Shown here piece after piece: positions 1 to 64,000 of a stretch of 64,000 nucleotides of DNA. The position numbers and the translations under genes were made by a program. Source of the stretch: Pycnopodia helianthoides (Eukaryota; Echinodermata; Asteroidea; Forcipulatida; Asteriidae). The stretch is taken from assembly GCA_032158295.1 (NCBI GenBank), contig CM063252.1, forward strand, positions 9,908,744-9,972,743. Direction: 5' to 3'. The notes below the pieces were generated by a model. That model had not been told where the DNA came from. It made no database searches and saw only the letters and a program-made list of their open reading frames with translations. Each line of letters begins with the position of its first letter. Position 1 is the first letter of the stretch.

Positions 1-4
1 GGCC

Positions 5-100
5 TGACCCATTTCTGGGTCAGTGCAACCTGGAAATTGATTTAAAGAACATTGTGATTTCAACTTAAATTCTGTGTAATTTTGACCAATTTCTGGGTCA
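5..100. repeat. Two short palindromic TGACC...GGGTCA boxes
   Basis: TGACCCATTTCTGGGTCA at 5-22 is a perfect 6+6 inverted motif. A degenerate copy (GACCAATTTCTGGGTCA) sits at about 84-100, roughly 78 bases on. The half-site GGGTCA resembles nuclear-receptor half-sites in everted orientation with a six-base spacer, but no gene start is visible nearby, so a regulatory role is only a guess. Confidence 0.3.
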
Positions 101-1617
101 TTTTAACAAAGATTCCACAAACCGGTGGCAAAAAGAGAGTAAAATTATAGGAGTTAAAGTACTTCGCATTATATTATGTACTAATAACGTTTACATGTAA
201 TTAGATCCATTATTTTATATCCCAAAGGAATATTCTACACATTAAACCCAAACGATATATCACCCAAGACTAGACTTGACAAGTCTATTGCATCGAACAT
301 TGAACGGGCGAACCCACGGCTACAAGTGGAAGAAAATTTCCGAATACGCACGGACGCGTCGTGCACCTTATTGAATATACAACCAACAGGATACCAGACC
401 GTATTCTCTCATACTCTGATAAAATGCATTCAAACTTGAGGATTTATTTGTCCTTTTTTGCTGACGTTCTCCATAACAAAACATTTGTATTTATTTAATA
501 ATAACATCGTAGTGAACCAAAGTGCGCCCTCAATGTTCAAGTGTACGATCCAACTTTGTAATTAGCATAATTTACAATAAGAAGTTACATTGGGTCCGCG
601 ACATTTGGACTCACTCTCTTTTCCTTTCTAGCTTCGAGGGGGAGAGAGCACATTTATTTTTTGTCTGCATGTTTGTAGGGAGCATGGCTCACAGCTCTCT
701 GTGAGTATTGTTTGTTTTTAAATCATCTTTTTATCAGAGAAATATTGTAACTTTGGGGGCTAGTTGAATCGGGTTCTGTAAACTTGTATGTATGTAGCCA
801 GCCTCGTGCTGACCGTTGGCCCTTCACACAAGTAACTGTACTGTGCTATTTATACTGTGTAGGTCTGCTGCTATTTTCTTGTTAACAAATATATATCAGT
901 TGCAGAAGATTAATCATTTTATATTTTGGACGTCGTCGTGAGGATTTTGCGTGGAGTACTTTTTTTAAGTGACTGGTCGTCCTTTTCAATTAGAGGGCCG
1001 GCCTCCCTCCAGTGCCTCTAAACAAAAATGGTACGAGTACGTAGTTGTGTGCCTAGAAGAGGGACGTAACGGAAAGTTACCGGAGAAATGACGTAAGCTT
1101 TTAGTGTGCAAAATATTGTGTTTCAAGAAAACTGAGCGTAAAAGTTTGATCGGTTTTCTAACATCCACAAGTCATTATAGGACGGTTACACTGTGCATGT
1201 GAATAGGAGGATATATCTTTGGTATAATTCTAGCAACACACATGTAGCAATGCCGTATGTTTAGTCGAGAGCCATGTTGTTGCTTACGGCCTTTTGCTAC
1301 TGGAAAAAATACTTTGTGTGCCTCGCTCGAAGAAGGGGTAGAGCCTTTCACGCCCTTCTTCCGGGAACTCGCCAATGTGTATTTAATAATAAACCGTACT
1401 CATATAGCGCCTCACATAAATGTCCCGAAGTGCTTAACAAAAGAAATTAGTAATACATTAATTAAAGAGGTACGTTTTCAGCATAGATTTGAAAATGTTT
1501 TCATTTGGAGCAGTTTTGATGAAGTTTGGCAAATTTTGTTCAACAGTGTCGGTGAAGAATGTGAGAACGAGCGATGGTCATATGACTTAGTACGAGTGAT
1601 GTATTGGACGAGTTGAG
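101..1617. other. Intergenic, no supported gene
   Basis: I see AT-rich sequence with only short open frames. The longest, 119 codons at 1257-1616 on the plus strand, has no recognisable domain, no related copy elsewhere in the window and no flanking splice signals, so I do not call it a gene. Confidence 0.5.
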
Positions 1618-2155
1618 AAGTAGAGCTGGAACGGACGGTACGAAGAGGTTGGTATCGATGAAGGAGTTCTTTGAGGTACTGGGGTGCAGATTGGTTGAGG
1701 GATTTGTATGTCAGTAAAGCTGGAACGGGGACACGACGAGGTTGGTAGGGATGAAGGAGTTCTTGGAGGTACTGGGGTGCAGATTGGTTGAGGGATTTGT
1801 ATGTCAGTAGAGCTGGAACGGGGACACGACGAGGTTGGTAGGGATGAAGGAGTTCTTGGAGGTACTGGGGTGCAGATTGGTTGAGGGATTTGTATGTCAG
1901 TAGAGCTGGAGTGGAGGGTACGACGAGGTTGGTATGGATGAAGGAGTTCTTGGAGGTACTGGGGTGCAGATTGGTTGAGGGATTTGCATGCCAGCAGGAG
2001 TAGTTTGAATTCTATGCGTTTTGGAGACAGGTAACAGTGAAGTGTACGACGAGGATGAAGGAGTTCTTTGTGGTACTGGGTGCAGATTGGTTGAGGGATT
2101 TGTATTTCAGAAGGAGGAGTTTGAATTCGATGCGTTTTGGAGACAGGTAACCGAT
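1618..2155. repeat. Minisatellite, ~93-bp unit
   Basis: About four full units and one or two degenerate ones share a core around GATGAAGGAGTTCTTGGAGG followed by GTACTGGGGTGCAGATTGG. Units two and three are nearly identical; the last ones (about 2000-2155) carry a replaced segment beginning GAGTTTGAATTC. A short plus-strand frame at 2021-2305 merely reads through it. Confidence 0.85.
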
Positions 2156-3194
2156 GAAGTTATTGTTATTCATTGCCGGCTGATACATACAGGACGTTGT
2201 CTATCAGCTTGCACTCTTCATAGTCCAGCTGGGATAATCTCAGTGACCTCACCCCTGAGCATTGATCCGCCTCGGCGTACACGCACTGGTCCTCGATCAA
2301 CTTAGGCCCTCGTCCTGTGGAAGATATTGCAGAGAAAAATATTTCCTAATAATAGGCTGAAAAAAAGATGTGCCGGTGTTGTATGGAAATCTGTCCCCCG
2401 GAGATTCTGTCAATTAACATGGGCTGAAGGAGGTTGATTCAAAAGAGGGCGCTATTAGAAGAAATGTACACACAGTTCGTCGTATATAGGGAGACAGAAC
2501 CTCCGGACGGACAGAATCTCCTGCCACACCGAAAGTCTCAAATAATGAGTCATAATTACAGTCACGGTAAGTAACTTCGATAAAAGCAAATTTTCATTCT
2601 TTTATCTTCATTTCCTGAATGGGCGTCATGGGTGCGATTTGACTTTGGACATTGTGTTGTGAAGAATTAGGTTCAGGGGTAGAAAAACATCATTATTTAC
2701 TATGGATTATAGCACACCTCTTGCTAGTTCTGTATTCGGGTTGGCTGAAACACGGTCACGTGGGATTAACTTAGCGGCTAGTGGTGAGATTAATTGCGCC
2801 ACCGTAAACTCAAGACATCGTGCGCGCATAATTTGCCGCATACACGCATAAGGTATGGGCGCTTTCCCGGTACGCTTCACTGTTGACCCCATAGTCAGCA
2901 TGTGGTACGGAAACAAAATTGCGAACCGAGCAATTTCACCAAAATTGTTGAGTGTTACAGCGCACTCTCATGATGTGAAACAGTTAACAGCAACAACAAA
3001 AACCTGAATCTAGGGAAACTAAAAGCGTTTATTTAATTGTTGAATTACTTGTGATTTAATTGCTTTCGAGGTAATTGTTGGTTTTAAGTGCGTATGAGAT
3101 CATTGTCGAAATAAGTCAGTTCAGTTATAAAACCCTAAAAAGTTTCTTTCTTATTTCATATTTTGGGCCTAGGTGTGTTATAAAACACAAAATA
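2156..3194. other. Intergenic, no gene seen
   Basis: No convincing coding signal. The stretch at about 2840-2920 (around GTATGGGCGC...CCCCATAGT) is matched by a degenerate copy at about 35395-35480, so part of this interval is an old dispersed repeat. Confidence 0.45.
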
Positions 3195-3343
3195 GACTGG
3201 CTCAATTCGGTCACTAGAGCACGTCAACCACCCCCCCCCCTTTCCGGGCCTGTGAGTAACCAGAAGAGGGTCCTATTTCCCTCTTCTGGTCACCCACAGT
3301 CCCATGGGGGGATAGACGTGCACTAGTGACCGAATTGCCAGTC
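3195..3343. mobile_element. Fold-back MITE-like element
   Basis: The ends are inverted: GACTGGCTCAATTCGGTCAC at the left pairs with the complement of the right end (GTGACCGAATTGCCAGTC). Internally CCAGAAGAGGG and CCCTCTTCTGG form a second stem around a TCCTATTT loop. The left arm carries a run of 13 C. No open frame; a non-autonomous hairpin element is the simplest reading. Confidence 0.7.
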
Positions 3344-3711
3344 CATCATGTGTATAATATGGACTCGTGGAAAATCTGACGGACCAGTGAAATGAAACGC
3401 TGGTCTTGGTGGTGGATAGTCACTGTAAGCTTATGGCAAACCCTGAACATACCGGTGAAATTAGAATTAGAATTCGACATTTAAAATTTTCAATGACGTT
3501 GTCAGCATACGGAGATTGCAATGCTTGCTTTAAAAAAAATAATGTTACATATATTGTTTTCGTGGTTGATGATAAATCTATTATTTTCAAAGAAAGCTGT
3601 ACCCCAAAATTATCACAGCTGTTGCAAAATAAGTCAATACCCAATATGATAATTTTGTATAAATAATGTGTGATGTGTGCTCATTTGGCATTTTGAAAAA
3701 ATTTGTAAAGT

Positions 3712-4485
3712 TCAAACAAGAGGACAGCACAATTTTTTCTTCTTCAATAGAACTATTTTGATGTGATTTTTCAACAAGGAATTGAGAAAATTACCATGGG
3801 CCATTTGTCGTTGACCTGGTTCCGGTTCCAGCGTATCGTACTCGGGTGGATCCTGACTTTGGTGCCCCATGGCGGGTGCATTTACCGTGCCTGCTGTGCT
3901 GTCGCAGCGTGTATCTCCCTTGGACACCACCGCGTACGAATAACCCTCTGTAGTTTGTTCATCGTGAACGTACGATAGTTTTTTGTCCGATGAGACCTCC
4001 GCGAACAGCGTGATGGACGGGGAAGCCGAGGTGGTGTTCCGCGGTCGAAGTTCGAAACTCGCCGGTCGTTGGGTGTTGGAATTACCGATGGCTGGGTCGC
4101 TTTGGTCGGCGAGGAGGCTGGTGTTCGATCTCGGTGATGTGTAAGCCACGGGTTGACGGATGCTGCGATCTTGCAGGTTTATCGGTGATGCCCTGCTCCG
4201 TTTACGTCTTGAGCAGACGAGACACGCAATGATGATCAAGAGTATGATGATGACGACCAGGCAAGCAGATGCAATTGCTGCGATGACTACAGTGTTCAGT
4301 GACGGACAATTTCGCGTGGAGACGTTATCGGCAGTTGGTGTTGTGGGCGTTTCATCTTGTGCAAACGGGATTGCTGTTGTTGCATCCGGGAGAATACCTT
4401 CAGTAGTATGGTCACCGAGAAAGCTGTCACCAAAAGTATTAGGAGAAACACCAAGGAGTCCATCTTCCAAACAATTAAGAGTCAA
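3712..4485 (-). CDS. Membrane protein exon with tyrosine-motif tail (divergent relative of the downstream receptors)
   Basis: An open frame of 257 codons, opened only by a TTG, so this is probably an exon and not a whole gene. In its own numbering residues 26-58 are Thr/Pro-rich, 65-91 form a strong hydrophobic helix followed by RRKR, and 92-257 form a tail with tyrosines at 115, 172, 182, 184 and 216. The Y216 motif is YDTLEPE, matching the YxVLEPD motif of the array receptors at 13.6 and 28.1 kb, and the topology is the same. No Ig domain is present. A good acceptor (CTAAT branch-like sequence, then ACAG) would start the exon at 4423. An ATG at 4463 opens about 22 hydrophobic residues like a signal peptide, but in another frame. 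A weak donor (CATG/GTAATT) at 3795 means the last ~27 residues may be intron. I infer a receptor relative; start and end are unresolved. Confidence 0.55.
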   Translation of the reverse strand: MTLNCLEDGLLGVSPNTFGDSFLGDHTTEGILPDATTAIPFAQDETPTTPTADNVSTRNCPSLNTVVIAAIASACLVVIIILLIIIACLVCSRRKRSRASPINLQDRSIRQPVAYTSPRSNTSLLADQSDPAIGNSNTQRPASFELRPRNTTSASPSITLFAEVSSDKKLSYVHDEQTTEGYSYAVVSKGDTRCDSTAGTVNAPAMGHQSQDPPEYDTLEPEPGQRQMAHGNFLNSLLKNHIKIVLLKKKKLCCPLV

Positions 4486-4489
4486 TTAA

Positions 4490-5242
4490 TGATACGGTGT
4501 TGTAGCTTTGCACCACGCGGTATTCGCTCCGATAACAACAGGTCTGGAACAAACCGTTCAGGAAAACCACAGATTTTTTTTTGTGCCAGGCTGTGTGTGG
4601 ATGCCCAGTCCAACATGGCCTCTGGTTTTCAAGAACCGATTAAAGCTAGTCTTTGGATAAACAAGTCTCGACAGTAAAACAAATCGAAAGTAGGCACCGG
4701 ATGCTACCCTGTTTTTAAAGGCAAAATGTCATACATGTTTACGTCCGGTGTGGCAGACCCATTGATCTTCATTATTCGTTTCCCGCTTTTAGCGCAGTTG
4801 TCCTATCCAGTCAGTATAATGGAGATCAATTAAATTTTCAATTCAAACTCACATTTATTTCCATACTTCAGGAACATTTCTAAACAGTGCATACCCAAAA
4901 CATGAATTTAATGAAGTGACCAAAAAAGCATTATTTACAAGGTGGAACATAAGATAGTATGGAGGCATCATCTAGAAACCGAGGTCAAAGAGCAGACCCA
5001 CGAGACAGACTCTCCTTAGGAGTGCGTGTCGCGCTCAAGGAAATTCCGTTCGCTTTGCACTTAGGAAAATTCGGTCGCCACAGGAGAACGTTCGCTCGGG
5101 CCACGCGCCTTCATCCAAAGTCGCTGGGATGGGCTGAACATCTTATGCGCGTTGGACCATTCCCCCTGACCTCAGATAACCCCCAGTCACCTCCCCCTAA
5201 CCTCAATCAGTGTAAATCCATTGCAAATAGTTTTTGTACTAC
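4490..5242. other. Intergenic, no gene seen
   Basis: No exon that could supply an ectodomain for the membrane-protein exon just to the left was recognised on the minus strand here. Plus-strand short frames lack any family resemblance. Confidence 0.4.
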
Positions 5243-5584
5243 TTAAAGGCCCTGTACACTATTGGTAAGATCGAAAAACACGATGTTCACAGATTCACAC
5301 ATAACTTACATGATTTAAAGTAAGTAATGGTAGAAAGGGTTCCTTAAAATATTTCTGCCTAAAATGCTATCGTTTCTGAGAAACGAGTAAAACAATAGTA
5401 ATTATCGCGCGCGATAATTTGAAAAAACAGAAAACACATAAGATCTCTTTTCACTATTTTCTCGTGACCTCGATGACCAATTGAGCTCAAACTTTCACAG
5501 GTTTGTTTGTTCATGCATATGTTTAATCAAACAAAATGTGGACACTGGTTTTGAGCTGTTACCAAAAGTGTACAATACCTTTAA
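5243..5584. mobile_element. TTAA-flanked MITE, family 3
   Basis: Bounded by TTAA on both sides, with ends AGGCCCTGTACACTATTGGT and a partial complement near ACCAAAAGTGTACAATACCT. A second copy lies at 59590-59934, and the internal palindrome ATCGCGCGCGAT here corresponds to ATCACGCGTGAT there. No coding capacity. TTAA duplications suggest a piggyBac-type transposase acted in trans; that is inference from the target site. Confidence 0.75.
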
Positions 5585-6784
5585 AGGGCTCGATCGCAAC
5601 ATTCTTATTATAACTTCGGTTGAAAAAGATCGTTTACATTACCACTAGTTTCATTCAAATGATGGAGCCTCATGCATTGTCGTGGTGTACGTGCCGTGTC
5701 TGTTAAAGTTTGGGACTTCCTTAGCAACACCCTTAGTAACAGTCGTAGCCGTAGCCTGCAGCACTCTTCGCTCACGTGTGTAGAATTTGTGTGAGGGGCG
5801 GCATTTGTTAATGTGAGCAATGCTCGTAAAGGGAGTATTTCCTTAGGCAGAGGCGTAAAATTGGGCCCAGACATCCAAATATTATTCCGCTGCATACTGC
5901 GGCAAGCGGGCGTATACCTACGCATAAACATAGGTCTTTGATCAGTCTTCAAAACGAAGTCCAAAGAAACGGAAAATCAATTCAAAGTTCGACTTCACAC
6001 AATCATGCCTTCGAAACATTTTTTAAGGACCGAAATAAGAAACATTTGGTGCTTGTTTTGGGTGAGTTTGATTGAGTGAGAAACATTTAAGAGAGGGACA
6101 GACAGAATCTCATTAGCGGGGGACAGCTGGGTAATTTTGTCCACCGGATCATCTTGCGGGGTCTGGACAGAATATACTCTACGACAACGGCCCAAAAGCT
6201 GGCAAATCGATACGTTTAGGGTTTGTGTGTGAATTTATCCTGATATACCTTATGCGTTGACGTCATCAAGCCGCCGTCTTAGAGGTAACCCGATGATGAA
6301 ACAATGGAAGCGCACACATTTGTACGCGCGGCGCACAGGATGGGCCAATGGGCTACCTTCTTTTGACCTCTAGCTGAGGGCGCCCTACTCAAATGAGCCA
6401 TGTGCATAAGGTCTATAGTTCTTGTTTCACAGCTCGATGAGGCGATTGTTCTGACAAAACATGTGTGGTTTAAACAAAACTGCGATAAGAAGCACTATGT
6501 CTTATGTATTTCCAACGAGGTTTGATAAATAATTATTCATTGAGCCAAACTGTGAGTATAAAGGATGGGCGCTGGTTATGCGCGGCAATGCATGTCACGT
6601 CATGTGCCAACAGAATTTCCCGCTCAAATTAACCCGAAATCAGGGGTATCATATTCCTATGTACATAGTACAGTGCGTACATTGCTAATGTCCATGTATA
6701 TTTGTATCACAAGAGTGTGCCATATCTATGAACCAGAATAATCGTACTCTCAAGGCCAATACCACGAGTAGTCTTTGTACTTTG
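5585..6784. other. Intergenic, dispersed repeat fragments
   Basis: No gene recognised. The stretch around 6350-6415 (CTACCTTCTTTTGACCTCTAG) recurs at about 39390-39465. The GTCGTAGCCGTAGCC stretch near 5742 has a relative near 38770. A 118-codon minus-strand frame at 5608-5964 overlaps this repeat material and is not supported. Confidence 0.45.
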
Positions 6785-7045
6785 CAGGGCAGTCAGGTTG
6801 GCGTAGAGTGGTATCTTGCCTTCTACCTCTGGGGACCGAAGTTCAAATCACACCGGGGCACTACGTTGATTGGGTTTTTTCAGTCCCTGCCTGATTGCGT
6901 GGGTTTTCCCTGGAATATTTCTCTGGGGTTTTCCTCCCACACCTAAAACCGAAACTTCCTTCATTGTCTTCTCTCCACGGGGTTCTTGGCTAATATAGTG
7001 GTTAAGTTCGCTTTCTTAGAATCCTTGGCTTCACAACCAGAATAA
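6785..7045 (+). mobile_element. tRNA-derived SINE
   Basis: A B-box-like GTTCAAATC at about 6841 follows a degenerate A-box-like segment. The body reads TGATTGGGTTTTTTCAGTCC then GCGTGGGTTTTCCCTGG, a layout typical of invertebrate tRNA-derived SINEs, ending near an AATAAATGAAATGA tail. The adjoining 7045-7207 stretch is GAGTAC-rich low complexity. Confidence 0.65.
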
Positions 7046-8159
7046 ATGAAATGAGTATCAAGAACTGCCGAGTACCAGGGAGGCTGAGTAGTACTCTAGG
7101 GGAGTATAGGGCCATTGATTAAGAGAACAGGTGTCCGAGTACCGAGCATTCTTAAATCCGAGTACCAAGACCAACACAAGTACTTGGATCTCCATGTACG
7201 AGTACGAGTACAGGTATTTTATCAAGAAAAATACTGCAAAATTAGTTATCAACCCATTTAGTGTTTTGGGGACCAAATTCTATATGACAATGTGGGCTTG
7301 TTATTATACTGATCTTTTAAACATGAATACACCAGTACAAACTTTATTTTGACCTTTTCCAGTGCTTTATTCCTCTATTCCTAGGATAGCAATGGAGTCC
7401 AGGTTAATTTATGTCCCCGCAAATATTTGCAAATTATATTTGCGATCATATTTTATTAACAAAGACATTTGCGATGTGTGATATCCCTTTAGGGCCATCA
7501 TAACTGCCACTCCCCATTAACATGGAACGTAAAACTAATTTAAAAAGGTACACAAAAAAGAACATCAGAGGAATGCAAATGAAATGCAACAAACAAAATG
7601 GAAACAATATTGAAAGGGCTTATTCCCCATCACAAAACCTGAGCCTCTGGAGTGGCAACGTGTCAACCAATGATGGCTTCGGTGTAACGGTTTAACTTTC
7701 ACTATCAACTCGCACACGTCATCCGCCTTGACGGAAGGCAGATAGTTGTGTTATTAAGATTTCAAATTCAAAATCTAGTTCACAGGATGTAACTTTTATT
7801 CCTCGACGCTTCTACACCTTCTAACCTTTTTGAAAACCATATAGTTATATATTGTTGTATTATTGTTTAGCTTTTTACTAAAGGAAAACGTACCAAGAAA
7901 AAAAACACACGAGGGAAACGGACTGGGTAAATCAATCAATTAAAAAATCAATTTGGAGTTGAACAAAAGTAATTACTAAAAGCATATTCTCTGTACTTTT
8001 TACACATATTTACAAAAAGACTTTGTATCAGATACGACGGACACAATATTTACATTACTTTCCGATCTTTTTTGTTCATTCAAATTGGCACAGTTTTTAT
8101 TTTAAAAACAAATTCTCGCATTTTGAAGACGACATAAATTTTTGTAAACAAAATTTGTA

Positions 8160-8593
8160 GCACTCAGTATACACGGGCTTTAAATATATTGGTTAATATT
8201 GATTTTATATCAGTATTTCTGGCACTAAGTTTACACAGGCTTTAAATATATTGGTTAATATTGATTTTATATCAGTATTTCTGGCACTAAGTTTACACAG
8301 GCTTTAAACATACTGGTCAATATTGATTTTATATCAGTATTTCTGGCACTAAGTTTACACAGGCTTTAAATATATTGGTTAATATTGATTTTATATCAGT
8401 ATTTCCGGCACTAAGTTTACACAAGCTTTAAATATATTGGTTAATATTGATTTTATATCAGTATTTCTGGCACTAAGTTTACACAGGCTTTAAATATATT
8501 GGTTAATATTGATTTTATATCAGTATTTCTGGCACTAAGTTTACACAGGCTTTAAACATACTGGTCAATGTTGATTTTATTTTAGAATTAATT
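8160..8593. repeat. 62-bp tandem array, 7 units
   Basis: GGCACT recurs at an exact 62-base period from 8160 to 8532. Two unit variants alternate: one with AATATATTGGTTAATATTG, the other with AACATACTGGTCAATATTG, so the differences are linked within units. No coding frame runs through it. Spacing and lack of unique spacers exclude a CRISPR array. Confidence 0.95.
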
Positions 8594-8990
8594 TGAGCAT
8601 TGCTTTTCAATTTACATTTTTTAAGACCTATTTAAAGAGCTATTGACTCCCTGCACCTACGTCACATTCGGTTACTGTCTGTCACGCCCGCCATTTTGAG
8701 GAATCAAGTTTCTAGTGTTGAATTAAGCGTGATAAATGCCGCGTTGACTAAAATGCGCACTACACTATGTAACGCTGGGACATTGAATCCCAAAATGATA
8801 AAACAAAGATTTACATATTTAGTTAAAACCATGTCTAATAAGGTTGACCCATCCAGCAATGCTGATCATTTAGGCCCCTCGTTACATACAAATACTAAAA
8901 AAAGACTTTGGAAGAAAGTGCATACATAAAAGATTAATCAATATTAATAATCAGTTACAAAAAATTGACAACATTATCATACTAGGACAA
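8594..8990. repeat. Conserved module following a 62-bp array, copy 1
   Basis: Each of the four arrays is followed by the same ~350-400-bp module, containing CGCCCGCCATTTTGAGG (a YY1-like CCGCCATTTTG core) and an open frame (8696-8929 here). Between copies this frame shows an in-frame three-base indel (NAGT versus NADGT), which hints at coding ancestry. It lacks an ATG start and matches no family I know. Confidence 0.7.
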
Positions 8991-9332
8991 AACTACACAC
9001 CCTATCAGCCAACCACACAAATAAAAATGCGAGATAAATACACTACTCAATAGCCAAATATGATTATGGGTCGTGCTTTTTACAATTTTCTTTTCCTGCT
9101 AACAGAATGGATAAAACGCTACATTTTTGTTAAGGTAGTGGTTTTATGACATGGAATGTCATTAAAACAACATCGTTCTTTTTTCATGACGACGATTTCC
9201 TTGAAAAGTTTCCCTAGATCGCAACCATCCAGTTTGTGAATATTGATGACATCATAATTTCCAAATTAAAACATAATTTTTTTTTCCATGCGGTTTCTTT
9301 TTCTTTACATTTTGTTTTTTTCGTGGCAATTA

Positions 9333-9367
9333 TTTCCTTGAAAGGTAGACGACCTTTTCAAGGAAAC
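9333..9367. repeat. Short inverted repeat
   Basis: TTTCCTTGAAAGG and CCTTTTCAAGGAAA pair around a seven-base loop. The same hairpin occurs in the duplicate at about 18811-18845; in the third flank only its left half survives near 23330. Confidence 0.6.
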
Positions 9368-9391
9368 AATTCTAGGAAGTTCCTGGTTCGT

Positions 9392-9546
9392 TCAGACGAC
9401 TGCATTCCCCTTGTAGGGTACATACCAGACATTCTCAATTAATGTTCCCTCGTCCGAGTCTTGGGTGCATGGCCTACGGGACCCCGCCCCTTCATTTGGA
9501 CCCACCTCGGCTTCACCCTGGTCCTCAGCCGCTAATGGCTCTTTTT
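9392..9546 (-). CDS. Candidate shared 3'-terminal exon, copy 1
   Basis: A pyrimidine-rich tract ending TTTCTTTTTAG immediately precedes a 155-base open stretch that ends in TGA. It would add 50 residues after completing a split codon (needs a phase-1 donor). The peptide is acidic and ends NVWYVPYKGNAVV, with two tyrosines and a hydrophobic C-terminus that could suit a PDZ domain. Copies at 18870-19024 (same translation) and 23590-23744 keep length, acceptor and stop. It lies about 1 kb downstream of the VP receptor on the same strand. No upstream exon of its own is visible, so I infer a terminal exon used by the receptor cluster; it could also be a relic. Confidence 0.45.
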
Positions 9547-10030
9547 CTAAAAAGAAATTTAAAAACAACAAGTCCAAGTTAAAGACACCCAAAATTGACT
9601 TCCTTGTATATGCTGGTTTGGATATCAGCAATTACTTAGACTTGATTCAAGTCCCTTTCTCGTGTGAGAGGTCCCTAAGCATATCCCGCCAACTAGCAAA
9701 CAACCCGTATAGCAGTGCGCGCTCGCCGTCAAAAATGTGGTCCCGATAATGGAACAGGTTGGGGAATGCAGAGCATCACAAAAAATAGTTTTCTGGGGAT
9801 GGCACGGGATTGGGACTTGAGTCAAGTCTAGCAATTACTTGGCTATGCAACTATTAAAGCCTCCGAATGAAGAGAATTACATTATAATGCTTGCTACGTC
9901 ACGAATGAAGCCTCCTTTTCAAACTACAGAAACAAATCCCGGGACATAAACGCCCAGAGAATTCTTTGGGATTTACACCGCACCATTTTTTCCCACCCTT
10001 GATGCAGTTTTCCTGGTCATAATGAACACT

Positions 10031-10229
10031 AGGGCCCAATTTCATAGAGCTGCTTCATTAAAAAATATTGCGTAACAAGTGTCTGCTGAGCAGAAATGAG
10101 CAGGATACCAGTCACAAATTGTACACGTGACGTGGTATTTTGGCTGGTAACTTTACTCTGGTAAGCATAATTTTGTTGTGCTTGGCTACCTTTTTGTGCC
10201 TAATAAGCAGCTCTATTAAATTGGGCCCT
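10031..10229. mobile_element. MITE of the GGGCCCAATTTCATAGAGC family, copy 1
   Basis: Terminal inverted repeats AGGGCCCAATTTCATAGAGC at the left and GCTCTATTAAATTGGGCCCT at the right bound ~200 bp of non-coding sequence containing CAGGATACCAGTCACAAATT. At least seven further relatives occur in this window. Confidence 0.85.
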
Positions 10230-10461
10230 GGGCCGGTATTCACAAAACTACTTGATTCACAAAACAAAAAGCACCCTACTTAATTACCAAACTAAGACGA
10301 GTCTTACTGACCAAGTGGTATTCACAAATCATTTGTGCTTAGTGCCCCGCTTACTTTGGCGTCTTAAATCTAAGTGCGGTCCGATGACTTAAGTGGGGCA
10401 CTAGGGTGTCATGGCGCAAACTTAAGTACTCCACTAAGCTAAGTTTCGTGAATACGGCCCC
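10230..10461. mobile_element. MITE with GGGCCGTATTCAC termini, copy 1
   Basis: Left end GGGCCGGTATTCACAAAACT and right end AGTTTCGTGAATACGGCCCC are inverted copies. It abuts the preceding MITE with no spacer. Copies in the same position downstream of the other VP genes are at 19708-19939 and 24585-24833. Confidence 0.8.
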
Positions 10462-10541
10462 TGATGCTAACCTGCGCGGTTATCTCATTAAACCCTACAG
10501 TCCCCAAATGGTCCCGAGCCTGAGTGGCTAATTCCCGGCAG

Positions 10542-11585
10542 TTAATAACCAGGCAAATCGTAGACATGCGCAGTCTTACTCAGCGTCTTTATCGGGACTT
10601 GGTATCCTCCACAGATAGCTTCTTCCTTTGAACTCGTCTTCTCCGTCTCGTCCAACCCCGGTACTTTGTAGACTTGTGCAGTCACATTTTGTTTTCCGAA
10701 ATCATTGACTGCCTGGGAAACCACCTCATATGCCGGAGAGGGGGCATCGGGTGTGGAAGCTTTTCCTCCCGGCAGATGTTCCAGATCGACCGGTGTATGA
10801 TGAGACGCTTGCACGGTCCGCTCGCAATCTTCAGGCACGATGTAGATGCCCACATCTTCTCGGACGTTTTGATGACGTTTTCTTGAGGTAGTCGTCGTAG
10901 AAGTGATCGTCGTCCCTTCCCTTTTGGTTCGCTTCGTTTTTCTGCCCTTGGAGCGAACAAAGCACACTAGATTAAGAACGATGACGATTAAAGCACCGGC
11001 GGCTGTGATGATAATGACCGTGACGAGAGAGAAACCAGTGGAGCTTTGGGACCCAGACACCGGCGTGGAAAATGGCGATGGTACGCTTGTAACTTCCCCA
11101 GGCGAACATTCTTCACACGAGACGGCCGAATCAATTGAACAGCGTGTGTCATTGGCGATTGCAGTTATGTTCTGAGACGTCTGTTTGCCATTGTTATTGA
11201 GAGCAAAGCAGGAAAATGTTGCGTTGTCCTTTAGTGTACTGTTTCTGATAGTCAGTCTCAAAGATGCAATATTGTTCGCAATGTCACTGATGCTATACCA
11301 CAAAACTCCACGACTGTCAGATGTTGGTTCGTTACATGCCTTCGACTCAGTGTTACAGGCAGTCACGTTAATCCTACCGAACCCATCTGAGCCACGGTTC
11401 CAACCCACCTCAGAGAGAGACCGTGTACCTTCCGTGGTTCCAAATCTGACAACACAAGATAAATGTAAATCTTCACCGTGACAAAAGTACACCTCGCTGC
11501 TCGAAGGTCTTAGCCTATACGATGAGTCAATTAGTGGCACAGTTGTCATCAGCAACACACAACTAATGTACACCGAGCTGCCCAT
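10542..11585 (-). CDS. Intronless single-Ig transmembrane receptor, VP tail (gene 1)
   Basis: 347 residues in one uninterrupted frame. I start at the ATG at 11585, because the twelve in-frame codons upstream begin only with GTG and the ATG opens a good signal peptide (residues 1-21). Residues ~30-145 form an Ig-like domain: Cys44, Trp62, and D120-N-A-T-F-S-C126 giving the canonical disulphide. Extra cysteines are at 35, 77 and 84, and there are five N-glycosylation sequons. A Cys-containing stalk leads to a helix at 185-210 and a basic anchor. The tail carries Y248 (YIVP), Y286 (YEVV), Y306 (YKVP), Y328 (YQVP) and Y342 (YDLP). Known: phosphorylated YxxP motifs bind Crk-type SH2 domains. Inferred: a type I signalling receptor of the cell surface, perhaps immune. 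Lack of introns is unusual for Ig proteins and suggests a retroposed founder. Confidence 0.85.
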   Translation of the reverse strand: MGSSVYISCVLLMTTVPLIDSSYRLRPSSSEVYFCHGEDLHLSCVVRFGTTEGTRSLSEVGWNRGSDGFGRINVTACNTESKACNEPTSDSRGVLWYSISDIANNIASLRLTIRNSTLKDNATFSCFALNNNGKQTSQNITAIANDTRCSIDSAVSCEECSPGEVTSVPSPFSTPVSGSQSSTGFSLVTVIIITAAGALIVIVLNLVCFVRSKGRKTKRTKREGTTITSTTTTSRKRHQNVREDVGIYIVPEDCERTVQASHHTPVDLEHLPGGKASTPDAPSPAYEVVSQAVNDFGKQNVTAQVYKVPGLDETEKTSSKEEAICGGYQVPIKTLSKTAHVYDLPGY

Positions 11586-11743
11586 TTTTCGCCCCGGAGA
11601 GAAAACCCAGTATCGAGACACAATGATTCAACTTTTGATGTAAATTTGAATGCGTTTGTCTATAAATGCTGGCGTTGGCAGGCACTATGCTTCACCACAC
11701 AGACCACGTTGCTTTATCATGCAGGACTCAGTGCTGTCTTTCA

Positions 11744-11750
11744 TTTTATA
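11744..11750 (-). promoter_or_regulatory. TATA box of gene 1
   Basis: Reads TATAAAA on the minus strand, about 160 bases before the ATG. The same box sits at the same distance in genes 2, 3 and 4. Transcription would begin about 30 bases on, leaving a short 5' leader. Confidence 0.6.
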
Positions 11751-11930
11751 GGCGCCTGTCTTTCATTTTTCTGAACCAGTTTCGTGTTTCGAGTGATTCC
11801 GAAACGGCCATTACGAATGATGTACGCATCGAATTACTGAATAATGACTTAGACGAACTCTTGACAAGGAACAAGATGTACAAAAATTAACTTGCAAGTC
11901 ACTCACTTGATTTTGTGCCGTACTTTTGCT
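11751..11930. repeat. Class A upstream flank of the receptor genes (copy 1)
   Basis: Sequence beyond the TATA box beginning GAACCAGTTTCGTGTTTCGA and running past GAACTCTTGACAAGGAAC. Genes 1, 4 and 5 share this flank; genes 2 and 3 have an unrelated class B flank. Confidence 0.8.
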
Positions 11931-13080
11931 CATGAACCGGAAGCCAATGATTATATCTGGTGAGATGGCGACATTTTTATTTTTGTATCATATTAATTAG
12001 GTTGATTGATTTCGAGATTAGATGAATGTTTTAATGTAAATGATTGTTTTTATGGATGTTTAATCTTCTGTATATTTTATTTTTCAATGGGCGTTTAACT
12101 TTTGTGTTTTATTGTTATTGTGACACGGTGGAGTTTTAGCAATGAAAATCAAAGTGTAATTTGACTCTTGGGTCACCAAGTGAGGTTTTTTATTTTTACA
12201 AACCATTTGACGATTTCTTTTAAAGGAAAAGGTGTTTTGGGTGTCATTTTAAAACGATGTGATACATTGCTAAAGCTTCAGAAAGGTGCATGTAAAATTC
12301 AACGTGGTGTGTAAAACCAAAGTAAAATATGCAGTAATAATTTTGTGTAATGGAATGATAGTCAAAAAGCTTTGGGTACTTTTCACGCTCTGGGTAAACC
12401 TCAACACTTTGTCAAACTTTTCACCTTTGAACTTCTAACTCTGACACATCCCCGGGAAATACCTGCCCTTACTTGAGAGTAGGGCTAAGCAGGGATAACC
12501 CCGGGGTAAGAAACTAGAGTATTCGTTTTTCACAGGAAAATTGCAGCAGGTGTGAACAACGAACATGGGTGGCGGCGGTGGGACTTTACAAAATGTACAG
12601 GAATTTCCTGGAGTTTGATTTCCTGTGAATGTGTATTGTGAGAAGTTGTTGAATCACCCAGTACAGTGGAGATCGGTGCACAATGGACTATTATGGTTAG
12701 TCCCTTTATGTACGAGTCAGTCATGACTGCACGGTCTGATTCCCCGAGCACAAGGGTTTGTAAAGCGTGCATCGCTAAAAGGCAACCATACTGTTTCTGT
12801 CTGGGCGACCTCGCTTTGAGATGCCTTCTGGATTCAATGAACGAGCTACGTGCACAGTTGCATTTTAAATTCCTCGAATAACGTGGTGCTGTTTATAAAT
12901 GGGAGGCTTTTGACCGCTAGAAAACAACAGACCTACCAGGTAAAATTCCATTGTTTACGTAGTTCTAAGCATGCGCACATTGCTGAGAACAATGGCTTTT
13001 ACCTGGTAAGTCTGCTGCCACCTAGCGTCCCAAAAGTCTCCCATTGTTTAACCATAATCTTTTGAGTATTTTCATTGCAG
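11931..13080. repeat. Duplicated intergenic segment (partner about 26410-27570), possible retroelement remnant
   Basis: The segment is repeated upstream of gene 4 with few changes. It holds a hairpin at about 12935-13008 (ACCAGGTAAAA paired with TTTTACCTGGT). A plus-strand frame at 12666-12881 has a Cys-rich stretch (VCKACIAK, PYCFC) like degraded retroelement ORF1 proteins; its duplicate has a stop in it. No receptor exon was recognised. Confidence 0.45.
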
Positions 13081-13189
13081 TGAGTAAGCTGCAAGAGTCC
13101 CAATTTTATATTAACCAAGGAGAATGCAACTTGTCATATTATGATATTCCTGTATGTCAGTTTGTGGTATTAACACCATCATGTGTATA

Positions 13190-13560
13190 TATCTACTTCA
13201 TTATTCTCCTGACGATGACTAGAGCGGGCAAGTCGAAACGTTGAGACCAATTAAAAACTCACTCCGCGGCAGTGAAGTTAATAACGAGAAGTCCCATCGA
13301 TCCACTAAGTGGAAGTAGTAGTCCCGGCCGGTTTCCAACCTTCCGGCCAGGTAGTATAGGCTAGTTAATAAGCAGGACAGATCTTTTCAGGACTAATATA
13401 GTAGTCTCCCGAACTCCAAAAAAATATATATTCCGCATTGGTACAATATATAAAGGCAAGTTCTCAATGAACAAAGCTACACAGCAAAGTAGCTATAGGC
13501 ATTGATTTACCGCAAACTGAATATACATTGATACCTCACCGTGCAATACCTCAAAACCAA
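13190..13560 (+). mobile_element. Dispersed retroelement-like tail, copy 1
   Basis: Begins near CCTGACGATGACTAGAGCGG and GTCGAAACGTTGAGACC, a hairpin-type signature seen at the 3' ends of some invertebrate retroelements, followed by ACTCACTCCGCGGCAGTG. Related copies: about 27680-28050, partial 33430-33600, and inverted about 39130-39360. Confidence 0.5.
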
Positions 13561-13570
13561 CGATATTCTG

Positions 13571-14752
13571 CTAAGTAAGATGGATGACATAAACTCTGCA
13601 GTTATGGTGTTTCTTACCTCGGAGTGTACGGACATTGCATTCTTCAAACGTAGTTCCCTCGTTGCCTATCACTCTATCCGTCTCGTCTGGTTCCAGCACC
13701 TCGTAGACTGGTGCTGTCTGACTTGGTGTTTTAATGGCTACCTCGCTTCCTCCACAGGTAGGTTCTTCGTTGTCTGTCGCTCTATCCGTCTCGTCTGGTT
13801 CCAGTACTTGGTAGACTCGTGCAGTCTGGCTCGGTGTCTTCAACACAACTTGGCTTTCATAATCATTGACTGCCTCGGAAACCACCTCATATGCCGGGGA
13901 GGGGGCACCGGGTGGTCCAGCTTTTCGTCCCGGCAGATGTTCCAGATCGACCGGTGTATGATGAGACGCTTGCACGGTCCGTTCGCAATCTTCTGGCATG
14001 ATGTAGATGCCCACATCTTCTCGGACGTTTTGATGACGTTTTCTTGAGGTAGTCGTCGTAGAAGTGATTGTCTTCCCTTCATCTTTGGTTCGCTTCGTTT
14101 TTCTGCCCTTGGAGCGAACAAAGCACACTAGAATAAGCAGGAAAATGATGCCAATTAAAGCACCGGCGGCTGTGATGATAATGACCGTGACGAGAGAGAA
14201 ACCAGTGGGGCTTTCGGCCCCAGACGCCCGCGTGGAAAATGGCGATGGTACGCTTGTAACTTCCCCAGGCGAACATTCTTCAGACGAGACGGCAGAATCA
14301 ATTGAACAGCATGTGTCATTGGCGATTGCAGTTATGTTCTGAGACGTCTGTTCGCCATTGTTATTGAGAGCAAAGCAGGAAAATGTTGCGTTGTCCTTTA
14401 GTGTACTGTTTCTGATAGTCAGTCTCAACGATGCAACATTGTACGCAGTTTCACTGAAGTCATATCGCAAACCTCCACGACTATCAGTTGTTGGTTCGTT
14501 ACATGCCTTCGACTCGGTGTTACAGGCAGTCACGTTAATCCTACCGAACCCATCTGAGCCACGGTTCCAACCCACCTCGGAGAGAGACTGTATATCTACC
14601 GTGGTTCCAAATCTGACATCACAAGATAAACGTAAATCTTCACCGTGACAAAAGTACACCACGCTGCTTGAAGGTGATAGTGTATACGGCGAGACAATTA
14701 GTGGCACAGTTGTCATCAGCAACACACAACTAATGTACACCGAGCTGCCCAT
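13571..14752 (-). CDS. Intronless single-Ig transmembrane receptor, VL tail (gene 2)
   Basis: 393 residues from the ATG at 14752, which begins the signal peptide. Ig-like domain with Cys44, Trp62 and Cys126, extra Cys35, Cys77 and Cys84; transmembrane helix about 185-212, two residues longer than in gene 1 and without its Asn. Tail tyrosines: Y250 (YIMP), Y288 (YEVV), Y298, Y314 (YQVL), Y350 (YEVL). The repeat unit is again 36 residues, but the second tyrosine of the VP unit has become serine (CGGSEVAIKT against CGGYQVPIKT). YxVL motifs resemble single YxxL modules; their spacing (~33) is not that of an ITAM and the -2 residue does not fit a strict ITIM. A strong donor, CGAG/GTAAGA, follows codon 378, so the last ~14 residues may be intron read-through. 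Inferred surface receptor. Confidence 0.83.
   Translation of the reverse strand: MGSSVYISCVLLMTTVPLIVSPYTLSPSSSVVYFCHGEDLRLSCDVRFGTTVDIQSLSEVGWNRGSDGFGRINVTACNTESKACNEPTTDSRGGLRYDFSETAYNVASLRLTIRNSTLKDNATFSCFALNNNGEQTSQNITAIANDTCCSIDSAVSSEECSPGEVTSVPSPFSTRASGAESPTGFSLVTVIIITAAGALIGIIFLLILVCFVRSKGRKTKRTKDEGKTITSTTTTSRKRHQNVREDVGIYIMPEDCERTVQASHHTPVDLEHLPGRKAGPPGAPSPAYEVVSEAVNDYESQVVLKTPSQTARVYQVLEPDETDRATDNEEPTCGGSEVAIKTPSQTAPVYEVLEPDETDRVIGNEGTTFEECNVRTLRGKKHHNCRVYVIHLT
13618..13618 (-). promoter_or_regulatory. Strong phase-1 splice donor inside the end of gene 2
   Basis: The last exonic base would be 13618 (CGAG, then GTAAGAAA). Splicing here would leave one base of codon 379. The same donor is conserved in gene 5 at 28106. 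Phase 1 is what the candidate terminal exon at 9392-9546 needs. Confidence 0.5.
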
Positions 14753-14914
14753 TTTTCGCCCCGGTGAGAAAACCCAGTATCGAGACACAAAATATTCAAC
14801 TTTGAATGATGTAAATTTGAATGCGTTTGTCTATAAATGCTGGCGTTGGCAGGCACTATGCTTCACCGCACAGACCACGTTGCTTTATCTTGCAGGACTC
14901 AGTGCTGTCTTTCA

Positions 14915-14921
14915 TTTTATA
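14915..14921 (-). promoter_or_regulatory. TATA box of gene 2
   Basis: TATAAAA on the minus strand, about 163 bases upstream of the ATG, within a block conserved in all five copies. Confidence 0.6.
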
Positions 14922-14935
14922 GGCGCCTGTCGTAT

Positions 14936-15048
14936 TTTTTTAGGTGTTCGTGCAACAGCGCGAACAACTCATTGTTTTTGTTCGTTTTTTTTTTTTTAGG
15001 TGTTCGTGCAATAGCGCGAACAACTCTTTGTTAGCTGTTCCGGAACAG
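14936..15048. promoter_or_regulatory. Class B upstream flank: palindromic GTTCG...CGAAC repeats (2 units)
   Basis: Two units 56 bases apart contain TGTTCGTGCAACAGCGCGAACA (22 bases in all, stem TGTTCG/CGAACA) separated by T-rich runs; the second has one change. They lie just upstream of the TATA box. A perfect 14-base palindrome CTGTTCCGGAACAG follows at 15035-15048. A third truncated unit starts at about 15236. These could be dimeric transcription-factor sites. Confidence 0.5.
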
Positions 15049-15289
15049 GTTTTATTTTCGTCGAGATTTTTATTATTTTTATTATTATTATTCTTTGTTT
15101 CCGCCTAAACCCCATAGCATTTGTACACATATTTTTTATACGCCTAATCTCCTAATGTTTAAATATTTAAGAGTTAGATCCTATATCAATTTGAAGCTAA
15201 GAACATAAACTTAATTTTTGTTCGTTTTTTTTTTTAGGTGTTCGTAAACTTAATGGGGAAATCAATCAATTAATAGATTAATTTGACAA

Positions 15290-15565
15290 CACGTCGGCTT
15301 AGAACTATAATGTCGTTAGCGCAGTTTGTATGAATTTCATCAAATTGGTTTTGCAAATTTTGGAGCTCTTGATAAATGGAGTTTATTGATCAAGAGTGGA
15401 CTTCAAAAATTAGTTTGGCAAAAAGAAACATTCAGTTTCAAAGAAAAGATTTACTTGTGGGTTTTGATTTATTTTTTCAAACTTATTGGCATTTTTCACT
15501 TAACAACCTTTTAATCATTATGGATTTGAAATTGCCATTGACCTTATAGCACTGAGCTGACGAAA
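15290..15565. repeat. Dispersed repeat with residual frame, copy 1
   Basis: Related to 21590-21870 (duplicate) and to a diverged copy at 45090-45350. The frame reads IGFANFGAL then SGLQKLVWQKET and is recognisable in the diverged copy, suggesting an old coding element, but nothing identifies it. Confidence 0.5.
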
Positions 15566-15726
15566 AGAAGTTACTAAAAGCATAATCACTGTACTTTTTA
15601 CATGCACCTATCAGATACGACGGACACACTATTTACATTATTTTCCGATCTTTTTTTTCATTCAAATTGGCACAGTTTTTATTTAAAAAAAAGTAATTCT
15701 CGCATTTTTTCGCAACAAAATTTCTG

Positions 15727-15974
15727 GCACTCAGTATTCACGGGCTTTAAATATATTGGTTAATATTGATTTTATATCAGTATTTCTGGCACTAAGTTTA
15801 CACGGGCTTTAAATATATTGGTTAATATTGATTTTATATCAGTATTTCTGGCACTAAGTTTACACAGGCTTTAAACATACTGGTCAATATTGATTTTATA
15901 TCAGTATTTCTGGCACTAAGTTTACACAGGCCTTAAACATACTGGTCAATGTTGATTTTATTTTAGAATCAATT
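15727..15974. repeat. 62-bp tandem array, 4 units
   Basis: GGCACT period exactly 62 from 15727 to 15913. Same unit variants as the other arrays. It lies upstream of gene 2. Confidence 0.95.
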
Positions 15975-16313
15975 TTACATTTTTAAGACCTATTTAAAGA
16001 CCTTTTGACCCCCTGCACCTACGTCACACGCGGCTACTGTCTGCCACGCCCGCCATTTTGAGGAATCAAGTTTCTGGTATTGTATTAAGCATGATAAATG
16101 CCGCGTTGCCTAAAATGCGCACTGCACTATGTAACGCTGATGGGACATTGAATCCCAAAATGATAAAACAAAGATTTACATATTTAGTTAAAACCATGTC
16201 TAATAAGGTTGACCCATCCAGCAATGCTAATCATTTAGGCCCCTCGTTACACAAAAATACTTAAAAAAAAAAAAAGACTTTGGAAGAAAGTGCATACATA
16301 AAAGATTAATCAA
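15975..16313. repeat. Conserved module following a 62-bp array, copy 2
   Basis: Contains the YY1-like CCGCCATTTTG and the frame at 16058-16264, here stopped by a TAA before an A run. It is cut at 16313, where the next duplication block begins: this is the visible tandem-duplication junction. Confidence 0.75.
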
Positions 16314-17265
16314 GTACAGGTATTTTATCAAGAAAAATACTGCAAAATTAGTTATCAACCCATTTAGTGTTTTGGGGACCAAATTCTATATGACAATGTG
16401 GGCTTGTTATTATACTGATCTTTTAAACATGAATACACCAGTACAAACTTTATTTTGACCTTTTCCAGTGCTTTATTCCTCTATTCCTAGGATAGCAATG
16501 GAGTCCAGGTTAATTTATGTCCCCGCAAATATTTGCAAATTATATTTGCGATCATATTTTATTAACAAAGACATTTGCGATGTGTGATATCCCTTCAGGG
16601 CCATCATAACTGCCACTCCCCATTAACATGGAACGTTAAACTAATTTAAAAAGGTACACAAAAAAGAACATCAGAGGAATGCAAATGAAATGCAACAAAC
16701 AAAATGGAAACAATATTGAAAGGGCTTATTCCCCATCACAAAACCTGAGCCTCTGGAGTGGCAACGTGTCAACCAATGATGGCTTCGGTGTAACGGTTTA
16801 ACTTTCACTATCAACTCGCACACGTCATCCGCCTTGACGGAAGGCAGATAGTTGTGTTATTAAGATTTCAAATTCAAAATCTAGTTCACAGGATGTAACT
16901 TTTATTCCTCGACGCTTCTACACCTTCTAACCTTTTTGAAAACCATATAGTTATATATTGTTGTATTATTGTTTAGCTTTTTACTAAAGGAAAACGTACC
17001 AAGAAAAAAAAACCACGAGGGAAACGGACTGGGTAAATCAATCAATTAAAAAATCAATTTGGAGTTGAACAAAAGTAATTACTAAAAGCATATTCTCTGT
17101 ACTTTTTACACATATTTACAAAAAGACTTTGTATCAGATACGACGGATACAATATTTACATTACTTTCCGATCTTTTTTGTTCATTCAAATTGGCACAGT
17201 TTTTATTTTAAAAACAAATTCTCGCATTTTGAAGACGACATAAATTTTTGTAAACAAAATTTGTA

Positions 17266-18071
17266 GCACTCAGTATACACGGGCTTTAAATATATTGGTT
17301 AATATTGATTTTATATCAGTATTTCTGGCACTAAGTTTACACGGGCTTTAAATATATTGGTTAATATTGATTTTATTTCAGTATTTCTGGCACTAAGTTT
17401 ACACAGGCTTTAAATATATTGGTTAATATTGATTTTATATCAGTATTTCTGGCACTAAGTTTACACAGGCTTTAAACATACTGGTCAATATTGATTTTAT
17501 ATCAGTATTTCTGGCACTAAGTTTACACAGGCCTTAAACATACTGGTCAATATTGATTTTATATCAGTATTTCTGGCACTAAGTTTACACAGGCTTTAAA
17601 CATACTGGTCAATATTGATTTTATATCAGTATTTCTGGCACTAAGTTTACACAGGCCTTAAACATACTGGTCAATATTGATTTTATATCAGTATTTCTGG
17701 CACTAAGTTTACACAGGCTTTAAATATATTGGTTAATATTGATTTTATATCAGTATTTCTGGCACTAAGTTTACACAGGCTTTAAACATACTGGTCAATA
17801 TTGATTTTATATCAGTATTTCTGGCACTAAGTTTACACAGGCTTTAAACATACTGGTCAATATTGATTTTATATCAGTATTTCTGGCACTAAGTTTACAC
17901 AGGCCTTAAACATACTGGTCAATATTGATTTTATATCAGTATTTCTGGCACTAAGTTTACACAGGCTTTAAACATACTGGTCAATATTGATTTTATATCA
18001 GTATTTCTGGCACTAAGTTTACACAGGCTTTAAATATATTGGTCAATGTTGATTTTATTTTAGAATTAATT
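17266..18071. repeat. 62-bp tandem array, 13 units
   Basis: Thirteen units at an exact 62-base period (17266 to 18010). Most extra units are of the AACATACTGGTC variant and alternate CTTTAAAC with CCTTAAAC, so expansion probably copied blocks of more than one unit. Confidence 0.95.
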
Positions 18072-18470
18072 TGAGCATTGCTTTTCAATTTACATTTTTA
18101 AAGACCTATTTAAAGAGCTATTGACTCCCTGCACCTACGTCACATTCGGTTACTGTCTGTCACGCCCGCCATTTTGAGGAATCAAGTTTCTAGTGTTGAA
18201 TTAAGCGTGATAAATGCCGCGTTGACTAAAATGCGCACTACACTATGTAACGCTGGGACATTGAATCCCAAAATGATAAAACAAAGATTTATATATTTAG
18301 TTAAAACCATGTCTAATAAGGTTGACCCATCCAGCAATGCTGATCATTTAGGCCCCTCGTTACATACAAATACTAAAAAAAGACTTTGGAAGAAAGTGCA
18401 TACATAAAAGATTAATCAATATTAATAATCAGTTACAAAAAATTGACAACATTATCATACTAGGACAAAA
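18072..18470. repeat. Conserved module following a 62-bp array, copy 3
   Basis: Almost identical to the module after the 7-unit array; the frame runs 18174-18407. Confidence 0.75.
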
Positions 18471-18869
18471 CTACACACCCTATCAGCCAACCACACAAAT
18501 AAAAATGCGAGATAAATACACTACTCAATAGCCAAATATGATTATGGGTCGTGCTTTTTACAATTTTCTTTTCCTGCTAACAGCATGGATAAAACGCTAC
18601 ATTTTTGTTAAGGTAGTGGTTTTATGACATGGAATGTCATTAAAACAACATCGTTCTTTTTTCATGACGACGATTTCCTTGAAAAGTTTCCCTAGATCGC
18701 AACCATCCAGTTTGTGAATATTGATGACATCATAATTTCCAAATTAAAACATAATTTTTTTTTCCATGCGGTTTCTTTTTCTTTACATTTTGTTTTTTTC
18801 GTGGCAATTATTTCCTTGAAAGGTAGACGACCTTTTCAAGGAAACAATTCTAGGAAGTTCCTGGTTCGT

Positions 18870-19024
18870 TCAGACGACTGCATTCCCCTTGTAGGGTACA
18901 TACCAGACATTCTCAATTAATGTTCCCTCGTCCGAGTCTTGGGTGCATGGCCTACGGGACCCCGCCCCTTCATTTGGACCCACCTCGGCTTCACCCTGGT
19001 CCTCAGCCGCTAATGGCTCTTTTT
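18870..19024 (-). CDS. Candidate shared 3'-terminal exon, copy 2
   Basis: Same translation as copy 1 at 9392-9546, with the same acceptor and stop. It lies about 1 kb downstream of gene 3. See copy 1 for the description; function unknown. Confidence 0.42.
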
Positions 19025-19508
19025 CTAAAAAGAAATTTAAAAACAACAAGTCCAAGTTAAAGACACCCAAAATTGACTTCCTTGTATATGCTGGTTTGGA
19101 TATCAGCAATTACTTAGACTTGATTCAAGTCCCTTTCTCGTGTGAGAGGTCCCTAAGCATATCCCGCCAACTAGCAAACAACCCGTATAGCAGTGCGCGC
19201 TCGCCGTCAAAAATGTGGTCCCGAGAATGGAACAGGTTGGGGAATGCAGAGCATCACAAAAAATAGTTTTCTGGGGATGGCACGGGATTGGGACTTGAGT
19301 CAAGTCTAGCAATTACTTGGCTATGCAACTATTAAAGCCTCCGAATGAAGAGAATTACATTATAATGCTTGCTACGTCACGAATGAAGCCCCCTTTTCAA
19401 ACTACAGAAACAATTCCCGGGACATAAACGCCCAGAGAATTCTTTGGGATTTACACCGCACCATTTTTTCCCACCCTTGATGCAGTTTTCCTGGTCAGAA
19501 TGAACACT

Positions 19509-19707
19509 AGGGCCCAATTTCATAGAGCTGCTTCATTAAAAAATATTGCGTAACAAGTGTCTGCTGAGCAGAAATGAGCAGGATACCAGTCACAAATTGT
19601 ACACGTGACGTGGTATTTTGGCTGGTAACTTTACTCTGGTAAGCATAATTTTGTTGTGCTTGGCTACCTTTTTGTGCCTAATAAGCAGCTCTATTAAATT
19701 GGGCCCT
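19509..19707. mobile_element. MITE of the GGGCCCAATTTCATAGAGC family, copy 2
   Basis: Duplicate of the element at 10031-10229, carried by the segmental duplication and not a separate insertion. Confidence 0.85.
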
Positions 19708-19939
19708 GGGCCGGTATTCACAAAACTACTTGATTCACAAAACAATAAGCACCCTACTTAATTACCAAACTAAGACGAGTCTTACTGACCAAGTGGTATT
19801 CACAAATCATTTGTGCTTAGTGCCCCGCTTACTTTGGCGTCTTAAATCTAAGTGCGGTCCGATGACTTAAGTGGGGCACTAGGGTGTCATGGCGCAAACT
19901 TAAGTACTCCACTAAGCTAAGTTTCGTGAATACGGCCCC
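19708..19939. mobile_element. MITE with GGGCCGTATTCAC termini, copy 2
   Basis: Duplicate of 10230-10461, same abutting arrangement. Confidence 0.8.
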
Positions 19940-20019
19940 TGATGCTAACCTGCGCGGTTATCTCATTAAACCCTACAGTCCCCAAATGGTCCCGAGCCTG
20001 AGTGGCTAATTCCCGGCAG

Positions 20020-21171
20020 TTAATAACCAGGCAAATCGTAGACATGCGCAGTCTTACTCAGCGTCTTTATCGGGACTTGGTATCCTCCACAGATATCTTC
20101 TTCCTTTGAACTCGTCTTGTCCGTCTCGTCCAACCCCGGTACTGAGTAGACATGTGCAGTCTGACGTAGCGTCTTTATCGGGACTTGGTATCCTCCACAG
20201 ATAGCTTCTTCCTTTGAACTCGTCTTCTCCGTCTCGTCCAACCCCGGTACTTTGTAGACTTGTGCAGTCACATTTTGTTTTCCGAAATCATTGACTGCCT
20301 GGGAAACCACCTCATATGCCGGAGAGGGGGCATCGGATGTGGAAGCTTTTCCTCCCGGCAGATGTTCCAGATCGACCGGTGTATGAAGAGACGCTTGCAC
20401 GGTCCGCTCGCAATCTTCAGGCACGATGTAGATGCCCACATCTTCTCGGACGTTTTGATGACGTTTTCTTGAGGTAGTCGTCGTAGAAGTGATCGTCGTC
20501 CCTTCCCTTTTGGTTCGCTTCGTTTTTCTGCCCTTGGAGCGAACAAAGCACACTAGATTAAGAACGATGACGATTAAAGCACCGGCGGCTGTGATGATAA
20601 TGACCGTGACGAGAGAGAAACCAGTGGAGCTTTGGGACCCAGACACCGGCGTGGAAAATGGCGATGGTACGCTTGTAACTTCCCCAGGCGAACATTCTTC
20701 ACACGAGACGGCCGAATCAATTGAACAGCATGTGTCATTGGCGATTGCAGTTATGTTCTGAGACGTCTGTTTGCCATTGTTATTGAGAGCAAAGCAGGAA
20801 AATGTTGCGTTGTCCTTTAGTGTACTGTTTCTGATAGTCAGTCTCAACGATGCAACATAGTACGCAGTTTCACTGAAGTCATATCGCAAACCTCCACGAC
20901 TATCAGTTGTTGGTTCGTTACATGCCTTCGACTCGGTGTTACAGGCAGTCACGTTAATCCTACCGAACCCATCTGAGCCACGGTTCCAACCCACCTTGGA
21001 GAGAAACTGTGTACCGTCCGTGGTTCCAAATCTGACATAACAAGATAAATGTAAATCTTCACCGTGACAAAAGTACACCACGCTGCTCGAAGGTATTAGC
21101 CTATACGATGAGTCAGTTAGTGGCACAGTTGTCATCAGCAACATACAACTAATGTACACCGAGCTGCCCAT
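20020..21171 (-). CDS. Intronless single-Ig transmembrane receptor, long VP tail (gene 3)
   Basis: 383 residues from the ATG at 21171. Signal peptide, Ig-like domain (Cys44, Trp62, Cys126) and helix at 185-210 as in gene 1. It is exactly 36 residues longer than gene 1, because the tail has one more copy of the repeat. Tyrosines: Y248 (YIVP), Y286 (YEVV), Y306 (YKVP), Y328 (YQVP), Y342 (YSVP), Y364 (YQVP), Y378 (YDLP), so six of seven are YxxP. The gene is mosaic: the N-terminal strand (SSYRL), stalk and tail match gene 1, but residues ~86-109 match gene 2, and its upstream flank is class B like gene 2. Inferred surface signalling receptor. Confidence 0.85.
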   Translation of the reverse strand: MGSSVYISCMLLMTTVPLTDSSYRLIPSSSVVYFCHGEDLHLSCYVRFGTTDGTQFLSKVGWNRGSDGFGRINVTACNTESKACNEPTTDSRGGLRYDFSETAYYVASLRLTIRNSTLKDNATFSCFALNNNGKQTSQNITAIANDTCCSIDSAVSCEECSPGEVTSVPSPFSTPVSGSQSSTGFSLVTVIIITAAGALIVIVLNLVCFVRSKGRKTKRTKREGTTITSTTTTSRKRHQNVREDVGIYIVPEDCERTVQASLHTPVDLEHLPGGKASTSDAPSPAYEVVSQAVNDFGKQNVTAQVYKVPGLDETEKTSSKEEAICGGYQVPIKTLRQTAHVYSVPGLDETDKTSSKEEDICGGYQVPIKTLSKTAHVYDLPGY

Positions 21172-21333
21172 TTTTCGCCCCGGTGAGAAAACCCAGTATC
21201 GAGACACAAAATATTCAACTTTGAATGATGTAAATTTGAATGCGTTTGTCTATGAATGCTGGCGTTGGCAGGCACTATGCTTCACCGCACAGACCACGTT
21301 GCTTTATCATGCAGGACTCAGTGCTGTCTTTCA

Positions 21334-21340
21334 TTTTATA
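21334..21340 (-). promoter_or_regulatory. TATA box of gene 3
   Basis: TATAAAA on the minus strand, about 163 bases before the ATG, in the conserved promoter block. Confidence 0.6.
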
Positions 21341-21354
21341 GGCGCCTGTCGTAT

Positions 21355-21540
21355 TTTTTTAGGTGTTCGTGCAACAGCGCGAACAACTCTTTGTTTTTGT
21401 TCGGTTGTTTTTTTTAGGTGTTCGTGCAACAGCGCGAACAACTCATTGTTTTTGTTCTTTTTTTTTTTCAGGTGTTCGTGTAGTAGCGCGAACAACTCTT
21501 TGTTTTTGCTCTTTTTTTTTTTTTTTAGGTGTTCGTAAAC
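21355..21540. promoter_or_regulatory. Class B upstream flank: palindromic GTTCG...CGAAC repeats (3 units plus a partial)
   Basis: Units start at 21361, 21416 and 21470, with a truncated one at 21527, period 54-57. The third unit has changed loop bases (TAGTAGCG) but keeps GTTCG and CGAAC ends. Gene 2 has two full units, so copy number near the promoter differs between paralogues. Confidence 0.5.
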
Positions 21541-21589
21541 TTAATGGGGAAATCAATCAATTAATAAATTAATTTGACAAAACGTCGGC

Positions 21590-21870
21590 TTAGAACTATA
21601 ATGTCGTTAGCGCAGTTTGTATAAATTTCATCAAATTGGTTTTGCATATTTTGGAGCTCTTGATAAATGGAGTTTATTGATCAAGAGTGGACTTCAAAAA
21701 TTAGTTTGGCAAAAAGAAACATTCAGTTTCTAAGAAAAGATTTACTTGTGGGTTTTGATTTATTTTTTCAAACTTATTGGCATTTTTCACTAAACAACCT
21801 TTTAATCATTATGGATTTGAAATTGCCATTGACCTTATAGCACTGAGCTGACGAAAAGAAGTTACTAAAA
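21590..21870. repeat. Dispersed repeat with residual frame, copy 2
   Basis: Duplicate of 15290-15565, with the first codons altered (TATAAATTTCATC), so the frame seen there is not preserved intact. Confidence 0.5.
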
Positions 21871-22036
21871 GCATAATCACTGTACTTTTTACATGCACCT
21901 ATCAGATACGAAGGACACACTATTTACATTATTTTCCGATCTTTTTTTTTAATTCAAATTGGCACAGTTTTTGTTTTAAAAAAAGTAATTCTCGCATTTT
22001 CAAAGACAACATAAATTTTTGTAAACAAAATTTCTG

Positions 22037-22594
22037 GCACTCAGTATTCACGGGCTTTAAATATATTGGTTAATATTGATTTTATATCAGTATTTCTGGC
22101 ACTAAGTTTACACGGGCCTTAAACATACTGGTCAATATTGATTTTATATCAGTATTTCTGGCACTAAGTTTACACAGGCTTTAAACATACTGGTCAATAT
22201 TGATTTTATATCAGTATTTCTGGCACTAAGTTTACACAGGCCTTAAACATACTGGTCAATATTGATTTTATATCAGTATTTCTGGCACTAAGTTTACACA
22301 GGCCTTAAACATACTGGTCAATATTGATTTTATATCAGTATTTCTGGCACTAAGTTTACACAGGCTTTAAACATACTGGTCAATATTGATTTTATATCAG
22401 TATTTCTGGCACTAAGTTTACACAGGCCTTAAACATACTGGTCAATATTGATTTTATATCAGTATTTCTGGCACTAAGTTTACACAGGCCTTAAACATAC
22501 TGGTCAATATTGATTTTATATCAGTATTTCTGGCACTAAGTTTACACAGGCCTTAAACATACTGGTCAATGTTGATTTTATTTTAGAATCAATT
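22037..22594. repeat. 62-bp tandem array, 9 units
   Basis: Nine units at exact period 62 (22037 to 22533), dominated by the CCTTAAACATACTGGTC variant. Confidence 0.95.
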
Positions 22595-22990
22595 TTACAT
22601 TTTTAAGACCTATTTAAAGACCTTTTGACTCCCTGCACCTACGTCACACGCGGCTACTGTCTGCCACGCCCGCCATTTTGAGGAATCAAGTTTCTGGTAT
22701 TGTATTAAGCATGATAAATGCCGCGTTGCCTAAAATGCGCACTGCACTATGTAACGCTGATGGGACATTGAATCCCAAAATGATAAAACAAAGATTTACA
22801 TATTTAGTTAAAACCATGTCTAATAAGGTTGACCCATCCAGCAATGCTAATCATTTAGGCCCCTCGTTACACCAAAATACTTTAAAAAAAAAGAAGACTT
22901 TGGAAGAAAGTGCATACATAAAAGTTTAATCAATATTAATAATCAGTTACAAAAAATTGACAACATTATCATACTAGGACAAAACTATAC
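22595..22990. repeat. Conserved module following a 62-bp array, copy 4
   Basis: Closest to the module at 15975-16313; the frame at 22678-22929 has the GATGGG three-base insertion and stays open through the A run. Confidence 0.75.
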
Positions 22991-23384
22991 ACCCTATCAG
23001 CCAACCACACAATAAAAATGCGAGATAAATATACTACTCTATAGCCAAATATGATTATGGGTCGTGCTTTTTACAATTTTCTTTTCCTGCTCACAGACTG
23101 GATAAAACGCTACATTTTTGTTAAGGTTGTGGTTTTATGACATGGAATGTCATTAAAACAACATCGTTCTTTTTTCATGACGACGATTTCCTTGAAAAGT
23201 TTCCCTAGATCACAAGCACAAGTATCCAGTTTGTGAATATTGATGACATCATAATTTAAAAATAAAAACATAATTTTTTTTTTTCATGCGGTTTGTTTTT
23301 CTTGTTACGTTTTTGTTTTCGTGGCAATTATTTCCTTGAAAGGTAGACGACCTTGATGCAGTTTTCCTGGTCAGAATAAACACC

Positions 23385-23582
23385 AGGGCCCAATTTCATA
23401 GAGCTGCCTAATTAGAAAATATTGCTTAACAAGTGTCTGCCGAGCAGAAATGAGCGGGATACCAGTCACAAATTGTACACGTGACGTGGTATTTTGGCTG
23501 GTAACTTTACTCTGGTAAGCATAATTTTGTTGTGCTTGGCTACCTTTTGTGCTTAATAAGCAGCTCTATTAAATTGGGTCCT
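23385..23582. mobile_element. MITE of the GGGCCCAATTTCATAGAGC family, copy 3
   Basis: An extra copy inserted in the third flank, where copies 1 and 2 have no element. It replaces part of the hairpin region next to the terminal-exon candidate. Confidence 0.8.
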
Positions 23583-23589
23583 GGTTCGT

Positions 23590-23744
23590 TCAGACGACTG
23601 CATTCCCCTTGTAGGGTACATACCAGACATTCTCAATTAATGTTCCCTCGTCCGAGTCGTGGGTGCATGGCCTAGGGGACCCCGCCCCTTCATTTCGACC
23701 CACATCGGCTTCACCCTGGTCCTCAGCCGCTAATGGCACTTTTT
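23590..23744 (-). CDS. Candidate shared 3'-terminal exon, copy 3
   Basis: Same 155-base length, acceptor (TTCCTTTTAG) and stop as the other two. The five differences I count from copy 1 all change an amino acid (Q to H, R to P, P to R, E to D, E to V) and none is silent. It lies downstream of pseudogene 4 and of the gene 5 donor. Confidence 0.42.
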
Positions 23745-23827
23745 CTAAAAGGAATTTTAAAAACAAAAACAAGTCCAAGTTAAAGACCCAAAGTGAGTTC
23801 CTTTTAGGCTGGTTTGGATATCAGCAA

Positions 23828-24210
23828 TTAAAGGAACATTACAGAATTGGTTTTTGCTAACAAAACAGTTGCTGGCAGTTTAAGCACTTTATGTAATCCA
23901 CCATATACATAAACGGACAAACCTGTAGAAGTTTGAGATCGATCGGCCATCTGGGTCACGAGAAAATAGTGAAAAACCGATTACACATTTGCAATAGGTT
24001 CAACAAATGAATAAAACGCTCACTGAGCGATAAACTCCAATCGGAAAATTAGTTCAATCAATTTCATCAAATATGGCATTTCAGACAGAAATATTTCAAG
24101 GGATGTTTTCTACCATCATCACCATTAGACTGTGTAAGTTTTATGTAAATCTGTGATCAAAAGTATATTTTACAAGTTTTTTTCTTACCAATTCTGTAAT
24201 GTTCCTTTAA
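23828..24210. mobile_element. TTAA-flanked MITE, family 1
   Basis: TTAA at both ends; termini AAAGGAACATTACAGAATTG and the complement CAATTCTGTAATGTTCCTTT. It is inserted into the third receptor flank after that flank was duplicated, since copies 1 and 2 lack it. Confidence 0.85.
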
Positions 24211-24386
24211 CTATTAAAGCCTCCGAATGAAGAGAATTACATTATAATGCTTGCTACGCCACGAATGAAGCCCCTTTTTCAAACTACAGAAACAATTCCA
24301 CATAAACGCCCAGAGAATTCTTTGGGATTTACACCGCACCATTTTTTCCCACCCTTGATGCAGTTTTCCTGGTCAGAATGAAAACT

Positions 24387-24584
24387 AGGGCCCAATTTCA
24401 TAGAGCTGCTTCATTAAAAAATATTGCGTAACAAGTGTCTGCTGAGCAGAAATGAGCATGATACCAGTCACAAATTGTACACGTGACGTGGTATTTTGGC
24501 TGGTAACTTTACTCTGGTAAGCATAATTTTGTTGTGCTTGGCTACTTTTTGTGCCTAATAAGCAGCTCTATTAAATTGGGCCCT
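24387..24584. mobile_element. MITE of the GGGCCCAATTTCATAGAGC family, copy 4
   Basis: Positional counterpart of the elements at 10031 and 19509, immediately followed by the next MITE. Confidence 0.85.
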
Positions 24585-24833
24585 GGGCCGGTATTCACAA
24601 AACTACTTGATTCACAAAACTACTTGATTCACAAAACAATAAGCACCCTACTTAATTACCAAACTCAGACGAGTCTTACTGACCAAGTGGTATTTACAAA
24701 GCATTTGCGCTTAGTGCCCCGCTTACTTTGGCGTCTTAAATCTAAGTGCGGTCCGATGACTTAAGTGGGGCACTAGGGTGTCATGGCGCAAACTTAAGTA
24801 CTCCACTAAGCTAAGTTTCGTGAATACGGCCCC
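24585..24833. mobile_element. MITE with GGGCCGTATTCAC termini, copy 3
   Basis: Counterpart of 10230-10461, with an additional ACTACTTGATTCACAAA repeat inside its left arm. Confidence 0.8.
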
Positions 24834-24928
24834 TGATGCTAACCTGCGCGGTTATCTCATTAAACCCTACAGTCCCCAAATGGTCCCGAGCTTGAGTGGC
24901 TAATTCCCGGCAGTTAATAACCAGGCAC

Positions 24929-26075
24929 TTAGTAGACATGCGCAGTCTGACTCAGCGTCTTTATCGGGACTTGGTATCCTCCAAAGACATCTTCTTCCTT
25001 TGAACTCGTCTTCTCCGTCTCGTCCAACCCCGGCATCGTGATTTCGGAAACATGTGCAGTCTGACTCGGCGTCTTTATCGGGACTTGGTATCCTCCACAG
25101 ATAGCTTCATCCTTTGAACTCGTCTTGTCCGTCTCGTCCAACCCCGGTACTGCGTAGACTTGTGCCGTCACATTTTATTTTCCAAAGTCATTGACTGCCT
25201 GGGAAACCACCTCATATGCCGGGGAAGGGGCACCGGGTGGTCCAGCTTTTCGTCCCGGTAGATGTTCCAGATCGTCCGGTGTATGATGAGACGCTTGCAC
25301 GGTCCGCTCGCAATCTTCAGGCATGGTGTAGATGACCACATCTTCTCGGACGTTTTGATGACGTTTTCTTAAGGTAGTCGTCGTAGAAGTGAGCGTCGTC
25401 CCTTCCCTTTTGGTTCGCTTCGTTTTTCTGCCCTTGGAGCAAACAAAGCACGCTAGAATAAGCAGGAAAATGATGACGATTAAAGCACCGGCGGCTGTGA
25501 TGATAATGACCGTGACGAGCGAGAAACCAGTGGAGCTTTGGGACCCAGACACCGGCGTGGAAAATGGCGATGGTACGCTTGTAACTTCCCCATGCGAACA
25601 TTCTTCAGACGAGACGGCCGAATCAATTGAACAGCATGTGTCATTGGCGATTGCAGTTATGTTCTGAGACTTCTGTTCGCCATTGTTATTGAGAGCAAAG
25701 CAGGAAAATGTTGCGTTGTCCTTTAGTGTACTGTTTCTGATAGTCAGTCTCAACGATGCAATATTGTTCGCAGTGTCACTGAGTCATATCCAAAACTCCA
25801 CGACTATCAGTTGTTGGTTCGTTACATGCCTTCGACTCGGTGTTACAGGCAGTCACGTTAATCCTACCGAACCCATCTGAGCCACGGTTCCAACCCACCT
25901 CAGGAGAGAGACTCGTGTACCTTCCGTGGTTCCAAATCTGACATCACAAGATAAAGTAAATCTTCACCGTGACAAAAGTACACCTCGCTGCTTGAAGGTC
26001 ATGGGTATACGACGAGACAATTAGTGGCACAGTTGTCATCAGCAACATACAACTAATGTACACCAGACTTCCCAT
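24929..26075 (-). pseudogene. Broken VP-tail Ig receptor (gene 4)
   Basis: The ATG at 26075 and signal-peptide coding sequence are intact. The Ig-coding part then carries single-base deletions (around TATACCCATGACC and AAGATTTACTTT), two single-base insertions (around ACGAGTCTCTCTCCTGAG) and two missing bases near codon 95, so the frame is lost repeatedly. The stalk, helix and first tail part read open at 25175-25753, where a CAA has become TAA (25175-25177). The remaining tail is open at 24929-25171 but has lost one tyrosine motif and ends early. Several independent lesions argue for a real pseudogene and against a sequencing slip. Confidence 0.85.
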
Positions 26076-26234
26076 TTTTCGCCCCGGTGAGAAAACCCAG
26101 TATCGAGACACAAAATATTCAACTTTTGATGTAAATTTGAATGCGTTTGTCTATAAATGCTGGCGTTGGCAGGCACTATGCTTCACCACACAGACCACGT
26201 TGCTTTATCATGCAGGACTCAGTGCTGTCTTTCA

Positions 26235-26241
26235 TTTTATA
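26235..26241 (-). promoter_or_regulatory. TATA box of pseudogene 4
   Basis: TATAAAA is retained about 160 bases upstream of the ATG although the coding part is broken. Confidence 0.5.
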
Positions 26242-26410
26242 GGCGCCTGTCTTTTTTTCTGAACCAGTTTCGTGTTTCGAGTGATTCCGAAACGGCCATT
26301 ACGAATGATGTACGCATCGAATTACTGAATAATGACTTAGACGAACTCTTGACAAGGAACAAGATGTCCAAAAATTAACTTGCAAAGATACACTCACTTG
26401 ATTTTGTGCC
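26242..26410. repeat. Class A upstream flank (copy 2)
   Basis: Nearly identical to 11751-11930 upstream of gene 1. Confidence 0.8.
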
Positions 26411-27679
26411 CAACTTTATGCCATGAACCGGAAGCCAATGATTATATCTGGTGAGATGGCGACATTTTTATTTTTGTATCATATTAATTAGGTTGATTGA
26501 TTTCGAGATTAGATGGATGTTTTAATGTAAATGATTGTTTTTATGGATGTTTAATCTTCTGTATATTTTATTTTTCAGTGGGCGTTTAACTTTTGTGTTT
26601 TATTGTTATTGTGACACGGTGGAGTTTTAGCAATGAAAATCAAAGTGTAATTTGACTCTTGGGTCACCAAGTGAGTTTTTTATTTTTACAAACCATTTGA
26701 CGATTTCTTTTAAAGGAAAAGGTGTTTTGGGTGTCATTTTAAAACGATGTGATACATTTGCTAAAGCTTCAGAAAGGTGCATGTAAAATTCAACGTGGTG
26801 TGTAAAACCAAAGTAAAATATGCAGTAATAATTTTGTGTAATGGAATGATAGTCAAAAAGCTTTGGGTACTTTTCACGCTCTGGGTAAACCTCAACACTT
26901 TGTCAAACTTTTCACCTTTGAACTTCTAACTCTGACACATCCCCGGGAAATACCTGCCCTTACTTGAGAGTAGGGCTAAGCAGGGATAACCCCGGGGTAA
27001 GAAACTAGAGTATTCGTTTTTCACAGGAAAATTGCAGCAGGTGTGAACAACGAACATGGGTGGCGGCGGTGGAGCTTTACAAACTGTACAGGAATTTCCT
27101 GGAGTTTGATTTCCTGTGAATGTGTATTGTGAGAAGTTGTTGAATCACCCAGTACAGTGGAAATCGGTGCACCATGGACTATTATGGTTAGCCCCTTTAT
27201 TATGAGTCAGTCATGACTGCACGGTCTGATTCCCCGAGCACAAGGGTTTGTAAAGCGTGCATCGCTAAAAGGCAACCATACTGTTTCTGTCTGGGCGACC
27301 TCGCTTTGAGATGCCTTCTGGATTAAATGAACGAGCTGCGTGCACAGTTGCATTTTAAATTCCTCGAATAACGTGGTGCTGTTTATAAATGGGAGGCTTT
27401 TGAACGCTAGAAGACAACAGACCTACCAGGTAAAATTCCATTGTTTACATAGTTCTAAGCATGCGCACATTGCTGAGAACAATGGCTTTTACCTGGTAAG
27501 TACGCTGCCACCTAGCGTCCCAAAAGTCTCCCATTGTTTAACCATAATCGTTTGAGTATTTTCATTGCAGTGAGTAAGCTGCAAGAGTCCCAATTTTATA
27601 TTAACCAAGGAGAATGCAACTTGTCATATTATGATATTCCTGTATGTCAGTTTGTGGTATTAACACCATCATGTGTATA
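26411..27679. repeat. Duplicated intergenic segment (partner about 11931-13190)
   Basis: Counterpart of the segment between genes 1 and 2, with the same order and few indels. The hairpin recurs at about 27425-27498. The plus-strand Cys-rich frame seen in the partner is stopped here by GGATTAAATG. Confidence 0.6.
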
Positions 27680-28050
27680 TATCTACTTCATTATTCTCCT
27701 GACGATGACTAGAGCGGGCAAGTCGAAACGTTGAGACCAATTAAGAACTCACTCCGCGGCAGTGAAGTTAATAACGAGAAGTCCCATCGATCCACTAAGT
27801 GGAAGTAGTAGTCCCGGCCGGTTTCCAACCTTCCGGCCAGGTAGTATAGGCTAGTTAATAAGCAGGACAGATCTTTTCAGGACTAATAGTAGTCTCCCGA
27901 ACTCCAACAAAATATATATTCCGCATTGGTACAATATATAAAGGCAAGTTCTCAATGAACAAAGCTACACAGCAAAGTAGCTGTAGGCATTGATTTACCG
28001 CAAACTGAATATACATTGATACCTCACCATGCAATACCTCAAAATCAACG
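27680..28050 (+). mobile_element. Dispersed retroelement-like tail, copy 2
   Basis: Duplicate of 13190-13560, directly downstream of the VL gene 5 just as copy 1 is downstream of gene 2. Confidence 0.5.
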
Positions 28051-28058
28051 ATATCCTG

Positions 28059-29243
28059 CTAAGTAAGATGGATGACATAAACTCTGCAGTTATGGTGTTT
28101 CTTACCTCGGAGTGTACGGACATTGCATTCTTCAAACGTAGTTCCCTCGTTGCCAATCAATCTTTCCGTCTCGTCTGGTTCCAGCACCTCGTAGACTGGT
28201 GCTGTCTGACTTGGTGTTTTAATGGCTACCTCGCTTCCTCCACAGGTAGGTTCTTCGTTGTCTGTCGCTCTATCCGTCTCGTCTGGTTCCAGTACTTGGT
28301 AGACTGGTGCAGTCTGGCTCGGTGTCTTCAACACAACTTGGCTTTCATAATCATTGACTGCCTCGAAAACCACCTCATATGCCGGGGAGGGGGCACCGGG
28401 TGGTCCAGCTTTTCGTCCCGGCAGATGTTCCAGATCGACCGGTGTAAGATGAGACGCTTGCATGGTCCGCACGCAATCTTCTGGCACGGTGTAGATGCCC
28501 ACATCTTCTCGGACGTTTTGATGACGTTTTCTTGAGGTAGTCGTCGTAGAAGTGATTGTCTTCCCTTCATCTTTGGTTCGCTTCGTTTTTCTGCCCTTGG
28601 AGCGAACAAAGCACACTAGAATAAGCAGGAAAATGATGCCAATTAAAGCACCGGCGGCTGTGATGATAATGACCGTGACGAGCGAGAAACCAGTGGGGCT
28701 CTCGGCCCCAGACACCGGCGTGAAAAATGGCGATGGTACGCTTGTAACTTCCCCAGGCGAACATTCTTCAGACGAGACGGCCGAATCACTTGAACAGCAT
28801 GTGTCATTGGCGATTGCAGTTATGTTCTGAGACGTCTGTTCGCCATTGTTATTGAGAACAAAGCAGGAAAATGTTGCGTTGTCCTTTAGTGTACTGTTTC
28901 TGATAGTCAGTCCCAACGGTGCAACATTGTTCGCAGTTTCACTTTTGTCATATCGCAAACCTCCACGACTGTCAGATGTTGATTCGTTACATGCCTTCGA
29001 CTCGGTGTTACAGGCAGTCACGTTAATCCTACCGAACGCATCTGAGCCACGGTTCCAACCCACCTCGGAGAGAGACCGTGTACCTTCCGTGGTTCCAAAT
29101 CTGACATCACAAGATAAACGTAAATCTTCACCGTGACAAAAGTACACCACGCTGCTTGAAGGTGATAGTGTATACGGCGAGACAATTAGTGGCACAGTTG
29201 TCATCAGCAACAACATACAACTAATGTACACCAAGCTGCCCAT
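28059..29243 (-). CDS. Intronless single-Ig transmembrane receptor, VL tail (gene 5)
   Basis: 394 residues from the ATG at 29243; one extra Leu in the signal peptide compared with gene 2. Ig-like domain with Cys45, Trp63 and Cys127; helix about 186-213. Tail tyrosines: Y251 (YTVP), Y289 (YEVV), Y299, Y315 (YQVL), Y351 (YEVL). Block FGTTEGTRSLSEV in the Ig domain matches gene 1, although most of the protein matches gene 2, again a mosaic. The phase-1 donor CGAG/GTAAGA is at 28106, so the last ~14 residues may be read-through. Unlike the others its TATA box is damaged. Inferred type I surface receptor. Confidence 0.83.
   Translation of the reverse strand: MGSLVYISCMLLLMTTVPLIVSPYTLSPSSSVVYFCHGEDLRLSCDVRFGTTEGTRSLSEVGWNRGSDAFGRINVTACNTESKACNESTSDSRGGLRYDKSETANNVAPLGLTIRNSTLKDNATFSCFVLNNNGEQTSQNITAIANDTCCSSDSAVSSEECSPGEVTSVPSPFFTPVSGAESPTGFSLVTVIIITAAGALIGIIFLLILVCFVRSKGRKTKRTKDEGKTITSTTTTSRKRHQNVREDVGIYTVPEDCVRTMQASHLTPVDLEHLPGRKAGPPGAPSPAYEVVFEAVNDYESQVVLKTPSQTAPVYQVLEPDETDRATDNEEPTCGGSEVAIKTPSQTAPVYEVLEPDETERLIGNEGTTFEECNVRTLRGKKHHNCRVYVIHLT
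28106..28106 (-). promoter_or_regulatory. Strong phase-1 splice donor inside the end of gene 5
   Basis: Last exonic base 28106, then GTAAGAAA. Identical in context and phase to the gene 2 site. The nearest phase-compatible acceptor recognised downstream is the terminal-exon candidate at 23590-23744. Confidence 0.5.
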
Positions 29244-29400
29244 TTTTCGCCTCGGTGAGAAAACCCAGTATCGAGACACAAAATATTCAACTTTGAATGA
29301 TGTAAATTTGAATGCGTTTGTCTATAAATGCTGGCGTTGGCAGGCACTATGCTTCACCGCACAGACCACGTTGCTTTATCATGCAGGACTCAGCGCTGTC

Positions 29401-29412
29401 TTTCAATCCATA
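29401..29412 (-). promoter_or_regulatory. Degraded TATA region of gene 5
   Basis: Where the paralogues read TTTCATTTTATAGG on the plus strand, this copy reads TTTCAATCCATAGG, so TATAAAA is lost on the minus strand. Confidence 0.55.
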
Positions 29413-29570
29413 GGCGCCTGTCAATTTTTTTCTGAACCAGTTTCGTTCTGCGAGTGATTCCGAACCGGCCATCCGAATGACGTACGCATCGAATTAAACA
29501 TACTGATTGAAACAAGGAACTAGATGTTAAACAAACTTGCAAAATGTACACCACTTGATTTTATGCCAAT
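29413..29570. repeat. Class A upstream flank (copy 3, diverged)
   Basis: Homology to 11751-11930 continues, with substitutions and deletions, to about 29570. This is the right edge of the receptor array. Confidence 0.7.
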
Positions 29571-29799
29571 TGTTTGCTGCATTTTTTTGTACACTGATTT
29601 GCCAATATATTTATTAAAATGTGTGGCTAGACAGCAAAGCGTAGTTACACAGTGTAGTTTACAGAAAACATCCAAACAAACTTATACTGTTATAAAAAAA
29701 AATAGAAATTCAATAGTTTTCGCATGTAATTTTTTTTGTAAAGCAAGTTTGCACCAAACAAGACCGAAAGCCAGTCTTGATAAGGAGCAACAAGGAGAA
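29571..29799. other. Unassigned AT-rich sequence
   Basis: No gene or repeat partner recognised. Confidence 0.4.
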
Positions 29800-30150
29800 A
29801 ACAAATGTTTAAGATGAAAATAACTCAGGGGAGCTGAAGGTGGGGATTGCTATTCCTCTTAAAGCAGTCAAGATTGTAGGATGGAGGGAAACATGCACCA
29901 GGCATGCAAGGAGTCCCAAAGAGATGCAGTACTTGGAATAAAGCTGTTGGAATGGCTCTTTGCAGCAAACCAAGAGGGTATGGGTGAGAACAAGCAGAAG
30001 CCCGGTTTTATGCTCAAACATCCTGATACTATAGGAGGAACCAGGTCGGACACACTGTATGGTGGCACATTTATCATGAAAATATATGAAGAAAAGACAG
30101 AGGCTGGCTACAGACCTACGAAGGGAAAGAGATTGTAACGATGATCCTAA
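29800..30150 (+). repeat. Dispersed ~340-bp repeat, copy 1
   Basis: From AAGATGAAAATAACTCAGGG to CTACAGACCTACGAAGG this matches 55425-55770 with substitutions and small indels. A plus-strand frame spans both copies but with non-triplet indels, so it is probably not coding. Element type not identified. Confidence 0.65.
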
Positions 30151-32269
30151 CTCTTCACAAACAAGAGTAACAAATACATACGCTCCTGCATGCACTCTAT
30201 TATAATACCGATATTAATGACAGGCAGAAGCTCTGGCCCAACATCGTCAGCGTTTTCACGAAGTAGCACGCACTGCTCTACAGCAAAAAAATAACAATCA
30301 GAGAAAACGGCCTCTGAAGTTGAACATTTTTTTGAAACCCACTTTCCTTCAAAACTTCGAAGTATTTCCATTTAAATTTCTCAATGTAGATACTTGATGA
30401 CTTGAACTTAAAAATTAATCTTATTATGACTCATTTGCATAACTAATTAAGAAACTAGACACGAGAGAAGTTCCGTGCTACTTTGTGAAACCAAAAAAGT
30501 GCGAAATATGTCTTTTTTCGTTTTCAGGAAGTAGTACGCGCCTATACTAAAACACACAGCATTTTGTGTTACTTCATGAAAACTAGGTCAGCGCGCGCGC
30601 GCCCACACAAGTTGCGTGCTCAGAAATAGAATTCGAGGTCTCGAAATCAAGCATCTGAAAGCACACAACTTCGTGTGACAAGGGTGTTTATTCTTTTTCA
30701 TGCTACTTCGCTGCGCTCATACGCATGAAAAACAGTTTCACGTTATAGGACGACATGGGGAAAGGAAACACAGAGTACTGAAAATTCATTTCAAGAATTT
30801 TAATCAGACAGTATGGGATAGGGTTAGAGCTTGACAAGCCTGTATAAAGAATAAATACAACAAATAGAACGGCAAAAAACGAGTATAATCCAGAAATAAA
30901 ACTAAAATGGGAGGGGCGGGCGGGGAAGGTACAGGTACTCTTAAAGTGAACTAATAGAGGAAAAGAGTGTACAGCATGCGTGCTAGAGCCTGAAGTGAGT
31001 GGACAAAGGCAAGGAGACTCTTATATACTCCTGTTCAAGAAAGCTTGAACATTCCTCAGAAGGCACGAATAATAGTATATAGGGCAAAGGATAAGGGAGT
31101 TATGTAATCGGTAAAGCATAATAGTCTCTCTGCCAAATGAAACTACATTCATAGTTATCTCGCAACTTCGACGACCAATTGAGCTCAAGTTTTTAAAGGT
31201 TTGTTATTTTATCCATATGTTGAGATACACCAGGTGAGAAGACTGGTCTTTGACAATTACCAAAGGTGTCCAGTGTCGTTAATGCCTAGTATACAAAAAC
31301 ACCAGAAAAAGACTTACAAGTCTGTCCGTGGTGGGTTACACAGTTACACACATGTACACAGACAGTCCCGTTATAAGGTAAACAACCATTCCCAATATTA
31401 TTACACATTACTGTAGACATGTCTACTGTTCTTTCCTTTGTTTGTATTATTCGCTACCTCATTGAGACCGACAACTTCGGCAACAATAGGTCACCACATG
31501 GGAATTCTAAAGAAAGGAATTCGTTTCACAAGGAATTTGTTTACAAAGTAATGGTTTGAAATGGTTGTTCCACTCACAGGTGGGAAAAAGTTGCCAATAT
31601 TACAGGAGGTTACGGGAGGGTAAATGCGCGATAAATTTCACAGGCTCGGCGAGTGAAACCTGTTGACAGTTGGCGTCCTCGGAAATATTTTTACACAATT
31701 GTTATTGAACTGCTGGAAAAACAACGGAAAGACTGACGCATGTTTCCATAAGGGAAAGGGTGTCACTCACAGACAGCTTCCAAGGTCGATGCAACTACTA
31801 AATAGTTATATTCTTTTTGTTTCCTTGTTCGGTTAAACAATTTTGTATTGATGTGTTTTATTCAAATTTTTCCGTGTAGAGTTGAAAAAGAGAGCCCATA
31901 TTGGGCACGTGAATTTATTTGTCGGAACCATTTTGGTCGCCCCACGGGATAGAAAAAGCACACCACGCAACAAAATGTATTTCTTTTATAAAAACAGAAA
32001 TGAAAAAACTATCATCATTTTTTGCTGAACCTCCGTGGTAGCAAACCGAATTCATTCAAGCCTTAACGTGTACTTTAATTGTAGTAGCAAGTACGTTCTT
32101 CGAGACCACTTGTTAGTTTTGATGCAATTTAAAAGAGTAAAATGTCAAAATAAAGGCTATGAACCCACGAAGTGTAACTATCGAGTGGGGGAGGGGCCAT
32201 AAGAAGTCTGATTGACACATTGTGAAGCCAGCAGCATGCATCCGAGTGGAAAACCTTCACCGGAGGCAA
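30151..32269. other. Intergenic with split TTAA-MITE fragments
   Basis: About 30625-30700 and 31150-31282 are the two parts of one family-2 TTAA MITE (compare 43683-44056), separated by ~450 bases that must have been inserted. Its right end, GTGTCCAGTGTCGTTAA, keeps the TTAA. No gene seen in the rest. Confidence 0.55.
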
Positions 32270-32385
32270 ATTTATGTTCTGCAGCACACGCTGGCTACGG
32301 AGTCAACAGTTAAGGGATAGGGAAGAACAGCCTATCCCTTAACTGTTGATTCCATAGCCGACGTGTGCTGCAGAAAAAAAGTCGC
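32270..32385. repeat. Cruciform-capable inverted repeat
   Basis: CTGCAGCACACG...AACAGTTAAGGGATAGG pairs with its complement across an eight-base AAGAACAG loop. The arms are at least 43 bases with a few mismatches, and weaker similarity extends outward to CCGGAG on both sides. Confidence 0.8.
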
Positions 32386-32405
32386 TCACCGGAGACCAGT
32401 GAATG

Positions 32406-32553
32406 GAGAGAATTGCGACATGGAGGGACCAGTTTTCTTAGGTCACGTGGTTCCTGGTCACGTGGTTCCATTTTCCGTCCAATTGCAGCACAACCCAATG
32501 CGCAGTCTAGTCGGGCACTTTGTGTGCTTCTAATCGCAAGTTGTCGCAACTCT
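32406..32553. mobile_element. MITE with GAGAGAGTTGCGACA termini, copy 1
   Basis: Ends GAGAGAATTGCGACATGG and TTGTCGCAACTCT are inverted. It contains two GGTCACGTGGTTCC boxes in tandem. A second copy is at 41189-41361. Confidence 0.7.
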
Positions 32554-34129
32554 AAGAGCGCCCTCTAGCGCATATCAAAAGGCTCACAAAAAGGGAAACA
32601 GAGAGATAGCCTAAAGCAGATGGGTAAACACGTATATGCAAAATAGATAAATAATTGAAGTTGGATCTTGTTAGTTAAACCCCTTGAACTGATGTGGAGT
32701 GCCGTGTAATAGGCTTGTCAAAAAGGATGCGAAAAACGTTGTTTTTAGTGAGTTATTTTAATACCTTGTAATTTGTGGTTTTTGCTTCTGCTGCTGTTTC
32801 CCCAAAAGACTGGTCCCCTGTCTTAGCATGAAGACAGGCACTGGTCTTACAGGCCGAATGATTTCATTGGATAAACATGCAGTGATTGGTCCGCTCTAAA
32901 CTGTCGTAGTTTGTCAGCAACCCATTTTCGATCGTCTGCTGCATGCACGTCTCGCGCGGCCTCTCGCTATAATGTACAGTAATGTTTGTGTATGATTGTG
33001 TGTAATGTTGTTTTATTCACTTACATTTATTGTGTACGTGTGTATAATAGACTACGAATCTCCGTCCGTGTGAATGGGATGCGAGGTCAAAGGTACAGAA
33101 GCAGAGGCAGAAGCCTGCCAGGGTGCGCAAGGCCGGTATCTAGCGTTAATCACGAGCCTCGAAGTGTGACGTCAGATGTTCAGTCTACTTCCCGAAAAGG
33201 GTTTGTTGTGACCGACCGTAATTCTGACCACAGGAGGGCGCTTCTGCCTGTGTGCTGTTTCTTGTACCAATGGCCAAATAAACAATACTAATGATAACGA
33301 TGGGAAAAACCAGTTCGTTTTACTTATTGTGCATCTCATCAATTTGGTTCACAAACGCATTACACGGTTGTGTACAAGAAATTGTACGACGTCTTTAAAG
33401 TTTTCTTATTATATACTACTTTTTGACCAAAAAGAACTCAATCCGTGGCAGTGCAGTTAATTACGAATTACGAAACTCTACTCCGCTGTAGTAGAACAAA
33501 TAGCAAGACAAGCTCTCTAAAGAACAAAATCTACACAGCAAAGTTGATACACACAATGGTGTTACCGCAAACCGAACATACATTACTACTTTTTGCCTTT
33601 CTTGTAGTTATTTTTTTTTTGGTCAAGAAGAACTTTTATAAGAATTGCACTTTTGGGACTATTCATTAATTTTGAAAACCGTTTTCCTTTTAATTTTTTT
33701 TTATTTCACCTCATTCAACCGGAACCGGTGTCATAACATCGTTTGACACCACTTCCAGTCACCCCTCAACATTGGTCTCTTAAGAGCAAGCGTCCGGCCG
33801 GAAGTCCAGACCGCCAAAACTAGCCCATATATGGTACAACAACATTTGGGGGTAAATTTGTACAGCTAAGTGCAATTCATATTGCTAACAAAACTATGAA
33901 ATACCATACGTCGATTGGTGTAAACATACAATACAAAATGAAAACACAATAAAAGTTGCTCTAAAACGCAATCAATTACCCAGCAAGACAACAGCAGGTT
34001 CGGTACTCTACTTTCAAAATCCGAATAGAGAGAAGGCTTGTTTATGTAAACAAGACGTGCACTGCTCTGTATTTTAACGTGACCTTTTTAGATTGGTTCG
34101 TTGAAATATTATGGAAATGCTTATTCCAT
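32554..34129. other. Intergenic, fossil repeats
   Basis: No gene recognised. A partial retroelement-like tail related to 13190-13560 occupies about 33430-33600. A fragment near 33145-33175 (CACGAGCCTCGAAGTGTGAC) recurs at about 39359. Confidence 0.45.
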
Positions 34130-34405
34130 TGACTCGACGGCACAACGGCACGACCAGCATCACGCGACGGGCGACGTCACGACGCGCTGGGCCACAATGA
34201 CGCAAAGCCACAGAGTTTTGGGTGCGACTGTATTGGTCAGCATTGAGAAAACGGTTGACTGCACGTCCGACGGCACGACGCGACGTTACAACACGACGCT
34301 ACAGCACGACGCAACGACACGACGCGCCAGCCGCAGCACGAGGCGACAGGCAGCAAGACGCAACTGCGCGTCGCGACGGCATGACGAAACAGTATGGCGA
34401 CGCAC
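34130..34405. repeat. Degenerate CACGACGC-rich low-complexity tract
   Basis: Irregular iterations of ACGACGC / GCGACG make this the most GC-rich part of its surroundings. Open frames on both strands (such as 34101-34424) are by-products of the repeat. Confidence 0.65.
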
Positions 34406-36207
34406 AATCGTCGTCGGTATATAGAACGCCATATATCGGATAGGATACATACGTAACATTTGTACATGCAAACGCTGTTTGATGTTATGAAGTGCCGAGC
34501 TGGTAATATCAGACACGTTTCTAACGGCTAATTAAAACATTGCAATGCCTCAAACCAACAGCGAACTGTTTTCATATTGCACACATTCTCATGGGAATTC
34601 CGGAGGCGTTGTGTTATAGCACACTCCATTATTCAAACACAGAAATTGTCTTCTAAATGACAGCGTTCCAACAAAAAAAAATCTACGAGAGACCATCATA
34701 ATACATCGCTGTGCGTTTCATGTCGAGATTATATTTAGTAACCTCCTCTTAGAATTCGCAAGAATAATTACTTTGTTTACTGAACTTAACTTACTTAAAA
34801 CTTCATTGCATTTAAAAAGCGCTTTAACACCGTTTCAAAGCGCTGTACAACTAAATACACATAATACAGAATAAAACATGAGCAGGAACAGCCCATTGAT
34901 TTAAAAACCACATTACAGTTAAAAAAGAAGCAAATTGAGTAAAAAATTACATCGAAACACACACATACAATAAAGCACAAAATTATGCGTCACGCGGACC
35001 CAGAGGAAATCCACCTCAATTCAAATAAAGAGCAAGAAAATCGAGTGTTAAGAGCAAGATCCCCTCTGAGACCGCAAAACGCACCCACATCAAGTATTTC
35101 ATGACCAAGGGCCAAATTCCAAAATCAACCTCAACCGCAAAAATCAACCCTAACTCCATTCAAATACAATGTTAATTGTTAAAAGTTCTCTAGCATTCAA
35201 AAATTGGTACAATTGACAACAGCTTGACTCGAGAATGAAAATGTTGCGTACTGGAAAACGTTTGCAGATAGACGTACGTCCAACTACTCAATAGTGATCG
35301 TGTCATAGCTCGAGTTAGAACTATAGAGGGCGCACAAAACCATGTGACACGGCCCGACAGTGATTTTTATATTTCATACCACACGCTGGCTGATGTATAC
35401 GCACATAAACTATGGGCGCCTCCCCGGTTCCTTCACTGTAGACCCCATAGTAACTGTGCAGTACTAAAAAAAAAATTGCGGCCCGACAAGAAGCATTTTT
35501 TTTTTTTTTTTGCCTTCGTCTAACACAGGTCATGCAACAGATAACACAACCAACATTTCACACAGGGGAAATTTGTATGTAACTTACCCAGAGGGATTCG
35601 AACCCAGTGCGGTTGTGTGTCATGCATAAGTCGAGCGCTCCGTCTAGTTCTTTTCAAAAATTACCCTTCCGCACCTGTCCTGAAAATCACACCATTCATA
35701 TGAATATGATAATAATAATACGCAGTTCTTAAAAGGCGTTTTTATCACACCTGAAGGCATCTCAAAGCTCTCATCATTTTTGTATACGAGGTATGGAGCT
35801 AAGGTTCCACAGGTGCCAGGTTCCATCTACCTCCATTGTTCCATTTTTATTATTATTATTTTTTTACAGCACCATCAGTCTACAAGGTACTTGGAACATT
35901 CTGTTGTTATTTACGAAGTTGTTTACGTGAGAGATGTTTTCGCTTGCGAATACAATAACCGTCTATGCAGGGACTCCTTCACCTATATTCAATGTGTCCT
36001 TAGAATGGAATTCGGGGTGCTTTCTGCACAAGAGGGGAGGGGTGTTTTATAGTACAGGAGGTCCATTGCCACATACCAGGCTAGATAAAAAAAAAATACA
36101 TTGATGTTCATGAGCAGACCGTTACAAACAAACAAACACCCCAGCCAACAAACACCCCAGCCAACAAACAAATAAACTAGTTGGGCATATTTAACACGGT
36201 GCATGCA
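34406..36207. other. Intergenic, no gene; tRNA-like SINE fragment on the minus strand
   Basis: About 35585-35655 read on the minus strand ends in GGGTTCGAATCCC, a B-box-like sequence, after a cloverleaf-like segment; this is probably a SINE head. The 35395-35480 stretch is the partner of 2840-2920. Nothing else recognised. Confidence 0.4.
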
Positions 36208-36384
36208 GGCCCGTAACCAGAATTTTTATTTTTTTTTTGGGGGGGGGCGGAATGTGAAAGAAAAAGTACATCGGCGGTGTCGCGCAGCAACGCAGGGGAG
36301 CCTGATGGGTGATGTGCCTCCCTCAGAAGTTGGATTTTTTAGGGGGGCGTCCGCCCCGACCCCCCCCCCCCCTGGTTACGGGCC
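36208..36384. mobile_element. MITE with GGCCCGTAACCAG termini
   Basis: Left end GGCCCGTAACCAGAA and right end CCTGGTTACGGGCC are inverted repeats around GC-rich non-coding sequence with long G and C runs near the ends. Confidence 0.75.
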
Positions 36385-37419
36385 TTGGTGCATGTTACAT
36401 AATGTTGAGCTATACTCAAATCTCCAAAGATCGAAACTTTATCATTATGATCGATAGTTACCTCGTGAGACCTTTCCTTGTGTCGCACATTATCCGACGT
36501 TGAGGGGGTGACTGAGGAACTGAGAGACACCCCCGGCAGTTGACGGACACAGTTGTCCCACACAGGACAAACCCAAGCGTACCTCACACATTGTATATGC
36601 CTCGGTCCTCTCTCCACAAGGAAGAACTGTTGAACTTGATGTTAACCTATCATTATATCAATAAAGAACGTTATCAACTGACGATCAAGTATTCAATTAA
36701 ACCCAGCACGAATTCGGGCATGATTGGCAAATGGGGTTGCTAAAAGAAAATAAGCAGTCTCGTCCAAAGTTTTAACTTTGTTTAAATGTTAATTTAACAA
36801 ACTATTTGTATATATTAAAATTTTATTAAGAACAACTTGCTATTGGTATTTTTGTGGCTCTATAAAAACTTTGAACACCACTCATTTGAGGTGGAGGCAA
36901 GCGGGGGGTGACACTATTTATTTTATTTGTTAAAATTGTAATCGTTTATTTATTTGGAGTTGGGCGAGGAGGCTATTTCACTTTTGTTATTTTTCGATCT
37001 AATTTAAGGGGTGGGGTGGAAAGAGCTCTAAGTGTGTGTGTGTGGGGGGGGGATTACAGCAGAAATACATCTGGGGAATATGAATACCATCATGTTTGTG
37101 AGTTGCGTTAAATTTTTATAACTTGTTTCATTGGAATAAAATGAACCTTTAATGACTCCCTCTCTCTGACTTTCCATGACATGGTCTCTTTACATTTACA
37201 TAAAGCATTATCTTATAACCCCCCCCCCCATTTTGTTTGTCCTGTCTGCTTCATTTGTCCTATGTCCATGTTACGGTACCTTGGTTGTATGTTTGTCTGT
37301 CCATAGGTTAGGGAACAAAACCGTCTTGCTTAACCTTATACCTAAATGCTGTCATTAATTTGCTGCTTATTATTGAATCACTAGATACTTACTATTTTAT
37401 CAATTCTCATTCTATTGTA
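36385..37419. other. Intergenic, no gene seen
   Basis: AT-rich, with GT and C runs; short frames only. Confidence 0.4.
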
Positions 37420-37606
37420 TTAAAGGAACATTACAGAATTGGTAAGATTTTGTTTTGTAAAATATACTTTTTGATCACAGATTTACATAAAACTTACACG
37501 GTCTACTATCATCATCATTAGACCGTGTAAGTTTTATGTAAATCTGTGATCAAAAAGTATATTTTACAAGTTTTTTTTCTTACCAATTCTGCAATTTTTT
37601 CTTTAA
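37420..37606. mobile_element. TTAA-flanked snap-back MITE (family 1, hairpin form)
   Basis: TTAA at both ends. The two halves are near-perfect complements: from AAAGGAACATTACAGAATTG through TTACATAAAACTTACACGGT and back, with only about 14 bases of loop (TACTATCATCATCA). The ~375-bp relatives at 23828, 39579 and 57776 carry extra internal sequence instead. Confidence 0.85.
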
Positions 37607-39578
37607 ATCCCACATCCAAATAAGAATGTGAACAATAATCAATAATCATAATACAGAGAGCACGGAAATATAAATACATAATACAGTGGAAAAGAAAACA
37701 ATTAATTGCAACAATATCAAAGGTTGGAAGTGGAAGGGGGTCCATAAAAAGCACAGCTTGTTGTCGAGTATGTGCCCCCCACATACAGTTATGCTGTTTG
37801 TGGGTAGGGTACATCATGGAGGTAGAAATAGCCTCCATGGGTACATCAAGGATAGGATCCTACCTAAACCTAGGACCAAAGTTACAACAAACACAATCAA
37901 TAGAAAGAAACAAAAAATGAGCATATCAAGAAAAACAATTCAATGACAATGGAGACATTATGAAATGTACAATCTTAGCATGATAAACAATATAAAACAT
38001 GACCAAACAATGTGCATATTAAGAAAAACAATTGAATGACAATGGAGAGATTATGAAATGTACAATCTTATCATGATAAACAATATAAAACATGGCAACA
38101 AGGAATTACACAGAGCAAATCAAGAGCCTGTAAATCATGTAATCAAGTATTAAAAATAGAATGAACAAGTAAATCAAACTCAACACAGATGAACGACTAT
38201 AATAAATGAAATTTAGAAATTACACTTAGCCAGGGAACTACCCACTACAAAGACCAGACATGTGATAGTATAAGTAAAGAGGGCAAGGAATAAGGAACAC
38301 TTCACCATTTGGGGAGGTTCTTTTCACATGTAGTGTTCTTGTATTGGGTTTTGTCTTTCACACAATGCATCACACGAGCTTGATACACGTAAATTTTTAA
38401 CACGTGTATTTCAATCTACCGCCATCCAAAACACTGAACAGAAAGGCCTTATGTTTGCTTAATTTTTCACAGTTCAAAAACCTCATAATCACCGAAGCTT
38501 TAGTTCTGGTGATGCCTTGAATGATACTTAACTCACCTGGATTGCTTAGCGGTGGTTTTATCCCTAGAATCTGACTGTAAAATGTGGAATAACTGAGGAG
38601 AAACAAAATGATGGAGACTGTCGAAGTGGGCCATTTTGTTTTCGTTTGGGCGCCCTCTTGCGATTGCATGGCGCACACTGTAAAAAATAATGTGCATATC
38701 AAAGGCTGGGGTCGTGGCTACGACTGTTGCTTAGGATGTACTATACTTAAACGCATAATGACGCAGAAATCTAGCCGTAGCCGTAGCCGACAATTCGGTC
38801 ACGGCCTAACTGTGAGATAGCAAGCCAAACTTGGATTGGTAACATTTTTCCAATGGAGAGAATGGGGCTGATGCAACACAAAGAGATATACAATCTGTGT
38901 TGACAAGATAATTGTATTTTTCACTCAAAATAAACATTTCGTACGAGCATTTTGATTCAATTGTGTTAAGAAAAGCGAGGAATAAGGGTCTTTGAGATTT
39001 GCTTACCCTATTAAAAATGAACAACCCAATTAAAAAATGTGCAAGTCACTTCCTATATTTCTTTAAGACGTTTCTTAGCGGGAAAAAAAAGTAAAAATGG
39101 TGTGTTGACCCAACCTGTATTCCATCACACAGATGGTTTTTGAGGCATTGCAATTGCATGGTGAGGTATCAATGCATGTTCGGTTTGCGGTTCAACACCA
39201 TGTGTATCTTTACTTTGCTGTGTTCTGAAAAGAACTGTCCTGCTTATAAACTACTTCCTGAGCGGAAGGTAGGAAATCGACGGGACAATTATTTTCGCTA
39301 AGTGGATCGGGGGGGGGGGGGACGTCTCGTTATTAACTTCACTGCCGGCCGCGTAATTCACGAGCCTCGAAGTGTGACGTCAGATGTTCGGGCTACCTTC
39401 TTTTGACCTCTAGCCGAGGGCGCCGTACTCAAATGACGTCATATGTGCATAAGGTCTATGGAGCTAGTCTGTGTGAGGTGGGCGTGGCTTACAGTAAAAC
39501 TACGTCACACTTACGAACAGCCATGCTTACCACTTCTTTAAAGTTCTGAATAATTTTTATTCAACTGTGATTAATGTA
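37607..39578. other. Intergenic, dispersed repeat fragments
   Basis: A 68-70-base direct repeat of AAAACAATTCAATGACAATG occurs at about 37930-38095. An inverted retroelement-like tail (related to 13190-13560) lies at about 39130-39360. Stretch 39390-39465 repeats 6350-6415. No gene recognised. Confidence 0.45.
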
Positions 39579-39951
39579 TTAAAGGAACATTACAGAATTG
39601 GTTTTTGCTAACAAAACAGTTGCTGGCAGTAAGCACTTTATGTAATCCACCATATACATAAACTGACAAACCTGTAGAAGTTTGAGATCGATCGGCCATC
39701 TGGGTCACGAGAAAATAGTGAAAAACCGATTACACATTTGCAATAGGTTCAACAAATGAATAAAACGCTCACTGAGCGATAAACTCCAATCGGAAAATTA
39801 GTTTATTCATTTCTCATCAAATATGGCATTTCAGACAGAGATATTTCAAGGGATGTTTTCTACTATCATCATCATTAGACCGTGTAAGTTTTATGTAAAT
39901 CTGTGATCAAAAGTATATTTTACAATTACCAATTCTGTAATGTTCCTTTAA
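39579..39951. mobile_element. TTAA-flanked MITE, family 1
   Basis: TTAA both sides, termini AAAGGAACATTACAGAATTG and complement. Closely similar to 23828-24210. Confidence 0.85.
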
Positions 39952-41188
39952 GTTCCATTGTTATTGTATTAACCCAAATTATTGCAAAAATACGATGGCA
40001 CTCTGGATGCCACCCAATGCTCCAATCATATAGGCTTTGAGCTTTGATTTGAAATTCTGCTCAATGCCTATTTTCCAAAGCGGAAGAAGCAATTAATCTT
40101 AATATTATTGTCCAAAAATGTTCCTAAAAAGACAAAGTGAAAACATGATTTGAGAAATTGTTGATACAATTATCACACGTTTGTTGAATGATTGTTTTTT
40201 CAAGCGAAAACGAGTGAACAAAAATAATTATAGGCCCAGCCTTGTGCCGTCGTTAAGGTACCAAACGCCTTCGGTTCCAGAAATAACTCTCATGAACAGA
40301 CTAAAGAAAAGTTGGTTAATTAACATTTTATTCGATATGAAATGGCAGTGTATACAAAATACTCTGCAGTTTTTCACAGCATCAACAATATAGACCTTGT
40401 GTATTCATGTCCCATCATAGACCATCGTCTAACAACCTAGTTTTGCCAAACTCTTTTGGAAAAGTACCTTCGGCCTTCCACTGCCAAAAAACAAAAAGAA
40501 AAAATAGATAAACAAATCAAAATAAATCTTTCAATAATTTATCAATAAATACAAATACTTTCAAATTGCATTATATTTGATAGATCAATATTGCCCTCCA
40601 AAAACAAAATACAGCAATAGAATAGTCATCACCATACAAAAATATTTTTTTTTAAATACGGCTAAATGGTGTGGCCAACTCGGTTACTGTACATGCAAAG
40701 GTGGCAAATTTTTGCCAGCAAAAGAAAGGTCTACTATGCACGGCTCCCAAAACCTGCTTTTTTTTGTTACCTCTGAGGGCGCTCTGCTCCAGTTACATCA
40801 TGTGAACAAGGTCTACTCTTGTGCAACTTGAAACCTTTTTTCCAAAATTGCAAAACATAATCATAGGCTTTTATGACAAACTGTCTCTATTGGCATTATC
40901 ACAAAGGTACATGAACTTGTTATATTTTGTCATAGCTATTCCCTGAACAATGTCAACCTTTGACCTGCTTACAATTCATAACACTTCGGCCATTTTGGGG
41001 TTAAAAAAAGTGGGCACCAGGGCAGACTTGCGAATGTGAGCACAGGCATCTTCCTGATGAAACTGAAGCATTATCAATTTGGAGTACAAAACTAACGTGG
41101 ACGTCTCCACAATAACAGTCGAGGAAAGACGAGAGAGGTCCTTCACTTACCCGGTCAGCATGTGTGTGTGTGATCAGAGCTATGCACT
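39952..41188. other. Intergenic, no gene seen
   Basis: Short frames without family resemblance. ACCTCTGAGGGCGCTCTGCT near 40770 is a diverged relative of the 6350 and 39390 repeat. Confidence 0.4.
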
Positions 41189-41361
41189 GAGAGAGTTGCG
41201 ACATGGAGGGACCAGTCCAGTTTGGTCACATGGTTGCTGGATGTCATTTCGGACCAAATGTAGAAAAAAACAAAACGTGCAGTCTAGTCTGGCACCCTGT
41301 GTGCCAAATGCATCGTTTGGACTAAAAATGTCTTCTAATCGCAGGTTGTCGCAACTCTCTC
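41189..41361. mobile_element. MITE with GAGAGAGTTGCGACA termini, copy 2
   Basis: Ends GAGAGAGTTGCGACATGG and TTGTCGCAACTCTCTC are inverted repeats; related to 32406-32553. Confidence 0.75.
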
Positions 41362-42335
41362 AATACACTTTGTGTGTGATTTAAGTCATTTTTGTCAAGC
41401 TCATTATTCAAATGCGACTACTTGTAGAGCATGTCAAAGGTCAATAAACTGAACTGCTCAGAGAATTTGTAGCCCCTTTAACCCTTGTACTTAAAATGCA
41501 AGATTATGCAAATTCATGGTAAGCGAGAACTAAAAATGAAAACAAAATATATGTTAATATAATCAGCCATAAGTTGAGATAGCTGTGAAAAAAAAATGCT
41601 AAGATTAGACTGAACACACAACTACAACTTAAGGCAAAGTAACACAATTGGTTCTTTTCTGCAGTTCAAAGAGGGCCAAATTCCAAATTAACTTTGCACA
41701 CACAACTGATTAAATTAAGACCATCAGTTTTATAACCAAGAGAAGCACGAGTGTGGATACGCCTGACTGGGGGGGGGGGGGATAGGGTCTTCCGTAGCCT
41801 AGCTCCCAAACAAAAAAAATTCCTCAAAACACAACAGGGGCATTTCCTCTGTGTATGTACCCCCACCCCACCCCACCCCACCCTTCAAGCCCCTGCTGCT
41901 TAAAACCCATTCTCCTTCTTGGTATAAAAATACAACACCTGAAAACACTCGCATGTGTTGACCCATTTCACCTCACATCATCATCACAAGAATGTTGATT
42001 GCGCCATTTTGGGAGTCAATGTTGCCGTGTGTTATACAGTGGTTGGTTGCATTTTAGAGCGACGCGGCAGTCACAGGCTTACCATGATTTGTACACGCAA
42101 TCTGAATCCCAAATGGGCGTGTCAGACGTGTCAGACAGAAGGTGCAAGGGGTCAATCCATACTCGTGCATCACTGCATGTAGAAAAGGTTCCAGTGTAAT
42201 ACTGGAGGGACCATCTTTGACAATTTTACATAATTTTTTTCGAAATTTTAGGTTCAGCTAACAAATTTACGTACTTAATAAACAAAATAAAAACAATAAG
42301 AAATCATTAATTGTTGACACATCTCGTAACTAACC
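41362..42335. other. Intergenic, no gene seen
   Basis: Includes a G13 run near 41770 and a short (CCCCAC)n tract near 41861-41882. Nothing else recognised. Confidence 0.4.
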
Positions 42336-42480
42336 CAGGCATGCAACTGTAACTTCACCAAAAAAAGAGGAAATTACAAAATTTCAATGATTTTGTACAG
42401 TATTTTTTCAATTTTGAATGGTAAAACTGAGAATGAAAAAAAAAGGAAATCAGCTGATCCGAGGAAAAGTTGCATGCCTG
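42336..42480. mobile_element. MITE with CAGGCATGCAACT termini
   Basis: Begins CAGGCATGCAACTGTAAC and ends AGTTGCATGCCTG. A second copy at about 48864-48997 keeps the left end but has lost the right one. Confidence 0.7.
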
Positions 42481-42940
42481 CTAACCCCTGGAAGGGGAGC
42501 ACTGAAAAACAATGCTGATTGGCTAACCATAAGTGACTGCTCTGCGAGCATGCTTGTTAAAAACTGTCGAACACTTGTAGGCACTTCTCATTCGCTAAGT
42601 AAGCACAAGTCAAAATGCACATATTTTTACGCAGAACTTTTCAGATGACGTATGTTCTTACATGGTCACCCTAAACTGCATACTCTTAGACTTATCACAA
42701 TATCTAAAAAAGAATGAGAGGGGACCAGCTGCTCTATGACTTGATGCGTCTTTTGATAGCGCACTCTGCGAAGTCTCTAACACAGAATGGATCAACCACA
42801 GGACTAATTGAAATATCCAACATGTTGGGACTTTCAAAGTCACACTTCCAGGAGTTACGATCGAGCAACGCATTCTGGGAAAGATAGACAAAAATGGCGC
42901 GGCGAGATCGTACACAACTGAGAACAAGGTTGGGTTACAT

Positions 42941-43118
42941 TCCAGGCCAGAGCCCAGGCCGGAGCCCAGGCCGGAGCCCAGGCCGGAGCCTAGGCCGGAG
43001 CCCAGGCCGGGGCCCAGGCCGGAGCCCAGGCCGGAGCCCAGGCCGGAGCCCAGGCCGGAGCCCAGGCCGGAGCCCAGGCCGGAGCCCAGGCCGGAGCCCA
43101 GGCCGGAGCCCAGGCCCA
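42941..43118. repeat. 12-bp minisatellite CCCAGGCCGGAG
   Basis: About fourteen units, nearly all identical, each translating as Ser-Pro-Gly-Arg in the open frame 42894-43169, which does start at an ATG in a fair context. The protein would be almost only this repeat, so I treat the frame as a by-product. Confidence 0.9.
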
Positions 43119-43682
43119 GGTCTTCAATCTGGGTACCATCACAAATATATGGCTACAACCCATCAGTGACTCACACCACCCTGTTCTGGTAATTCAAAAA
43201 GAGAGTTACTCCAAATAAATGATATACAGTAATCATAGAAATTATTGTACTAAACCTAATAAACTGAATGTTAAACTCAAAACAGCTGCACTTAAACTAA
43301 TGCCCTTCAATAACTTGTGCACTTAAGGAAAGGCATATACATGTACCATGACAGAACATTTTCAATACGGCTGTACTCAATGGGTCACATTTTAGACATC
43401 CATATCAAAAATTATTCTTAGCATAGCATTTGTATGTTGCACAAATTATTTTTCAATTATATACATGTATTGCTATAAGAAAGACCCCCCAAAATTAAAA
43501 CCAATTTAACGTAACAATAATGTGAACATCCTAAAATAACATACGAACCGTCACCGATCAGTATTAAAACTACTCTGAATTATTATAGCTACCAAATCGA
43601 CAATGCAGACAATCAACTTGATACCGATGGTATTGAGAAGTACAAGAATTCAAGTCCAATTTACCAGTAGATAGAGTCGTCC
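43119..43682. other. Intergenic, no gene seen
   Basis: AT-rich, no partner or domain recognised. Confidence 0.4.
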
Positions 43683-44056
43683 TTAAAGGCACTGGACACT
43701 ATTGGAAATTACTCAAAATAATTGTTGGCATAAAACCTTACTTGGTTAACGAGTAATGGGGAGAGGTTGACAGTATAAAACATTGTGAGAAACGGCTCCC
43801 TCTGAAGTAACGTAGTTTTTGAGAAAGAAGTAATTTCTCAGCAAAATATTTGAATTGGTCTCGAAATCAAGCAATCAAGCATCTGAAAGCACACAACTTT
43901 GTGTGACAAGGGTGTTTTTTCTTCCATTATTATCTCGCAACTTCGACGACCAATTGAGTTCAAATTTTCACAGGTTTGTTATTTTGTGCATATGTTGAGA
44001 TACACCAAGTGAGAAGACTGGTCTTTGACAATTACCAAAGGTGTCCAGTGTCTTTA
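43683..44056. mobile_element. TTAA-flanked MITE, family 2
   Basis: TTAA at each end; termini AAAGGCACTGGACACTATTG and the complement-like CAAAGGTGTCCAGTGTCTTT. It contains GGTCTCGAAATCAAGCA and TATCTCGCAACTTCGACGAC, shared with the split copy at 30.6-31.3 kb. Confidence 0.85.
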
Positions 44057-44664
44057 ATGGATGAAAACAATGACTTGTAATTTTGTTCCCCCCACTTCCA
44101 TGAGGACTCTATTGGAAAAAATAAGTGCATCACAAAAACTGAATTTGAACTTGGAGCCTCTCTTTTAACCCTTTAGAGACCATAGCGGCCCCAAACGGAT
44201 GCAAGATCTGACAACTTCCACTCAACCCAAAAGGTAAAGGTCATGACCTGAAATGACGATTTCCAATGTTTTCTATGCCAACATAACACCTGTGTTTCTT
44301 GAAAAAAAAAATAATAAATCTGTTTTATAAAATATGTATTATTTTTTCAGACACTTTTAAAAGAACAAAATTGTTTCAACCAATCCACAATAAAAACACG
44401 TGGTGTTTGGTGATAATTACACAGAGAAGAGATGTCTTTAAAGGTTTAAAAGACAAGATTGTTTAAAATCGTTGCTGGATGTGAAACTTGGGCTTGCCAA
44501 CAATAAAAGTCAGTCACACACAACATACGAGTACACCACTGTCAAAAGCGGGTGTGACACAACATTGCATATAATGCTCTTCAAATAGTGTGTACAAGTC
44601 CATGAAACAGCATCGGATCAAACAAACAATCAAAGAAAGAGAGGGAGTCTATCACTCCTCAGCT
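44057..44664. other. Intergenic, no gene seen
   Basis: No open frame or repeat partner recognised. Confidence 0.4.
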
Positions 44665-44834
44665 CATAGAGCTGCTTAAGCACAAAAAAGTAGCTAAGCA
44701 CAACAAAATGATGCTTACGAGAATTAGGTTACCGGCCAAACTACCATGTCAAATATATAATTTGTGACTGGTATCCTGCTGATTTCTGCTTAGCAGAAAA
44801 TTGTTAAGCAATATTTTCTGCTTAAGCAGCTCTA
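44665..44834. mobile_element. MITE of the CATAGAGCTGCTTAAGC family
   Basis: Inverted ends CATAGAGCTGCTTAAGC and GCTTAAGCAGCTCTA, with the internal TGTGACTGGTATCCTGCT typical of this family in inverted orientation to the 10031 copy. The outer GGGCCC is missing. Confidence 0.75.
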
Positions 44835-44886
44835 GAGATTAATTGTATTAGACTTTAATCAACAAACTGTCCGCTCAGGACTGCCT

Positions 44887-45083
44887 GGGCCCAATTTCGA
44901 ATAGAGCTGCTTAAGCCCAAAAACTAGCTAAGCACAACAAAATTATGCTTACCAGAAAAAGGGTTACCAGCTAAAACACCATTTCACACGTTGCGTCTGT
45001 GACTGGTATCCTGCTTATTGCTGCTTAACAGAAATCTTTTAAGTAATATATTCTGCTTAAGCAGCTCTATGAAATTTGGCCCT
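44887..45083. mobile_element. MITE of the GGGCCCAATTTCATAGAGC family
   Basis: Ends GGGCCCAATTTCGAATAGAG and CTCTATGAAATTTGGCCC; body as in the previous element. Only 52 bases separate the two. Confidence 0.8.
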
Positions 45084-45089
45084 GGTAGT

Positions 45090-45350
45090 TAGTGCAGTTT
45101 GTACGGATTTCATAAAATTGGTTTTGCATATTTTAGAGCTCCTGGTAAATGGAGTTTATTGGTCAAGAGTGGTCTCTCAAAATTAGTTTGGCAAAACGAA
45201 ACACTAAGTTTGGGAGAAAAATATTACTTGTGGATTTTGGTTTATTTTTTTAACTTATTCGCATTTTTCACTCAGCGACCTTTTGATGATTACAGATTTG
45301 AAATTGAAATTAATGACCTTATCGCACTGAGCCAACGAAACAATAGTCTT
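45090..45350. repeat. Dispersed repeat with residual frame, diverged copy
   Basis: Diverged relative of 15290-15565 and 21590-21870 in the receptor array. The frame is open for 117 codons here, and conserved peptides (SGLSKLVWQNET, YLWILVYFF) suggest an old coding element. Confidence 0.5.
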
Positions 45351-46312
45351 GAAAACTCTCTTCATGTCTTGCCGACATTTCTCCCCGCCCCACTGCCCCT
45401 CCCATCCCCTTCCCCTTCCTACCTGGAAAAAAAACCACCCCAAAATCTTTAAACCCCAGTTTAGAACATAAATCGTCATGTCCGTGCAAAAAAGTTGTTA
45501 ACTCCATTCTGCAACCTCACGCAAACATGTGGCATTGTGTGACCCCCAAACACCTCTTGTTGTGACTTCATTGTGTTCTGGGAATCTCAGGAATGTTTTT
45601 GAGTTTTGTTTTGGGTTGTTTTTTTTTGTACATAATCTTCAATTTTCAATCGTCAATAGAATGATCCCTATGCAGCACTTAAAAAGGCTATACTGGGGAT
45701 GTGGTGCAGTGCGGCGTCACAGCCCAAAAAGTGCAGGTGAAGAAGAAAAAGTGAGAAACGAAGAGCACAAAGTTGGAAGGATGGAACAAATGAAACAATG
45801 GAAAGTAAGCATGCCTTTTCATGTTGCTTGCTGTAAGCAGTGGTTATAAAACGGGAATTATTTAAGGAATGCTACTTCAACCATAGAGAAAGGACCCACA
45901 GGAGGAGTCACAACTTCGTTTTTATTACCCCAGGCCACTCATTAATCCAATTAGCGCTTGCCTGGCTCTGTAGAAATCTCTATGGGACCTCCCGCCGCTC
46001 GTGTAAACAATGCTTACCACAGCAAGGCCTTTGTGACTCCTTCTGTGGGTCTTTTCTCTAGCTTCAACTAAGCAGAGATTGTCTGCTTACAGGCTTGGAG
46101 AACTTAGCCTGGAGTTAGCTTGACAAGCACAATAGTTAGCTAGGTTGATACATATAGAGGCACAAGTCCAGGCTAGTCTTAGAGAAAGACTTTTGGGTAG
46201 TTATGTTTCAGGCTACTCCACGCTTTACTCACGTTACGTTGACCACAGAATAGCCGATTATCTAGTTATCTATCTGATGAGCTTGGCTCCAGACAGACTT
46301 TACTTTTTTTTC
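45351..46312. other. Intergenic, no gene supported
   Basis: A 106-codon plus-strand frame at 45529-45849 has no recognisable domain. About 45880-46060 has a loose inverted relation (GAGAAAGGACCCACAGGAGG against CCTTCTGTGGGTCTTTTCTC), another fold-back. Confidence 0.4.
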
Positions 46313-46630
46313 TACTCTACCAACTGAGCCATCTGGCCCTATTGTTGGCGGTCTCCCTATTTTGTCAACATCTTTGTTCGGGTGCCAGTCAGAAGCCGTT
46401 CAACCTGTTACTGTTGTGTAGCCAGGGATCACACCCACGTTTACTATACAACCGCGGAGCGTCCTTTCTATATGCTCGGAGGTAGGGATCATCTTTCTGC
46501 TTGGCACCCTGAACAAAGATATAAACAAAATAGGGAGACTGCCCAACATTAGGGATAGATAGCTCAGTTGGTAAAGCACCCACACGTAAGTCCAGCTCTA
46601 GCCAATTTTTCTTTGTTCTGCACATAATTA
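46313..46630. mobile_element. Inverted pair of tRNA-like SINE heads
   Basis: GATAGCTCAGTTGGTAAAGC at about 46562-46581 is a tRNA A-box region, and its near-complement lies at about 46314-46335. The pairing continues through GGGAGACTGCC and AAAATAGGGAG to TGGCACCCTGAAC, so arms of about 80 bases flank a ~100-base centre. Not a complete tRNA gene. Confidence 0.55.
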
Positions 46631-46725
46631 TTAAATTTTTTACCTAGTCAGTTTCCCTTGTGGTTTATCACTTGAAATTTGCTATTGTAATAAAACAAAG
46701 TCGAAATCATCAAGTTAAACAAATA

Positions 46726-47027
46726 GGACCCAAATTCAATAAAGCTACTTAACACGAATGGCCCATTTTGTGCTTACTGTGTGGTTTCGATGTTATAGAG
46801 CTGCTAACCGTAAGCACGGGAATAGGCAAGTTAATCTTCCAGTGCTTACTGTCACTGTCAGCAAATGATTGGTGTAACAATGCAAATCCATGGTGAATGG
46901 CCGACTAATTTGTTTTGTTAAACTGTGAAAAACGCTGACATTTTTCTGCTACAGTCATGAGGGGTAGTAAGCAGAAGAAGAAAACAAATTTGATTACCGT
47001 TAAGCAACTCTATGAAATTGGACCCAG
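46726..47027. mobile_element. Longer MITE with related GGACCCAA / TTGGACCC ends
   Basis: Ends GGACCCAAATTCAATAAAGC and CAACTCTATGAAATTGGACC are inverted, but the ~300-bp body differs from the ~200-bp family. It directly abuts the next element. Confidence 0.6.
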
Positions 47028-47216
47028 GTCCCATAGAGCTGCTCAACCTGAACAAAATACTAAATAATTTTCTGCTTAGCAGAAATGAGCAGGACACCAG
47101 TCAAAAGTTGTACATATGACAGATGGTTGCTTGGCTGTTAACCTTATTCTGGTAAGCAGACATTTGTCTGTGCTTAGGCTACTTTTTGTGCTTCAGCAGC
47201 TCTATGAAAGCGGTCC
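47028..47216. mobile_element. MITE of the CATAGAGCTGCTTAAGC family
   Basis: Ends GTCCCATAGAGCTGC and GCAGCTCTATGAAAGCGGTC, family body with AGGACACCAGTCAAAAGTTG. It lies about 100 bases past the last exon of the downstream gene, so it may fall in its 3' UTR. Confidence 0.75.
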
Positions 47217-47318
47217 CCTTAAGTCTCGTAATATCTGTGATGAAAGTAGCGTGAGTCAAGACAGAACAAATAAACACAAATAAAACAAACAAACTCCAAC
47301 AAAGACAAAGTCGAAAAA

Positions 47319-47542
47319 CTAATTGCTGCCGATGCACTCGTTGAGGTAGACCAACTTGAAGCCGGAATTTTCCACCAGGTAGTCCATAAGAAAGACAGAG
47401 TTCATGTAGGTGTCCGGGAGGTCGGTGTCTATGCTCAGGATTCCTCCCTTGTTGCGTACCAACTCGTCGTTGATCATACGCAGGGCCTTGGGGACTCGTT
47501 CGACATCCCTGAACTTGTAGTAGTTCTCCACGGTCAATGTAG
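47319..47542 (-). CDS. Last exon of FkbM/NodB-like gene: C-terminal part of deacetylase-like domain
   Basis: An acceptor (CCAGGGGCAG) precedes 224 bases ending in TAG. It joins in phase with the exon at 54756-55209: one base there plus two here make an Ala codon. It encodes 73 complete residues after the split codon, including GGILSIDTDLPDTYMN, which I take as the last strand region of a polysaccharide-deacetylase-like barrel, and ends NECIGSN. The domain call rests on the preceding exon. The shorter 130-codon frame on this strand is a shadow. Confidence 0.75.
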
Positions 47543-48263
47543 CTGCCCCTGGGCAGAGTTAATGAGAACACAAAGAATGGTTTATAATCGGCCAGTCAAT
47601 TTCCCTTGTGGTTTATTACTTGATAATCAGGGAATAACAGTGGGATTATTATTTATTATTATTATTTATTCGGCATAAAAACACACACAAAATACAAACA
47701 TAATCAAAACAAAACAAAAGCCAGGGACATATGCCTTGAATTAAAAAAGTTTACCAAAAAACTGTAGCCCGAAGGCCTTCAATTCCAATATCCCTGGCCT
47801 GGATGAGCCGGTCTTCACTAAGTGGCCGTTAATGGACCGAGCAGAAGGCAAGGTCCATTAACAGCAGCCAGCCACCAACCAAGGTCATTATCACGCAGTG
47901 AAGACCAGCTCATCGTACTGTTATTCCCATAAATAAATAAATGCCTTAATGACGGAAAAAATGTAAAAATCATCAAAATTCGTGAATTTCTTTCGCCGCT
48001 ATTTTTAGAATTGTTCTACTCATGTTCAAGGGCCATACCGGCAACAAGCACATCCTACTCCTAGGATTTTACACAACAATGTGCTTGTTAAGGTACCATT
48101 TATTCCCTAGTTCACTGAGCTGGTCTTTATATCACATGTTAATACACCCCCCATGTGACCAGTCTTCGACCAATCAGAGTGCATTAACTCTCCAAGGTGC
48201 TTATTAATTAAATTTCAAAAGTCACACCCCCTTTTAGGTGATTCCCTTACAATGCTGCTTCCC
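47543..48263. other. Intron with a fold-back element
   Basis: Within about 47760-47935 GGTCTTCACT pairs with AGTGAAGACC and GTTAATGGACC with GGTCCATTAAC, a nested hairpin. A TTATTATTATTATTT simple repeat lies near 47645. Confidence 0.55.
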
Positions 48264-48425
48264 AGGGCTCAATTTCATAGAGTGGCTTAAGCAGAAATCA
48301 GCAGGATACCAGTCACAAATTGTACAAGTGACATGGTAGTTTTGCTGGTAACCTCATTCTGGTTAGCACAATTTTGTTTTGCTTAGCTACTTTTTGTGCT
48401 TAAGCAGCTCTATGAAATTGGGCCC
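48264..48425. mobile_element. MITE of the GGGCCCAATTTCATAGAGC family (short form)
   Basis: Ends AGGGCTCAATTTCATAGAG and CTCTATGAAATTGGGCCC; ~160 bp, internally deleted. In intron of the FkbM/NodB-like gene. Confidence 0.8.
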
Positions 48426-48539
48426 AGGTTGTATCATTATCTGGGCGTGAATCCTGGCTATACGGCAGTATACAAAGGGCATAAAGTTGTACAATTTCTG
48501 ACTGGTGCCCCCTGAACAAGAACAGCGTCAACATAGGGC

Positions 48540-48754
48540 TACAATCCCGGCCATATCTCGTTGGGCCCCCTTTCAATGTTGAATATTGTTGCACGGTCTT
48601 CTGTGTTCCAGTCAACATTGAGCGGGGGGACGGGGGACGGGGGACGGGGGACGGGGGACGGGGGAGAGAATGTTTTTTGTGAGACAGGGAATGGTTATTG
48701 TATGGTTATTGTAACGTTAGGAACGGGTGGCCCAAGCATTTTGGCCGGGATTGT
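48540..48754. mobile_element. MITE with TACAATCCCGGCCA termini carrying a G-rich minisatellite, copy 1
   Basis: Ends TACAATCCCGGCCA and TGGCCGGGATTGTA are inverted. Inside, GGGGGAC is iterated about five times at 48619-48665. Copies: 63310-63530 complete, and 49115-49230 partial. Confidence 0.8.
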
Positions 48755-48840
48755 AGATAGCTCCACATGGCAGAGCACCGGCATGTAAACCAGGAGGTCC
48801 CAGGTTCAAACCCCGCTCTAGTCAATTTTGATTTGCTCAC
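48755..48840 (+). mobile_element. tRNA-derived SINE head
   Basis: ATAGCTCCACATGGCAGAGC (A-box region) and GGTTCAAACCCCGC (B box) are about 35 bases apart, as in a tRNA, followed by CTAGTCAATTTTGATTTG. The acceptor stem does not pair well, so I call a SINE and not a tRNA gene. It abuts the end of the preceding MITE. Confidence 0.6.
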
Positions 48841-48863
48841 CCCAAAAACAAGTCTACTTAACA

Positions 48864-48997
48864 CAGGCATGCAACTGTAACTTCACCAAAAAAGAGGAAA
48901 ATACAAAATTCCAATGATTTGTATAGTATTTTTCCATTTTGAATGGTAAAACTGAGATTAAAAAAAGAGGAAATCAGCTGATCTGAGGAAATTCTTT
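48864..48997. mobile_element. MITE with CAGGCATGCAACT terminus, truncated copy
   Basis: Matches 42336-42470 and then diverges before the right terminus. Confidence 0.6.
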
Positions 48998-49365
48998 CAG
49001 CGTGATTTTTAATTTTTTTTTATTACAAAATAAGGCTTTCAAAAGACTATGAATGTCCAAAGACACTGACTGTCCATTTACTGCTGAGTAGGGCGTTAAA
49101 AAACGGAAACGATGTTTTTGTGTGGGGGGGGGGGACGGGGAGAGAATGTTTATTGTCAGGGGGATGTCGACAGTGAATGTTTATTGTAACGTTGGGAATG
49201 GGTGGCCTAATCATTTTGCCCGGGATTGTCTGAAAATTCCTTTAGTTTATTTTGCGTAGTTGACTGCACACAGATATACTGCAATTTTTGGTGGATCAGA
49301 GACAATTCATAAGTGAAGCAAAGCATTTGATACATAGTTATAGAAAGCAAGAGCCAATTTACAAC

Positions 49366-49536
49366 ATGGTGTTTCGTGGCTTAATTTCGAACGAAAACCG
49401 TGCATATATTCGTCTTTTGCGGAGGAGCGGAAAATCACAGAGAGAAATAGCGGCAACGTACAATGTATCCCGTAGCAAATTGTACAGAGCGTGCATTGTG
49501 TTAGACGTAACTTTATTACCCTCTCTTTGGCGCTAA
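49366..49536 (+). CDS. Small ORF with helix-turn-helix-like stretch, possible transposase remnant
   Basis: 56 codons from an ATG. Residues 14-39 read IRLLRRSGKSQREIAATYNV followed by SRSKLY, which fits the helix-turn-helix pattern of resolvase/Tc1-type DNA-binding domains (hydrophobic positions, GKSQREIA, VSRSKLY). It lies in an intron of the minus-strand gene and on the opposite strand. The rest of a transposase is absent, so it is probably a fragment; it could also be chance. Confidence 0.3.
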   Translation: MVFRGLISNENRAYIRLLRRSGKSQREIAATYNVSRSKLYRACIVLDVTLLPSLWR

Positions 49537-50279
49537 GCAAAAGATTTTACAACTGCATTTCTCACACTGCATAATCATGCTCACTGTAAATGGACTACAT
49601 GTACTTGACATGACTTTGACTCGCTTTCACAAATAAAACATGACTATATTCATCGGGAAACCTAAATTAATAATTTTCACTTGGGTTGGTTCTTGTGAAA
49701 TATTTCGTTTCTTCAAAGTATATATTTCTTTATATCAAACTCTCCATTTTGTGTGTTCGGTATGAATTTCCATAAAATAACACAAATTAACACCGATGTC
49801 CCTCCCAAAATAACCCGTCCGGATAGAAACACCATTGCCTATTCACTCTGAGGCATTACAGTGACGATTCCTGGCATGACCGCCTTGCGTCTCTTCTTCA
49901 TTAGTTTACACTCAAAACTCACTTTTTAAAGACAAATTTCTATAATTCATAGTTTTGTTTGATTGAGTTCGACCTAACGTATAGATCAAAATTGAATGGT
50001 CTGTATAGTTTGATCAGTTAGAAGGAACAGTAGATCAAAGTGGAAAATGCTAGTGTCGGAATACACACTAATACAGTGTACCTTCTGTCAAAACAAATTG
50101 AAACTTTATTTTCAATGTATACAAACCTGAAAAAGAACAAAAAACAATTGAAATGTGCAAACAAATGTGACATCGTGATGAAGTGACATTATTAATCCAG
50201 GAGGTACATCTACAATATCCAACAAGTCAAGAACGGAATCCAATCATTTTGCTGGTAATACTCAGCTGGGTGGCTTTTG
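49537..50279. other. Intron sequence, no feature recognised
   Basis: No exon, repeat partner or hairpin noted. Confidence 0.4.
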
Positions 50280-51015
50280 GTTTGTATAAGGGGTAGAGGG
50301 TAAGTGGGTTGACCTTGTGTACTCTCTGGGGACAATGTAGATGTGTGTTAGAATTTTGCTTCCTTTTGTCCGATCAATCATCAGGCCTCGTTGCTGTGGG
50401 GTGCCTTTAAAAAACCTTCAATACAATTTCAAATTTTCCTCATTGAGTGCCCTTCATTTGGGGGAAATTGCCGTGCCCTTTTGAAAACGAAATTCGAGGC
50501 CTGCATCATGTTCCTTTTTATGATGCAGTTTAAGCTTTTTTAGGGTGTAATATATAGCTGCAATTTAGTTTTTATGCTCCAAAGAGTACTTTTGGTTTGT
50601 GAGGGTAAGTGGGTTGTTAGTACCATTTTTGTGTGTGCAGGCGGCGTACTTTCTGGGTAAAATGTAGATGTGTGTGTCAGCCTTTTACTTCCTTTTGTAC
50701 AATCAATTTTTTACATCAATCATGATGTCCTTTTTATGATGCAGTTTTTAGCTTTTTTTAGGGTGTAATATAGCTTGCAATTTAGTTTTTATGCCCTGAA
50801 GACTGCTTTTGGTTTGTGAGGGGGAGAGGGTAAGTGGGTTTGCGCTTGTGTATAAGTGTTTTAGTACCGTTTTTGTGTGCGCAGGTTTTGTACTTTCTAG
50901 GTACAATGTATGTGTCAATTTTGTCACATCATGATGTCCTTTTTATGATGCAGTTTAAGTTTTTATTTATGGTGTAAAATAGTTGCAATTTAGTTGTTGT
51001 GCTCTGAAGACTACT
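50280..51015. repeat. Degenerate tandem repeat, three units of ~200-300 bp
   Basis: Each unit runs GGTAAGTGGGTT, a TACTTTCT...ACAATGTAG-like segment, TTTTATGATGCAGTTTAAG, GGTGTAAT and GCAATTTAGTT...CTGAAGACT. Units differ by indels, the first being longest. Confidence 0.75.
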
Positions 51016-52453
51016 GTGCGAGTCTTGCGCATATATCGAGAAAACAACTCAAACGACGACCATTTTTTTCTTTGAAATCAAATCTTTTAGAACTATATCT
51101 ACACAATTCTTGAAAATAAATAAAAACCCATAGCTAAATAAAAACCCATGGCTTCCAGAGGCGTCAAACGCTCAACTTATTAACGCAGCCGCGTTATTCA
51201 CTGACCAATCCTGCAATGAGTTTCGTGAAATGCGCGCGTGCTGCACGCCGTTCTCACACGAAACGCACGACTGTTTGTTCTAAACTGCCCGTAAAGATGG
51301 CCGATTTACGTCACACTGAAACCTATCTATATACGTGTGCGAGACTTACACTTTTTATTGTGAGTATGACCCTAATACTTATCTATCAATTTATTGAATC
51401 TATCTATATCCGGTTTTTGGTCAACAACCTTGTGTCTGTAGTATCTATATTGGCACAGAGCTGCCAACATTAGCATCTGGCAGCCAGGAAGGTGTTTGCA
51501 CAACAATCAGGGAGGTATTTAGAAATACATTCAACATAATATGGAACAAGTTTCTGTAATCAGGGAGATTTTCATATTTGTTCACCAGAACATTGGAGAG
51601 ATTGGTTTACTTTCACTCAGGGAACTTTCCGCCAGGTTGCAGCTCTGCTAGCAGCTCTGTGAAATACGTTAATCTTTGCTCAACTACTTCCATCAATATT
51701 GAAAGCCCATCATTTTCTTTCACTCTCGTTTTGCAATCATTGTAGAAACAGATGTCTCAGCAAGCCACAAAAACCAAACAAACCAGCAAGTTATTAAACA
51801 GATGGCCAACACACACTGGATTCAATGAAGCTCTGGTGTTTCCCATCAGCAGAGTGTGGGTTCGAGACCCAGTCATGACCCTGTGTCCTCAAGCAAAAAA
51901 ACTTAATAACCAATACTAATTTGTCCATCCGGTGGGGATATGAACCCGTATTTGCTTTAAATTAAAGTGATTTTCAGATCTCTATTGCGTTATTATTATC
52001 CCAAGTCGGTATTTAAACAAATGTTACCATGCCCCTGTGTGGTATAATTTTTCTCAGGAACTTTTCAGAACTTCAGAAGCAATTTTCTTTTTGAGCATAT
52101 CACTGTCACAGTGAACCCCCCCCCCCCAAACTACATAAAGCAGACAACAGACGTTCTCATACCAGGCACCAGGATTTCTCTCTAGAGAAATGATGGAATG
52201 TCTTGCTGTTAACAGGCCCAAACCTTGGCTGCAAGTAAGCCAGATCCATAACCTGCCATGGTAAGCTGGAATCACAGGCTTAAAATAAACTAAAATGATA
52301 TATTAAGCGCTTATATCACATCCAGTGGACGTCTCAAAGTGCTCAGTATTTTTTCCTACAAGGTATAGGAGGAGCTACGTTTTTGAGGTATGCGACCACC
52401 TTTTAAAAGGCTTATTTAGTTGGCCAGGAAGCGACGGCAAACAGCCTCCTTTT
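51016..52453. other. Intron sequence with a SINE fragment
   Basis: About 51835-51900 has GGGTTCGAGACCC (B box) followed by CCTGTGTCCTCAAGCAA, a common tRNA-derived SINE layout. The rest shows no feature. Confidence 0.4.
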
Positions 52454-53348
52454 ACTGCGGCACCATAAAGGAAAAAGTGACCAAAAGTTTATTGTGAATG
52501 ATACTGGCTTTTAAACAATGGTGCTGTCAATCACATCACTGGAGATTCCTGTATTTTTGGCCGGGGTTAAATTAAATCAACATAGTTTTGGATGCCTAAA
52601 CAAAACAAAGAGAGCCAAAAAAAAAAAACTCTGGGGTTGAAGAGAAAGGGAAATCAAATTAACTCAAGGAAATTACTACACAATCTTCAAGGACAGAAAT
52701 TGATGTTAGGGAAACTCATTATTATTAAAGATACTAGATCTGATTTTGGCAATTTTTGATTGAAAATCTATCTACAAATTTTACATTGCAGCTTTTTTAC
52801 AAGATTCTAAAAAGCAAACACCTTTTATTCAATGTTCAACGTGAAATAAAGCAGCCAACGATAACTAATAGTTCATTAAAAACTATAAATTAACAAGTGT
52901 CGGGATCCTAAAATTAGCCAACGATAACTAATCCTTAATCAACAACTATAAATTAACCATTGTCGAGATCCTAAAATTATCTCGCGTCCTTCGGCCATGT
53001 ACAAACACGTTTACATGTTACTTGTTTATGGTGCATTGGCCGTTGTATACTCAGAGACTTGTTTATGTATGTTTTAAAATGACATCATTTGTCTAAATTG
53101 GTTCTGGAATTTTTTTTCTAAGAAGCGAAACAATAATATTATTGTTAATTTACTTTCCCTTTCGCTTCAACCCCAGAGTTTTTTTTTTTTTTTTTTTTTT
53201 CAGTCTCCAAAATTGTGTTGAATCAATTTCATCCGGCCAAAAATACAGGAACCTCCAGCATTGTCCAGTGATTGACAGCACCATCGTTAAAAAGCCAGTA
53301 TCATTCACAATAAACTTTTGTCACTTTTTCCTTTATGGTGTCGCTGTA
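52454..53348. mobile_element. Fold-back element with ~200-bp inverted arms
   Basis: The left arm (about 52454-52666, with CACCATAAAGGAAAAAGTGA) and right arm (about 53148-53348, with TCACTTTTTCCTTTATGGTG) are diverged inverted copies. The ~480-base centre holds a two-unit tandem repeat (AGCCAACGATAACTAAT, about 52853-52978). No transposase frame. Confidence 0.8.
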
Positions 53349-54755
53349 TTATTATAAACACATTATTATATGTTTTTCTTTCTTTTTTGGTCTGAATTGC
53401 CAGTGCATAAAAATAAAATACGAAGAATAAAACTGTTATTTTATTCAGAACTTTCATTGTAAAGTGTTTTTCCAGTTTCAAGTTTTTCCCTTTTTGCCGT
53501 GGCTTCAAAACCTCCTGCGGCCCTCAAACGCAAATTTGCAGAGGGGATTACATTTAAATATTATTTCAATTATGAAAGACCGAACACTCTCTCTTGGGAG
53601 CAAATGAGTGTAACATGATTGATGTTTAAAAAACAAAAGTTTGGCTTATAGTTATTCCATCGTTTAAGGTGGAACAATTCAGAACAATTTTCTGGCAACT
53701 AAATTCAGAATATTAGAAATCTGTTAGCTGGCAGAAAGGGCTGACATTCGGTGGGATTATTATTATTCTTGGTTTATTGAAATCATTTAAAAAATATATT
53801 TTTCAATCGTGGCCGAGGGCCAGATTGGGGAAGAAAAAAAAAGAAAGAAAAAAAAACAGCATTGTAGTGTTTTAAGATTGGAAGTTCTTTCCCAACAATA
53901 TTTTTAATTATCTTAAGTTTCTGTTGGCGGCTTTATGCTGTTGGTACTGTCAGCGAAGCCACACGGGATTTTTCTGTGCTTTGTGTGGTCGGTACAAGAC
54001 ATCAAACCTTTTTACACAATAATTTCTTCCACTCAGTTCAACGCTATCGACAAACGGGTATCACTGAAGAACTCTCTCAAGGTCATTGTTTACGCATGAG
54101 CCCTCCTCGTACATGGAAAAAGGGAGACCTCCCCGAGAAGAGTTGCCCCCACCCGCAATCGCTCGTTCTCGCTCGGAAAATGTTTGTTTCGGTAACAAGT
54201 TGTCGTGAGTGACATGCGTGTACCTGTTCCTTGTTTGAATAGCTACTTTTAATCATCGCTGTACCTTGCTGAGAAAATAGACCCCCCCAAAAAACTTCCA
54301 CAGTATTTTCACAAGAATGTCAAATCCATCCATGAGTAGGATTTGAAACTTTGCATGGTGGAAATACGATATGGAAAGGTTTGCGGTAACAACCGTGTAA
54401 TGACTATCTCTAATTGAGTTGGGGTGGTTCTGAAATCCATCCATGTTAAGCAATGTGACATCTCTGGCTGCATCACACGCCATTGGACACCAACCCTCAG
54501 AAATGTGAAAAAAACAATTCGTGCATAAACTGTTTCTCAGATTCAAACATTTTGGGGGGGTGAAAAAGTTTCCAAACCACATTACCGATAGCAAAGAGTC
54601 CCTTCTCCAAATAGTTCATACTATCGACAGCTGCAGTGCTTCTCACCGAGCAAATTGTTTATCTTTGTTCAACCCCAAACAAATTGTTTATATGTTCATT
54701 CATTTCTGGTGTACTTACCAACCTATGACCCTACCTTTAAATAATAAAAACTTAC
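53349..54755. other. Intron sequence, no exon recognised
   Basis: The 113-codon minus-strand frame at 54253-54594 lacks splice signals in phase with the neighbouring exons and is not included. Confidence 0.4.
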
Positions 54756-55209
54756 CCGATTTTGCTGGGAATTCAACGGCTGGCTTAATGACCCGTAATC
54801 CACGTGCCTTTGCCACCCTGGTGAACTTTGAATCGATGGCGTCTTGGACCGTCGGCATGTAGTACCCCGTGGTGACCCCGATCTCCCCTAGCCTCAAGAT
54901 GGCACTGACCAGCCCCATCCTCAGCCACTCCCACGGCATCATCTCCAGATGACCGACAGGGTTATGGCCGTCCTCCCGGATCCCGATCTGAAATATCGTC
55001 GCCCACTTCTTGACCACCTCGGGGTTCTGCTGCACAAAGTCGCCGTAGACAAAGAGCGTGATGGGGAGGGCGAGGCGGTAGCCGGTGAGGGTGGACACCA
55101 CTTGGTGGGCGCGCTTCAGGTTCATGCCGACCCTGATGACGAGGGCGACGTCTTGGTTCTTGCACGTTGTGTATATCTGGCCGGCTGCACCTGCTGTGTC
55201 AGCTGGTAT
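54756..55209 (-). CDS. Exon of FkbM/NodB-like gene: divergent polysaccharide-deacetylase-like domain
   Basis: 454 bases between a good acceptor (CTAACATGCAG) and donor (TCGG/GTAAGT), entering in phase 0 from 59170 and leaving in phase 1. The ~151 residues include LPITLFVYGDFVQQNPEVV, closely resembling the strand-helix unit of NodB/CE4 deacetylases (AxFFVxGxxVxxxPEvv). GHNPVGH stands where CE4 enzymes have H(S/T)xxH, and GYYMP near the RxPY position. The metal-binding Asp-Asp motif (TFDDG) would fall at VIRVG and is absent. Known: CE4 enzymes need that aspartate. Inferred: a deacetylase fold without normal catalysis, or a remote relative. GC content is clearly above the surrounding introns. 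Confidence 0.72.
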
Positions 55210-55424
55210 CTGCATGTTAGACACAGGAAAATAGCAACGCATTCAAATACAATCCTATCTTTTCTTTGACTCTCCTGATAGCCGTTCAATATTATCTGTT
55301 TACAGCGGTTTTTTAATGATAAATTACGCCAGCCTTCATTATGATGTAGTGAATTTAAAAAATATATATAATTTTGCCCCAAAAGGCTTAAAGCCACTCT
55401 TGGTTAGGGGCTACAAGAAGAAAA
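55210..55424. other. Intron sequence
   Basis: No feature noted apart from the acceptor of the preceding exon. Confidence 0.4.
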
Positions 55425-55770
55425 TATTTAAGATGAAAATAACTCGGGGGAGCTGAAGGTGGGGATTGATAACCTACTTAAAACAGTCTAGGTTGCAGGA
55501 TGGAGGGCAACATGCACCAGGCAAGGACTTCCAAAGAGATGCAGTATGTGGAATAAAGCTGTTAGAATGGCTCTTTGTTCTACATCTCAGCAAAGAATGT
55601 ATGGGTGAGAACAAACAGAAAGCCTGGTTTCATCCTGACACGAGGAACCAGGTCGGACACAATGGTGACACATTTACAATGAAAATATCTGTAAAAAAGA
55701 CAGAGGCTGGCTACAGACCTACGTCGGGAAAGAGGTTGTTACAGTGATCCCAACCCAGACCCTTCACCAA
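55425..55770 (+). repeat. Dispersed ~340-bp repeat, copy 2
   Basis: Partner of 29800-30150, inserted in the intron on the opposite strand to the gene. Confidence 0.65.
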
Positions 55771-56344
55771 CAAGATCAACAATACACTACAAGGCCCGAT
55801 TTTATAGCTGGGATTTGAAAAGTAGGAGTGCAAATTCAAAAAAATAGGATCCACAAAACACAGCAGAGCACAGACCACAATTTCTTCTTCTTTTTGAATG
55901 AGACAATACTCAGTGCATGTAGGTACAGGCACGTTGCCTCTTGTTTATTATATTAGCAATAACCGTAAAAAAAAAAAAACTGGGATTACCAATCAACATA
56001 AATTTGCAATATGCACAATAACAATGAATGATAATAAATATTTTTAATTCACATTTTTAATGTAACACGGCGAGTAATTATACCACAAGTCACACACAAC
56101 TTAAAAGAAGTTCCCTTGTAATTGTGTAGTTTAGTGTAGCTCATTTAAAACCCTGTTCAGACATGCCGGAGCCTGATGCACATTGAATGAAGTGAAAGAA
56201 ACTAAGCAGAGTTGTATAACAGGAGGATTTGTCAGTTTGGTCATTTTTTTAATGCGCACTGAGGCACATATCATTATTTCATGACTCGATATCAGGACTC
56301 GGGAGTTAAACTTTGTATTTGTTTTTTATGAAAGACTTTGAATA
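55771..56344. other. Intron sequence, no feature recognised
   Basis: A13 run near 55968; nothing else. Confidence 0.4.
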
Positions 56345-56480
56345 AGGGAATAAAAGAGTAGGCGACGAGGTCTTAACCGGCCGTTCAAAAAACAGCAGGC
56401 TAGGCCCTTTTATCACACGGCCACGACCCTGCAAGGTTTCAAACGGCCGGTTAACACCGAGTCACTACTCTTTTATTCCC
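56345..56480. mobile_element. Hairpin element with GGGAATAAAAGAGTAG arms
   Basis: Arms of about 40 bases (GGGAATAAAAGAGTAG...TTAACCGGCCGTT) are inverted across a ~60-base centre. It resembles in layout the nested hairpin at 47.8 kb. Confidence 0.75.
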
Positions 56481-57775
56481 ATTCATAAAAAATTCCCTTT
56501 TTTGTTAAAAAGCGTAATATTGTTGGGAAATCTGTACAACTTTTCTGTTAACTTTAATTCCTGTCACGATCTCGGGCCCTGTTTTGCCAAGGATATGCAT
56601 GCCAGACTCCACAGTTGTGCGTACGCGGGCGTACTAACAGATTTTAGATTGAATACCAGTATGTATTGACTGCGTTTCATGCAAATTAGCGCCTGCGTAA
56701 CCTTGCGTGCCACAGATATGTTAGAACACTTCTAGCCGTGTCTATATCGCACATTTATAAAACATGGCGATGTGATCTCCTCTTCTCGACCAATCAGAGT
56801 GGATAAACTGTCCCGGGTATTTATGGTAATGGGCGATACCACGATATTATCGAATATCGCGATACTAGTTCTGAAACGATTACGATATCGGGTCACGTTT
56901 TTTTTAATCTGATATCGGTAAATCGCGATATCGTTAAGTATCGCGATGTATTTCCTAGCCGAGACGATCTTGCAACAATAAATCTCCTTGTCAAGACGAT
57001 ATTGCAACAATAAATCTCCTTGTCGAGATGATTTGCTGCAACAAAGAGTTGCAAGTCACAGACCGCAACCGCAAGATTCCCAAACAGATCCGATCCGACG
57101 GGGTTTAGTCTTCGGAAAAAAACAACATCAAAGCCTTAGCGGAGTTTATTTTTCATGAGGTTAATATGAACGTAAAGGTTTAGGAGGCTTTTACATTAAA
57201 TGCTCATACTGATTTATTGCTCAGGCGTTAACTTGTGACAGTATCATCATGATGAAAGAAATCAAATTGTTTTAGTGAAAGTGAGCGTGGTGTTTGTGAG
57301 ACCAACAGAAATTTATCATCATTAGCGGTAACATTTTTACAATTCACCTGTGAAGGGCAAAAATTAACATAATGATCTATATAAACAAGTGCCATCGTCT
57401 TGACATCAACGCGCACCATTGACTATCTTGTTTTGTTATGATCTTAATTTCTTTCTCTCCAAACACAAGCTGGTGAGCGTTTCCTCCTACCGCATGTTAC
57501 GGTGTATTGCTTTGGGCGCCTGGGCCGTCCAGTGGCTAAAACATTAAACAGCCTGGACAATAAAGTGGTGTACTTAAAGATTTTAAATTATTACAAAGAT
57601 CAATAATACATTTTCGAACGAAACCAAAAAAAGTATATAATATTAAGCCATGAAATATAAAGAAAGTAAAATTGTGCTTTGGCCCTAGAGATGGTTTTAG
57701 TTTGTTTCAAATTTTAAGGAGATATTTAAGAGCCAAGAGCATTTTCTTGATACATTTAACAAATTTTGTGCACAT
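56481..57775. other. Intron with ATATCGCGATA-rich repeat
   Basis: At about 56828-56950 palindromic ATATCGCGATA and related words recur at least four times, a short repeat element of unknown type. TTGCAACAATAAATCTCCTT follows twice, near 56970 and 57002. Confidence 0.5.
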
Positions 57776-58160
57776 TTAAAGGAACATTACAGAATTGGTT
57801 TTTGCTAACGAAACAGTTGCTGGCAGTGTAAGCACTTTATGTAATCCACCATATACATAAACTGACAAACCTGTATTAGTTTGAGATCGATCGGCCATCT
57901 GGGTCACGAGAAAATAGTGCAAAACCAATTACAAATTTGCATGTGTTATACAATGCATGAATAAAACGCTCATGAGCGATAAACTCCAATCGGGAAATTA
58001 GTTTATTCATTTCTCATCAAATATGGCATTTCAGACCGAAATGTTTCAAGGGATGTTCTCTACTATCATCATCATTAGACGTGTAAGTTTTATGTAAATC
58101 TGTGATAAAAAAGTATATTTTAGAAGTTTTTTTCTTACCAATTCTGTTATGTTCCTTTAA
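57776..58160. mobile_element. TTAA-flanked MITE, family 1
   Basis: TTAA both sides; termini AAAGGAACATTACAGAATTG and its complement with one change. Confidence 0.85.
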
Positions 58161-58905
58161 TATACTCTACTTGCTTGCAACAATTGAAATAAGCAAATGG
58201 AGGTTTTAGGGGTGTTTACATTTATACAAAAAAGAAGAAGCTATCTTTCTGGACTTTCACAGTATCTCAGATGACAATAGTTCTCTGGATTAGAGGTAAT
58301 GTTACGCACTTTCTAATCAATGTCCGGATTTTCAATGTACAAGTGGAACGATGATTCTTTTCATGCAATAGTACAGAGACTGACATGGTTTCTATTTGTT
58401 ATACTACAAATGTTTATTATAGTTTTGGAAATTGCAATTTTTTTATGTGCTTTTAGCTTTTTAATTTTTTCTATAACTGTCTGGGTCATTCCTCTTATAC
58501 ACAGTAGTACTGAGGTCTTTTTATGTATTTTTGTACAAAATGGTAACATTTAACATTTAACGTATTGTAATTTTTGTTAACATAAATTATTGATGTAAAG
58601 GCCGAAACGAATAAAGTGAATTGAATTGAATTCAGATTGAAGCTAACAATTTCTTCTTTTTTGTTTTCTTTTTTTTTCCCCTTACCATTCCTGTACTGTG
58701 TCTTCATGACATCTCTCCTCCCCCCCCCTTCTCTAATTTCTCCAGCCATAACTTTCAAACAAACAGAAAACCCCATTTCCCACGGAACCCATTGAAAATT
58801 ATCCTCAATCAGAGATTAACTACAGACCGCTTGAACACTTGAAGTTGGGGCGTTCATTTCAATTCGATAACCATTTATTCCACGATGGCAGTAACGGAGA
58901 CACGT
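58161..58905. other. Intron sequence, no feature recognised
   Basis: AT-rich; the plus-strand frame at 58320-58553 is hydrophobic because of T-rich codons and is not supported. Confidence 0.4.
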
Positions 58906-59060
58906 ACAGGTTAGTCCAGCATTCTCCTGAAGACGAGCAGAGTATACTGTTCGAAACGTCGAGACCAAACCGGCTCTTTTCAGAGCCAACACTCCCTCAA
59001 AAGAGATTTTACACATGGTTGTACCCGCAAGTTTACTATTTATATTTATATTTATAGCTG
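58906..59060 (+). mobile_element. Retroelement-like tail containing a histone-type stem-loop
   Basis: TCTCCTGAAGACGAGCAGAG and GTTCGAAACGTCGAGACC have the same CCTGA(C/A)GA...CGAAACGT(T/C)GAGACC layout as the tails at 13190 and 27680. Between 58972 and 58987 lies GGCTCTTTTCAGAGCC, a perfect six-base-pair stem with a four-base TTTC loop, identical to the core of the metazoan histone mRNA 3' stem-loop. CAAAAGAGATTTT follows about ten bases later, like a purine-rich downstream element. No histone gene is nearby. Confidence 0.55.
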
Positions 59061-59169
59061 CTCTTATTCTCCACACCATGCAAAGCTTCAAACACCATTT
59101 ACAAACAGGTTAGTTAAAAAAAAATAATAATTCTCGCTCGGTTGAAAATTAGTGTCAAAAACACCTTAC

Positions 59170-59326
59170 CTTAACGGCGTGGATCTGTTCAAAGTCGGTG
59201 TACGATCTTTTTTCTCCGACCCAATCGATCATGGTGAACCCTGCTGTCTTGATGTCTGCCCGGATCTTGTTCTTGTTTGTCTGAGACCAACCGGTCGGCT
59301 GTGAATCGTGGTACTCCCCATAGTAT
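59170..59326 (-). CDS. Exon of FkbM/NodB-like gene: C-terminal end of FkbM methyltransferase domain
   Basis: 157 bases between acceptor TATTTCTAG and donor AAG/GTAAGG. The first base completes a Lys codon split from the exon at 60638-60812, and the exon ends in phase 0. It encodes 52 further residues starting YYGEYHDSQP and ending TDFEQIHAVK. After an acidic DVEGAE exon this fits the C-terminal strands of FkbM-type methyltransferases (xxExH, then a gap, then GF). Role inferred: SAM-dependent methylation, substrate unknown. Confidence 0.75.
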
Positions 59327-59589
59327 CTAGAAATAATGAGAAAATCAGGAGACTGATGAATAATAATAATAACAACAATACTGGATTCTTATGTAGCGCT
59401 TTATCCAAACATTTAACTCCACAAAATGGCAGACCGTGTTACTTTGCAATGTAAAAGGGAAACCGGGCAATTTCGAGGCATATTCGTGTGAATCATTGTA
59501 TTTTACTTTTAAAACATCTTTCTAACCATAACAACGGTTACAAACGCTTTTTATAGACCAACTCGCCCGATCCAAGGCAACGTGTACCT
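59327..59589. other. Intron sequence
   Basis: Contains an ATAATAATAACAACAATA simple repeat near 59360. Confidence 0.4.
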
Positions 59590-59934
59590 TTAAATGCCCT
59601 GTACACTATTGGAAAGATAAAAAAACACAAATGTTCACAGATTCACACATAACTTACATGATTTAACGTATGTTAGGGTAGAAAGGGTTCCTTAAAATAT
59701 TTCTGCCTAAAATGCTATCGTTTCTGAGAAATGAGTAAAACAATAGTTTTTATCACGCGTGATAAAAACTCGATGTTTGAAAAAACAAAAAACACATGAG
59801 AATCTTTTCACTATTTTCTCGTGACCTCGATGAGCTCAAACTTTCACAGATTTGTTTGTTCTAATGCATTGTTGAGTCACACAAAAAGTGGACACTGATT
59901 TTGAGCTGTTACCAAAAGTGTACAATACCTTTAA
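59590..59934. mobile_element. TTAA-flanked MITE, family 3
   Basis: Second copy of the element at 5243-5584, TTAA on both sides. Confidence 0.75.
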
Positions 59935-59956
59935 CAAAGAAGAACAAATTGAAAAT

Positions 59957-59957
59957 T

Positions 59958-59983
<26 letters not shown>
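59957..59983. repeat. (AT)n microsatellite
   Basis: A run of about 27 bases of alternating TA, followed by TTTGTAGGGTAGATGGCC and GACCTTCGTCAGAGGC, which is another retroelement-tail-like signature. Confidence 0.9.
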
Positions 59984-59988
<5 letters not shown>

Positions 59989-60388
59989 TGTAGGGTAGAT
60001 GGCCTTAGCTTTCGATCCAAACCGGACCTTCGTCAGAGGCAAAAACAAGCACAAACGAAAAACATATCCATTTATAGCAAAAAAGAGAGCGAGGAACAAT
60101 GGGATGGTATCCAGAAAAAGGAGGGAAAATTATATCCAATCAAAGTTATTAGTTTACAAACAATGGGGCGACCAAGGACCAATCAGAGTTGTGTGGTGGG
60201 GACAAAAGAATGGTCAGTGAAAGGGAGGATTACTGGACCAAGCGGGAAACATGAAAGGACAGGATTAAGGGGCACGAGGCATCGGGTGTGATGCAATGTA
60301 TAAAAATATCAATACAAAAATCTAATAGAAAATACACATTTATGTACACAAACAACAAGATCACACAAGATTGATCAAAATATTACAC

Positions 60389-60493
60389 ACCTGGAATTTC
60401 ATCTTTGAGAGGGCAAGCCATTTTCATTATGAAAAGGGCACTTCCAAAAAAACATAAAGTCTATGGGAAACTTTTGAAGGGGCACTAAGGCCA
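60389..60493. repeat. Dispersed repeat fragment, copy 1
   Basis: CCTGGAATTTCATCTTTGAG to GGGAAACTTTTGAAGGGG is found inverted at about 61793-61962 and, more degraded, near 50427-50510. Confidence 0.65.
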
Positions 60494-60637
60494 ATTTGGC
60501 AATTTAATCGGAACGATCGGCAAATATGCAGTTTGACAACTCTCTCCAAAACACGATCGGGACAAGTATCACCCAACAACGGGGGGAAAAAAAATGGAAA
60601 CCGATCGCAAAAAACATTCCCGTGCAAAACTCCTTAC

Positions 60638-60812
60638 TTATCAATATACTCAAACGCCCCATTATCCAACATGTTGCGGAGAATTCCATACTCGGCGCCC
60701 TCTACATCCAGTTTGAGGATGACGTAGTCCTCTTTAGTGAAGGATTCCTTTATCCACCTTGAGAGGTCCACCGTTGGGATGAGCTTGCGGTAAGACAGCT
60801 TCCGAACTCCAC
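60638..60812 (-). CDS. Exon of FkbM/NodB-like gene: core of FkbM methyltransferase domain
   Basis: 175 bases between an acceptor (CTTTGAACAG) and donor (GATAA/GTAAGG). It enters after one base of a split codon and leaves two bases. It encodes IPTVDLSRWI, then DYVILKLDVEGAEYGILRNM. The (I/L)KxDxEGxE pattern is the hallmark of FkbM/Methyltransf_21 domains, where the VDLSRW segment precedes it. The SAM-binding N-terminal half should lie upstream and was not found with confidence. The gene therefore spans at least 13.5 kb and appears to fuse a methyltransferase to a deacetylase-like domain. Confidence 0.8.
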
Positions 60813-61792
60813 CTGTTCAAAGAATGTTGCATAAAAGAGAATCAGCGTCAATACTTTGGAGAAAAAAAACAAGGCGTGAAACTATCAACAAAAAATCACG
60901 CACTGACACCATCGGACAGTTGCCAACTGTCCGTTTTTGAAATAAGCGTGAATTACCTTATTCTGTGGAGAAAAACATCACTTTCAAATGGCCCAGACTA
61001 TTTTATACAGACCCTTTTGACTAAAATAAAACAAACTCAAACAAAAATGAGTTGAACAAGATGAACAATTAGGCTATGTAATTATGTGTCAGTTGTTTCC
61101 TCCAGGGATTTCTAAAAGTAAAATCACACAATTTCCAGTGACCACTTCATGACTTCTGCTGAAGTTTTGTCACATCAACGTCTTTGTTTTTTTCGCTCAA
61201 AAATGTCTCAAATTGGTCCCCCCCCAAAAAAAAATCGTTTAGTGAGCTATATTGTAAATTTAATTCTTAATCTCTGTTTTCATCCGATTTGTGACCCTAG
61301 TTGGTTTAGATTTGGGATAGAGGACTCGGCAGAGTTGATTTAGTGATGTTCTGGTTTATTTCTGAAAATACAAGAAGACGGACGATAATATAAATGATGT
61401 ATCTCCGTCTTCGTCTAGAGATTGAATGATTGCGGGAGAGTCCGCCACCAACGGTGAGTAGGTGGAGTCAAGACGTGGCATATTGAATATTCATAAATAC
61501 AGTTACGCAATGAGTCGCAGACGAATGCATTCAAAATTAGAGGGGCGGGGCTGTCCATACCGGTTACATATATAAAATTATCTTGACTGTCTAAATTAAT
61601 TTTTTTATATTTTTAAATGGGACGTCTCTGCTCAATGCCGTACCAAATCAACAGCTCGCGTCTTTTTAGTGGGGACTTCCCCCAAACCCCCTCGCAATCA
61701 TCGTGACTGTCGGCATTCAGACTAACGGCCCTCAACCATCCGATGACGTCACACCAACGTCCGCCAAAACGGTTGACGTCATACAGCCCCAG
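60813..61792. other. Intron sequence, no exon recognised
   Basis: No phase-compatible exon with domain resemblance noted. Short inverted motifs near 60916-60935 (CGGACAGTTGCCAACTGTCCG, 21 bases) make a perfect small hairpin. Confidence 0.4.
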
Positions 61793-61962
61793 GCCTGGAA
61801 TTACACGGAGGCCACAGAGGCCATATGGCCTCCATTGCCCCTGGTCTTGGCCTTGGTGCCCCTTCAAAAGTTTCCCATAGACTTTAAGATTTTCAAATGG
61901 AAGTGCCCTTTGCAAAATGAAAATGGCCTTGCCCTTTGAGAGATGAAATTCCAGGCCTGCAG
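61793..61962. repeat. Dispersed repeat fragment, copy 2 (inverted)
   Basis: Reverse-complement relative of 60389-60493, extended by GGAGGCCACAGAGGCCATAT. It explains most of the 130-codon minus-strand frame at 61613-62005. Confidence 0.65.
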
Positions 61963-62323
61963 CCCTCCCTACAAAAAAGTCTGTGGAGAGCACACTGGAT
62001 CCCACATTTGATCTGGGTCAGATTCCGAGCAACATAGATACTCCCTCCTCACTCGAATGACATAGATTTACTCTTGATTCCTTATACACTTCCAGAAATG
62101 TGACACTAAAACTTGTTATGCCTCTGTCTTGAATGCTGTATTTTCATTGGCGCAGAAACGATCACATGAGCGAGCAACAAATATCCATGTACCACTCTCC
62201 TCTCACGCGCGCTTTACAACTTTCTGTGCAGCAAAGGATCGAGATTATCATCGTTTCGATGAAATTGGAGTCCTTCGGATGAGGAAAATATTACTAAGAA
62301 TTCAAGACAGAGGTATAACAAAA

Positions 62324-62456
62324 CAATTGTTGCCTGATGTGACATGGTCAATGGGTTTTGTACACCCTCGGGGCAAATGGCACCCTCGCCTCGGGTGCCA
62401 TTTGCCCCCTCGGGTGTACAAAACACCATGGACCATGTCACCGCAGGCAACAATTG
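62324..62456. repeat. Near-perfect 133-bp palindrome
   Basis: CAATTGTTGCCTG...GGCACCCTCG is followed almost at once by its complement CGGGTGCC...CAGGCAACAATTG. The arms are about 65 bases with a few mismatches and a loop of only about four bases. Confidence 0.85.
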
Positions 62457-62955
62457 CATAATGTAGAAAATATAGTACTACAGATGACACCAATATAACA
62501 ACAAAGAAATATGGAACAAAATAGCGAAACAAGCCGGGCTCAGCGTTATTACAATTATTATGAAGCAAACATTGCCTCAGAACGAAAATGAAACACCTCA
62601 CATTTATTTGCCCAGTCCATGTGCATTTGTGCATGACACAACGAAGAAACGTGCAACACAATAAACACAGATGTCCACACGTTTTGTATAAAGTTTTTTT
62701 TATAAAGTTTTTTTTATAAAGTCCTGAGGGCAATATTTGTTCAACATTGAAAAAACAAGCTTCAACGTTTCTTTTTTCATTTCAATATATGGCTGTCATT
62801 GTATAAATGTGACCATGATCTATCGGAATGAGTAATGTGTCTGCGTGTAAAGTTGGTCACAATCAGAGTCATGAAAAAAACACTTCAAAAAACGATTCCT
62901 CGATTTCGGTGGTATTAGGTTAAATAAAACTTGATCTTTCTTGTCGTGGTCTTAC
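62457..62955. other. Intron or intergenic sequence, no feature recognised
   Basis: A TATAAAGTTTTTTT motif is repeated about three times at 62687-62721. Confidence 0.4.
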
Positions 62956-63001
62956 CTTTAATTGAAAAGACGAATAAATCCACAAAAAGTATGTTTTCGG
63001 A
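62956..63001 (-). CDS. Possible further upstream exon of the FkbM/NodB-like gene
   Basis: A 46-base open stretch lies between an acceptor (AGCTTATTCCAG) and a strong donor (AAAG/GTAAGA). It ends in phase 1, as the exon at 60812 requires, and would encode SENILFVDLFVFSIK followed by the split Gly. The peptide does not clearly match the FkbM family, so this is tentative. Confidence 0.25.
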
Positions 63002-63309
63002 CTGGAATAAGCTATGGAAAAAACAATGGTATTGCTGGAAAGCCAGTGAGTTACTTGTTAACACGGTATGCACAACTCAATTTTATTGAGGGGCCGATAT
63101 ATTCCTCATTTCGACAGATCGGGTCACAAATAATTAACTTAGGGCTTTTAGATTCCATAAAAACATACAACTCAAAACGTAAATGTTGAAGCTTGATGCT
63201 AAAACTTTAAAACATTTATTGAATGCCAGACAGACAGACGGAAATTGTCATTACATAGGCTCACTCTGCTTCCCAGCTGGCCAAAAGTTTTGTATTTTTT
63301 TTTATTATC

Positions 63310-63530
63310 TACAATCCCGGCCATATCTCGTTGGGCCCCCCTTCCCCCTGCCCCCTTTCAATGTTGAATCACATTGTTGCACGGTCTTCTGCGTTCCAGA
63401 CAACATTGAGCGGGGGGACGGGGGACGGGGGACGGGGAGAGAATGTTTATTGTGAGACAGGGAATGGTTATTGTATGGTTATTGTAACGTTATAGGAACG
63501 GGTGGCCCAAGCATTTTGGCCGGGATTGTA
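63310..63530. mobile_element. MITE with TACAATCCCGGCCA termini carrying a G-rich minisatellite, copy 2
   Basis: Same termini and G-rich core (about 63411-63440) as 48540-48754; the G-rich run has fewer iterations and an extra CCCCCCTTCCCCCTGCCC segment is present. Confidence 0.8.
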
Positions 63531-63820
63531 GCCTGAGATTAAACAAACTGCAAACCCTTTCCATTGTTATCTACTGGAAGTCCTGCTTGTGGTCCTAACC
63601 ATGCAAGGTCACAGTCCAGTTTACTGGATAAGTTATCCAGACAGCTGTGGTATGGACCTTGGAAATTTATCTATCAAACAAACGTGACACCTGTTTTATG
63701 CAGAAATGTTTTGATCAGAATTTGGTCAGTTCTGCACCGCATTTATCAAAACCCCTGCTGATTCCATTATCTTACAAAAATAATTATATAAATTTCATAT
63801 TGTGTGCGTGATGGAAAACC

Positions 63821-64000
63821 TTAAAGGAACATTACAGAATTGGTAAGAAAAAAAACTTGTAAAATATACTTTTTGATCACAGATTTACATAAAACTTACA
63901 CGGTCTAATGATGATGATAGTAGAAAACATCCCTTGAAATATTTCTGTCTGAAATGCCATATTTGATGAGAAATGAATAAACTAGTTTTCCGATTGGAGT
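63821..64000. mobile_element. TTAA-flanked MITE, family 1, cut by the window end
   Basis: Starts TTAAAGGAACATTACAGAAT and continues into the window edge, in the opposite orientation to the copies at 23828, 39579 and 57776. Confidence 0.8.

Follow-up and report, generated by a model that had tools for sequence, protein, structure and literature searches.

Positions 10542-29243 of the window (the whole 64,000-nucleotide stretch of sea-star DNA analyzed here) contain five tandem gene copies on the minus strand, four of which are open, and each copy encodes in a single frame a hydrophobic start, one Ig domain, a stalk, one helix, and a tyrosine-rich tail. Reading frames and domain calls thus confirmed the five copies, four of them intact, and the architecture reported in a preliminary description of this DNA. 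The absence of introns claimed there was also borne out, since each open copy is read in one frame; this refers to the coding sequence, and introns might still exist in the 5'-UTR. The copies, together with a fragment of a neighboring gene, are the following.

3715-4485, minus strand, fragment of a two-Ig-type neighbor (stalk, helix, and tyrosine tail)
10542-11585, minus strand, c1, receptor, intact single frame of 347 amino acids, type A tail (YxVP) with 2 repeat units
13571-14752, minus strand, c2, intact receptor of 393 amino acids, type B tail (YxVL)
20020-21171, minus strand, c3, intact receptor of 383 amino acids, type A tail (3 repeat units, 6 YxxP motifs)
24914-26075, minus strand, c4, copy broken by single-base indels and stops, partner of c1 in a duplicated block
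28059-29243, minus strand, c5, intact receptor of 394 amino acids, type B tail, degenerate TATA element

The whole array spans about 67 kb and comprises one- and two-Ig members, all on one strand. Neighbors m4-m7 are of the two-Ig type, and in m7 the two Ig domains and the helix are read in one frame, with a shortened tail. Besides c4, four of the seven neighbors (m1, m4, m5, and m6) carry frame breaks in the assembly. No Ig domain was found upstream of the 3715-4485 fragment, Pfam searches of raw minus-strand 10-kb stretches (window 1-10000, 30001-40000, and 45301-55300) returned nothing above the curated cut-off, and none of the five stops has a polyadenylation signal AATAAA or ATTAAA within 700 bases.

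A core-promoter-like element, CAGGCGCCTATAAAA, gave four matches versus 0.10 expected by shuffling, these four being homologous copies that are not independent of one another.

11744-11758, minus strand, CAGGCGCCTATAAAA of c1, motif match
14915-14929, minus strand, CAGGCGCCTATAAAA of c2, motif match
21334-21348, minus strand, CAGGCGCCTATAAAA of c3, motif match
26235-26249, minus strand, CAGGCGCCTATAAAA of c4, motif match
29406-29420, minus strand, CAGGCGCCTATAAAA counterpart of c5, degenerate and lacking the TATA part, located by manual counting along the sequence

The similarity between copies extends well outside the coding frames, as follows.

10558-14941, no strand assigned, two-gene block c1+c2, 96.4% identical to 25044-29431
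25044-29431, no strand assigned, second copy of the block (c4+c5), counterpart of 10558-14941
8153-10683, no strand assigned, 3' flank of c1 plus the final 142 bases of its frame, matching 17631-20161 (the same part of c3) at 98.6% identity with no indels

Because the promoter-like element and kilobases of flank are common to the copies, these spread by DNA duplication, in agreement with the tandem expansion proposed earlier.

The closest relatives found are uncharacterized two-Ig proteins of Asterias rubens (LOC117296766, annotated as isoform X2, P0008) and A. amurensis (P0006), which are 88% identical to each other. Within each of these species the relatives lie on contigs of identical length, hence probably on a single contig. 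The homology between the window copies and this family is significant over Ig1, stalk, helix, and tail, with Ig1 64-66% identical to that of A. rubens, a distance that suggests a sea star near Asterias but probably of another genus; the window copies lack Ig2, for which the window gave no significant match. Since intronless two-Ig paralogues adjoin the window copies and the Asterias relatives also have two Ig domains, Ig2 was most likely lost, and by these alignments the window copies are a derived subfamily of the LOC117296766 family.

The preliminary description had attributed the cluster to a retroposed founder. That a single-Ig mRNA was retroposed and its retrocopy founded the cluster would fit the lack of coding introns in the open members, and retroposition has been proposed in print for the echinoderm gene kirrelL, in the part of that report cited here (PMC8903837). 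Nevertheless, two Ig domains are present in m4-m7 and in the closest Asterias relatives, m7 reads two Ig domains and the helix in one frame within the same array, and the copies have their flanks and promoter-like element in common, all of which makes such a founder very improbable and points to the intronless two-Ig type as the likely ancestor. Also against it, no spliced parent was detected among the listed own-genome matches of a two-Ig query, a search that a parent unlike the query could escape; with 110 of 120 candidates scored, each of the 39 listed matches lay in a frame of 127 codons or more. Exon skipping followed by retroposition of the resulting single-Ig mRNA was rejected as the likely origin of the window copies because intronless two-Ig relatives surround them. 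Since long single frames are common among the other V-set matches, any retroposition is probably far older than the cluster.

To describe the encoded protein, c3 was divided as follows.

20737-21105, minus strand, V-set Ig domain of c3 (residues about 23-145), from an AlphaFold2 model
20542-20604, minus strand, transmembrane helix of c3 (residues 190-210), from hydropathy
20020-20541, minus strand, cytoplasmic tyrosine-repeat tail of c3, with a 108-bp tandem repeat at 20038-20269

With Pfam alone, the window copies score below the V-set cut-off, and sub-threshold matches to PRIMA1, TMEM51, EphA2_TM, RIFIN, ASFV_J13L, and UL40 were discarded as matching the helix or low-complexity stretches. 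AlphaFold2 on c3 residues 19-150 predicted a V-set fold (pLDDT 87, pTM 0.82) with the hallmarks of a V-type beta sandwich, the B-F cysteines, and the C-strand Trp, so that structure prediction, after the profile search, upheld the Ig-like domain noted earlier. The best matches of this model among solved structures are T-cell-receptor V domains, and adhesion Igs, e.g. DIP/Dpr and NCAM, are also found. A model of the Asterias two-Ig protein (6 sequences) reached a pLDDT of 32 and was left out of the fold evidence. No sushi domain was matched in the scanned proteins, which have one or two Ig domains only. The earlier remark that no named family with this architecture was recognized also stood.

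When c1 and c3, the closest pair, were compared, the Ig segment showed 24 differences in 369 positions versus 3 in 445 in the stalk, helix, and proximal tail (p 4e-6) and 31 in 2389 in the 3' flank (p 3e-8), and the coding region as a whole showed 29 in 880 versus 31 in 2389 in the flank (p 3e-4, mis-paired last repeat units excluded); the 5' flank had 4 differences in 96 compared bases, so the excess is not confined to the Ig domain. In the c2/c5 pair, the Ig segment differed at 15 of 369 positions versus 35 of 1978 in the intergenic part (p 0.009), a value not above that of stalk, helix, and tail (14 of 451, p 0.57), and therefore only c1/c3 shows more divergence in the Ig segment than in the remainder of the gene. 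Between c2 and c3, across tail types, the tail is more diverged than the Ig domain. Ordered informative sites reveal a tract resembling c2 within the Ig domain of c3 (none of 5000 shuffles was as clustered), and on this site pattern the c3 Ig segment is a recombinant that holds a conversion tract. Because synonymous change is raised alongside nonsynonymous change in the c1/c3 Ig segment (dS 0.063, dN 0.070), the excess can be explained by conversion from a diverged donor without selection, and with the tract visible, positive selection is not claimed as the sole driver. Targeting of variation to the CDRs was rejected, the enrichment of variable sites in CDR-like loops being weak (10 of 27 positions variable versus 17 of 95 elsewhere, p 0.063); in C'C'' 0 of 10 positions vary.

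The tails are of two types. Type A tails (c1 and c3) carry 4-6 YxxP and one YxxPhi motif, type B tails (c2 and c5) one YxxP and three YxxPhi, and those of the Asterias relatives one YxxP and 8-10 YxxPhi. The A-type motifs include YKVP, YQVP, YSVP, and YDLP, and the B-type motifs YQVL and YEVL. Each full A-type repeat unit has two YxVP motifs, and the linker GGSEVA/GGDEV has become GGYQVP in both full c3 units and in the single full c1 unit. By comparison of these sequences, YxVL is the ancestral tail type, and YxVP is derived, reduplicated, and Crk-type by motif. Strict ITIMs, (S/I/V/L)xYxx(I/V/L), number two in each of the A. amurensis (P0006) and A. rubens (P0008) relatives and zero in the tails of c1, c2, c3, and c5, so the window copies were not identified as ITIM-bearing inhibitory receptors.

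The breakage of c4, m1, m4, m5, m6, and several fragments raised the question of whether the array is decaying, most of its members being pseudogenes without present function whose frames have stayed open through recent duplication and gene conversion. Whole-frame dN/dS is near 1 (0.78-1.49), which leaves room for relaxed constraint, and of simulated frames given 35 random substitutions, 31% stayed open. However, c2 and c5 differ by one 3-base in-frame indel over 1182 coding bases versus seven indels, five of them frame-breaking, over 1978 adjacent non-coding bases (the c1/c3 pair is uninformative here because it has no indels in either part), the new YxVP site recurs in every full A-type unit, and architecture and tails are kept in the Asterias relatives, which together make decay improbable.

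In the animal's own genome, 82 of 150 scored V-set matches lie in single frames 300 codons long or longer, 62 in frames under 200 codons, and 6 between (150 of 423 candidates scored), the I-set comparison giving 36 of 150 in frames of at least 300 codons (150 of 767 candidates scored). Sampling every eighth of the 82 long frames yielded a signal-like start and a helix in 9 of 10, six of these nine having at least 5 tail tyrosines; a figure of about 70-80 single-frame V-set genes among the scored matches is an extrapolation from this sample, most candidates being unscored. Several members carry canonical strict ITIMs, e.g. GLVYADLD and GLIYADLD, and some (L048, L049, and L055) have short or tyrosine-free tails, with no basic residue in the inspected helices of the short-tail members.

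Taken together, these results favor the view that the locus is a single tandem array within a large germline-encoded family of immune-type V-set receptors, each read in one frame, with a rewired signaling tail, a reading we hold to be fairly probable. Of the recognition or allorecognition role suggested previously, the multi-copy immune-type architecture supports the former; allorecognition has no specific evidence in its favor, and immune or cell-surface recognition fits better. Receptors for cell adhesion or development, with ectodomains for cell-cell contact and a YxVP tail remodeling actin, are an alternative paralleled by kirrelL, which lacks introns in all echinoderms examined, as stated in the cited part of that report (PMC8903837); YxxP arrays are classical adhesion-signaling motifs in the account drawn on here (PMC2689226), and adhesion Igs are among the fold-search matches. 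Nevertheless, the turnover of copies, the broken members, and the presence of a multigene set across the genome are more in keeping with recognition systems than with a developmental gene for adhesion, and the canonical ITIMs of relatives also argue against adhesion, which we consider rather unlikely.

For the immune-type receptors, we infer function, kinase, and SH2 partner as follows. On the cell surface, most likely that of coelomocytes, the ectodomain would bind a ligand, and clustering would allow Src-type kinases to phosphorylate the reiterated tail. The ancestral YxVL units may dock one class of SH2 proteins, and the derived YxVP tail may dock Crk-type SH2 adaptors, so that an ectodomain of the same kind would be coupled to uptake or spreading driven by Rac, as motif specificity suggests. 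The preference of the CRK SH2 domain for pYxxP is described as ancient in the cited part of one study (PMC5043372), and Crk-DOCK180-Rac is reported in that of another to act in phagocytosis (PMC2689226).

More tentatively, and with less confidence than for the array itself, sea stars could possess a system like the leukocyte receptor complex, of largely single-frame V-set genes in several clusters with ITIM, YMxL, YxVP, or short tails, in which the window V domain kept changing by conversion or selection while the tail swapped SH2 specificity from YxVL to reduplicated YxVP. If true, an intron-free germline paired-receptor repertoire evolved independently of the vertebrate one. Such a large number of tyrosine-tailed V-set receptors in a deuterostome outside the chordates is relevant to the origin of vertebrate-style Ig immune receptors. 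Because the coding frame is uninterrupted, each receptor can be cloned straight from DNA, and since the histories of the Ig domain and the tail are separate, the array could be used to test the rewiring of signaling output under conserved recognition. The cited part of a recent review of echinoderm immunity treats Toll-like, NOD-like, and scavenger receptors and the 185/333 family (PMC13428168), and no description of an intronless Ig receptor array in sea stars was found among the open-licence papers listed, a set outside which most subscription journals fall.

Among known proteins, the Asterias LOC117296766 family is like the window copies in its signal peptide, Ig1, stalk, helix, and reiterated tyrosine tail, but LOC117296766 and its A. 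amurensis counterpart have two Ig domains and 7-8 YEVL-type units, whereas the window copies have one Ig domain and 2-3 units, which in the A-type copies are YxVP. The Alr complex of Hydractinia consists of tandem Ig-like receptors with tyrosine motifs. By description, this complex is alike as a tandem set of invertebrate Ig-like receptors, and the fester co-receptors (FcoR) of Botryllus, encoded at one locus, are alike as Ig receptors with an ITIM, a hemITAM, or a bare YxxI/L/V core motif; in contrast, the FcoR ectodomain comprises a V-Ig, a sushi, and two C2 Ig domains, and the scanned sea-star proteins have no sushi match (PMC12065747, in the part cited). The kirrelL gene, also likened by description, is an intronless echinoderm Ig gene, but the part of the report cited describes a single-exon gene needed for skeletogenic cell fusion and mentions no tandem array (PMC8903837). 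The substrate domain of p130Cas/BCAR1 has repeated YxxP motifs that bind the Crk SH2 domain when phosphorylated, as set out in the cited parts of two papers (PMC5043372, PMC2689226), an analogy of mechanism only, since p130Cas is an intracellular docking protein whereas the 4-6 YxxP sites of the sea-star proteins are on a receptor tail. Finally, the teleost NILTs (with the KIR/LILR/TREM-type paired receptors) are alike in forming a clustered multigene family whose members have one or two V-type Ig domains and long tails with tyrosine motifs and include pseudogenes; according to the cited part of their description, salmon NILTs with one Ig domain have six exons, one of which holds the Ig domain alone (PMC3022915), whereas the sea-star frames have no coding intron and the window tails no strict ITIMs.

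The preliminary description had proposed tandem duplication of the five minus-strand receptor copies of the window (c1 to c5, c4 being broken), and comparison of their DNA bore this out. The c1+c2 and c4+c5 pairs are two copies of a 4.4-kb block with 96.4% identity, c1 matches c3 at 98.6% with zero indels over 2.5 kb that take in the end of the coding sequence and the 3' flank, and an element about 165-169 bases above the ATG, CAGGCGCCTATAAAA, is common to four of the five copies (c5 is without the TATA part). Because block, flanks and element are common to copies, we conclude that the window copies multiplied by DNA duplication. The CGCC-(T/C)ATA core was absent within 400 bases above the seven further members on the same contig, C10 (m1 to m7). 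As to the first intronless founder, it may have arisen by retroposition; no spliced parent gene was present among the matches listed in the animal's own genome. Two kinds of tandem repeat accompany the copies:

Window 8153-8580, 15720-15961, 17259-18058 and 22030-22581: 62-bp satellite arrays
Window 14938-15054 (c2) and 21354-21523 (c3): 54-56-bp tandem repeats, related to each other, directly upstream of the gene

The satellite arrays, of about 4 to 13 units each with 94-97% matches, lie between receptor genes and inside the shared flanks and may drive unequal exchange, and the 54-56-bp repeats adjoin the promoter-like element common to c2 and c3.

A search of the genome from which the window comes (479 Mb in 742 contigs) extended the array to about 67 kb on one strand of C10 (9871359-9937986), with the extra members below the window. 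Three of them (m1, m2 and m3) have a single Ig domain and tails of the YATL/YSTL/YAVV or YTML type, and m4, m5, m6 and m7 have two Ig domains each. One frame covers start, Ig and helix in m2, m3 and m7 (the m7 tail is short), and m1 and m4 read through likewise except for a single break within the first Ig domain (Ig1), a frameshift rather than an intron, since the flanking frames abut or overlap there. In m5 and m6 both Ig domains read through and the frame changes in the stalk, where the frames overlap; the m6 stalk minisatellite codes, from its translation, a repeated DPQDGTPTTPTAGDITTPR-like unit. Frameshifts in the members could partly be assembly errors. Intronlessness refers to the coding frame, where open frames and alignments with annotated proteins point to it, and the 5'-UTR may hold introns; signal peptides and helices were called by hydropathy. 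The features concerned, with two others of the window, are:

Locus L014 8126-9379, minus strand: m6, minisatellite stalk
Locus L014 2560-3474, minus strand: m5, frame change in stalk
Window 3715-4485: stalk-helix-tail fragment
Window 42942-43116: 14.6 units of a 12-bp tandem repeat; both strands are open and translate to PEPR-like or GSGL-like repeats
Window 54718-55242, minus strand: 175-codon open frame, with zero matches in a Pfam scan at E 0.05

The nearest named proteins were of sea-star origin, a 660-residue uncharacterised protein of Asterias amurensis and its counterpart in A. rubens, LOC117296766 isoform X2, in agreement with the earlier statement that no named family with this architecture was recognised. 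Both carry an extra Ig domain (Ig2) between Ig1 and stalk, whereas the window copies lack it, and Ig2 sought across the window gave zero significant matches. Several of the C10 members outside the window have Asterias counterparts, probably on one contig within each species. The simplest history of the window subfamily is an intronless two-Ig ancestor from which Ig2 was dropped in frame.

Long single frames were frequent genome-wide. In the V-set scan, whose counts cover scored candidates only (150 of 423), 82 matches lay in uninterrupted frames of 300 codons or more, 6 in frames of 200-299 codons and 62 below 200, as compared with 36, 12 and 102 in the I-set scan (150 of 767 candidates scored). 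The 82 were distributed over C10 (44), C18 (15), C5 (8), C11 (4) and other contigs (11). When every eighth by rank was sampled (rank 57 substituted for 56), 9 of 10 loci had a signal-like start and a helix within the frame, with at least five tail tyrosines in six of these nine and four, one and zero in the others; the tenth, L058, was an open frame with neither start nor helix, and roughly one-tenth of the 82 may be something other than receptors of this kind. Eight further loci fetched before that sample (six picked from four contigs before reading, two from the search with the A. rubens protein) all had Ig, helix and tail, the tail of L048 being short. Tails were short or tyrosine-free at L048, L049 and L055, possibly activating, decoy or decayed forms. 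Contig C20 held 43 of the 62 short-frame matches, at about 0.4-0.5, 6.6-7.0, 10.6-11.0 and 13.1-14.0 Mb. Most of them have frames of about 113-200 codons, and together they look like a second V-set expansion, one of spliced genes. A V-set match at C10:309133-309420 (minus strand) lies inside an unbroken 5596-codon frame, perhaps a giant repeat protein, and I-set matches in long frames at C17:13.54-13.57 Mb (four, of 776-798 codons) and C2:16.82-16.87 Mb (three, of 768-787 codons) suggest further intronless Ig gene clusters.

The tails fall into different motif types. In Asterias the tail comprises 7-8 units based on VYEVL (YxxPhi 8-10, YxxP 1), and the type B window tails (c2, c5) retain this build (YxxPhi 3, YxxP 1). 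Type A tails (c1, c3) carry VYKVP/VYSVP/VYDLP, with a second site, GGYQVP, in every full unit (c3 has two such units and c1 has one), where GGSEVA/GGDEV stands otherwise. No strict ITIM was found in the window copies, whereas each Asterias tail has two strict matches; several genome-wide members have them, e.g. GLVYADLD, GLIYADLD and SLHYANLD. The Ig domains of A and B copies are alike in 92-96% of bases. Because the tails differ in motif and Crk SH2 domains have pYxxP as their consensus, one that even a choanoflagellate relative of Crk binds (PMC5043372), the main mechanistic prediction from these sequences is that A and B copies should give different signals from similar Ig domains. Crk-DOCK180-Rac is reported to serve engulfment (PMC2689226).

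Divergence between c1 and c3 was concentrated in the Ig segment, with 24/369 sites differing against 3/445 in stalk, helix and proximal tail (p 4e-6) and 31/2389 in the 3' flank (p 3e-8); the 5' flank had 4 differences in 96 compared bases. Coding sequence exceeded adjacent non-coding sequence both in c1/c3 (29/880, excluding mis-paired last repeat units, versus 31/2389; p 3e-4) and in c2/c5 (35/1182 versus 35/1978; p 0.033), the c2/c5 Ig segment (15/369) being no more diverged than stalk, helix and tail (14/451; p 0.57). A simple selection story is weakened because dS (0.063) rises with dN (0.070) in the c1-c3 Ig domain; variable residues made up 9/13 in the BC and DE loops and 1/14 in C'C'' and FG (four loops jointly, p 0.063). 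In the comparison of c2 with c3, divergence is greater in the tail than in the Ig domain. Informative sites group c1 with c2 at 28, c1 with c3 at 59-122 and from 400 on, and c2 with c3 at all five positions of 164-310, inside the Ig domain. When the 37 sites as far as position 880 were shuffled, none of 5000 trials was as ordered. The c2-like stretch in the c3 Ig domain marks a tract of conversion or recombination. Among the members outside the window, one-Ig m3 and two-Ig m4 agree at 63 of their last 65 tail residues, as against 50/65 between their likely Asterias counterparts, and so these tails look homogenised.

Among the matches listed from the open-licence literature, none described an array of this kind in sea stars. 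Known clustered Ig receptors with tyrosine tails include NILTs, KIR/LILR and Botryllus FcoR (PMC3022915, PMC12065747). In one-Ig salmon NILTs, as described in PMC3022915, a separate exon encodes the Ig domain and the introns are in phase 1, contrary to what the sea-star frames show. The echinoderm Ig gene kirrelL is reported to lack introns, and its origin by retrotransposition was proposed (PMC8903837). By analogy only, the 4.4-kb block and 62-bp arrays recall the sea urchin 185/333 clusters, where the segmental duplications are reported to measure 4.2-4.6 kb and to have short tandem repeats at their borders, and where gene conversion has been suggested.
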